A stretch of 64,000 bases of DNA, taken from positions 1,426,001-1,490,000 of the forward strand of contig NC_089282.1 in NCBI RefSeq assembly GCF_963678975.1, given 5' to 3'. Source of the stretch: Dysidea avara (taxonomy: Eukaryota > Porifera > Demospongiae > Dictyoceratida > Dysideidae). A model generated the notes under the pieces. It saw only the letters and a list, made by a program, of their open reading frames with translations, was not told the origin of the DNA and ran no database searches. Positions 1-64,000 of the stretch are shown here, in pieces; position 1 is the stretch's first letter; every line of letters starts with the position of its first letter. The translations under genes were made by a program, and so were the position numbers.

Positions 1-1731
1 ACACTGACTATTCCCAAATTTACTAGCCAATTAAAGTTAAAAGGAATTAATGAGGAATGCAGCAAGACTGCAAGTCAATATAACGGTACTGGACCAAAGG
101 TAGATATTTTGTAAAATATAGTTAGTTGTATATATTCACATTTGTTTCTTGGCCACTCCAGATATCAGCTCATTTAGTTGCCAGTTGTTTTTACTTTCTT
201 GGACATACCCTTTTGTGCAGCCAAGCTGTCATATATCAAGATTATCTTATGGAGATGCACCTAACAAGATAGTAGCAATTTTATTTTTGACATTAAATTG
301 CAACGATCTTTGTAAAGGTGGTCTAATATAGAGGTGACCACTAGGTGAAATTGTCTAATTCACTGTTCCATTCCATTCCACCATTCCAGTCCATTTTTCC
401 ATTCCACTGAATCCAATCACCAAACCTTCAGACGGGTGCACAGCTGGGCAGATAAAGTTTCTGGCTCATAACCATATAGTTTGGTACCTTGTAACTTCAA
501 CCTGTGCTCACTTCATGGACGAAACATTTTAATAACACTATCTATTAGGTAGAACGCATTAGCATACTGTCAATCATGCAACTTATGTTGTCAACATGTT
601 AAAGGCCATGACAAGCTTGAGATCTGTTATACAAGTCTGGTTGATTGAAACCATGTACATGTGTGGTTAGCAGTTAGCCATTAGGTGAATGGTTAGAAAT
701 CATTTTGCAATCATTAGTAGATTAAGGGCAGCATCTTTAAGGAATTTATATGTAGCTATAAATAAACTATATACAAACCAATGGCCCAAGTAGGAAGTGG
801 AAATCTTGTTGGCAATATTTATGCTCATTCTGCGACTTCAGTGAGTATTGATCCTTTAACATTAGTAGCTAGTATAGCTATCCCATTACAACAAGTATAA
901 CTATTGAGCAGTGTGTTGATTGCTTGTAAAGCAGGTTACACATACACTATTATATAGTACAAGTGTAAGATTTATATATTTACAAGTTGAAACTATAAAA
1001 TGTGCAATGGCCAGTCCTGCACATATGTAAGTAGGACAAGTACCTGTGCCATTTGCGTTGTGTCTGTACCATGGCATAGACTTACTGTAAGGAGGGCTAG
1101 TGAAACAAACTGAACACATACCTATGCCATTGTTATCAAGAGATTACTGCAATGCAACACTTAATGACAAATGCACACTATACATCTATGATTATGGTAC
1201 AGAGTTCCTATCATGTAGGGATTTCTGAAAAACTAACAGTATAAAAGTTAGAAAATGAAAAGAGTGTTATAAAGAAAATATGTACTAAGAATGTGAACGA
1301 ATTTTCTATTAATTAGCATGTGCAAGAATGTACCCCTGGATGAGGTGTTGCATGCCAGATATCAAAGGTGTTTTCCTGTGGTTTGGACAGAACAAGTTTT
1401 CAGTCAGCAGCAAGGACTTTGCATTCAATGAGCTGTAGACAAGTTGCAGCAATTGGAAACTTAATTTCAGAATGATTCTAATGAGCACATCAATTGGCAC
1501 AAAATATTTTGATATTTATCTTGCAGCAGCTGGCAAGAATATCATTGGATACAACTGAACAGACATACAGATGGTTTTTGGCTTTAATATGTGTGGTAGT
1601 ACTTAATTACAACAACCACAATTTCTTAATAGCTGCAGCTGCTCAGTATTTTTAAGCCCTTAACATGCAAAAAAAATTTTTCTAAGCAAGTTGTATATTA
1701 CGTTGATAATGATGGTATTGTCTAATTGTAG
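1..1731. other. Non-coding stretch left of the first Galpha exon
   Basis: No recognisable gene is seen here. There is an ATTCC-rich low-complexity patch at about 362-412. A 40-codon reading frame starts with ATGG at 781 and has a GTGAGT donor-like site at 841, but it resembles no family I know. If the Galpha array is one gene, this is intron between an upstream body outside the window and terminal exon 1. Confidence 0.5.
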
Positions 1732-1925
1732 GTCCTAAGGGAGACCACCTCAGTGCTCAAGGGTTTATACATGACATGTTCATGAGAGGAATCCCTCCAG
1801 AAAAAAGGGCTCAGATCTTCACCCACTTTACTTGTGTCACTAATACTCAGAATATTAAGATGATCTTTCAGACTGTAAAGAATACGATCACAGAAGGATA
1901 CACCTCTGATATATTGGAGTACTGA
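1732..1925 (+). CDS. Galpha 3'-terminal exon, copy 1
   Basis: This is the last coding exon of a heterotrimeric G-protein alpha subunit. It follows an acceptor (attgtag at 1725-1731), opens in phase 1 (G|GT CCT, Gly-Pro) and reads 63 codons to TGA at 1923-1925. It covers the end of the Ras-like domain: the alpha-4/beta-6 stretch (SAQGFIHDMFMRGIPPE), the guanine-contacting TCAT loop and the alpha-5 helix that docks into receptors. The loop here is HFTCVTNT instead of the usual HFTCATDT, and the C-terminus is DILEY. A change at the TCAT alanine would be expected to alter GDP binding. The rest of the gene is not in view. It is the most divergent intact copy. Confidence 0.85.
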
Positions 1926-3354
1926 GGTGTTCATGATCAGTGTAACAGAATGACATAAACATTTATTGCTTGTTATTTCCAAGTTATGAGCAGCATCTTC
2001 AGTAGCTACTGTATTTAGTAGTATGAATAGGCGTATAAATGAATGACCCAAAATATGGAATCTTTGCTAGCAACTTAAGTAGTTCTTGCTTATAATTATG
2101 TCTATGAATGCATGTATCATCAGAGTTGAGATAAACACTTTCGTAACCAAGTTATATATTACATTAACATATCTTGTAACAACTGTCCTAGATTACAATA
2201 GTTATACAATTGCTAATAGCCATGCGTTACAAACCAAAATTCTGCACCATATTCACTACAGCCAAATTAAGCAGACACATTCCATGCTCTGTACGCCATG
2301 ATTCAGGCTGTGAAACAGACAGAATTTTAATTGAAACTGAGCTGAAGTAGCTACTTTGCTTTTTGCTTTTGGGGAAGTGCATAGCCATAAGGCATACCTG
2401 AGTGGAACAATCATACGAACATGTTACAAAAGTTAACAAACAAGCATAGGAAAGTTAACATAATTAACCACTAGTTACGTTTACAAAAGTAACTGGACAA
2501 CATAACTGTAACTAAGTTATACATGGGATATAAGTAACGAGATATAAGTAACGAGTAACTAGTGACTATGGTTGTAGCTACCCCAACTGTGTATACCAAT
2601 ACGGTTTAACGCTTTTCTTTAGCATCACATTTAATGCAAATAGTCAATAATTATGTAGCTATACCTATGAAATGTATTGTGTCCATGTGAAGTAGTTCAT
2701 GTAATGATTCAATTCTGGATAGTGACTCAGCTTTTAAAGTTGTTTGGTTTAGAGCACAGCGGCATTTGAAAGACGTGTTTAAAGTCATACATATGACATT
2801 TCTCCAGTAGAAAATTTGAAATTGTTTGCAATATATGGTGTTAGAGTCAATGTCGAACCATTAGAATTAATGCAGCACTCAAAGTTACCCCATGCAAGAA
2901 GAAATATTGTCCTTCATCTTCAAGAAGAAATATCTTCAGAGTATATTCCCTTGTAAGTAGATCCGCAGTTTAAATGCATATTGAAAAACTAAATTATTAC
3001 AGTGTTTCCAGTTTTTACTAAATTATTGATCTGTTGTAGTGCGGATTCTTTGCACATTTTGCAAATTGGCCAAAAATTTTGTCCTCAAAATATCTAGTCT
3101 TATAGTATACACTGTTAACTACATGATGGTGCTAACTGTACTAAAAGTATAGTTGGGATTTTGTATTGCAAGCGTTTGATCAAGCCTTTTATACGTGTTA
3201 ACTCACAGTGTTGCTTCTCCTTGTAAGTGATGATTGTACAGTTATTGCAATTGCAATTGCTTGCAGTGTCTGCCAAGTTTTAGTCAGCTCAAATTGTGAT
3301 GTGATCATGTAACATTGTTGGTTGTTCCAGTCTGTCATTTATTTCCTCCTGTAG
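1926..3354. other. Spacer between Galpha exons 1 and 2
   Basis: About 1.4 kb that would be intron or 3' flank. It contains short AT-rich repeats around 2460-2570 that resemble the interior of the MITE at 3678-4184. It also holds one open exon-like segment (2808-2952, listed separately). Nothing else was recognised. Confidence 0.4.
2808..2952 (+). CDS. Unrecognised exon-like open segment
   Basis: The segment begins after a pyrimidine-containing acceptor (tttctccag, ending 2807) and ends at a consensus donor (GTAAGT at 2953). Between them one frame is open for 47 codons, entering in phase 1 and leaving in phase 2. The peptide contains GVRVNVEPLELMQHSK and HLQEEISSEYIP, and I do not recognise the family. 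Upstream in another frame is a second short open stretch (KDVFKVIHMTF). It could be an exon of a gene interleaved with the Galpha array, a decayed exon, or chance. Confidence 0.3.
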
Positions 3355-3548
3355 GTCCAAAACAAGATTTCATCAGTGCTCAAGTGTTTACGCGTGATAT
3401 GTTCATGAGAGGAATTCCTCCAGAGAGAGTTGGCCAGTTCTTCCCTCACTTCACTTGTGCTACAGATACTCACAATGTTAAGAAGGTCTTTGAAGATGCG
3501 AAGTCTGCCATCGTGGCGAAGTACATGATGACAACTGGCACTGTGTGA
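3355..3548 (+). CDS. Galpha 3'-terminal exon, copy 2
   Basis: The acceptor is cctcctgtag ending at 3354. The exon opens in phase 1 and runs 63 codons to TGA. Motifs in order are GPKQDFISAQVF, DMFMRGIPPERVGQFFP, HFTCATDTHN (intact TCAT loop) and the alpha-5 helix ending TTGTV. With copies 5 and 7 it forms a subgroup with FF or FY before HFTC and a KVGQ- or KAHQ-like segment. It shares with the other copies a short 3' flank after the stop (…CTGGACA…), so the duplicated unit included flanking DNA. Confidence 0.87.
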
Positions 3549-3677
3549 CTCAGAACAGTTGCAGAACTGGACATATTAATAGTTGCAGTTTATTTTATTG
3601 GTTATTAGTCTTAAGTTAAGAGTGGCACTTTGGGTATTCATGGTTATACGTATGTAACAGGAATCCTGTTCTGTTAC

Positions 3678-4184
3678 CAGTGTTGGGTAAGTTACTTTGT
3701 AAAAGTAACTAGTTACATATTACATATTACTTACAACAGAACTATTTAGTTACAGTTACATATTACCCATAAAATAAAGTAACTGTAATAATATTACATA
3801 TTATATTACTTTGTGTCCACAGCCTTAAGCTGTCACGTGTGTAACTACCACCTTATCACGTGACATGATTGCGTTGTTGGACAATGTGCAAATCTTGGTT
3901 ATAAGTAAGAAGCTAGTGAATGAGCTTCATTCAGTAGGCCTCGTTACTTCGTTGTGGTTAGGCGTTACTCAGAGGATTACTAACGAGATCAGTAACTTCG
4001 TCACTTTTAGTAATAATATTACGTCATATTAGACTTGTTACAGTAATTATATTACTTAGGTAACGCGTTACGTTTGTAAGTAAAGTATCTTGCGTTATAT
4101 TACCTGTTTTCATAGCGTATTTCGTTATATTACTTTGTTACCACAAAAGTAATAATATTACGTAACGCGTTACTCCCAACACTG
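3678..4184. mobile_element. hAT-type MITE with 8-bp target duplication
   Basis: The terminal inverted repeats are CAGTGTTGGG at the left and CCCAACACTG at the right. The element is bounded by an exact 8-bp duplication, TCTGTTAC (3670-3677 and 4185-4192). Its 507 bp interior is built of GTTAC/GTAAC-rich repeats and has no coding capacity. It contains two CACGTG palindromes (3834-3839 and 3857-3862). The perfect duplication and clear ends suggest a fairly young insertion. Confidence 0.88.
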
Positions 4185-4192
4185 TCTGTTAC

Positions 4193-6979
4193 AATACATG
4201 ATATGAACAGCCAATGTTAATACTACCATGTGTGAAGTGTATAGCTTGTGTATACGTCCTGGATAGTGGTCCAGTTTAATTGCAGAACAAGAGAATTATA
4301 TATGTTGGACATACAAGAGGCTAAGTGAACAACTGAATGATAATCAATGATTTCATAGTGAATGGGTGGTTACCATTATGACAATGTATTACAAAACATA
4401 TCAGCTGTTCTCAACATGAAAATATTACTGTAAAGCATGTGTGCACATGCACTATCTTAATGTACACAACTGATATCCATTTTCTGCTGCTCCAGTAGAA
4501 CGTTCATTTTGACAGTCACTTTCAGCCCATGCATGCATCCATCTTGGAGTACTTACCCTACCATATACAGGTTACCTGCACGATATACTCCTAGCTCATG
4601 TGTGTCCAGCATTGCAATACTTTTATTGCATGTGAGCACTAGTATTACTACCTTCATACTAGTATCCCTATAATAGTATCCTTTCCATATTCTGTCTATT
4701 GACAAGTGATGTAATACACACTGTACACCGTAGGTGTAGAAATTCACATATTTATAAATTGGAACTCAAAGAATGTAACATATGTACTACACAATAGCGC
4801 AAATTTCTGCACTTAAGCAGATACCACAAGACAGTTCTAAAGCTGAAAAGTTGCCATCTGAATTGCATCTATATCGCAAGGTTTTGAGAAGAGGATGGAG
4901 GTTAGGAATGCTATAAAATTAGTGGAACAATTTAATGTATTGTATAATGAGGGTATAGTTACTCACATGTATGCTTGCATGCTGCTAGTAATATTTTGCT
5001 ATCGTGCAATAGTACCTTTTCTATTGTGCACTTTATATATCCTTCTTGTAATGTTTTTGTAGCAGTTAACAGCTAAACAAAGCTACAAACCATTGTACTC
5101 TTGCTGTTAAGTAGTATAGGGGTGTAACAAATATAAGAAAAATTGAGAATCAAATTAACAAACAAACAAACAATTACATTACATTCTTTAACATTTTTTC
5201 TGTATAACTACATATCTAAGCAAAACAAATTTGTACTGATTACTACAACTTATGTTATTTTTTGTACATGTAATTGTTTAGTATACATTAAATGGCTATA
5301 GTTACTATGAATATAACTTAGGTAACAAATAATGAGCCTTCATAGTAAAAGTGAAAATGTCCGTCTGTCTTTCTGTATACATTTCATTGATTTCCAATGA
5401 TTTTCTTGCCAATTGCTGCACAGATCAAGGCTTTTTTTTGCCAATCAGTGTACCCATCATCTGAGACTATCAATGAGGTATCTAATGACAGCTGCAAGGG
5501 TAGAGGGGAAAACTTGTTAACTAAAACATGAACTACACTACATTCCTGTCAAGACCACAGCATAGCATCTCCAATATCTGGCATCCAACCACTCAAGTAT
5601 TATATATAGTATGTACTGTTACTACTTTATAGTACAATACTTGTCTAACAGTAGGAACAAGAAACAACCACAACAACTCAGAGATACAAACAAACTGAAA
5701 CATGCTGGTCCAAAAATTTCTGATATGTAATTCTAATAGGTTAAACAAAGTACGTTATTTTTATGAATAACTGACAAACGTTTGTCAGCGTTGGCTATTG
5801 CAGGTTTGAAATTCAGATTGCTTGTAATTGGTCCCAAGGCAATTGCTTTTCGCTTACCGTTGGACATGCTGCAGATTTATCTTTATCCATTTTGTGTCCA
5901 GTTTCATTTTACTGCTGCCACAAAAGCATTGATTCATGGTAGAGCCTTGATTGCTTCATTCATTGACTATCACATGATCATAATTTTGTCTCCTATGCAA
6001 AAGTGAGTGTAATAATTGTAGACACACTTGTTTAATGTTAGAACTGGTAAAAGAATTAAAACTAAAAATTTGAAATGAAGTAGCGAAGTAATATTTGACC
6101 CAAATATAATAATTCTCTATGTTACCAGTTAAATACAAAGTGTTGAAATGCTTGTAGTGCTGAAATAACAATATCTTGTCAGCACAGGCCATAATAGTAC
6201 ACACTCTATTGTAGGCATGCAGTTTATTTACTAGACTGACAAGGTTAATACTGATTTTGTCAGTCTAATACTGATTTATCCAGTGGACCATGGGCAGCCC
6301 ATGGTAAATTACAAAAATCATTTTGAAACAATATTTACAGTAATAAATCAAATACATAGTTTAGCTAAAAATTGTTTCAAGTGACAGAGAGAGGTTTGGT
6401 TGTTTCAACACATAGGTTATTTTATCGTTCTGGGGAAGCTGTATTGATATGAGTTGGTTAATGTATTCATTGCTATCAGCAAGCTAAAAGATTGCTATAG
6501 ATGTTAGATGTGTACCATTATGAGGCTTTAGCTAGTGCTGCCATGTGCTGGCTTCAATGCTGATAATTTGTATACTAGCATTTGTAATTCTTCACTAATT
6601 ATTTCCTACACTTAACATACTAGAAAAAAAAAAATTAATCTGTTTATTTCACATTAGTCACTGTTTGTATGTGTTGACCAGCTGAGCAAAAACCTGACCT
6701 GTTTGCTGAAACTGAGATAGTGACAAAATAATGTTTACTACATCCACTGAGTGCTTAATATTATTAATACATTGATCCTTCAGCTTTTCAGGTCTCAGTT
6801 TGCACAAAACTTTTGTTATGATTTGATGATGTATAGCATAGGAGTTATGGGTCACTGGGTTGGGATAGATACACAACTGTCTGTGAAGATGAACTAATGT
6901 GTATCTATGAAATGGTGGAAACAATACACGTTGAGCTATTACATGAAATCAGTGTAGGAACTAATTATAGCATTATAGG
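4193..6979. other. Non-coding stretch with no recognised gene
   Basis: AT-rich DNA in the long gap between Galpha copies 2 and 3. The reading frames present are short and lack family motifs or flanking splice sites. A small AAAC-rich patch lies near 5160-5175. Confidence 0.4.
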
Positions 6980-7505
6980 CAGTGCTCGAAACAATTTTTT
7001 AGAATTGTCCGGATGAGTTTCCTGACAATTGTAGCTTTGTTAGGAAACTTAGAATTTTGTACGGAAGATGGTTGTAGTGGTTTAGTACTTATATAGGGTT
7101 AAGAACAATACACAGTTAATTTGGCACTATACAATGCATTGAAGTTTGCAAGTTACATCAAATTTTATTATTCCTACAATTTCTATGCAGGTACCCAGTG
7201 AATTGATGCTGTTTTATAGCTACTGTATCAAGAGTCCAGGCTCATACTTCAATTCACAGTGCAGGATCATCACCATGGAGTAACAGAATATACAATGCTG
7301 CTTATGCAGTGTCATACTTGTTATATATTTGTTCCAGCAGCTACCTCCACATTATCATATTTTTCTTTAATGATGATTCAAATTTATGTATACAGGGTAC
7401 ATAAAAACAGTTTACTATAAAACCACCATGCAGCTACACGTCACCATTGTACAACAAGTAACAAAATACAAAAGAGTCTACAATCAATGTAATCATGTAT
7501 AAATG

Positions 7506-9536
7506 TTATAAACAAACCACATCAGACTCAGAGTCTTGTAAATCAGCTTCTGCCTCTGATACATTTTCCTCAACAACATCTCCTGAAACCCACTGTAGCC
7601 ATTCATCTAGGGAGAAGACTTCTGCTTCTGATTCTTCACCAGACATTGTGGTGCTGGCTGATGAGTGGGGGTCTGTCCTACATCTTGGTCTCCTCCTTTC
7701 TTTTTGGGTGACCCTTCTGACCTTGTCATTGGACCATAATCTAATGGCTGTCTCTGGATTCCACTGAGAGAAAACTGGAGCTTCAACGTTGATGCGAAGG
7801 AGTCTATCCAATGTTTCTTCTTTTAAACAATTCCGGCGATTGCTTTTGATGAATTTAAGTGAAGAAAATATTCTCTCTAACCGTCCATTTGCCATGGGAA
7901 GGCAGAAAAGCAATTCAACCAAAGCTAGCACATTGTTCCACTTCTTAGCATCAGCACAATTGAACAATTTCCACCACACTGCTTTGTAGTCATCTTGGAC
8001 CAAGTTCAAATAACTTGTGGCATATTCAACCATATCATCCCACTCTTCTTCTATCAATGACAAATCAATCTGTGCATTTTCAAGGGGTGCTCTGAAGTGC
8101 TCACACAAATTATCAATAGCTGGACAGCCAAACCTTGCATCTTCCTGGCGCTGCCATCCATTGGTGGCTAATATTGTAATAGCATTTGACAGTAGATCTA
8201 TGTGCTCAGTTTGGAGACGATCCTTCAGGCAAGCTTCAATTCCGCCTGCCCAGCCAACCCAATTGGACTTCACATATTCTTTGCCAGCTTCATATTGTAA
8301 AACCTTAACTCCTTGGTACTTCCTGTCTTCAGTAATTCTGGCTAGAACCTTTCTTACAGTAGGCAGACTTTCAAACTCTATCCCTTTCAACTTGTCAATG
8401 TTCTTCTTGGTTTTCATTATTTGTTCAATAGCCCGAACAATGCATAATTCATCTTCCTGAAGTACTTTGCACAAAATGCTTGCTGGTTTAAGAAGATCAG
8501 CAAAACAGGCACATCCAAGTAGGACCTTAAAATTCTTCCACTTCTTTACATAGCCACACAACTTTGCTTTGTCAGTACTTTTAACTTTTGGATTTTCAAT
8601 AAGTGACAAAAGGTGGCTAATGTATGCTCCAAAACGATCAATAATCCGATTCAGTGCGGCTACTTTGTGTGTTATAAATCTTGTGCCACTTGCACGAAGG
8701 GGACGTGTACCACCCTCTATGGGCATTTCTGTAGAATCTAAGCACCATTTCAATTCAGAAACTATTTCCTCTAATTCTCTACATTTCTTTGGTGATCTTT
8801 CGTAGACGTAATAAACTTGCAACAAAAATTCATCGATAAAGCCAAAGAAAGTGCCACTAAGTGCATCCTTTATTGAAAGCTCCAAACGGTGAGCAAGGCA
8901 CCAAAAACATATTACCCATGGAATTTCCCTCTTTAAAAGTGCTGCCAAGCCATTCTTTTTGCCTAAATTAACACTTGTGCCATCACAACCTACACCTATT
9001 GTTTTAGCTTTCCAGCTGTCTTCAATACCCATGTACTTCATAGCCTTTTCAAAGCACTGATACAAACCTTCTGCAGTGCTAAGAGTTGGTTGCTGCACAC
9101 AAAAAAACTTATTAACAACTTGCACCTTACCATCAGCTGTAGCAGTGCTGGACTCCAGATACATTACTAAAAACAGCTCTTCCTCTACATTAGCGACATC
9201 TGTGCTCGAGTCAACTTGAAAACTGTAAAATCGGCTTCTGGAAAGTGCTTGCACAAGCTTTTCTTTTTCTTCAAGGACAATAAATTCTACAAAATTACTA
9301 CACGCATGATCATTTCTGTATGTAGTCCCAACATCCACACCGTGCCGCTCTTGTAGGTCACACAGTGCTTTCATTTTTGTGAATGCTAAGCCCTCCTTAG
9401 CAATAAAATACGCAATGTCAAATTTTTTCTTTGTTCGTTCGAGTGTTGCTTTGTCCATTGAACAACTTGCAAAGGATTGAACGATAGGAGTACTGCTAAT
9501 GGCCACTGTTCCCAATGACTTCTTATGGAGCCGCAT
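7506..9536 (-). CDS. hAT transposase (ZNF862/KIAA1586-like), main exon
   Basis: This is an uninterrupted 676-codon frame. It reads as an RNase-H-fold hAT transposase: DSSTDV at residues 109-114, CDGTSVNLG at 184-192, CLAHRLELSIKDA at about 213-225, and a C-terminal hAT dimerisation region at about 537-583 (GRLERIFSSLKFIKSNRR). The tail after 600 is acidic. The N-terminal BED-type zinc finger usual in the family is absent: the frame starts abruptly at MRLHKKS, next to the nested insertion at 9542. Upstream codons in frame up to the insertion are also open, so the ATG at 9536 may not be the native start. The absence of stops over 2 kb suggests recent activity or domestication. Confidence 0.88.
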   Translation of the reverse strand: MRLHKKSLGTVAISSTPIVQSFASCSMDKATLERTKKKFDIAYFIAKEGLAFTKMKALCDLQERHGVDVGTTYRNDHACSNFVEFIVLEEKEKLVQALSRSRFYSFQVDSSTDVANVEEELFLVMYLESSTATADGKVQVVNKFFCVQQPTLSTAEGLYQCFEKAMKYMGIEDSWKAKTIGVGCDGTSVNLGKKNGLAALLKREIPWVICFWCLAHRLELSIKDALSGTFFGFIDEFLLQVYYVYERSPKKCRELEEIVSELKWCLDSTEMPIEGGTRPLRASGTRFITHKVAALNRIIDRFGAYISHLLSLIENPKVKSTDKAKLCGYVKKWKNFKVLLGCACFADLLKPASILCKVLQEDELCIVRAIEQIMKTKKNIDKLKGIEFESLPTVRKVLARITEDRKYQGVKVLQYEAGKEYVKSNWVGWAGGIEACLKDRLQTEHIDLLSNAITILATNGWQRQEDARFGCPAIDNLCEHFRAPLENAQIDLSLIEEEWDDMVEYATSYLNLVQDDYKAVWWKLFNCADAKKWNNVLALVELLFCLPMANGRLERIFSSLKFIKSNRRNCLKEETLDRLLRINVEAPVFSQWNPETAIRLWSNDKVRRVTQKERRRPRCRTDPHSSASTTMSGEESEAEVFSLDEWLQWVSGDVVEENVSEAEADLQDSESDVVCL

Positions 9537-10389
9537 GGCATCATAGATAATACACGTAATAAAGGATTGGCAACGCGCCTATTAAACCTGTAGTGACGTC
9601 ACGTACAATCCTCGTTACGGTTCGTCATCCAGTTAACGCGCCCTCTCACCCGTTGCTAAACGCACTAGGCTGCTTCATTCCTTGTACCGTAGCAGGGTAC
9701 TACTGAGTAAAGACGTAAAGCTTAGTTCAAACGAACGTACAACTACTAAGGTGAGTATCTGATGTAATAAAATAGTGAAACGCACTGTCAGTTTTAACCC
9801 AGCGCAAGATAAGGCTCATTGCTTCATGGCTTTTCACAGTTTTGGAGTTTTAACAAGGACACTAAAGTGCTTTTTTCCGAACAATATATAAAGAATTAAT
9901 CGTAACCATTAGTGGAGTGTCATGCTTTGTTTTGTGTAGGCGTACCACTTACCCAAACTATGGTTTGAAGCTGTTTCACTGTGCTGGGTTTTGGAGTTTT
10001 GTCGTGGTACCATGAGGAGAAGGATCAAGTTACTATTCAGCACAAGAGAGCTCAATGTTATGGTGGTGTTATGCAAATATGCATGAGCTCAAATTCAGAT
10101 GTGGCATTGGCCATCAAAGTATGTGAAAATGGGATATAAAAGGTGTAGTGGAACAGAGCATGTTATCAACATGAAGGAGCTGTTGGTGGTAAAGAGTAGT
10201 GTATCGTGAACTTCAAGCTTAGACAGGGAATGATGAGCATATCTATAAATGTAGCAGCTCACAGCAAATGCCATCCACTGGATATCAAGTGACGTCCACA
10301 AAAATAGACATTCCCTTCAAGTGCTGGAAACTAAGTCTATAGCTAGTTCATTTTGTTATAATAACTGATATAAACAATGGACACATATT

Positions 10390-10586
10390 ATACTAGTTAT
10401 CTGAACTCCTAGGCACCACCTGCAGCTCAGATACCTGATAACTAAAGTTTGTACAAAATCTCTTTACACAATGTTAGTCAATTGCAAAGTATGAAAAATA
10501 ACTTCTCTAATAGAACACTCGCTACTCTAATAGAGTATTCAATTTTGACATACAGGTTTGGATAACGGAGATTCCACTGTAGAGCA
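10390..10586 (-). repeat. pogo/Tigger-like MITE fragment
   Basis: On the minus strand the end reads CAGTGGAATCTCCGTTATCC, a pogo-like terminus. The interior (…AGTTATCTGAACTCC…) resembles the repeat at 30294-30480. It contains two copies of the dispersed CTCTAATAGA motif. The left boundary is approximate. Confidence 0.5.
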
Positions 10587-11621
10587 TTTTCCAGTAGGTC
10601 CCACATCCCAGTGTATAGCAGTCAAGGTAATTATGACTGTGTTATATTCATTGAATTCAAGCACTAGTAGTAGTATTCATATCAGATAAAACAGCAGCAA
10701 CATCACAACCCTCAGAGTCATAAATGACATGGGATTCTCACACAATCTCATAAAGAAATCTTAAATTCTGAACTCTGGAATCACACAAAATCAGTGAGGC
10801 TTCCAGGTCCAGGATGGCTTGGAGTTAGCTAGATAAATGACTGATGGATGTTCCATTAATTGATCTGTGCAAAGCACACCTGCATCTCCATTGAGGCTGT
10901 CAACTACTCCATTTTGTGCAATAATAGAAGTGTGAAATCCAAGTAAAACCTAGATAAAGATTTATATTATTGAAATTCTAACAAACACTTGAAATCCCTA
11001 AGCATTACACAATTTAGAGATGTTGGTTGAGAGGTCTGTCACTCATTGAAATTTTGCTGATCAAAGTTCAGAAATTTGTACTTTTTTCAGATACTTTCCA
11101 CATACCTAAAACAACAGTCATTGCGAGATCTTTCATGTAAATATGGCCCCCTTGGTATGGTTTCCTACAAACAATTAGCCCCAGATATAAAAGGAAACCT
11201 CACCATTGAAATTTGCTTACTGCACTATTTAGTTGTTCACTTTACATGGTCATAGCACACAGTAACAGTTGTCAACAGCACATGCATTATTAAGATAGCT
11301 GAATTTCGAGGATTTTCTGAGTGACTGACCCCTGGCATTGGTGACCCTAGTCACCCATGCAATACGACACACATGTGAACAACACGACAAAAACAGAATG
11401 GAGTGTTCAGTGAACTCTTGTCCTCCCACCACACACATACACACAGCCTAAGCCGGCAGTTGTACCTATTGCCACCCAAAAAACCAACACTGGGATGCCT
11501 GTGCACCACTCAGGCACTATAGTCTTGTGCAGAATCCTCCTGGGACTATATAGATCTCACAGGGAGAGGTCGCAGAACCCAAAGTTCCACAACGACCACT
11601 AAGTTGAGACAAGGACAGTGA

Positions 11622-11851
11622 GGCAGCATAGCCAAGTGGCTAGAGCACTAGCCTGGTAATTGAAAGGTTCCAGGTTTTGCAAATTTAGTGTTTCCTTGAG
11701 CAAGAAACTTTGTTCACATTGCTCCAGCTGTATACAGTTGGGGACCTGGTGAGCTGTCACAGCAACATCAATGGGTACCTGGCGTTTACTGGGGAAGCAA
11801 ATTCCCAATATACATACAATATCCATCTCGAGCTCTCCATTAAAAAAAAAA
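11622..11851 (+). repeat. tRNA-derived SINE
   Basis: A box A match (TAGCCAAGTGG, 11629-11639) and a degenerate box B (GGTTCCAGGTT, about 11667) are spaced as in a tRNA head. They are followed by a tail region with CTTGAGCAAGAAACTTT and GGGTACCTGGCG, phrases typical of widespread invertebrate and fish SINE bodies, and an A-rich end near 11842-11851. It does not fold as a complete tRNA gene by eye. Confidence 0.65.
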
Positions 11852-12301
11852 CATTGCCACTGGATACATAAGGTATTTGCTGCTGAAGCCCTAAACTAGC
11901 ATACAATCGGCTTAAATCCTGGTTTACATAGTCCATCCTTATTACGACCTACTGTAGCTGGCTACCAGGAGCGCATCGAATCCTTGATAGAATTCGATGC
12001 TCATGTGAAACGGCAAGACTCCACGACTCACCAAGTTGCTGCCGCGCCCAAAATCCGCTGGTTGATAGCTCACTACGATCGATACTGGTTACATGAGTAG
12101 TTTCTCTCTATTACTGGATAGCGAAATAACAGCACTGGGAACGATAAAGCGGAGCATTCATGTCGGGTAGCCGTATCTATGACAATAGACGCGCATAAGT
12201 TACATGATAAGTCACGCGACCGTAACGAGGATTGTCGAATAGTTGCTATGCGCGTTGCCAATCCTTTATTACGTGTATTATCTATGGTGAAACAGACTCA
12301 C

Positions 12302-12465
12302 CATCGGCATTTGTTTCGAAGTCTAATAGTTTCGAGTGATTTATCATTATCCCGTATCCACTTTTGGACTGTTTTCTTTGAAGCAGTAGACTTCTTAGTC
12401 GCGGGAGCTAGTGACGAAGAAGGACGCTTACGACTGCCTTGGCTACCCGAGGAGCGGCCCGCCAT
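12302..12465 (-). CDS. hAT transposase, upstream exon
   Basis: An ATG at 12465 opens a frame whose product contains a Lys/Ser-rich head and KKTVQKWIRDNDKSLET, a start typical of KIAA1586/ZNF862-like hAT proteins. A GTGAGT donor follows at 12301. In this frame a stop lies just past the donor. The alternative frame at the same place reads DFETNADGESV, which looks more like the family, so either the exon is spliced here or one base has shifted. The CxxC part of the BED finger was not found between this exon and the main exon. TCACGTGC lies just upstream (12472-12479). Confidence 0.5.
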
Positions 12466-12842
12466 AGCATATCACGTGCACTATTAATTTAGAACCAGTA
12501 TAACTGATTAGTATATTTAGCGCCCTAAGAATTATTTACCTCGACTGCAGCTGAGAATGCAGGAGAAGGACGGGGGGAAGACGCACGATCACGTTGATAG
12601 CTGATAAAGGTAAATGTCATAAGTATAAATGTGAATATTCATGCAAAAAGATTGTCCGGATACTTTTTTCCGGATACTTAGTGCTTTACCCGGAAACGTC
12701 ACAAATTACCCGGAAATCCGCCGATTGCCGAACGTTATTTCGAGCACTGTAATAATACATGCACTGCACATGTTGCTTTAATTATCTGTTGTTTTAGTGA
12801 AGCATGTTATACTAGTGAAAAGATACCTTATGACAAATGTAA

Positions 12843-13760
12843 TTTGTTTGTTTGTTTGTTTGTTAATGCTTTATAGTACACACATACAAGCATGAGCTTA
12901 GGTACACACACAGATACAAGAATTGACAATACACATGGTGTACTAAAGGTCTGTAGGCTTGTTCCTACAGCCAAAAGTAGTAATTATAAAATAATAATAA
13001 AAGAACACATGATAAATTGTCTAAGACAGTGTGTAGTTAATCGAGAAATGATCAGTAACACACCGACTACAGGGACAGTGGTAGTGCAGTGTATGAGGGT
13101 TGAGGGGGTCAAAGTTATGAATGAAATGATTCCAGAAGTGGGACTTGACTCTGTTCCTGATAGTATCAATAGACAGATTAACGTCAATTAATGGAAGCGC
13201 ATTCCATAAGCGACAGATCCTTACAAAGTAAAAGTGTCGTTGCTTGTTAGTGGTGGAGGGATTGTGATGTAATTTGAAGCCTCCTGATCTGGCACTGGTA
13301 GAGAAGGAAATGAAATGGTGAATGTTGAAACTACTGGTTGGATTTTTGATAGATTTGATGAAAAACATGATGTCTGAAAGTTCAAAGGTGTACATTAATG
13401 GGAGAAGCTCTAGTTTGAGAAGTCTAGTTTTATAGTCGGAAATGTAATCGTTCAAAATATACTTTGTGGCTCGTCTCTGAAGATGTTCTAGGTTACTGAT
13501 GTCTTTCACTAAATATGGACGCCAGATAGGGGAGCAGTACATGAGCTGAGACCTGATTAGAGATACGTATAGCTTAACTTTAGTCAGTGGTGGTATAGAT
13601 GAACTGAAGGTTCTTCGTACAAGACCCAATGTCTTATAAACTTTACTTAAAATAATGTCATGATGAGTTTTCCATTCAAGATTTAGTATTTTCTGTACTA
13701 AGCTATGCGGTCCATGCATACTTACCAATGTACTTATAAATCAATGGTCTGTATCCCATT
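12843..13760 (-). mobile_element. 5'-truncated LINE (CR1/L2-type), 3' end
   Basis: On the minus strand a 235-codon frame (13728 to 13021) gives the C-terminal part of a non-LTR reverse transcriptase: KTLGLVRRTF, LYVSLIRSQLMYCSPIW, LEHLQRRATKYIL, RICRLWNALP, and a C-terminal Cys pair (CPCSRC). The element ends in a (CAAA)n tail at 12843-12863, as in CR1/L2-like elements. The palm and endonuclease are missing, so it is a dead-on-arrival 5' truncation. Confidence 0.8.
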
Positions 13761-14839
13761 AAGAATAAGTGACAGGTTGTTTGTAACTACATTCCAACAA
13801 GCATTGTTTATGCAATAGTTGTAAGGCAGTAAAGTAATGGCACATGTTAAAAAAATTGCCTGAATTTTGTCACATTTGACATTCCATACTACCTGCCAGC
13901 CAGATGTAATCCAAAAAGTGAAACAATGCTTGAATGCTAGAACTGTTAACTTTAGAGTTGCTCTCTACATATATTCTAGGAGTTTAGTTAGGAGATTTTT
14001 GTCTGCATGCATTGCACTGTGGATGATGTATGACAGCACACAACAGCTCCTAAATGACCAACTAACAATACTTTGCTTAGTGTTAAAAATCACTTTGATG
14101 TGTATTTTTAGCTGCCGTGCAATGGTGACGCAAAAGTACATGCAGACAGATGAACAGGCAGCTTTTTCAGCTATGCATGTATAATTATACAGAGTCGTGC
14201 TTGTGTATCCATTATTTATTGTCTTATTACTACTTTATTTATTGTAAAATAATATTCATATGTACAAGAATTTCTTAGGAAATGCTGATAATGTGGCGTT
14301 TGCTTATCAGAACTGAATAAACATTTGCATTCTATGTTATTACATAACTGCTATTTAAAATATAATATTCAATGGTATAATCATGAGCCCAAAATCTGGT
14401 TCTCTGTTGTCTCCATAACTTGAGGGATTTAACATTCATGAGTGTAACTGTTTTCTTTGTACATATAAACCTGTGTGATAATAGACGACCATGCATGAGT
14501 GAATGCATGACTAATAATGATCTTGTGCTTGTGCAGTACAAGAGAGGTTAGCCCCTACCCAGTACAGAAACGATTATATAAAACAGACATACTTCATAAT
14601 TTTGTGACACTCCAAGTACAACAAAAATTTCCTATTGTACTACACATATAATATCACTTGTTTAATGTAATCCATTCAGATATTATGATACTGTGCAAAT
14701 CAATGCCATTCATATTTCTGGTATAGCTGATAATAGAATACTGATTGCTGACATCAGCTAGCCCAGTCTGATTGTTATATAATTATCAAGACTATGTGTA
14801 TTTCATTGTTATGATATTAGCATTTATTACCACCTCTAG
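13761..14839. other. Non-coding stretch before Galpha exon 3
   Basis: No gene is recognised; only short frames without motifs are present. The last 20 bases before 14840 (ttattaccacctctag) are the polypyrimidine tract and acceptor shared by the copy 3/6/8 subgroup. Confidence 0.4.
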
Positions 14840-15027
14840 GTCCTAAAGGAAACCACCTCAGTGCTCAAGAGTTTATACATAGCATGTTCATGAGAGGAAT
14901 CCCTCCAGAGATAAGGGATCGCTGTTACTCCCACTTCACTTGTGCTACTGATACTGAGAATATCAAGAAAGTTTTTGATGATGTGAGGACCACCATTCTG
15001 ACAGAGAATGTCAGTGATGGATTGTAA
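14840..15027 (+). CDS. Galpha 3'-terminal exon, copy 3
   Basis: The acceptor is ttaccacctctag ending at 14839. The exon enters in phase 1 and has 61 codons to TAA, the shortest tail of the set. Motifs are GPKGNHLSAQEFIHSMF, RGIPPEIRDRCYS, HFTCATDTENIKKVF (intact TCAT loop) and the terminal residues ENVSDGL. It belongs to the IPPEIRDRCY subgroup with copies 4, 6 and 8. Two AATAAA signals follow at 15066-15071 and 15093-15098, so it has the clearest polyadenylation context of the eight. Confidence 0.88.
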
Positions 15028-16575
15028 ATATAACAGTACTGCAAGGACAGACTTTGACATGACATAATAAAACATTTGAATTATGTTATTCCAATAAAAT
15101 AGCTTATTTGGCTGATTAATATCCAAACAGTGTAGTATGCAACATTAGTTCAAAGACTGTGTATAGTATATAATAATATACAATTGGTTCTTGGTCAAAT
15201 GCTTAGCAGCAGTGTATATACGTTTTAAACAATTTGTGCAGCACATAAACAACGTGCATTCAACGTCTACTACTGGCCATTGCCTATATTTGAAAAGTAG
15301 TCAAATAGTCAAATTGGTGGTAGTATTCTGCATGGTAGAACAGCTTGAGTAAACATAGCATAGGTACGTGACTTTTCAAGCTTCTTGTAGTATTATTATA
15401 GATATAGTATTTTCCAAAATGTGTAAACCTCACACATACAATTACTAACTACTTTATAATAATAAGTAACAGTTGCTACAGATTGTGAGTTATATATTTT
15501 GTTGGTTGAAAGGTGTTTTGTGTAGTGTAATTCCAGTTCTAGAACTGGAACCGGAACAGTAATTCTGTTCATTTCCTTAATACTAGAACTAGAACTAGAA
15601 CTATATATACTGGAACTAATACTGGAACTGGAATTGGACATAAAATAATTTTTTATCACTTAAGAAAGCAAATATGAATATCATTAGATGCCCTTTACGA
15701 GACCAGAGTTTGCATGAAAGTAACTGAGTAATGTTTAATAGAATAGTATGATGTAACATGTAGATGAGGCTATATATGATCACTGGGCTGGACTGATGGG
15801 CACACACTTGGGCTTGGAAATTGTTGTGTATTCATTCTGCTTCCTAGTCAGGCATTCCTAGTCAGGCATTTAACGTCCATACATGCTTTGTTGATGTTGC
15901 ACACATAGCTGCGTTGCTGCAAAAAGGATAAAGCTATACAACTGTATAATAAGGTCACCTGCCTGAAAATTCACTAATGTGTTATTTGTGTACAGAGTGA
16001 CCTGTCTAATTTAGCCATGGTCACTGTGTAATAAGGTCACTACGGTCACTGTGTAATAAGGTCACCTGATCTAAACTAACAAACTCCAAATGTGTCATTT
16101 GAAAATGACCTCATAATGTAGCAACGAGTCATAATGTACACCTGCCACCATGAAAATTCTCTAATGTGTCATTTGTGTGCAAAGTTACCAAACAATTGTT
16201 GCTCCATTTTTTATGTTTTCAGTTCATATTTCAGGAAACTGAGACACCATTAACCGCATGCTGTTTCTCAGTATGTCCTGACATTTCAGTGCATGCTCAA
16301 GGAAGCAACAGTAGTGGCATTTCAATGTCATTATACAATTGCAAGTAATTCTATGCACATTCTGATGTATAGCAGACAAATATGTATGAAAGCTTTAGAC
16401 AGCAGTTACTACAATTATTACCAAACTGTGTACATGGTTAAATTGAGAATCATGTGACTATAATAAGGATATATAGTTGTGGATGAAAGGTTAAACATTC
16501 TCAATTAAGCTGTGCTGAGAATATAGCCATTACCTGTGATAGATAGTATCTATTATAATTTATTACTACTTGTAG
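15028..16575. other. Spacer between Galpha exons 3 and 4
   Basis: It holds a simple-repeat patch of GAACTA/GAACTG units at about 15530-15640 and a locally duplicated phrase containing TAATAAGGTCAC (about 15949-16070). No coding exon was recognised. Confidence 0.4.
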
Positions 16576-16781
16576 GTCCTAAGGGAGACCATCTCAGTGC
16601 TCGGGAGTTTATACACGACATGTTCATGAGAGGAATTCCTCCTGAGATGAAGGATCGTTGCTTTTTCCACTTCACTTGTGCCACTGACACTGAGAATATC
16701 AAGAGAGTCTTTGAGGATGTGAGGAAGGTTATCATGGCAAACAATGTCGGCGATGGAGTAGGAACTCTAGAAACAGCCTAG
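16576..16781 (+). CDS. Galpha 3'-terminal exon, copy 4
   Basis: The acceptor is ttactacttgtag ending at 16575. The phase 1 exon has 67 codons to TAG. Motifs are GPKGDHLSAREFIHDMF, RGIPPEMKDRCFF, HFTCATDTENIKRVF (intact loop), then an extended tail NNVGDGVGTLETA. It has the longest C-terminus of the group, running several residues past the end of copy 3. The body is nearly identical to copies 3 and 6. Confidence 0.88.
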
Positions 16782-21284
<4,503 letters not shown>

Positions 21285-21428
21285 TGCGTTGTTCACGTGC
21301 GGTGATTTAACAAGCGCGATTATTTTGTCACGTGAGGACGTCTAGTTGCCATGGCGCTAGTATTATCGTAAGAAAACCAGCCGCTTTTGCCGAGCCTACA
21401 GCAGAAACAGCCGTGGATGAGGTAAGTA
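21285..21428 (+). promoter_or_regulatory. Promoter-like GC-rich patch with two donor sites
   Basis: A locally CpG-rich segment in AT-rich DNA. It has CCAAT near 21275, TCACGTGC at 21293-21300 and TCACGTGA at 21328-21335. An ATGG lies just downstream (about 21351). Two splice-donor-like sequences on the + strand follow: GTAAGA near 21369 and GTAAGT near 21422. It resembles the promoter regions of the genes on the right of the window. It could drive an alternative or non-coding first exon inside the Galpha array. The peptide after the ATG is too short to identify. Confidence 0.35.
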
Positions 21429-21460
21429 ATCTGAGTGTAATGTGAAATAGAGTCTAAAGC

Positions 21461-21599
21461 AGTTATACGGGCACAATGTGGAGTCTATGAAATTTATAAA
21501 CCCTCAGGCCCTTAGTAGCGCCCTCGCTTCGCTCGTGCGCTACAGCCCGGGCCTTCGGGTTTATAAATTTCATAGACTCCACATTGTGCCCGTATAACT
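21461..21599. repeat. Foldback with perfect 43-bp arms
   Basis: The left arm 21461-21503 and the right arm 21557-21599 are exact reverse complements (starting AGTTATACGGGCACAATGTG). The 53-bp loop is GC-rich and itself palindromic (GTAGCGC … GCGCTAC around CTCGCTTCGCTCG). Perfect arms imply recent origin or correction between the arms. Confidence 0.9.
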
Positions 21600-21832
21600 A
21601 TTATATAAACAGCTGATAGTAATTATAAATTGCCCTTAGAAGTCGTGTTGTTATATGAACTGAGTGACAAGTCAGGCTTTGTAGCTGCTTATAGCACTTG
21701 CCTATAGCTAATTTGCAAGATGTCTAGAATCAAGTCACCACCCCGCCTATATAGGCTTTTCTCATTAAATATATATTCATGTCACAAAGTGAAGATTCTG
21801 ACTCCCTGGTGCACGGGTTTAACCTACCAGTA

Positions 21833-22022
21833 GTACTGATCCCCAGTGGGGTATATATAGTACTGATCCCTGGTGGGGTATATATAGTACTGATCCCTGG
21901 TGGGGTATATATAGTACTGATCCCCGGTGGGGTATATATAGTACTGATCCCTGGTGGGGTATATATAGTACTGATCCCTGGTGGGGTATATATAGTACTG
22001 ATCCCTGGTGGGGTATATATAG
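21833..22022 (+). repeat. 27-bp minisatellite, 7 copies
   Basis: Seven tandem copies of a 27-bp unit containing GTACTGATCCCTGGTGGGGT and a TATATATA end. Copies differ mainly in the CCAG/CTGG/CCGG core. Because 27 is a multiple of 3, both strands stay open and give repeat peptides (VLIPGGVYI on +). There are no unique spacers, so it is not a CRISPR-like array. It ends 110 bp before Galpha exon 5. Confidence 0.95.
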
Positions 22023-22132
22023 TTCAAGGAAAACAATACAAAGAGGCAAAATAATAGTACAATAACTCTAATATAACTGTGTATGTTGCTATCGGATGGA
22101 TAACCGTTTGATGGTTTTATTTCTACCTGTAG

Positions 22133-22326
22133 GTCCTAAGGGAGATCGCTTCAGTGCTCAAGTGTTTATGCATAACATGTTCATGGGAGGAATTCCTCCA
22201 GAGAAAGTTGGCCAGTTCTTCCCTCACTTCACTTGTGCTACAGTTACTCAGAATATTAAGAAGGTCTTTGATGGTGTTAGGAACACCATCATGGTGGAGT
22301 ACATGACTGGCCTTGGAACAGTGTAA
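22133..22326 (+). CDS. Galpha 3'-terminal exon, copy 5
   Basis: The acceptor is ttctacctgtag ending at 22132. The phase 1 exon has 63 codons to TAA. Motifs are GPKGDRFSAQVFMHNMF, GGIPPEKVGQFFP, HFTCATVTQNIKKVF and the tail EYMTGLGTV. The loop keeps TCAT but the following Asp is Val, and the usual MRGIPPE is MGGIPPE. It is closest to copy 2, including the shared GTV end, so these two are probably the products of one duplication. Confidence 0.87.
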
Positions 22327-22499
22327 CTAAATTGGACAGGACAGGATTAACATTTCATATTATATTATGCTACTTGTTATTTCAAAATTAAGAGTAGAAT
22401 CAATTGTATATCGCAGTGAAGCTATATACTTAAAGGACTTGGTGTTTAATTATCACCTTTGCCAAAAAAGAAGAGTTTATTGCAAACAGCAAATGCAGC

Positions 22500-22870
22500 C
22501 TGGGCCGCCCACAGGGGGGGGGGGGGGGGGGGGGAGGCAACTGGGGCATTTTTCCCCGGGCCCCAGCCTGAAAGGGGCCCCAGGAGGCCCTTGAAGGCCC
22601 CCCGAATACCTGTTTAAAAGGTCGATATACTCTAATAGAACAGTCAGATCTAAATACTCTAATAAAGCAGTCACAGTATTCTTCAGAGGAGCAGTATAGC
22701 AGGCTTATAGATAAGGAGGTATGGTTGGTGATGGGTAGTTAATGTCATTGTCAGCAGGTTGTGACCTTTTTTTTTTTTTTTTTTTTTTTTGGTCTTCAAC
22801 TTACAGCTTGGGTGAAGGGCCCCACTTTAACTCTTTGCCCTGGGCCCCTTAATTTCTCTGGGCGGCCCTG
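22500..22870. mobile_element. hAT-type MITE (GGGCCGCCC ends)
   Basis: The ends read CTGGGCCGCCCA and, mirrored, CAGGGCCGCCCA. They are flanked by an exact 8-bp duplication, AATGCAGC (22492-22499 and 22871-22878). The interior includes a G homopolymer (about 22515-22534), a T homopolymer (about 22768-22790), the dispersed TACTCTAATAGA motif, and a TGACC…GGTCTTCAACTT block shared with the MITE at 28800. Confidence 0.85.
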
Positions 22871-22878
22871 AATGCAGC

Positions 22879-23995
22879 AACTAAACACTAAATGCACAAC
22901 ACTGCTCCTTTGTCCTCTATCAAACAAATAAAAAATTAAACATCACTAGCCAAAATGCCACATCAATAATATTATGCAGGCTGTGTATAAGGCCAATTGT
23001 ATCAAAGTCTTTCACTTGGATAGAGGACAATTATATCACAGCAGTCATAGAATATCTTATTTGATACACTCATACTCCTGCTGTGATATCACTAAGTTGT
23101 ATGACACAAGTATCATACCCTATACCTCAGATAGTAGCTATGCTGTCTAATACAGTTTTGGCATGCTCACATGATTCTTGTAAAATCATTCACTGTATCT
23201 AAGTCAGATAGCAATGTGACTGTTAATTAAATCTGAATAGTGTATGCAATCAAATATACACAAGCAATTACGGCTTATGCTGTTTAATTGTGGGAGGAGT
23301 TCTAAATTCTGGATTTTGCCAATGTAAATTGTGCAAATTTTTTGGGGAGTCTGGGATTTTTTTTTGCATTTGACACGGTTTTAATGTCAATATTCACAGG
23401 TTATCAGTCTTCCATATCCCTAGAAGAATGCAGATTAAAACAAAGAAGTATTGGGGAAATAAATTTGATAGTTCAGTATATATGCTCAATGCAAAAATCA
23501 GTATTATGTTTACAAAACCTACGATGGTTTTCATGGAGTAAATAACTCTCTCAACAACTCTTATTATTGCTGTGTTAGGAATAGCTTATATAACACTGTG
23601 TATATAACATACTCTCTATATACTACAAAGGCAATTACAATAATATGTTTACACATGTATATGTACATGTGATATTGTAAATATTCTGGCAAAGCAATGT
23701 TGACTGTACATGTGAGAATATGACTTTCTGTATACGGCTGTCAGCTACACTTAAAGCCTCTATTTGTACACATTGTTGTTGTCAATGCATATTACAAAAG
23801 TATACGCTAGTTATGTAGCTACACTAAAAGTAGATAGAGCTCTGCCACCCACAATATAAGTATTTGCCTATCCACTTGACCATGCATGATTAATTGTACA
23901 GTTCTGATTACCTAATATGGCATGCAGTACAGCGTATAGTATTTATACACTGTTTGTGTTGCTGATATCTAATGACAGGCTGTTACCACCTCTAG
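22879..23995. other. Non-coding stretch before Galpha exon 6
   Basis: No gene is recognised. A short palindromic run is built of GTACATGT/ACATGTAC-like words near 23645-23710. The last bases carry the ttaccacctctag acceptor context of exon 6. Confidence 0.35.
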
Positions 23996-24192
23996 GACCA
24001 AGGGGAGACCACCTCAGTGCTCAAGGATTTATACATGACATGTTCATGAGAGGAATTCCTCCAGAGATAAGGGATCGCTGTTACTGTCACTTCACTTGTG
24101 CCACTGATACTGAGAATATCATGAGAGTTTTTGATGATGTGAAGAACAATACCTTGTCAAGTCACATTGATGAGTTTAGTGGAACAATGTAA
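23996..24192 (+). CDS. Galpha 3'-terminal exon, copy 6
   Basis: The acceptor is ttaccacctctag ending at 23995. The exon enters in phase 1 as G|GA CCA, so the upstream exon must supply G to keep glycine. It has 64 codons to TAA. Motifs are GPRGDHLSAQGFIHDMF, RGIPPEIRDRCYC, HFTCATDTENIMRVF and the tail SSHIDEFSGTM. The body is nearly the same as copies 3, 4 and 8 but the tail is unrelated. An ATTAAA signal lies near 24243. Confidence 0.88.
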
Positions 24193-25042
24193 CTGAAATA
24201 GACAGTATAGCTATATGGACATTTTATTGCTTTATGCTAAAATTAAACATTATTATATAGTGTTGGCTGCAATATAAAATCCAAAGTTCACTGTGCATGG
24301 ATGGTGATTGTTTCATGTGTATTAAATAGGCAACACAATCAGAAGTTTGCTTTTAACCTCCTTATAAGTACAATTCTATAAATGCATCCCTGCATTAGCC
24401 TTGTAGCTGTACAGAAACACTATAGAGCTCAGTCGATCACTACTACATTAATATGGAATTAGCTCACTTAAAGCTGCTGTCGTTATAGTTGTATACTCAG
24501 AATGACATACTAACGTACGTACATACTTACGAGCTACTGTATAATTTTACCTATGCAATGGAACGTCTTTTAAAGAACTTTCAATCTGACAATGTACATT
24601 TAACTCTTCTATCTATAAAGGACAGATTTTTGAAGTCCCTATAGACCTTTATACCAATACAATTTACCTCTGGAAATATATCATCATGGTCCCAAAGTAT
24701 TTATGTATTATAAAGCCAGAAGTTCCACTGTGTGTAGAAATTCATGCAGTACTTATTGAACTTAAATGATTATTGTATTTAAAGTACTATGCATAACCAA
24801 TTGCAATCATACTATCATGATTGAAACTAAAACTGCATGTACATGTAGGGTTTACTGTTTCAATAAGCTGCAAGTGTATGATATAAACTTTAAATTTCAA
24901 CTTAAAAGTGTATGCCTACAACTGATTGGATATTCAAACCATATAGTTGTTTGTCAGTGCAGTATTAGCAAAAATGTAGAATTTCTGTGTCATTGCAAGA
25001 ACAATGACAATAAAATTGATGATATAATATGGATGTATCCAT
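24193..25042. other. Non-coding stretch after Galpha exon 6
   Basis: AT-rich DNA without recognisable coding exons or element ends. Confidence 0.35.
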
Positions 25043-25647
<605 letters not shown>

Positions 25648-25838
25648 GTCCTAGAGGAGACCATTTCAGTGCCCAAGGGTTTATGTGTGACATGTTCATG
25701 AGAAGAATTCCTCCAGAGAAAGCACATCAGTTCTACCACCACTTTACTTGTGCTACTGATACTCACAACATCAAGAGAGTGTTTGATGATGTGAGGAGCA
25801 CTGTTATGGCGAAGTACTGCTCTAATGTACTGCAGTGA
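25648..25838 (+). CDS. Galpha 3'-terminal exon, copy 7 (altered acceptor)
   Basis: A 62-codon open exon to TGA: GPRGDHFSAQGFMCDMF, RRIPPEKAHQFYH, HFTCATDTHNIKRVF, tail AKYCSNVLQ. At the position of the acceptor every other copy has AG, but here the sequence is cctgtCG. The usual site is therefore lost. An in-frame AG nine bases into the exon (ctagag|GAGACC) would restore phase 1 while dropping three residues. The coding frame and TCAT loop are intact, so the acceptor loss is either recent or compensated by the shifted site. Confidence 0.8.
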
Positions 25839-26805
25839 AATGCAACATGCAGCACTGGACAGAAACTGACAAACTACTGTACTTACATTATTGTATCTTA
25901 TTATATGCAAGTAGCTAAAATGAATGACATCTTATGTATAATTATGCAAACAAAGAGATCTTATACAATATCGATATAAGGGTTTTAGATATTTATATAT
26001 AAATATCTAAAACCCTTAAATCGATTTTATATAGTTGCAGATCCATGGTACCACAACTGCTTTCCTCGTGTAAATAGGGAGGCTTGTCTTCATGTGTCTC
26101 CCACTGTGTGGTAGTACAGTTGTATAGCAATGTAGCCATGGGTGGCTGCAGTGCAGTGAGGCCAGCTCACTGTGTACCTTGAAATCCCACACAATTTGCC
26201 TATTGGTAACAAGGCCATTGCTTCAGTGACCATCAGCAAAAAAATTTTATATAATTATACATTTGTATAATCCTTAAACCAAATGTGATCATGTGAGCCA
26301 CCAATATGTTATGACATTAATAGGTAGTAACTATATAGTAGGATACATGCGTCACCGACATATTGTACGGTTTTGTTAATCATGCATATTGAAGGATGGA
26401 AGAACTGCATGTCTAATAAGCTTAGTACCTTCAGCAGACCGGCTTAAGTAATACACTAAATGTAGTAATCTCATATATTAACGAAATTAGCGTGTACAAA
26501 ATTAGCGATTTTATTAGTTCATGAATTGATGCAACCATTTTAGTGTATTTAAAAAACAACACTAAAATCGCTAAATTTAGTCAAGTCAGCTTATTAAGGT
26601 AATCGATTGCAACACTATGTCCATGTTGTAAAGCTAATTATAATTGCAAACATTTATACATAATGAGTACAAGGAAAATAAGAATTTTAAGTTTGATTAG
26701 GGATCACAGCCATAAAAATAACGAAACAAGTAAGAAATACTAGTGGACATTTAATCCTTAATTCATAGTCTATACCCATGACTGAATTAGAGATTAAATA
26801 TACTA
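25839..26805. other. Non-coding stretch with palindromes
   Basis: It contains a perfect 40-bp palindrome (25978-26017, half-site AAGGGTTTTAGATATTTATA). It also holds a looser hairpin at about 26500-26580 with arms containing TTAGCGATTTTA and TAAAATCGCTAAATTT. No gene was recognised. Confidence 0.55.
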
Positions 26806-27043
26806 CACTGCTTGAAGTTTCTTAGTTTACTAGAGTGGTATGTCCCCCAGTATATGGAACAGTTAATTGTTTGTTATTTTAGTAATTTTTCAGTAAACCC
26901 GCATCCACTGATGTTTTACTGAGAGTTTAAAACTTAGTAAAACAATTATGTTCCATATACTTAAAGTTACTGACATTTTACTATCAGTGTAACTACAGTA
27001 AAGCAGCTTAACAAATTAGTAAACTAAGAACCTTCAAGCAGTG
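26806..27043. mobile_element. MITE, PIF/Harbinger-like (CTA duplication)
   Basis: The terminal inverted repeats are about 25 bp (CACTGCTTGAAG…CTTAGTTTACTA and its mirror). They are flanked by CTA at 26803-26805 and 27044-27046, the 3-bp duplication typical of PIF/Harbinger elements. It is 238 bp long and non-coding. Confidence 0.65.
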
Positions 27044-27954
27044 CTACCGGTAGTAGCTATATCTGCAGGTGTAGGTGACATCCCTTAATTGTTTCACTAT
27101 AGCTAGTATACTTTTTATGGCTATGGTCCTCTAATTTTTCCTTCCACTTGTTTACTTTTTTGTATGTATATAATATTATTATGACTGACTGGTGAACCAG
27201 TGCACAGTGGCATAGGTACCATTGAGGCAACCGAGGTAGTAATTGAGTTTGAATGAAGAGAATTTTGTTCATGCTACTCTAATCTCTAATAGAGCAATCA
27301 GGGAGGTTTTTATAATGTCTGGCTACACCACTGAGTGCAGAAAAGAATGGCACTAACTTAAATGTTTTCATCTGAATGTGTGCCCCAACTATCAATTACT
27401 GCAAAAGTGAAGAAGCCATTACAGCTATGCTCAGCCAGTTATTACAAATGAAGAACATTATACAAGAAACACCTCTGCAATCAATCCAGTCACCAGACAA
27501 TTTCTAATACAAATGTAAGGAAGCCATCATACACTAACTACCTTGAATCATATAATATACAAAATCACAGACTTACCTTTGTGCTCCATTTCTTCTCACT
27601 GACAGTACTATATATGTACGGTTGATACCAAAAGGCACCTGTCAGACTGAAGTGATGTGTAACAGTGAAAAAATCAAGTCTGTAGCCTTGGGTGTTATTG
27701 AGTTATGCTTGTCTGAAGACATCAAGTAGGCAGGTCATTTGGTATTAAAAAATGTTTTAAAAATCTGTAGCAACTTACTGGAAGTGTTTTTGGCCACTCA
27801 AAAGACACTTTTGGGCTTGGTTCTACCTAACCAAAACTGCCAAGGTGCTATGATGAAGGTATATTGTGTGGTTAGGTTCTGGTTAATTCTTTTGTGAGAA
27901 AGTGCAACCTCTGTGATCTCTAATATACAGTACTGCCATGATAAGCACAATTGG
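27044..27954. other. Non-coding stretch with no recognised gene
   Basis: Only short frames without motifs are present. The dispersed CTCTAATAGAGCA motif occurs near 27275-27295. Confidence 0.35.
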
Positions 27955-28293
27955 TATTAGTCCAGTGCCTAAGCCACAAAACCGTCCACTTTTTGATAAA
28001 AGTACCAAATTTCTTATGGGGTTTGTAGCACGTGTACTAAGTGATTTTAGAAGGGAGGCATGTAAAAAGTCCTTTGGAATTCTATATTTTGGGCCTTGAC
28101 AACAAAACTATCTGTTTACATGGAAAACAATCAAGTTTAAAGGCTGGATCTAGTATTAGACCAGTACAAAGCCTGTAGCTGCGACATGATAGCCCATTAA
28201 AATGTCACATGAAACAAATTGTTTTCTCAGCCTGGTGGTAAACAAAACGACTGAAAACACTATTTGTATTAAAGTTTTGCATTTCCAATACAC

Positions 28294-28692
28294 CAGGGGC
28301 GGAGGAAGTAGTTGATATGAGGGGGGGCTGGGCTGACCCAGACTTAGTCTCTGGTTTGGTGGTATGGTAAAACCAAAAAAAAAAGGAAAAAAGGTCGCAA
28401 CCAGCTGACAATAGCTGCCCACCTCACCAGCTACGCATTCATAGCTGATAAACTACATAAAAATCCTTACATAGCTCGCTACACACTGCTCTAATACTGT
28501 AACTGCTTTATTAGAGTGACTGCTCTATTAGAGTACCTCGATCTTTATCGCGGTTTCAGCCCCACTCCAAGAAGGATAACTTCGACGTGGTATCATTCTG
28601 AGGGGGGGGCTGGGCCCCCCTTCAGCAGACCGAGGGGGGGCTTTAGCCCCTAGCCCCCCCCCCCCCCCCTCCCGACCTTTCTGCCGCCTATG
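28294..28692. mobile_element. hAT-type MITE in the left arm of the inverted repeat
   Basis: It is bounded by an exact 8-bp duplication, CAATACAC (28286-28293 and 28693-28700). The ends are CAGGGGCGGAGGAAG and, mirrored, CATAGGCGGCAGAAAG. The interior has G- and C-homopolymers and two inverted copies of the CTCTAATAGAG motif. It has no match in the right arm, so it inserted after the inverted repeat formed. Confidence 0.82.
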
Positions 28693-28799
28693 CAATACAC
28701 ACAGCTCTGTCATATCATGCACAAGGATCATCCTGATGTGTATCGTTTCTTTATCTAAGGTGTATAACAAAAGTTATCGAATGATGAAGATTTAATTGG

Positions 28800-29077
28800 C
28801 AGTGGCGGATCCAGGGGGGCACGTGTCCCCCCTCCATCCTTTTCAATAAAAATTGCATACAAGATCGAGATACTCTAATAGAGCAGTCACTCTAATAAGC
28901 AGTCACTCTAATGTCACAGTGTTCATGAGGCAGTGTAGCTTAACTATGAAGCTATAAACAAGGATCTTTATGTAAATACATTTGGTAAAGGGCAACCATT
29001 GTTGCTGTGACCTTTTTTTTTGGTCTTCAACTTTTCAGCAAAGTGCACTCCCTTTCCAAACTCTGGATCCGCCCCTG
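28800..29077. mobile_element. MITE with GGCGGATCCAG ends
   Basis: The ends are CAGTGGCGGATCCAG and, mirrored, CAGGGGCGGATCCAG. They are flanked by ATTGG on both sides (28795-28799 and 29078-29082). The interior carries TACTCTAATAGAGCAGTCA and the TGACC…GGTCTTCAACTT block found in the MITE at 22500. A similar terminus (TGGATCCACCCCTGG) appears near 36199-36213. Confidence 0.8.
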
Positions 29078-29836
29078 ATTGGTTACAGGTAGACATAAAT
29101 TATTGAAATCCCTCTGTATATGCATAAATCAAGCAATTATCCTTGCAATGTTGATCAAGTCTAATTAGTATTGCAGAAATATCTTGTTGTTTGGTAGAAT
29201 ATTCTGATATTCCAATGATTTTATGTCCACCTGTAACCAATTAAAACTCCATCATTCGGTAACTTTTGTTATACACCTTCGATAAAGAAACGATACATAT
29301 CAGGATGATCCTTGTGCATGATATGACAGAACTAAGTGCATTGGAAATGCAAAACATTAATAAAACCCCTTGAAAATAGCATTTTCAGTCATTTTGTTTA
29401 CTGCCAGGCTGAGAAAACAATGTTTCATGTGGCATTTTAATGGGCCATCATGTCACAGCTGCAGGCTTTGTACTGGTCTAATACTAGATCCAGCCTTTAA
29501 ACTTGATTGTTTTCCATGTAAACAAGTAGTTTTATTGTCATGGTCCAAAAAATAGAGTTCCAAAGGACTTTTTACATGCCCCCCCTTCTAAAATCATTTA
29601 GTGCACATGCTACAAACCCCATAATAAATTTGATGCTTTTATCAAAAAGTGAACGATTATCTCAATTAGAGGGTCTTAGGCACTGCACTATATAGTCTAA
29701 GAAGTAATCTGTATCATAAGCCTTTATGCCTATACTATACATATAGCTGTGTAAATGGCAAGTCAACTGCTTAACACAAATTCTTAAATAAATAAGTTGA
29801 GCTGTTTGTGTAATCATCATTTATTACCACCTGTAG

Positions 29837-30029
29837 GACCTAAAGGAGACCATCTCAGTGCCCAAGGATTTATACATGACATGTTCATGAGAGGAATTCC
29901 TCCAGAGATAAGGGATCGCTGTTACTCCCACTTCACTTGTGCTACAGATACTGGAATATCAAGAAGATATTTGAGAATGTGAAGAAAACCATCATCACTG
30001 ACCACACCACTGAGGTATATGGAGTATAA
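29837..30029 (+). pseudogene. Galpha 3'-terminal exon, copy 8 (frameshifted)
   Basis: The acceptor ttaccacctgtag (ending 29836) and the first part are intact: GPKGDHLSAQGFIHDMF, RGIPPEIRDRCYS, HFTCATDT. One base is missing relative to the other copies just after the Thr codon of CATDT (gatactg-gaat, about 29949-29953). The frame then runs to an early stop. The other frame beyond that point still reads NIKKIFENVKK and ends EVYGV before TAA at 30027-30029, so decay is recent or the base is a sequence error. Confidence 0.8.
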
Positions 30030-30799
30030 AATAACTGGACATGATAAACAAAAACTTATTTAGCTTGTTTATGCTTATTCAATACAAGGATTAGTTGAAA
30101 TCATACAACACAAAAGCTATGTTGGAAAGAAGCCTTGATGTTTTGATAATCAGGACACTTGTCCATTGTGCCACTTGTGTACACATTAGTTTTGTAACCC
30201 TGAAATTAGGACACCTCTCTAGTAAGGACACTATGGTGTCTGGAATAGTGTTCTGTTCCACTGTACTTTGAAAACAAATCATTTATCATATCTACAGTGG
30301 AGCTTCAGTAGTTAACTGAATCCCTGGGGACCACTTGATGTTCAGATAATAACTGAAAAGTCCATAAGTGGGTAAAATCACCTTTAAACAATGTATATAT
30401 ACACCTTTGCAAACAATGAAATTTTTAATCACTTTAATAAAACACTCACTACTCTATTAGAATAATCAGCTTTGGAGTTTGAACTTCAACAGTATGCATT
30501 TACATTACAGTTGTGTTTGTGTGTGCTACATATTGTTGTGTGAGATGGCACGTGCAAGTTACATGCTTGTGATGCTTGCTTGGAAACTTGTTACATAATA
30601 CGAATATGAGTTAAGACACTTTTAGTGACTGTTGTTCTGCTATGGTATCTCAGCATGAGCTGGATTACTTTATTCTTAAAACATGATGGATGTTTGCCAT
30701 CTATTACAGTAACATATAGTTTCATGCCAATAATGTAACTATATACAATTAAATTTGTACAGGGATCTCTCCAACAAATTTTGAGTTCTTGATGAGCTG
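30030..30799. other. Boundary between the Galpha array and the gene-dense half
   Basis: It contains a dispersed repeat of GGACAC-type words at about 30140-30250. A pogo-like segment beginning CAGTGGAGCTTCAG follows at about 30295-30480 and carries the CTCTATTAGAATAATCA motif. No coding exon was found. Confidence 0.45.
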
Positions 30800-33700
30800 T
30801 TATGTGGCAGGTGGTGTGGTAAGATTGTCCACAGTGTCCTCTTCAGGTGGTGGGGGCTCATAATAAGGATCGCGCACTAACATGACTTCCTCAAGCCGTT
30901 TTGCTATTACACTGGTGCTGGGGAATGAATTAGGCTGTAATAACAATGTCAATACCTACATGATATAATGACAATGATGGGGTGGATAATAACCTTGAAG
31001 GAAAGTCTCAGCAATCCTTGGCCTCTACTGCTGTATTGTTTCTGTATCTCAATTGCTAGAAGGAAGGCAGCTAAGCCATGCTCAGTGATACGATTGTTGC
31101 TCAATGATAGACTAGCCAGGGTCACATTACCTGGCAGGACTATAGTTCCATCCACTTCTTCTCCCTCCTCTAACAGTGGATCACCTGCAGGTTCTGTTGT
31201 TTCCACCTTTGGTGACGGTGGGTGACTGTCTATTGGAACTGGCTTTTTAGCTCCTGCCATTGCTGTTGCTGCTTTGCTACTATCCCTACCTCCCTTCTGG
31301 CCTTTCTTAGTTGCATCTGGGCTAGCGACTCCTGTTGGACAGTAGTGGCTAACAAACTGTCCCAATAATTGCATGTACCTTTCTTAGTTTTGTCCTCTTT
31401 TTTGACTTTGTCTTCTTTCTTTGCAGTGCTGTCAACCCTACTCCTGGCAGCTTTATTTTTGTCGATGGTAGAGCCTTTGGTTTGTCTGCTGCTTCGATCA
31501 CTGAGTGAAGCAGTGGATGGACTACTTCTGATGGACAACTGGTGTTCCTACAAAACACATTAGAACTGCAAAATGAACTTTTTTTTGATTAGGCCACATA
31601 TTGCTCAGTTCTCTGTCTGCAATACTATTACACTGCCTAAACCCTGTCATAATTATAATGCATACTCTCTCCATTATTCCATCATTTTAATTATAAAAAA
31701 AAACTTGTATGAGAGCAAACTACACATTTAGCATAGCCTTAGAGCAATGGGGCTAGATGTGATGAAGACCACCTCAATGCGAGGGGTTTAGCCATTCAGG
31801 ATTCAAATATTCTAATAGAGCATACTGTCTGAAATTTACATTTACCACTAAGTGGAAAGTAGTTGTATGGTCATTGGCACAAAGTTTTGCAGTACAGTAA
31901 TAGCCTACAATAGACAATTGTAGCTTCATTAGTTACCTCTTACCTCATCAGCTTTTTTCTCAAGTAACTGTTTCCGACGGTTGACAATCTCCGCATGAGA
32001 GAGGGAAAATCTTGACAGAATCTGTGCCAACTCAATCACACCATCATCTCCAATTCTATTACCAGATAATGATAGAGACAGCAGTGTCCGATTTCTCTTC
32101 AGAGCCTAAAAAATATCATTCGATTGATAAAACAAATGAGAAATTGCCCCAGCTATTGTCACACTTTATTGATGTGTCGTAGTCCGTTGTCTGTGATGGA
32201 GTTACAGCCAAGGTTGAGACAGAGTAGTGACTTGTTCTCCTCTAATGATGGACCAATATGCTCACAGTATGTATTATTCAACTGACAACATCGCAATGAT
32301 AACTTCTGCAACCTATATAGTTGTATCATAGAGCATGTAGTTAATATGTGTGTAATATGTGTGAGTGCATGTGTAGTGTGTGTATGTGTGTGTGCGTGTG
32401 TGTACTTGTACGTTTTACTACTAGATTACTAAATCATTGGCACTGCACATTACACACACCATACTAACATACACAAATGTATTAGAGAGTGGCAGGATTT
32501 CAGTGGGCTTTGGGGTGCATCCCCAGAAGATGTAGGATGGTTAAAATTTAAAGTTTTGGTAATATTACTACACTTGCATTCCAATACATGGAAAAATCCT
32601 CAACAGAGCCCATATCAGTTGATTAACCTCATGGTAGTCTCATGGTAGTTGGCAAAAGCCGTTCTTCCCTACCAGAGCACATACAGCAATAAAAACAATA
32701 CAAAACACAACTACAAGCTATACAACCATACTGATAATAGATAAGCTACAAGTAAAAGTTCAAGTAGAAGTCTTTAACAGAGGATGTATAATTAAAAGTA
32801 GCCTGTGCAGCTACAGTAAGAGAATTCCACCAAGCAGTGGCTGATGAGTGGAAATTTTTTTTGGTAGAGGAGAGATGACAAGTTTGTAGATTAACAAAGC
32901 TGTCCTTGCAATGTGTGTGGTAATTTTGTTGGGGACCAAATAGGATTGGTGGATGAAGGCTTACTGTACTGTTATAGTAACGAAACATAGCACAAGTAGA
33001 TTTAAACTTGATTTGATCACACACAAGTAACCAGTTTAATTGTTGACGATGTCCTGAAACGTGGTCATATTTCCTTAAACATTTAGTAACCGAATGTTCC
33101 TGTTCTGTAATCGTTGTAGACATGCTAATTGGGACTGCTGAAGAGGAGGACCCTACACAGGTAGAGCATAGTCAATCCTAGAAAATGATCCAGTCAACAT
33201 CTTAAGAACGTCAAATGATAAAGATTTTCAATGGAGGCGAACTACACACGCTGCTCAACTGAGGACCCCGTTGTAAATGTCTATCAAAAATAATCCCTAA
33301 ATACCTTTGTTTATCCACTTCTTTAAGCTGGTGATCATCTACAAGGATTGCAGAAGGAACCACATTAGATGCATGTTTCCGAGCAAACTATATGACACTA
33401 GACTTGACATTTAGCTTCATTCTGCTTGATACAATTCATGCCTGGAATTCTCCGTAGATCAAACACAATCTTTCCTTAATTCATGACTTTCACCAGAGCA
33501 TATCAATGTTCATGACTTTCACCAGAGCAAATTAATGTAGTATCATTAGCAAACTGTAGTAATCTATTGTGCATGACCAGGTAGGGCATCTCATTAATAT
33601 AAACAAGAAATAGCAATAGGCCAAGTGCACTACCCTGTGGGATGCCACCCTTTACAGGAGACCAAGATGACATCATGTTCTTATGTCGGACACGTTGTAT

Positions 33701-36700
33701 ACGGTGCGAAAGATAATTGGTGAATCAGGTCAGCTTGATGTCATGAACACCTAATGCACACAACCACTTCAAGAGTATAACATGATCCAGAGAATCAAAT
33801 GCCTTTCTGGGATCCAGAAAAACAGTACATACTACTTGACCAGCATCCAAGGCTTGTGTGATTGAGTCCATGGCAAATAAGAGAATCTGCTCAGTAGATC
33901 TACCTGTACGATAAGCTCCCTGATGTTGACTCAGGAGTTGGTGTTGCTCAAAATAAATACTTAGTTGCACAGCGACCAGCTTCTCTAGTATCTTAGCAAG
34001 GATAAGGACAACAGAAATTGGCCTAAAGTTCGAAGGATCATCCTTACAACCAGATTTATGAACAGCAGTAACATTACTCTTTTTCCAATCACTAGGGATA
34101 GACCCACAGCGTAAGGATGCATTATATAGTTTAGTTAGACGATCAGTAATCGTAATTAAAACTTCCTTTAAAAAATGTGCCGAGAGACCATCTGGTCCAG
34201 TAGATTTATGAACATCAAGGTGTTGGAGCATATGGTACACAGAATCAGAGCAAATGGTGGAAAATTTGAAGGGATCAGTAGAGCCTCAGAAACTGCAACA
34301 TTACAGAAAAACTCATTCAGTGAATCAGGAGAAATGGTACTACTTATACCAGAATCACAAGTTTTACGTCTACCTATGATATCATTTACACTGCTCTATA
34401 GCAGACTGGATCAGACTTGGACTGTTTCACTAGTGTCTTTAAGTATTGAAGCTTTGCTTCATGAGTAGAAATCTTTAGCCTGTTCTTAAGCAGTTTGTAT
34501 ACAGTTATGTCATGAGTAGAATGGGTTTTTGATGCAAGCAGTTTAGCTTTGTTCTTCTCCTTAATAGAACACAGCAGTTCCGGAGTCATCCATGGTGTTG
34601 GTCTTTTTAGAAAACTTTAGCCTTGAGAGGAGCATATTGATCAAGTACACTAACCAGACAGGACTTGAAAAAGTGCCACATATCATCTATATCATCAAAG
34701 ACATCCATAATATGCCAAGGAGTAGAAGCAAGGCATGTTATAATAGTATCCCAATCACACGTTCTGAATGGAAGGACATAAACAGTAGTTGGTTTAGGCC
34801 TCACAATTGACACGTCCACATCCAAGAACTACACTAAATGGTCACTTATACCAACAGATGATGAACAGAATTGACCTTAACATTAGGAGTAGTAATGATA
34901 TGATCAATAAGAGTGGCACATGTTGCAGTAACTCTGGATGGTTCTGCAATATACTGAGTTAAATTATAATCACAAAGAAAGTCGAAATAAGCAGCAGAGA
35001 TGGTACTAGGTCTATGTTTAGATCACCAGCTATGATGATGTGGTTAGAATGCAATGAAAGTTCAATAACAACATGCTGCAATTCATTTACTCCAGCACGA
35101 ATATCAGTAGATGGTGAACGGTATACTGACACAACACACAATTGGGATTTCCTGCAGGTAATAAAGCAGCATACAACGTTAAGTAATCGACAAGAATTTT
35201 CTACTGTGTATTCACAAATTGGAGGTCAGCGTGATATTACTGAGTAAATTTATAGATAAGATATATGATGGAAGTAGCCAGCTTTTAACCTGTCACAATC
35301 AGTATTTCTGTGATAGCAAAATTATAGGAAATCAATGTGTTACAAAGTATAATACAATACCTTAATAGAACAGTCAGAGATTTAGTAGCACTGGTTGGCA
35401 AACACCATGTGGGACAACTGTCTGTACACAGTGTGAAGGCTAGTGCAAAAAGCAAGTTAAAACTTGTGCACCACATGATACTCCAACCATGTTGCCAAGT
35501 GTCAGTTTGAATTATTGGTGACAGCACTCCTTCTCTTCTGATGCATGAGGCCTAGGAAAGTTATACAGGGGTCAGTGTCCCTTGGTGAAAATGAAGCTTA
35601 GAAAGATCCTCAGTAAAGTTGAGTTAAAGTGCAGTTCTCTAACAGTAGTCACATGAACGGATCTGTTATTGTTCGTAATCAATTGCATAATTTTGTATGA
35701 CAGAGTTACTGCCACACAAGCATAAACTTAATTCTCTTTTGAGTATGGGTGTACTTAGCTAGCTGTTGCATACTTGCATCCGTCTAATTGAAAAGCAGTC
35801 AATATCACAAAATATATCATTCAACTAATCAATGGACTCCAACCACAGTTTGAAGTATAGAAATCAACTTCTGGTTGGAATGAAACAACAGAGTGACACT
35901 ACTGATAATGGAGGATCACTGTATGCTATAGATTTCACAGCCCACTTTGCAAATTAAAAATAAAAGTATGAGGGTGATTGACTTGCCAAGAGCAGTACAA
36001 GTAATAACTACAGACATACCACTTAGGTCAAGCACTGTACATTATACACACATTCAAGCACACAATGCAAAGAAAGACAATTGTTTCCAGGGGAGGTCTC
36101 AAGACCCCTCCCCCCATCAGGTTGAACCTCAAACAGGAAATCTAAGGTATATGGGAGAGGGGTTACCCTACACCCAGCTCAGAGACCTCCCTCCTGGATC
36201 CACCCCTGGCTTCTCCAGTCAATACCAAGTAGACTACAAGTTTTTTAAGCAGCAGTAGCAGCTGGGAATCAAATCAAACCTTGGGCATTGTAATTCTTCC
36301 CTACAACATGCTACAAGGAATACAGGTGCACATACTCATGCACACATATACACTATATTTACAATGACAGGGATTGACATTGAGACTCACATAGCCTTTG
36401 ACTGGGCCCCAAGAAGATGATTAAAGATAGTTGTAGGAATCTGACAACCATCCAAGGCTAGATATCGTATGTTCTGTGTACCCACCCATCCTATCATCTT
36501 CTCAATAACAGTCTCAGACAATCGACCAGTGTGCCACAGTGAAAACATTGACAATGTAGTACACTTTGCAGTAGCCTCAACCAGTGCATTCATCAACTTA
36601 TCGTTCATCTTAAGGTTCCTGACATTGATATGTTTGACTGAGTTAGGGTCTTCATCTGCTTCTACTGTCACATGTATCTTTGATGATGACAGATCTTCAC

Positions 36701-36989
36701 CTGATGGAACACTTGGATCACATTGTGTAGATGGGGTGTGCACTAATAAGGGAATCTTAATAAGCCCCTCTCGTTCACACATTGTGGAGAAGTCTTCAGA
36801 GAACATTCCAGTCAGGCTGTTTCCTTCACCTGAAATGGGGAGTGCGAGCATAGATTATGACAATCTATGGTGCGAGTTTCAGCGATTATATGGTGTAGTT
36901 AAGGATTTACCTTCGATATCCGCTACGCTGGTGTCATGTTTTAGGGTAGTGGACTTGCCGGGATGTGATTGACGTCCTGCCTTCTTCAT
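30800..36989 (-). CDS. LRRC71: LRRC71-like leucine-rich repeat protein, 7 exons
   Basis: Exons on the minus strand: 36911-36989, 36391-36829, 32165-32312, 31944-32105, 31379-31547, 30994-31331 and 30800-30934. They join in phase to 489 codons plus stop. Leucine-rich repeats are seen in exons 2-4 and 6 (NIRYLALDGCQIP, LLCLNLGCNSITDNGLRHI, LLSLSLSGNRIGDDG, LASLSLSNNRITEHGL). A Lys-rich low-complexity insert is encoded around exon 5. The layout and the VLPGN…NRITEHGL segment before the end resemble LRRC71, a little-studied protein of about 560 residues in human; that name is from memory of the family. Intron 5 is only 47 bp, while intron 2 carries a broken LINE. The start is 120 bp from the divergent PEAK-like gene. 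Confidence 0.75.
32700..35180 (-). mobile_element. Degraded LINE (APE-type, CR1/L2/jockey-like)
   Basis: It lies on the minus strand inside intron 2 of the LRRC71-like gene. In order along the element: endonuclease end (VYRSP…IIAGDLNID, about 35141-35080), linker (LDQYAPLK, 34630; KLLKNRLK, 34500), reverse transcriptase fingers and palm (HKSTGPDGLS, NFRPIS, GAYRTGRSTEQ, KAFDS, 34240-33725; GGIPQGSALG and FANDTTLICS, about 33650-33500), and C-terminal region (AWWNSL, near 32820). The frame is broken several times, and the catalytic FADD motif reads FAND, so it is inactive. A 30-bp local duplication lies at about 33478-33535. Confidence 0.85.
35181..36390. other. Intron 2 of the LRRC71-like gene, upstream part
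   Basis: Non-coding on the host strand. Traces of mobile DNA include a C-rich block and the terminus-like GGATCCACCCCTGG near 36087-36213, and one copy of the AATAGAACAGTCAGAG motif near 35360. Nothing else was recognised. Confidence 0.4.
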
Positions 36990-37109
36990 GGCTCGCGTGC
37001 GCAAGTATTTGCTAACGTTTCTATGGTTACCAAGTCTATTTGCTCACGTGATTATTCTTCTATTCTAATAAATTAACGCAGTAGTTTGAGGACCGAGCTA
37101 CAGTAGCCC
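36990..37109. promoter_or_regulatory. Bidirectional promoter, LRRC71-like / PEAK-like
   Basis: 120 bp separate the two divergent start codons. It contains a perfect TCACGTGA palindrome at 37044-37051, about 55-60 bp from each ATG. No TATA box stands out. The E-box is the strongest candidate shared element. Confidence 0.6.
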
Positions 37110-40100
37110 ATGTCGACGGCTTGTGGCAATTTTAAGCCGCACATGTGGAAACCCGGCCAATGTGCGGCTTGTTTTAGATCAAAGGCTGAACACGGGGGAG
37201 CCAGTGTTGATGTGCCAACCAAATCGACTTCCACTGTCACAGCGAAGCAAACTCCTTTTTACCAGAGGCTCTCCAGTAAACTTGATAAGGATGTTTCCGA
37301 GGTGAAAGATGCAACACATACAGTACAAAAAGAAGACAAAACTTCCAACGTCACCAGAGAAGTCACGACTCAACAATCTGCTGATGAAACAAGTTCTGGC
37401 GTGGTCGAATCACAGAAACCTGAGAGTGCAAACGTGAAAAAGCTAAACAATCAACGCAGTGACTCACCAGCGGGCCAATCTCCTTTTGTTAGTAGCGGCG
37501 AGTCCGGCACCAGCAATAGCTCTCTAGTGGATAATATGTCCGAACAAGTTGCTAGGCCTACAGCTCGTGCGAGGAGCCAAACTATGGCCGCACCCCGAGT
37601 GAAGCCAAGAAGAAACACACCACAGCCATTCGCCCAAGGATTAGACCTTGCGTCCTCAGGCACAACAAAGACATTACCACATGGATTATCCATTTCTTAT
37701 CCTGTTCCTCAGCCAAGAAGAAGTCACACCCTTGGTCGTAGCAACAAGTCAGCTAGTCCAGCACCTGTTGATGATGATAAAGTTAATGAGACCAATATTA
37801 TGAAGGCAAAGTCAATGGATAACCTGGATGCTGTGCCTAGCAAGAGAACTCAGCCTAAGGTCACTTTCAAATCGGAAACTATCACTATTCCTGACCCTCA
37901 GCCCTCTAGTACTGCACCTTTGGAAGGCCACACTGCCAAAAAAACAGCTGCAGTAGTACCATCAAATGTTCCTAGATCAGGAAAGAAAGTTGCTACCGTT
38001 CAACCGTATGCTGTTTCTGAGGTGACAGACATTTTGGAGAAGAAAGCATTAGAGACAGCTAAAGTGGAGGAAAAGGAAGATGACAGCGATCATGAATATA
38101 TTGAAGCAGATGTGATCAGTGCTGCTATAGTGTCTGTGAATGAACTGAAGACTCAGAAAACATTGCAACGAAATGGAGCACCACCGCACATGACAAAATA
38201 TGCCACTCTGAGCAGCGTACAGCCATCAAGAATGAATGGTGCACCGAAGACTGGAGGCAAACAGAAAGCTGCTAGTAGTGGTGCTTTATTGAATAGGCAG
38301 AAGACTTCTCCACAGATAAGGAGACGCCCCCCTCCTCCACCTACTAGTAAAGTAGCAAAAATGAGGAGCAAGTCAATGTGTAATGAGGACGACAGAGAGC
38401 CACAGGATTACACGATGCCACGACGACCTCCTCCACCACTTTACTATAGTAACCATGAAACGAAGAACACATCTAAAGTGACTGCAAAACCATCAGCAGT
38501 TAGCAAAGTACCTCCTGTTAAGCCAGCTAGAACTCCGAGTACATTTCAAGTAGAGTCCCCCACTGAAGTCACCTCTGATGATGTGTTTGAAGATGAGAAC
38601 GTCAAGGACGTCAAATCTCCTTCAGCTGATTCTACCTTATCTCGGCCTAAGAAGCCAGTGAGGATGCCCAAAGAAGCAACTCTGCCACAAAATACTACAG
38701 TACAAGCTTCAGATGAACCGCCACTGCGAGGGAAATATGCTGATTTGGACATTGACAAATTGGAAGCTGATCAAGCTCTGCTGAAGTTAGTAGGGGACCA
38801 AAAGCCGATAATGAAGTACGAGAACTTTGATGACTTTTCACCACCGCCATCACGTAATGAACAGCCATCAGTTGGTGAGGATGATGATGATGAGAGAGAA
38901 TATTCATCAATAGCATTTGATGGATCTGGACAAGTACATGATGTGATCGTACGTACACTTAACATTGCGTGTGGTGAACTGACCAAACTATACTTTGAGG
39001 AATCTACTTTTATGGGAACAATGATGTGCTCTAAATGGAGTGATCTTCAGGCTGCACCATCTGACACACGTAACTGTGTACGTTACAATGGAAGGTTGTT
39101 TTCTGTACAGGTAAGTGTCTGTTGAGTGGGTTCTGTTGTGGTGTGTAGTCATCTCAGTGAATAACCATTGAATTGTGTTCCCTATTGTTTGTAGGATTTC
39201 GATAAGGGCCGAGCTGACAATGAGAAGCTTATCTCATCAAATTTACCACCTCATCCCAATATTTGCCGAGCTCTGGCCTTTTTCACAGAAAATCCTCCAT
39301 CAAAGTTGAACCAAAAGATCAAAATCAAGAAGGGCAGTAATCATGTTGTCTCTGTGACCGACCACATCCCCACCAATAGTGTGGCTGACTTTGTTAAGGA
39401 AAAAATCAGCAGTATGGAGCCAGTGGAATATGACCGACATGTATTGCTAATCTTAGTGCAGATGTTCTCAGCTCTGAAACACTTGCACAGCAATGGCACT
39501 GTTCACAGAGATCTCTCTGTTGACACTTGCAAGTATGATCCTAAGATAGGTACTCTGAAAGTGAATGACTTCACGTATGCCTTACAAACACCACTACCTC
39601 TTTCATCCTCAACATTTCTGTATGGATACAGTGAGCTGAAGTGGCTTGGTGGTACAGGCAGTAAACTACCTCCAGAGATCATCAACACCCCTGATGACTG
39701 CCAGATATTAGACTACAGTTTGTCGGATTGTTTTGCTGCTGGCTGTGTCATCTATGAACTGTTTAACATGCAGGTACCATTTGACTTTGATGAACAACTT
39801 ATCTTCAGGAATTATACAAAGAATGATCTACCCCATATTCCCCAGCGATCTCAATACAGTGAACTAATAGACCAGTTGACATATCTATTACTGCAGGTTG
39901 ATACTAGCAAACGTGTCTACCCCCAGACTGCGTTGTTGTTGACACAAACAATCTTATGGGCTCCTGTGTCATGGATACATGGAACAGTTACAGAGGGTGA
40001 GATATTAAACTTTATGGCAGTTGAGAAGGCACGTGTAGTGTCTGCCATTGCACAAAATTCCATCAAGGGAGATAAGAAGCCAGATATTGAACTGGTATTG

Positions 40101-40172
40101 AAGAACATTTTTTTACAGGAGTGTAACCCAACCGCTTTGCTGAAAGCATTGCCATTACTAAAACTTGAATAG
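37110..40172 (+). CDS. PEAK1: PEAK-family pseudokinase scaffold
   Basis: Two exons (37110-39110 and 39195-40172) join in phase 0 to 992 codons plus stop. The N-terminus (CGNFKPHMWKPGQCAACF) matches the conserved start of PEAK1/PRAG1 proteins. The middle is long, disordered and proline-rich with SH3-ligand-like runs (RRPPPPPTSK, PRRPPPPLYY, VKPARTP). The C-terminal kinase-like domain has HRDLSVDT at about 771-778, where the Lys and Asn of a normal catalytic loop are Ser and Thr. DFT replaces DFG at about 792-794, and no glycine-rich loop is visible. It should be catalytically dead, acting as a dimerising scaffold in tyrosine-kinase and actin signalling as in vertebrate PEAKs. It is shorter than PEAK1 (about 1750 residues). 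Which family member it matches is uncertain. Confidence 0.85.
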
Positions 40173-40293
40173 TAACATACAACAATATACAGAGCTATTT
40201 ATTTTGTCATTGTTATTGTACAATAATTGTATATATTTATTTTTTTAATGTGACAATTATTTTTTTTGACATAATACAATAAGAGGTATGTGG

Positions 40294-43015
40294 CTAATAT
40301 TCAGGCACAAGCTGATCATCAGACAGCTGCCCAGCAGCTTCACTTGTTTCACTTTCTGTTGATGATTCCTCGTATTCAGATATATCAGAATCTTGATCAC
40401 CATTGATCATGTCACTATAGTCAATCCTTGATGTTGCTTGACGTGAAGGTCGATGACTGCTTGATGAAGTGACTTCATCTGGGGAGTAGACTGGTGTAGG
40501 TCTGGCTGGAGGTGCATATCCACCGTGTTTATCAATCCTCGAGATCCGTGATCTGTTTGATCCGCTTTGATGAGACGGGGGTGGCTGGTAGACTGGAGTT
40601 GGATCAGAATTTTGACTGCTACCACTACCAGATAAATATATCTGCTTAAATTTCTCAAATATCTCTTCAGCACTCTTCATCACAGCTTGGCTGGGTCTGT
40701 ACCGACGCACCTACCACAAATTACTAGTATAAACCAGTACAAGTTGTATCTTACCTTCTTAATAGTTTCTATCAACTCAGGTACTGGATTAAGCATTTCA
40801 GCAGTAAGGTTTATTTCATAGACATCACGCAGTGCCCTCAGTGCTTGTTTAACATCCTATGTACCATACATACTGCATAGTATAATGATGATTCAATACT
40901 TACTGGACGGTCAATGGTGAGTGCAGCCTTGATGTTGTAGTTCATAACTTGTAGAGCAGTTGTCATTGATATGCCGGCCCTTAGGGGGAGGGGGGTGGTT
41001 AAGTCACTCATATTAGCTGCCACATCTTCTGCCGTAATCTCATCATCACCACTATCACAACTTATTAAATGGTCATTAGACTATGTTGGTATGACTTACC
41101 TAACTGTGGAACTGCTTCCAATATCCTCATTGTCATGGTGATCAGTGGTGATGTCATCATGGTTGACACTGTTGTCATGGTTACTAACACTGTTCTGCCT
41201 TGACCTCTTCCCAGCCGGTTCATTTCCATCACTGCTGGAGTGACTGCGAAGCCTCTTCCTCATTTCTGTTGAACCGCTTTCCTTGACTGGAGCATCACTT
41301 ACAGGCTGTACTGGTGGTACACTTTTTACTTTCAACTTGGTGTCCTCTTGAGCTGGTTTAACAGCTGGTTCAATCTGTTTTGCAGCAATTTGTTCAATTG
41401 ATTTTACTGGCTCTACAGGTCCCTGTTGTGCTTTCACAAGTTTAGGTTCTGGTTTTGGTAACACATTAGGTGGTTTATGGCCTGCCACTGTTCCAGAACT
41501 TTGCCCTACACCAGCAGGTGGTTGTATACCAACCTCCATTGATAACCTCTTCATTACCTTACCCAACACTTCAGGTTGTTCAACAACTAAAGGAGGTGGT
41601 AGTTCAGGTTTAACCTCAACAGGTTGACTACTACTGCTACTGGGTGGTGGTGGTGATGATGATACGTTCTTATTTGATCTCAACCGACTACAATACTCAA
41701 CAATTGGGGACACGACACTATCACTGACTACTGGCTCACTAGTTGGTTGTTGTTCATCACCAGATTGTGAAGATGATCTGAATGATCGTAATGTTCTCCT
41801 TAACAAGTTACCAGGAGGACTCTGCACTGTACCCTCTTCTGATGTGTGACTATTATTTTGTACTGCTGGACTTTTATCTTGTACTGCTGGACTTTTATCT
41901 TGTAATACTTGGCCTTTATCCTGTGCTATGTGGCTATTATCTTGTGCTGCTATGTGGCTCTTATCTTGTACTGTGTGGCTCTTATCTTGTACTGTGTGGC
42001 TTTTATCTTGTACTGCATGGCTTTTATCTTGCACTATGTTACTTTTATCCTTTACTGCAGTGTCACTAGAAGGAGTATCCTCAGTTGGTGACAATGGTGG
42101 AGACCGTAGCTGTTTTGGTTTCACCCTTTTCTGCTCTTTTGGAGTAACATCAACAGTTGGTTGCTGTTCAGAATTATCAGTATGTCTCAATGTAGTTGTA
42201 GATATTTCTTTATCCACCATCTTCCATGATAACTGTCTGCTGCGCCGCAGAGAGTAAGGGCTGGTGGGTGCATCATCACCAAGGGGTGACTCACACAATT
42301 CTGTTTTGACAGTAACTGGAGACTTGATTTGTGGTAGAGGTTTAACTTTGGGTTTGTCTTTGTTAAGTGATTGCACGGGTGATTTTGCCTTCTTTACTGG
42401 TTTGTCATCTGTTTGAATTGGTGGTGATGGTAATTTAAACTTAGATTTAGTAGTTGGGGACTTTGCCGGAGTCTAAATAAAGTCCAATGTCATGTTACAC
42501 TATATGTACTGACATACTGCTCACCTCACTGCGCCGTGATCGAGTTTTCTTCAGCTTAAGTAAGTGTGATAACTTGCATATTGTCAAATCTGGGTCTTCC
42601 TCAATCTCCCATATTCCTTCACTATAACCTCTTCTCTTCTTGGACGCCTTACTGTACTTTTCCCGGTATTTCTCATAAGCAAACAATTGCTGTGGTAACA
42701 TCCATGCCCTATGTGTACCATAGATTATAGGGTGTTCGTTTGTGTGTGTGTATGCCTCACGTTTCGTGTGTGCCGTAGAAAAAGACGAACAGCTTTCGTT
42801 GCTGGGTCGGCGCACTCTCCTGTGGTTCTACTACCTACAGTAACAATAACGAGAGCAGTTTCAGCTATCATTAATCCGAGTACCCATACAACTACGCTGC
42901 ATGTAGCGTCGTAGAAGAGGTTGTATATGCTACGTACGAGTCTTACCCTGGCCGGCCAGTGCGGGTAGCCCTTCATCTTAGCCCACACCCTATCACCAAC
43001 GCTATAGTCGGTCAT
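40294..43015 (-). CDS. PSIP1: LEDGF/HDGF-like PWWP and integrase-binding-domain protein
   Basis: Exons on the minus strand: 42947-43015, 42761-42834, 42525-42708, 41100-42472, 40904-41051, 40755-40856 and 40294-40710; 788 codons plus stop. A PWWP domain spans exons 1-3 (VWAKMKGYPHWPAR, VFFYGTHET, then GYSEGIWEIEEDP), the methyl-lysine nucleosome reader of HDGF proteins. A long charged linker follows, with about nine copies of a VQDKSH-type heptad repeat (about 41855-42050). An IBD-like domain spans exons 5-7 (NIKAALTIDRPDVKQALRAL, RRYRPSQAVMKSAEEIFEKF), the fold by which LEDGF tethers partners carrying IBD-binding motifs. The Ile-Asp pair used by LEDGF for partner binding appears conserved (TID). 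The tail is acidic. A paralogue assignment (PSIP1 versus HDGFL2) cannot be made. Confidence 0.9.
41855..42050 (-). repeat. Coding minisatellite (about 21-bp unit) in the LEDGF-like gene
   Basis: About nine degenerate copies of a unit encoding VQDKSHT or variants (AVQDKSP, IAQDKGQ). Two units are one residue longer. All keep the host frame. The block lies in the disordered linker between the PWWP and IBD domains. Confidence 0.85.
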
Positions 43016-43168
43016 ATCTCCAGTTACCGTGACAATATTCCCACCATGGTTGTTCTAATTAGTGCACAACAAAAGTTTTATTGCGCGCTTTGTTTGTTGT
43101 AAATACATAACATATTTAAAGCAACCATGACATATATTAGACTGTACAAAGCTCGAGATTTAAATGGT

Positions 43169-46100
43169 TCAAATAGGAATGCACTTTAGTCCCTTTTCAC
43201 TGTGGAAGATGACTTTACATGAACGTTGGTGGCCAGTGCGTTCATCAAAAGTTTGGCACATTTGAAATGGTGGAGAGTACAAGTGTAATGAGATAGCTCC
43301 CTCTGTGTGACTGCTGTTCTCCACTCGATGTAGACCAATGGAGTCTAAAATGAGGATAAATAAATAAAACACAGCTTTTACAATTGCTATTCTGTACTGA
43401 AGTGCTATAGCCCAGAGTAGCATTGTGATATTACTGGTGTTCCAAGTGGTCAACAACATAGAGTGAAACGTGTGTATTAAGGACATATTGGTACTGACCA
43501 AAGTGTCCTGATTATCAAGATGTTTTGATTTTCCAGGTCAGTTTACATGCTAAGACACTTTGGGACCATCCATTACCAAGTGTGCCCAGATTATACAGCT
43601 CATGCCCTGATTGTCACATGTCCTGATTAACAGGTTCCACTGTACAACTTGCTAATAGTAAGAATCATTGTAAAAACTGGGACAGCCTTTTAATGGGTCT
43701 TCCAACAAACGTAAATTTTACAGCTGCAAGATTGACTCACTGCATATAGTAGTACATAAACATTTCTCTATGAAACAAAGATTTATTATCATTTATGCTC
43801 CACTTGGTATGCAAAAACTGCGCACTAAAATATTTATCTTGTAAGTTTCTACACAGACCGAGGTGTTGTTATATAGTAGCAAGAATGAGAGTGCACTTAG
43901 TTCCAGTGTACTAGAGCTTCAGTGAAGCCTACTTAACTTCCAGTGTAGTTGTTCAACTCAAACCTAAAACCAAACTTTACAAGTAATGGACAAATAGTTC
44001 ACAAATCATGAGCTTACACACTCCTTTGAGCTAGCACAGACTTCATGAAACATAGAAATTTCCAAGTTCAAATTTTACATACATACCTTCTGTTTTGCTG
44101 TGGCAGATATCATCATGAAGGTGACATGATTCATGTCAGCCAGTATACATTTCATAATGCTACAAGTTTCCATTTTTTTTGTGTGGATATCATGATAATT
44201 ATTTCGTGTATGGCATATTTGCTTTTTTTTCACGTCCCACTCACTATCATTGGAACCTGTAGACACCCTACATAATCCAGACACTTAGTTAAGGTACCAA
44301 AGTATGTTTTACTGACCTGGACCAGGAGGTCCCAATCTACCCATATTACACATGTTACTGCAAAATGTGTTAAATTCCTGGGGGGGGGGGGGGGGGTAGG
44401 TTTTCTCAAGCAGTGATCTCTCGTGCAATGCAAATAAAATAAGAAAATGAAGGACTATAGTGTAAAACCCTTGGAGAAATTGAATAAACATATGGATGTA
44501 CTATCGCGGGCACCGAGGGTTATTGTAACTGTCTGGTGCGGCTGTGCGGATTTGTTGTTACCACTTTAACTACTGTGTACTTCATTCATAGGTAAAAAAG
44601 ACAAGGTACCATTAGGCTTCTCTTGATGAGTTTAACAAATGAAGCGTGTAGATTGTTCCGCAAGTGCTTTGTTCAAAAGTTATGGTGATATGTTTGGCCT
44701 TCCTCGCTTCTTGATGAACTCTCAAAGTACAAAAGTGAAAGCAATAGATTCTTATCAACCATATGTACGAGTTGTGTATTACATCTAGCGATACTCCACT
44801 GATTTTGACAAGGAATCGACAAACTCGGACAAAACCAGGGACAAGATTTCAAGATTTTCATGTATATCTTAATTACCATTAACTAGTCCAGATATTACCA
44901 GTGATCAGCAATCTACAACATTTCAGGGTGGGTCCTTCGGATTTAGACTAGAAGCTTGAAATTAATGAGCCTCCATGGATCACGTGGTCGGTAACCCTAT
45001 ATTATGGTAAAAATAGAGTACACTAACAGGACTACAGTACAGTCCACATGTTGTTAGAGATAGTCAAGACTACTTTTTCTCTTTGTCATTGGGTAGGGAG
45101 AAAAAAGTGTCTGGTCCAGACGAGTCGCATGGCCAGACTGCCTTTTCTCCCTACCCAATGACAAAGAGAAAAAAAGTTGTCAGGCCACTCGAGAATATTT
45201 TTATATCTGGTTCGTGTGCTAGTCAAGGTGATATTCGTGGCCCTACTAGCAAAGCCAATTCACGTATTGTCACCTGGATTTGCAAGGGAAAATAAAAATA
45301 CTATATTGTATTGCCTCAATTATGGCCCTGGTGTGTTCATTTCTTTCACACACTATTCACTCCCTTGGAATTAACTCACATCTTTGTGCATGACATGGAA
45401 TTATTCGATCTCTTAGTGCTATATGGAATACAGCTGTACTTCAAGGCAGCACGTCATTTTAATATTGTAACTCTAAAAAAGGGGAGCACCCATTTAACTT
45501 CATGCAGTTACACCTAAGAGTTACTAAGTAATAGTACAACATGTTACGTCACTCTCAAATATGCTTCTACCACGTTAGCACTATAGGTCACTGTCTAAAC
45601 TACCTAACTGATTTGTATGCAAACCTCATTAATTAAGTACGGTCACTTAGGGAGCTGAAGAACAACAGTATCAAGATGGAATGATACAGATTAGTACAGT
45701 AACACCATAGTTATGTTGGGAACTACTTTACATAGCCAGTGGACACTATAATGAAATGGTCTTATAAACAGGTCACCATTAAACAAGGTAATGCCTTACC
45801 ATTAATATATGTGACGTCGTCAATATTGTGGTGTGTAGCAAATTTTTCATCCAGGGGAATGTTACGTTTATTATTATTAGGCCAGTGGTATTGGGTCTCC
45901 TTCAGTGATCCTTGTAGCATCTTCATGAAACAGTGAGAGTTAGCGTGATCGTGTATTGAGCTGGAACACAGTACAAGCAATAAAAATTATATTATCTTTT
46001 GCATCATACCTTCCGTGTCCTTCACCCCAACAAAGTACAATCAGGTTGAACCTCCCATTGCCTCTGTCGACAAGATTCCTTGTGTACCTAGATCAGCAAA

Positions 46101-46552
46101 ATTTTTCCATAACAACAAAAATATTAACCTGACACTAATTAGTAATAATAACAACAAAGTGTTGTACTTCCCCACCGAAAGTTCAACAGTCTGAATTTTT
46201 TTAAATTTATAATTTGGTGGTTAACAGCAGCTACTCCCGACCCACTTGTACTCTGGTAGACCAGAAACTTATACGCCTAAGGTTGAGTAGTTACACATAT
46301 CAGAAATGGTATGTGTGATTCGCAAAAATATCCAGACTTGCATAATGCTTTTAGCGCCAGCCCAATCTCGAAAATGAAATTGGTCCCTCACCTGTGTGGG
46401 TCGAACATCGCATACTGTGCCCAATCCCGCGGGTCGCTCTTGTATCCGCTCATTACTTTAATGACTTTATCCGCGTCCACCTCTTCGTAGGAAAATAGTT
46501 CAGTTAGAGTAGATAGTAATTCTTGCCAAGTGTATTCGCTTGAACACGCCAT
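43169..46552 (-). CDS. CDO1: Cysteine dioxygenase type 1
   Basis: Exons on the minus strand: 46392-46552, 46010-46087, 45800-45960 and 43169-43344, joining to 191 codons plus stop (human CDO1 has 200). The enzyme oxidises cysteine to cysteine sulfinic acid with non-haem iron, the entry step to taurine and sulfate. The three iron-binding histidines are visible (H83 and H85 in [13 protein letters not shown]139 in IGLHRVEN). The Cys-Tyr crosslink pair is also present (C90 and Y156 in SLHLYSPPF), as are the CWGEGHGSS and FDERTGH stretches. Intron 3 is 2.45 kb and carries a foldback. The gene starts head-to-head with coronin. Confidence 0.96.
43345..45799. other. CDO1 intron 3
   Basis: It contains a GGACAC/GTCCTG-rich dispersed repeat ending in GGTTCCACTG at about 43490-43645, related to 58850-59165. 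There is also a G homopolymer at about 44382-44398 and the hairpin at 45074-45172. No further coding exon was recognised. Confidence 0.5.
45074..45172. repeat. Foldback with 31-bp arms
   Basis: The left arm 45074-45104 (containing TCTCTTTGTCATTGGGTAGG) and the right arm 45142-45172 are reverse complements. The loop of about 37 bp holds the smaller palindrome GTCTGGTCCAGAC and a partly mirrored GGCCAGAC. It would form a strong hairpin in the CDO1 intron. Confidence 0.85.
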
Positions 46553-46978
46553 TATAACCCACCCACCCCCTCCAGGGGTTTATTTCACAACTTCTTCGTT
46601 AACAATGAAACGCGCTGAGAGCAGAGCATTGATTATTTAGTGCTCACGTGAAACAGGTTGCTTAACGGGTGCGCTTGTAATCAAGTTCAAAACGCGTCTG
46701 TCAACTTAGCACACCTTTCAACGCCTTTCAAGCTAGGTTTTATTGTTGACAGGTATTAAGCCGCTATATACAGCTATAATCACTCTGTATTCCAACTCTG
46801 TTTGTATCGCTGCAACTTTGTAGGTTTATTTATATATGGTTAGTCACGTGGTTATGAAGACAAGTAATTCCTTTTATGGCAGAATTATAGCCAATCAGAT
46901 CGCACCTATATCCCAAGCCTTCTTTGTGGCCAGCAGGTTGCGGTTTCGATCATTCCGACCTGCTGACAGTCGCGCACA
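46553..46978. promoter_or_regulatory. Bidirectional promoter region, CDO1 / coronin
   Basis: 426 bp lie between divergent start codons. TCACGTGA lies at 46644-46651 (about 92 bp upstream of CDO1) and TCACGTGG at 46844-46851 (about 130 bp upstream of coronin). A CCAAT box (gccaatcag) lies near 46890. No coding sequence is seen. Confidence 0.55.
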
Positions 46979-52209
<5,231 letters not shown>

Positions 52210-53250
52210 AAAATTTATTTTAAAGTATTTGTGGCTAGTTTTCCCACAACTGTGTTGTATATAACTGTACAACGGAGCACCTGTATTATTATTATTATTA
52301 TTGTATAGTGTTAGTTCTAATTAGTGCCTTTATGTTATTTTGTAGTGCACCCTTACGTGTTCTGTGTTACCGAAAGTGCTGTGTCGTCCATCTTGGGGTG
52401 GGGGGTGGTCACATATATTGACAGTGGACAACCACATGTGAAAATAAGTTTGGCCCTATAGAGAGAAACCATCAATTATGAAGTGATGAAAGTACATAAA
52501 TTACAGAAAGTGTGATAGTCCTTTGTCACATGCGACCATGTGTATGGTCCTACGGAAAAACCTGCGTAGGCATGGCAAGGGTGTGAATATAAAAATAAAA
52601 AAAGCTATATGAATTAACTAATACTAGTCACATCCAGCCACTCTTTATTATTCCTAGCCAAAAGTATCGAATGTGTCATTATCTCTGTCATACCCATTGT
52701 GATCTACTGAGGCAACTACAATGGACATAACAAAGAGAAAAATGTATAGAAGTCTGGAGACCAAAAGTCCTTGTCCTTATTTATGAATGATTTTATTGTG
52801 TGGAGAGTTTTTAATATGAAGTTTCACTGTGTATGTACTGTGCCCTCAGACTCTTTGGTGTGTTCACAAAATATATAACTATGCTTACCTACTTCATGAC
52901 TAACGTTGATCATGCATCAGAGAAAATGTATAGTTATTAGTGCTTGCATTATGATGGCTGTGAAGTTTTGTACACTGAGATACCGTATAATATTCGAGGG
53001 GCAAATTTTTGCAATGTTGCTAAAAATAAATTTTTCGCGGATTTGCAAATATATACTCTCCCAAAATGTATTAGACTATATGGAGGTCTAAGATAAAATT
53101 TTCGCTGGTAATCCTCAAAACCGTGAAATCAGCGAAAATTTCCTCCTCGAAATAGACTATTTAGGCTATCACCTGCAGCTGTTTACGCGCATGCGTTATT
53201 ACATAATTATTTGCGAAAATATTGAGCGCTTACTATTTTGGCGGCACGGC
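52210..53250. other. Intergenic region, coronin / ANP32
   Basis: It includes coronin 3' sequence with an (ATT)n patch near 52288-52300. A MITE-like segment at about 52981-53158 has ends resembling TACCGTATAATATTCGAG and its mirror (CTCGAAATAGACTA). An NRF1-like palindrome (CGCGCATGCGT, 53185-53195) lies about 55 bp before the ANP32 start codon and may be its promoter element. Confidence 0.45.
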
Positions 53251-56200
53251 ATGGAGGCAAAAATTAAAGACGAAATAGGAGATAATAGTCCTTCTGAGGT
53301 AAACTCTATAATGAACTGCGGGCCCATTCACGAAATACACATTCCCGTAGATTGCCGAATTAACTTTGGACAATGTTAGAACGAGCGCCATCGCTGGACT
53401 GACGGATGAGTTCAGCAATTTAGTCAAGCTATCTATGGTAAACGTTGGACTAACATCACTAGAAAAATTTCCAAAACTTGGCAAGCTAGAACAAGTAAGC
53501 TAGCGACCACCCTGTACAGACTAGTTCTATTATTACACACGTGAATTTGTTTTACAGCTTGAACTAGGAGATAACAAGTTATCAGAAGGGCTGGATCACC
53601 TTCATGGTTGCCCCCTCATCAACACACTGAGTTTGGTAGGAAACAGGATATCATCTGTGGACCAGTTGAAGCCATTGGTGAGTGGAGTGGGTGTGGCAAA
53701 CAAGCCTGGGGAAATTTGTAATGAGGAACTTAGTTTAATTACAGATAGTCTCTATACCTTGCAGTACTAGTATGAAGGTACTAGGCTTAATGTCCTGGTA
53801 GTGGCTGCTACTGTTGTTTAAGATACTTTTCTATCCTGCTGTATGCTGGGGATGATTGTATTGTCAGTGCATATAAGGGCAAAGCCGAAAAGAACTATTT
53901 TTCTGAATTTCAAGATTATATCATTTGATGCATGTTTTCTACTGTACTACCTATACCTTATAAGGTCACACTACACATTCAATAGCATCCTTTGTTGTGT
54001 TAGGCTAAATTGGAGAAGTTGAGGAATGTGGACCTGTTTGGTTGTCCAGTCACCAACCAGTTGGAGTATAGAGATCAAGTGTTTCAGTTACTGCCCAACC
54101 TTCACTTGTTGGATGGTATGGACCGAGAGGGAAAGGAGGCCCAAGAGTCCAGTGATGAAGATGACGAGGAAGATTACGACGGTATGTGTCTGGAATATGT
54201 TAGAGGGATTTTATAGTCCCTCTAACCTGAAGCCTTTGGACCAATCTATATAGGGGTGTGAGTGTAAGTGTGTTCAGAAAGTATTTCATTGACGGAATTT
54301 GCATTTGTAGGTTTGTGTCCACTTTTCTGTGGCAGATATTGTTTACAAAGATGTTGCCATCTATTTACTTCCTAATTCCACTGAAATCCCTGCCCAATTA
54401 TGCCTAGGCAAATAGTTTCTGAGACCTTTGCAAGTTGACATTTAGAAAATGGCACTTAGCTGCAACACTATGTCATTTTTGCTTAAATATTGTCACACAC
54501 CTGTAGTATAGTAACATTCAAGTTGTCATGTGTGAGGTAACAGTCATGGAATGTGTTGTATCAACTCATGACGTTATATAGTATGGTAGTGTTGTATAGT
54601 AGGGATCCCTTGAAAGACCATGCTCCTTGAAATATTGCATAGGCTAGTCGCCTGAGGCCCACCTTCTAATAAAGTAATCACCCTATTACAACAGCCAAAA
54701 AACAAAGAAAGTAATTTAAAACTGAGTGTTTGTACACATTCAGAAAGGGGTCAGGTTTTTGAAATTGTAACAATCTCATTTCCAGAGTTGGCCAAGCCTT
54801 GATGAATGGAGCTGGGGGTCACCATGATCTTTAATTAACCCCCTCACTGCCAAATTTGTAGAGGCTCCAATCTACTGCTTCTAAACTGCTGTAACTTACA
54901 CACCATATCATATAATCCAACTATATATCAAATTACTCGCTATAGAACAAGGAATTTGATTATCAAGTGCTGTGTACACAAGAGTAACCACAAAACTATT
55001 ATACAACTTTAAAGTGCAAAAATTGATCTGAGTGAAACCAAACGTGAAATTTCACAACTTTACAGGCTAGCACTGTTTATATACATCGCTAACCTGTTTC
55101 AGTTGAAGCGATTATCTCTGGTTTTCGCTAGTGCGCATGCACATTCAGGCACGAGGTCACTGTTTCGAGGCATACGAAAGTAGTAACATGCCATTCCAAC
55201 CTTCTCCTTACTGTTTCTATTTAATAGTAGTGCCATTATCACTTTGAAGAATCATCTGCAATGCTTGTTATTGACATTCCGAAAGTACACGATTGCATCA
55301 TCTAATTGCACGATAATGCACGAGAGACCGGTTATCCCTATTGTTCACTTACGGGTGTGCCCACTACAGGATAAGCATAGGGGCTACTAAGACGCTCAAC
55401 TGAAGTTGCATAGCATTTAGAATGTGGTGCTACGGGCATTTGTATATCGAAACTGCCATATGGCGGTTGTGGAGGTGAGAAGGTTAACTAACCCCTTCTT
55501 TAGTGAAAAGTAGAAATGGACCGTTATTAGTTTTGCTCCTTAAAGAACATGGTTGTTTCCAGCTCCATTTGTCAACGGACACCAACTCTGGAAATGAGAA
55601 TTGCTAGAATTTCAAAACGTGTGTTAATCACTCAGTGTAAAAATCTGTTGTTATAGAAACACATCAAAAGAATACTCAGCACTAGTACATTTAAATACCT
55701 ATCTAACAGGCTGAGATCACCTGTACAAACTGGCTCTTGTAAAAATATGTGACCTGTTAATTGAAAATCTGATGTATTCTTTGTTGTCTAGAGTTAAAAT
55801 TTCAGCCTTTTCTCTTTGATAGAGAGTCGGAACAGCGAAACAGTCGATTTGCAATTGTGTGTGCAGCTAAACTAAAGAATAAGTTACAGGCACTTGTTTG
55901 ATTGATTGTAAGTCACGAGTGCAACAGTCTACAGAGGTGGTATTTGTAAATATATTGCGAATCCATCAAGGTATAGGTTTTGGTCTATACCTGTGCATGC
56001 TTACAAGCAAGAAGGCTATTCAAGATTAGTAGTAACAACAATAATGTTACGTTTTACTGCAATGTAAACAAAAATATATACCGTATAGAGGGAAACTTTG
56101 GCGGAGGAAAACTTAATTAGGTGAATTTGGCGATTTCCAAATTCGCCAAAATTTAACCCACCAATTACTTGTAGCGCCTGAGATGAGCATCTTCATACCT

Positions 56201-59200
56201 ATAGATTGAGCTTGAATTTGGCAAAGTTTATTTTGCCGAATGCAATTTAGCTTGCTATTCGCCAAAGTTTATCCCTGCCAACGTTTCTCTCTATACAGTA
56301 ACTAACATTTGCTGATTGGTGCTTTCACGAACAGACGAATATGATATAGTACATTATAAGTTATATCAATTTGAGTCTTCACTAAAGTAATTACAGTTTG
56401 AGTAAATTTTTTATGTAGCACATGTTTGTATTTCAATGCAAAAAGTTTGCAAACTAGTCGGGTTTTGCTCAGTGTGTCACTCATTATTTGTGTGCAAAGT
56501 GCCTGCCTACCTGTTTATCCAAGCATTTCAGTGACCAGCACTGAAGGTCTGATAGCAGCTTGTGCTGCAGCCTTTAGGTTACCTAAGAAAATGGAGAAAC
56601 TAGATTACTTGACCAAGAAGTTTAACCCGAGTACAAATGGGACCATCACTCATTAATACCTCAAAGAAATAAGCACCCCATTTTAAAGTTATGCAATCAT
56701 AACATGTTTACTTGCTGTAGACGATGACAAGGATGATGAAGATGACGAGCCGGGTCTGTCTTACCTGCAGAAAGAGTTAGGGGTAAGCAGTTTCATTTGT
56801 GCTGTGCAAAGTCTTTAGTATCCAAACATTGATTATACAAAACGTCAACAAAGTCTTTAGTATCCAAACATTGATTATACAAAACGTCAATTATCTGAAT
56901 GCCTTAAATGCGGGTCCTAGTGGGTAGTGCAACAAATGATGGAATGTCAAATAGCATTTTTGACAGGGAATTTTGCAGATAGGTAGCTATCTGATGAAAA
57001 TTTCCCATCAAAATTTGCAGCTGCAGAACTTGATTAAAATGGGCTAGTGTATGTATAATAAAGTGAAAAGTTTTTGCCTTGAAATTTTGGATGGTGGCAA
57101 TCTGCAAAAATTTTACTCTCAAAATTATATGGTATTTTGATTATGGGTGTGTATCACATGTTTGCTCTATGGGCATACAAAAGTCTGTTAATTATACTGT
57201 ATGTGTATTAATTTTTGAAGTATGTAATTTTCGCGGGTTGACAAATTTCAAGATTTTGTGGGTTTAGTTTTGAGGATCACTTGCTTTCACTGAAAGCAAC
57301 CGTGAAATCCTAAATTCCTTGAAAATTTGTGCGTATACGGTAATGAGTAATATGCCTATTAAACTCCACTACCCTTCAGTATGGGCTAAGCAGTGGGATT
57401 ATAGGGGACTAAAAATATTTGCCAGGTGTGGGGCATTTAATTGTCACTGCAATAATTTTATATCTCCATTTTGTACCTAATGGCAATGGTTTTGTGTCAA
57501 TTTATAGGTAGCTGCAGGGGGCTACTAGTTTGCTTCATGGAATTGTCAGATCCCTACTTGATCTCCGCCCTCCCTGTACTGGGGAGTGGGAGCTTAACAT
57601 TGATAGGTGCATATTTTGTGATAGAACAGTCTGAACTGTACAGAAACGGTGTTTGTTCAGTTATACAAATGCCTTCCTCCATGTTAGTTTAGATGATTGA
57701 CTCTCCACTACATGTAAGAATGTGACGAATTGTTAGTCATTCATCAGCTTTACCTGTACCTTAAAGATTGGAGAAATATGTCATTTATCAGTTTTACCTT
57801 GGAAAGGATAGAGTTTTTGTTACTCCCTTAACCATCAATTATTTTGCTATTAGGTACTGCATAACAGTTAGACTTCAATACAAAACCTGAGTGTTATTAC
57901 AGGTTTCTAAATTTCATGAGTCTAACTTATTTAGATCACTATACTTTCACAGCTGCTTGTGACATACGAAATACAGCATTAACCAGTAGAAACAAGCCCA
58001 TTACACTCCAACCCATGCATTGTAAGGTCCAAATTTTTGCAAAGCTGTTCCAGCATAAAATTCTATGATTGAAATTTGTGATACGCAAACGATTTCTCCG
58101 TAACTCAACACATCTTTTTGCAAAGTTACAAAGAATACAGAAGGTTTAGACAAAACTCTGCTCAGTTGAAAAATAAAAATTCAGTCAGCCATCAAAAAAT
58201 TTGCAAGTTAATAAAACATTTGGACTTCCTACTGTACTGTATCTCCCCAGTGACAGAGATCTATTGAGACAAAGACAACTGCAAGTAGTCAAGTATTTGT
58301 GACCGGATCTGTGGAAACCCAACACAATCGTGCATTTTTTTTTGAATTCCTGTTTATTAAATATTTATAATCTACTTAGCTCTGGCAAAGTTTCAGCCTC
58401 ATGTGTGGGGATCACAGCCTTACAAAGTAGCAACATTGCTTTGTACAACAAGTATAGGGATAGTAAAACAGAGTAGGATTTGAAATTTACACCATATGAA
58501 TAGGAGAATCATTTACTGGGTATGTTTTTCCTTAAAAATAACATACGAAGGCAAAATTAAAATTGCTTGTGTACTATCGTTTTTTTTAATGTGACGTAAA
58601 CAAATGCCCACAACTTGCATATCCTTGCAATGAAACCAAAGATTTTTGAACTCCTCTTGAATAAAATGATATCCAGGTTTTTATTGTTAGACCCTCTCTT
58701 CACTAAGAATGAAGCATTTAAAACATTTCATTCACTCATTGTATTATACTGCAAATTTAGGCTTGTGCCGTTTGTGTCTGGTTTGTGTCTGGTTTTTGTA
58801 GATCCAGTTGCATTTTATCTTACTGTGGTATAATACCAGTGGAACACTTTTGAGACAGATACCATTGGGGAATCCATTGTAAAGAGGTGTCCTTGATTAA
58901 AGGGTGTATCGACTTCTAAAAGTGTAAATTTGGGACTTTAGCACAACAGGACACCTCACTAACATCACATTGATAACCAGGACACTTGTCCATGATCCCA
59001 TTTGTATTAGTGTACACACCTGAAATTATTACACCTCACTAATTAGGACACTTTGACTATCAGGACACTTGTCTTTAGTACGCACATTTAGACCCCTGAA
59101 ATCAGGACACCTCACTAATGAGGACATTTTGGTAATCAGGACATTTCAGTAATGTGGACACTTCTAATGTTAGTTATGTTACTACACACAAAGGTGTGTA

Positions 59201-59403
59201 AATGATATTGTTACTATCCACTGCAGGATTCAGATGAGTCGGAACAGGATTATGATCCTGATGGAGAGGCTGCTGATGAGGAAGAAGATGAGCCGTCAGA
59301 TGATGAGGATCCTGAAGATGATGAACATGGCCAGTCATCGTCGGGGATAAAGAAGCGTCGATTGATGCCCCCACAAGAAGAAGACGAGTCCAGCAGTGAC
59401 TGA
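53251..59403 (+). CDS. ANP32: ANP32 acidic nuclear phosphoprotein, 6 exons
   Basis: Exons: 53251-53298, 53351-53494, 53558-53677, 54004-54181, 56721-56782 and 59227-59403, joining to 242 codons plus stop, close to vertebrate ANP32A/B. ANP32 proteins are histone chaperones and phosphatase inhibitors in nucleus and cytoplasm. Seen in order: the N-terminal cap, leucine-rich repeats ([62 protein letters not shown]), the capping motif [17 protein letters not shown], then a Glu/Asp-rich tail with [10 protein letters not shown]. It ends in a basic patch ([10 protein letters not shown]) and an acidic end. The first two introns are 52 and 63 bp, while introns 4 and 5 exceed 2.4 kb. Confidence 0.94.
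54182..56720. other. ANP32 intron 4
   Basis: No coding exon is seen. A TA-flanked MITE lies at 56081-56298 (separate entry). The rest is AT-rich with no recognised element. Confidence 0.45.
56081..56298. mobile_element. TA-flanked MITE with CCGTATAGAG ends
   Basis: The left end is CCGTATAGAGGGAAAC and the right end is GTTTCTCTCTATACAG, with TA on both sides (56079-56080 and 56299-56300), as in Tc1/mariner-type insertions. The interior is built of mirrored TTTGGCGAA/TTCGCCAAA words. Related segments with (A)CCGTATA-like ends occur at about 52981-53158 and 57199-57342. Confidence 0.7.
56783..59226. other. ANP32 intron 5
   Basis: A 42-bp tandem duplication at 56807-56889 (unit containing AGTCTTTAGTATCCAAAC) lies at the start. 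A MITE-like segment follows at about 57199-57342 (ends TACTGTATGTG and CGTATACGGTA). GGACAC-rich repeats occupy about 58850-59165, with a CAGTGGAACACTTT end near 58836. No coding exon is seen. Confidence 0.5.
58836..59165. repeat. GGACAC-type dispersed repeat
   Basis: It begins with a pogo-like CAGTGGAACACTTT. It continues as loosely tandem words of the type AGGACACCTCACTAAT and CAGGACACTTGTC. Related copies lie at about 30140-30250 and 43490-43645. The boundaries are approximate. Confidence 0.5.
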
Positions 59404-59911
59404 TGATTATTCAGCTCTTGTAGTTGTACCTTTAACTAATGTATGTGTAATATTATGATGATATGGTATAAGTGTGTGATGGGACCTTGTTCATGCCTTG
59501 TTGCTTGCTCTTTGGACTGAAAAAAAAACAACAACATGACCAACCAATTGTAAGAATCAGGTCTTGTTTCCTTCCAGCAAGTATTCAAGCCATACTTAAG
59601 AAGTTGATGGGAGCAACATTTATTTACTACATGTGACTATAGATACTTGCATGTTGCATAGTTTATTTGAGTAGAGTGCTATTACAAGAATGGAAAGTGT
59701 CACATTCCTTCAAGAACTTTAAACTTCCATGGGCTTGATACACTGAAAACAACTGGCTGCTCAATTAAAGTGTTCAGGAGGAGATTCAGTTAGCGTATGT
59801 TCTATTAGAGTAAAACCACTAGCCTTACGTAAATATTCTCACGTGACAATATCCTAACGTATTACGATGCACATCACGTGAATACTTATGGTAACTAGCT
59901 ATTAGTCAAAC
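59404..59911. promoter_or_regulatory. ANP32 3' flank and kinase-Kelch promoter
   Basis: There is no gene. Two perfect TCACGTGA palindromes at 59839-59846 and 59874-59881 lie about 70 and 35 bp before the kinase-Kelch start codon. They are the likeliest regulatory sites. A CTATTAGAGTAA motif copy occurs near 59801-59812. Confidence 0.55.
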
Positions 59912-62381
59912 ATGACTACTGATCTACAGGGACTTGTTTTGAAGGGGGTTACTAAGGTATACAGACAGGAGTTGGGACATGGGTCTTATGGAAGTATTTA
60001 CGCGGTCAAATATTGCGGGACGATCTGTGCTGCCAAAGAGATCATTCTGGTCGAAGGGTTGGGCGAGGTGGAAATACAGCAAACAGTGGAATCGTTCATA
60101 ATGGAGTGCTACCAGTGTAGCACCTTACGTCACCCAAACGTCATACAGTTCCTAGGCATTTATTATCCTTCTGCTACTGCGGGGAGTGTGCAGGAGAGGA
60201 TGCGACTACCTGTAATGGTTATGGAGATGATGGCAGATAGCTTGACCTCACTGGTGGACAAACACGAGAAGATTCCTCTTCATATGAAATATTCAATTGT
60301 CCATGATGTCTCCCTTGGTCTGTGCTACCTTCACAACCATGACCCTCCCATTGTCCATCGAGATCTCTCCCCAAGCAACATCTTATTAACGGCACATCAT
60401 GTGGCGAAGATCAGTGATATTGGATTGGCTAAAGTTTTAATGGCTGATTATAGAATGATAATGGCTGACACCACAGAAATTGTTGACCTCAAGTCCCCAG
60501 AATCTTTAGGCGATGATCCGATTTATGGACCTCCCACGGACGTATTCTCATTTGGTGGAATTCTCCTATACACGTTTAATCAGCTGTGGCCTAGACCCAT
60601 CAGACAGGTACACTTTGACCCCATATTGAAAAAGAAGGTAACTTTATCTGAGGTAGAGCGCCGTCAACAACACCTGGATAAGATGATAGAAGATGGTGAA
60701 ATGTTAATATCTTTAGTGGAGGAGTGTCTGGATGATGATCCTGCTGTGAGGCCACCCATAGTGGCTGTGTGTGAGAAGATTGAAGTAAGCAAGGATGCTG
60801 TTTACATGAAGGAGTCCATACAAGATACTATCACTTTACATCAACAAAGCAAGCAGATGAGAAGTGAAATAGGCAGGTTGAAATCTGAGAATTACCACTT
60901 GAGGCTGGTAAGCATTATTGGTCCCATTACTGACATTTCTATATAAGGTATTGTAATTGCAGTCCTCCACAAGGAGTGTTCCCTTACTTAATGGAGTTAC
61001 TGAACTTAGTGAAGAAACCTTAGGAGATACAGATACATCAAAACTGAGAATAGTAAGTCACTATGTGCTAAGATTAAATCAAGAAAGTTCATAATAAAAA
61101 TATTATTATGAACTCTTGCACTGTGATTTATACTAGCAAACTTTTGCAAAATAAATTGTGCAAAAGTTTTTTTAATAAGCACATTTTATACAGTAGTTAA
61201 AACAGACTGAGGACACATGACAAAACATTAAGGTCTGTAAGTTATTTTGTATAACATAGCTATAGTATATTGGTCCCAATGTGTGCGTACTATGTGGCAA
61301 GCCCACTGTAGTATATTGGTATTTGTAAATGTTATAGTTGCATCTCCTTGGCAATAATCAAATTGTATGCGATTGTACTTAGGAGGCACCACCATTAATA
61401 CCAGCACTGATCACTGGTAGGTATTACATCAAATGGACTCAACTGGCTGATCTTCCTGCTCCAATGTATCGTGCATTTGCTACAGTACAAAACAAGAAAG
61501 TCTACATTGCTGGTGGAACTAGTCCAGTTGACTATGCTATGCATCGAGTATTTGTTTATGACATAAACACAGATCGTTGGGATCAGCTTCCTCCATCAGG
61601 ATACCATCACGGCATCCCTCACATCATTGGTTGCAAGTTAGCTCTCATTGGTGGATGCTTGTCTACTGCTATGCAGAGAACTAATAAAGTTTCAACATTT
61701 GATGAGACAAATCAAACTTGGACATCCTATTACCCTGATCTTCTCTCAGCCAGAAGCACCCCTGGAGTTGTTACTCACCTGGAGAATGTTATCGTAGCTG
61801 GGGGCAGGGCTGGAGATGACACAGCAGTAGCACAAGATGATATTGAAGTTTTTAACTGGATAGAGAACTCTCACTGGAGGAAGGTATCAATTAATCTTCC
61901 AGTGCCGATGTGGTCGTTCACTCCCATCATTGCTGATGATTATTTAGTCATAGTGGGTTACTCTGCAGGGAGTGCTATGAAGCGCTATACAGGATCCTAT
62001 AAAATACCAGTCACCAATATCACGAATGAACCACAGAAAAACAGTAGCAAGTCAAATAAAAAGAAGACAAAATGGACTACAATAACTTCTGCCCCTCACT
62101 GGAGTACAGCTCTAGTTTCCAATTCTTTCCCACTCATGGCGGTTGGAGGACAGAATTACAATGGTACACCAACCTCAGATATTAAGATGTATGATGAGTG
62201 TGATAAATCATGGAGGACCATGGCATCATTATCATCTGCTAGAACTGATGTAGCTGTAGCAGCAGTCAGTGATAATGCTATTATAGCTATTGGAGGATTT
62301 ACTAAAGCAGGGAGTGTAGCTAATGCTCTATCATCCAGTCTGACTACAGTGGAGCTGGGCCAGGTTCAGCTACTACACTAA
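59912..62381 (+). CDS. Protein kinase-Kelch fusion protein, 3 exons
   Basis: Exons 59912-60907, 60963-61052 and 61383-62381, all phase 0, give 694 codons plus stop. Residues about 15-290 form a kinase domain of the TKL/tyrosine-kinase-like type. It has a glycine loop (GHGSYGSIY, 22-30), the ATP-binding lysine (AAKEI, K42), the catalytic loop HRDLSPSN (149-156) and a metal site reading DIG (169-171) instead of DFG. SPES stands for the APE motif, and DVFSFGGILLY follows. A coiled-coil-like segment (about 310-335) links to Kelch repeats from about 375 to the end (KKVYIAGGT, CKLALIGGC, ENVIVAGGR, FPLMAVGGQ, NAIIAIGGF). The key residues for phosphotransfer are present, so it may be active; substrates cannot be inferred. 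I know no vertebrate protein of this architecture. Confidence 0.88.
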
Positions 62382-62989
62382 TACATAATAATATTTTTAT
62401 ACGTGGCTGTTATTATTGGTTGTATACCTGTATCATAGTACTTGTATTATTTTTAATGCTAGCATTGATATAATATGCAAATAATTATGTTGTGAATTTT
62501 TTATATTGAACATTTTAATGTGGATCCACCCAGGAATGGTAGAACAGGTCAACAGTGGGGGGAATACATGATGGAGTTTGAAGGATACAACAGACATCAT
62601 CGTTAACTTAATTGGGGGTCTGGGACATGCCCCAGAAAGAATTCTCAGATTTTATAAGTTCTGAGATCACACGTTTAATTAAGGCTCAAGGCATGATTTG
62701 ACTGCTCTATTACAGTATTTAAATTTAGTGTGAAGGAGGAGGGCAATACCTTCAGATCAGCATCACCATGCACAACTTGAGTGTTGATGATATGCTAGAA
62801 TTATTATAGGTTTTGGCTGGGTAGTGGATTACTGCAACAATATTTATGACTATGAATAAAAATGCACAATAATTACTTGGAAAATGGACTATAGCAAATT
62901 GATACAAAAATCAGGTAAAAAAAATAAAAATCCAATTAAGTGTATAAAAAAATTAAGAATTCAAATTACAAATTATATGGATACATACA
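62382..62989. other. Intergenic region between convergent Kelch genes
   Basis: It holds the 3' flanks of two genes facing each other. It is AT-rich, with GACTGCTCTATTACAGTA near 62699, another relic of the dispersed motif. No further coding sequence was recognised. Confidence 0.45.
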
Positions 62990-63949
62990 TCATCTTTGGA
63001 TATGTAACACTTCAACGTTATCACAGTAACTGTTGTAAGCAGGTGAATCAGCCCCTCCCACTACAAACAACTTCTCATCCAAAGTTTTTACTGCAGCACA
63101 GTTACGTCTGCCAGTTCTTAGAGTGCCAACTTTTTCCCAACGATTTGCTTCAGGAGAGTAAGAATGAACTGAATCGGTTGTGTTAGTGGCTGCTTCATCA
63201 TGTCCGCCAATAGCTAGAAGGTGTTTCCCCAGCAATGCTGCAGCAGAGAAGTTGTAAGGCAAGTTAGCTAGTCTCTTCCACAGTTGTAATAAGCTGTTGA
63301 CAGCACCCATTGCAGCAGTGATCAGTGTTGGTAAGGAGCACGACCATACTGAGTTGCCAGCACCTCCTAACAGGTACAATGTATTTCCAGTCACCACTGC
63401 TTGAACATGGTACATCCTTTCAGGGAGTGATGGAGCTGTGTACCACTTTCGAGACTGCAGGTCAAGAATTTCAACTATAGTTGCTGTGGTCTGTGCTCCT
63501 CCAAGGACAATCAGATAATTCTCAAACACAACAGGAGTGGTAGAGCGTCGAGGAGTGGGCATAGGAGGGAAGGTTTCCTTCCATTTGTTATTTGTTTCAT
63601 CCCAACTATAGATCTTGTCACTGTTGGTAGTGTTCTCTAAACTGCCGCCAACAATTGTTAACTGATCGTTAACTATAGCAAGCGAGAAGAATTTTACCAG
63701 GGTCGATATACACGATGTCTGGTGTGTGTCAGGATGGTAAGTGATCACTTTGTAGAGATCTTGTTTGTGGCTACCAGTAGTACCACCACCGATACAGATC
63801 TTGCCATCATAAAGAACTGCTCCAGATCGGCTCATCTTGACCTGCAGTACTCCATGAAATTGGCAGTCAATACCACCATGAGGACCAACTGCCTCTAATT
63901 CAAATTCTAAACCAGCATTGACGCAATTGAGTAAAGGTGACATAGATTT
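62990..63949 (-). CDS. Kelch-repeat protein, last exon (partial gene)
   Basis: A 319-codon terminal exon on the minus strand that follows an acceptor (tttctgtag, at 63950-63958). Upstream exons lie beyond 64000. It contains about six Kelch blades (GKICIGGGT, DQLTIVGGS, NYLIVLGGA, NTLYLLGGA, KHLLAIGGH, EKLFVVGGA), with the WKE and RKW-type spacing of the fold. The exon matches in size and content the third exon of the kinase-Kelch gene 600 bp away on the other strand. It is therefore probably a paralogue and may also have a kinase domain outside the window; that is inference. Confidence 0.85.
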   Translation of the reverse strand, partial: KSMSPLLNCVNAGLEFELEAVGPHGGIDCQFHGVLQVKMSRSGAVLYDGKICIGGGTTGSHKQDLYKVITYHPDTHQTSCISTLVKFFSLAIVNDQLTIVGGSLENTTNSDKIYSWDETNNKWKETFPPMPTPRRSTTPVVFENYLIVLGGAQTTATIVEILDLQSRKWYTAPSLPERMYHVQAVVTGNTLYLLGGAGNSVWSCSLPTLITAAMGAVNSLLQLWKRLANLPYNFSAAALLGKHLLAIGGHDEAATNTTDSVHSYSPEANRWEKVGTLRTGRRNCAAVKTLDEKLFVVGGADSPAYNSYCDNVEVLHIQR

Positions 63950-64000
63950 CTACAGAATAAAGAGAAACAGAAACTGATAAGGTATATATTATCTAGAAAC

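Follow-up and report, generated by a model that had tools for sequence, protein, structure and literature searches.

Does a row of similar G-alpha ends belong to several genes, or are they exchangeable ends of a single one? This question is raised by a 64-kb stretch of DNA (hereafter, the window; C11:1426001-1490000) from the genome (550.8 Mb) of the demosponge Dysidea avara (order Dictyoceratida), in which a first-pass annotation had noticed eight copies of one G-alpha 3'-terminal exon type and had suggested that one body could be spliced to any of them. The alpha5 end is the main receptor contact of G-alpha, and the number of G-alpha genes is a natural yardstick for the ways in which receptors can be wired. 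With a probability of roughly three in four (0.77), the window corresponds to the 3' part of one D. avara Gq-type G-alpha gene, whose alternative last exons give one core different receptor-contact ends.

A pattern search and tblastn of the window found the eight copies again, all on the plus strand and all entered in the same phase, through an upstream G followed by GT or GA. In window positions, and with the residues preceding the stop in brackets, these terminal exons are: E1, 1732..1925 (TSDILEY; acceptor TAG/GT); E2, 3355..3548 (MMTTGTV); E3, 14840..15027 (NVSDGL); E4, 16576..16781 (DGVGTLETA); E5, 22133..22326 (MTGLGTV); E6, 23996..24192 (DEFSGTM); E7, 25648..25838 (CSNVLQ); and E8, 29837..29982. 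As had been annotated, seven of the eight (E1-E7) are open to a stop, and one acceptor is altered, that of E7, which has CG at the site where 7/8 window exons have AG. The frame of E8 stops at 29982 because one base is missing after TCATDT; past this point the resemblance can be followed in a different frame up to about 30017-30020. With the acceptor of E7 lost and E8 frameshifted, six of the eight window exons (E1-E6) are intact. The motif HFTCATDT, previously ascribed to the copies in general, is literally present in 6/8 of them, E1 having HFTCVTNT and E5 HFTCATVT. A Pfam scan of the seven open copies (E8 was left out) matched E1-E7 to the C-terminal part of the G-alpha profile only, within positions 290-333 of its 333, with E-values between 4.5e-5 and 8e-9; every score is under the whole-protein cut-off of the family, as expected for lone exons.

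Measured in 10-base bins, the mean pairwise identity of E1-E7 is 0.22-0.40 at -120 to -21 of the acceptor, 0.51 and 0.76 over the final 20 bases before the exon, 0.49-0.94 at 0 to +169, and 0.22-0.35 at +170 to +229. Similarity covers the exon together with some 20 bases of the 3' splice site before it and is at background elsewhere between -120 and +229; since identity is confined to the exon and its splice site, the row is not the product of chance. Gapped BLAST of the flanks (about 1.6 kb before and 1.8 kb after) matched mainly these same parts, plus short stray pieces, and extended the E5/E6 match beyond the stop, to about +240. Transduction by a mobile element is unsupported by the flank matches.

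Both the exons and their acceptors are under constraint. Over 54 codons, dS among pairs of E1-E7 is 0.17-1.39 and dN/dS is 0.17-0.56 in 20/21 pairs, the outlier being E2/E5 (1.09); changes by codon position (30/46/58) are mildly uneven (naive P 0.012). The mean protein identity of E1-E7 is 0.72 for residues 1-20, 0.57 for residues 21-30, 0.75 for residues 31-40, 0.54 for residues 41-54 and 0.09 for the last 11 residues. Counted by eye after HFTCATD or its equivalent, the tips are 24-30 residues long.

A body upstream of the window, with a phase 1 donor ending in G, had been postulated, and leftward extension indeed gave a G-alpha body on the same strand. A profile search of the D. avara genome (Pfam G-alpha) returned 55 matches, several of them on C11 left of the window, and the exons within C11:1376001-1426000 were mapped by means of tblastn and the reading of splice sites. 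About 40 kb upstream of the window there is a complete Gq-type body, with five common exons on the plus strand at C11:1385830-1385947 (exon 1), C11:1386139-1386323 (exon 2), C11:1386616-1386773 (exon 3), C11:1387090-1387218 (exon 4) and C11:1387688-1387823 (exon 5). The penultimate exon exists in two plus-strand versions, 6A (C11:1394342-1394501, with NKKD) and 6B (C11:1404578-1404737, with NKTD), 81% identical in protein; both end in CAG/GTAC, a phase 1 donor that contributes one base (G) of the following codon. Donors are GT in 7/7 cases, and the acceptors of exons 2-5, 6A and 6B are AG in 6/6. Three further last exons were located upstream of the window, also on the plus strand: T1, starting at C11:1394823, before 6B; T2, starting at C11:1405680; and T3, starting at C11:1423184, which has a frameshift at a run of A. 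The row is longer than the first-pass annotation had it, as T1-T3 and the body lie left of the window. A separate G-alpha gene stands head to head with this body on the minus strand (C11:1384929-1381842).

Behind one body, there are eleven last exons (T1-T3 and E1-E8), of which eight are intact and three (E7, E8 and T3) are broken and probably dead. Spliced to each of the eight intact ends, the body yields predicted products of 357-363 amino acids in a single open frame, which carry GTGESGKST, DVGGQR, NKKD (6A) or NKTD (6B), and TCAT (TCVT in E1). A protein search with the body found an annotated product, P0045 (guanine nucleotide-binding protein G(q) subunit alpha-like isoform X1 [Dysidea avara]), which corresponds letter for letter to exons 1-5, 6B and T2 and is listed on a contig as long as C11 (27,734,874 bases). 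Against the PDB, P0045 matched 27 sequences at E<=1e-100, named as G(q), as G(11)/alpha-11 or as Gi1-labelled fusions, and the best of them is G(q). What defines a Gq-class G-alpha was thus found here, namely intact motifs in one spliced frame and best sequence matches to Gq/G11; and so was what defines alternative last exons, namely one body on the same strand with a fitting donor phase, and at least two homologous ends with an acceptor, a shared entry phase and a stop. The earlier interpretation is, as a whole, partly supported: P0045 joins the body to one end of the row, T2, but "any of these ends" was too strong, because E7 is without its acceptor AG, and E8 as well as T3 carries a frameshift.

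P0045 represents a cluster of five member sequences from one contig; 6B+T2 is the one product that was read among the database entries. When positions are simply counted, the products predicted for 6B with E1, E2, E3, E4, E6 or E7 as the end are 90.0-91.1% identical to P0045, and for this reason they could conceivably be among the members of its cluster, which is suggestive only; the predicted 6B+E5 product is 89.4% identical. Predicted T1-ended products are 85.2% (6B) or 82.5% (6A) identical to P0045 by the same count and, in consequence, should form a cluster of their own. Among the 120 matches listed, no second entry was legibly labelled D. avara and a T1-ended product was not seen.

Proteins resembling the window's ends occur elsewhere too. 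A search with the E1-E7 alignment matched 41 proteins which, sorted by reading their letters, comprise four of the window's own, 12 of E type, an E-type fragment (P0042), one T2-like (P0018), two T1-like (P0020 and P0021) and 21 with other G-alpha ends. The 12 E-type exons and the fragment are on other contigs, and P0013 and P0016, both of E type, each list a contig of 16,221 bases, which they probably share. E6 gave 24 matches in the D. avara genome, and the 10/10 with E <1e-9 fall in this row; since strong matches in its own genome are confined in this way, the E-type relatives probably come from other genomes or haplotypes. A tree for which 18 of the 41 matches were taken (P0015 then dropped out) has few columns and 6/29 well supported inner branches; it groups (i) T1 with the Amphimedon protein P0155 and P0021 (96/91); (ii) T2 with P0018 and P0048 (85/80); (iii) E2 with P0016 (92/85); (iv) E7 with T3, P0013 and P0014 (88/83); and (v) E3 with E4, P0010, P0012 and P0017 (87/87). 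An earlier tree, which left out the window's own P0003, P0004, P0005 and P0007 and the fragment P0042, paired E1 with P0006 (98/85), a pairing absent from the later tree. Regarding the tails, 11/13 of those of E type (the truncated P0019 and P0042 were left out) reached a summed score of 366 against their best window tail, versus 100 ± 14 for shuffled letters (maximum 153 in 2000). Core and tail agree in their partners with P 5e-5 over 15 rows, the best tail partner being the best core partner in just 7/15, and for the 11 rows of E type by themselves the agreement is less strong (P 0.029).

How might such a gene work? Transcription would run from the body on through the row of last exons. The five common exons (C11:1385830-1387823) encode most of the GTPase body and 6A and 6B alternative versions of the NKxD segment; the phase 1 donor of either would be spliced to one last exon, bringing alpha4, beta6, the TCAT loop, alpha5 and its own stop. 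The resulting products would have the nucleotide switch in common and differ mainly at the C-terminal tip of alpha5; therefore, a single Gq output could be put under the control of different receptors. The usage of E1-E6, a regulated choice among the ends and their receptor selectivity are inferred. A further-reaching reading, put forward tentatively and at slightly less than even odds, is that this nerve-less animal offers one Gq switch with at least eight receptor plugs, chosen, perhaps per cell type, through the last exon; receptor wiring would then depend on RNA processing rather than on how many G-alpha genes there are. Several findings count against the preferred explanation of alternative last exons: joining 6B to E1-E6 requires introns of about 23-45 kb that span transposon remnants; 3/11 last exons are broken; E2/E5 has its dN/dS of 1.09 and E5/E6 its match past the stop; poly(A) hexamers are not enriched; T1-ended entries are missing among the 120 matches listed; and core-tail agreement is weak for the E-type rows alone.

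Within 1 kb of the stops, AATAAA/ATTAAA was without enrichment (17 in 11 kb vs 1.36 per kb regionally), and no exact 8-mer that could act as a shared intronic selector was present in at least 6/11 flanks (-500..-26 and +210..+700), although diverged elements or elements acting over a longer range could escape such a search. Reading by eye the first 60 letters of each frame of at least 100 codons within 1388-1458.5 kb, no other host gene was recognised inside the row, although genes with short exons could escape; the recognised open frames are transposon remnants, one of them hAT-like (the only frame submitted to a Pfam scan). Scanning the window with Rfam at the gathering threshold and for tRNAs gave 0 matches, viral and prokaryote collections no confirmed relative, and a composite query used in a region search four candidates, two of them generic full-length proteins.

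A second explanation, which overlaps with the preferred one, is that the last exons are used and their tips vary owing to a relaxed receptor contact, the products being decoys, receptor-independent G-alphas or proteins that differ in stability only. The range of tip lengths (24-30 residues) and the 9% identity in the last 11 residues of E1-E7 are in line with it. Nevertheless, the window's tails resemble tails on other contigs (11 rows), and fully relaxed tips are disfavoured because they would not stay alike across contigs. We consider this explanation unlikely, at about one chance in four.

Rather less probable is the idea that T1 and T2, perhaps with a few more, are the only ends used, the window exons being relics of repeated local duplication that owe their similarity to recent duplication or gene conversion and not to use. 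The broken state of E7, E8 and T3, the unconstrained E2/E5 pair, the divergent last 11 residues, the merely mild unevenness by codon position and 6B+T2 as the one product read all agree with such an origin. Yet E1-E6 have kept frame, acceptor and stop while their flanking introns are at background identity, dN/dS is <=0.56 in 20/21 pairs, and tails similar to the window's recur in exons on other contigs.

With regard to separate genes, the first-pass annotation had recognised no P-loop, switch or NKxD exon between the copies, and pattern searches and tblastn with body exons found none that convinces. In the window, neither strand matched an exact P-loop, switch I, DVGGQ, NKKD or NKQD pattern (NKTD was outside the pattern set); human GNAQ and GNAI1, used as tblastn queries, gave no convincing body match among the matches listed; and the D. 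avara body exons gave, at E<=1, a single weak match on the opposite strand (E 0.81). From 1388 to 1490 kb of C11, no body exon of any further G-alpha was found besides 6A and 6B. Although tandem whole-gene G-alpha copies are reported, for instance in Placozoa and vertebrates (PMC5896119), it is extremely improbable that every copy closes a complete G-alpha gene of its own, and this reading is rejected because no bodies were found near the copies.

Returning to one Gq-type gene with a choice of last exons, if at least eight of its alpha5 ends work, gene counts understate receptor wiring in this sponge. Swapping the alpha5 end is a common laboratory means of redirecting G-alpha coupling, and the row would be, if its ends work, a natural swap experiment on that same end.

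Among known systems, mammalian GNAO1 (GoA/GoB) is likewise a single G-alpha gene whose 3' end varies, but between two versions only, compared to eleven in D. avara. Dscam-type arrays share with the D. avara row a long tandem series of alternatives of one exon; in Dscam, however, these are internal and accompanied by paired RNA elements, whereas in D. avara they are terminal, each open one has its own stop, and no shared 8-mer was found in the flanks. In the same genome, tblastn with a human GNAS query indicates a G-alpha-s-type gene (C8 11403038-11431639) which, similarly to the Gq-type row, has one body followed by several (three) candidate last exons; its tips are conserved (LRQYELL, LRQYELV, LRQYELL) and those of the Gq-type row are not. 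Within the titles and abstract openings covered, subscription papers being largely outside, no G-alpha last-exon row of this size was found; a term search of the main text of the D. avara genome paper (PMC12909245) gave 0 for both "G protein" and "isoform", and in the Oopsacas genome paper (PMC10280926) term matches were confined to the reference list. In insects, G-alpha-q of Lygus, Anopheles and Drosophila has the exon pairs B/B', C/C' and D/D', with five variants (PMC4553527). Here too, duplicated homologous exons of one Gq body are picked by alternative splicing, with two versions per exon instead of the eleven of D. avara. In amphioxus preGNAS, the final two exons, which encode alpha5, exist in two copies, and a change in receptor coupling has been proposed (PMC5896119). 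Alpha5-encoding last exons are duplicated in both animals, but the amphioxus copies are two, of G-alpha-s and 80-81% identical in amino acids, while those of D. avara are eleven, of Gq type and with nearly unrelated tips. Since paired G-alpha exons are already known, the novelty of the D. avara row lies in its scale and in the diversity of its tips.

The array of G-alpha 3'-terminal exons (E1-E8) holds an open frame of 690 codons on the minus strand (7506-9578), with E2 on one side of it and E3 on the other. This frame contains a hAT-family dimerisation domain and is a transposase-like gene. Pieces judged by eye to be reverse transcriptase-like, of the non-LTR element type, are found on the same strand at 13021-13740 and 33725-34285. 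Tandem repeats are also present within the array: (i) a run of 152.5 GT units, in which matches are 100% (19119-19423); and (ii) a repeat with a unit of 27 bases in 7.1 copies (21831-22023). Near the right end of the window, a Kinase-like open frame (59906-62381, plus strand) and a Kelch-like one (62990-63949, minus strand), both judged by eye, adjoin each other.

The database proteins P0003, P0004, P0005 and P0007 are the window's own exons, placed on a contig of 1,529,322 bases, which perhaps belongs to another assembly of the same species; C11, the contig of the window, has 27,734,874 bases. P0048 (342 aa, on a contig of 2067 bases) is a relative of the upstream Gq-type body, with 76% identity to the query. 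Its P-loop and NKxD motifs are changed and its end has diverged; it is perhaps a retrocopy or a non-switching G-alpha.

Elsewhere in the D. avara genome, a diverged G-alpha-s-like locus on contig C3 (14246053-14268229; L044-L046) shows two matches to last exons, one of which contains an internal stop, and its P-loop is altered. On contig C8 (11389001-11439000; L036-L040), two G-alpha-s-type genes lie in tandem, the second of which has three apparent last exons (at 11424829, 11426526 and 11431499) with conserved tips.
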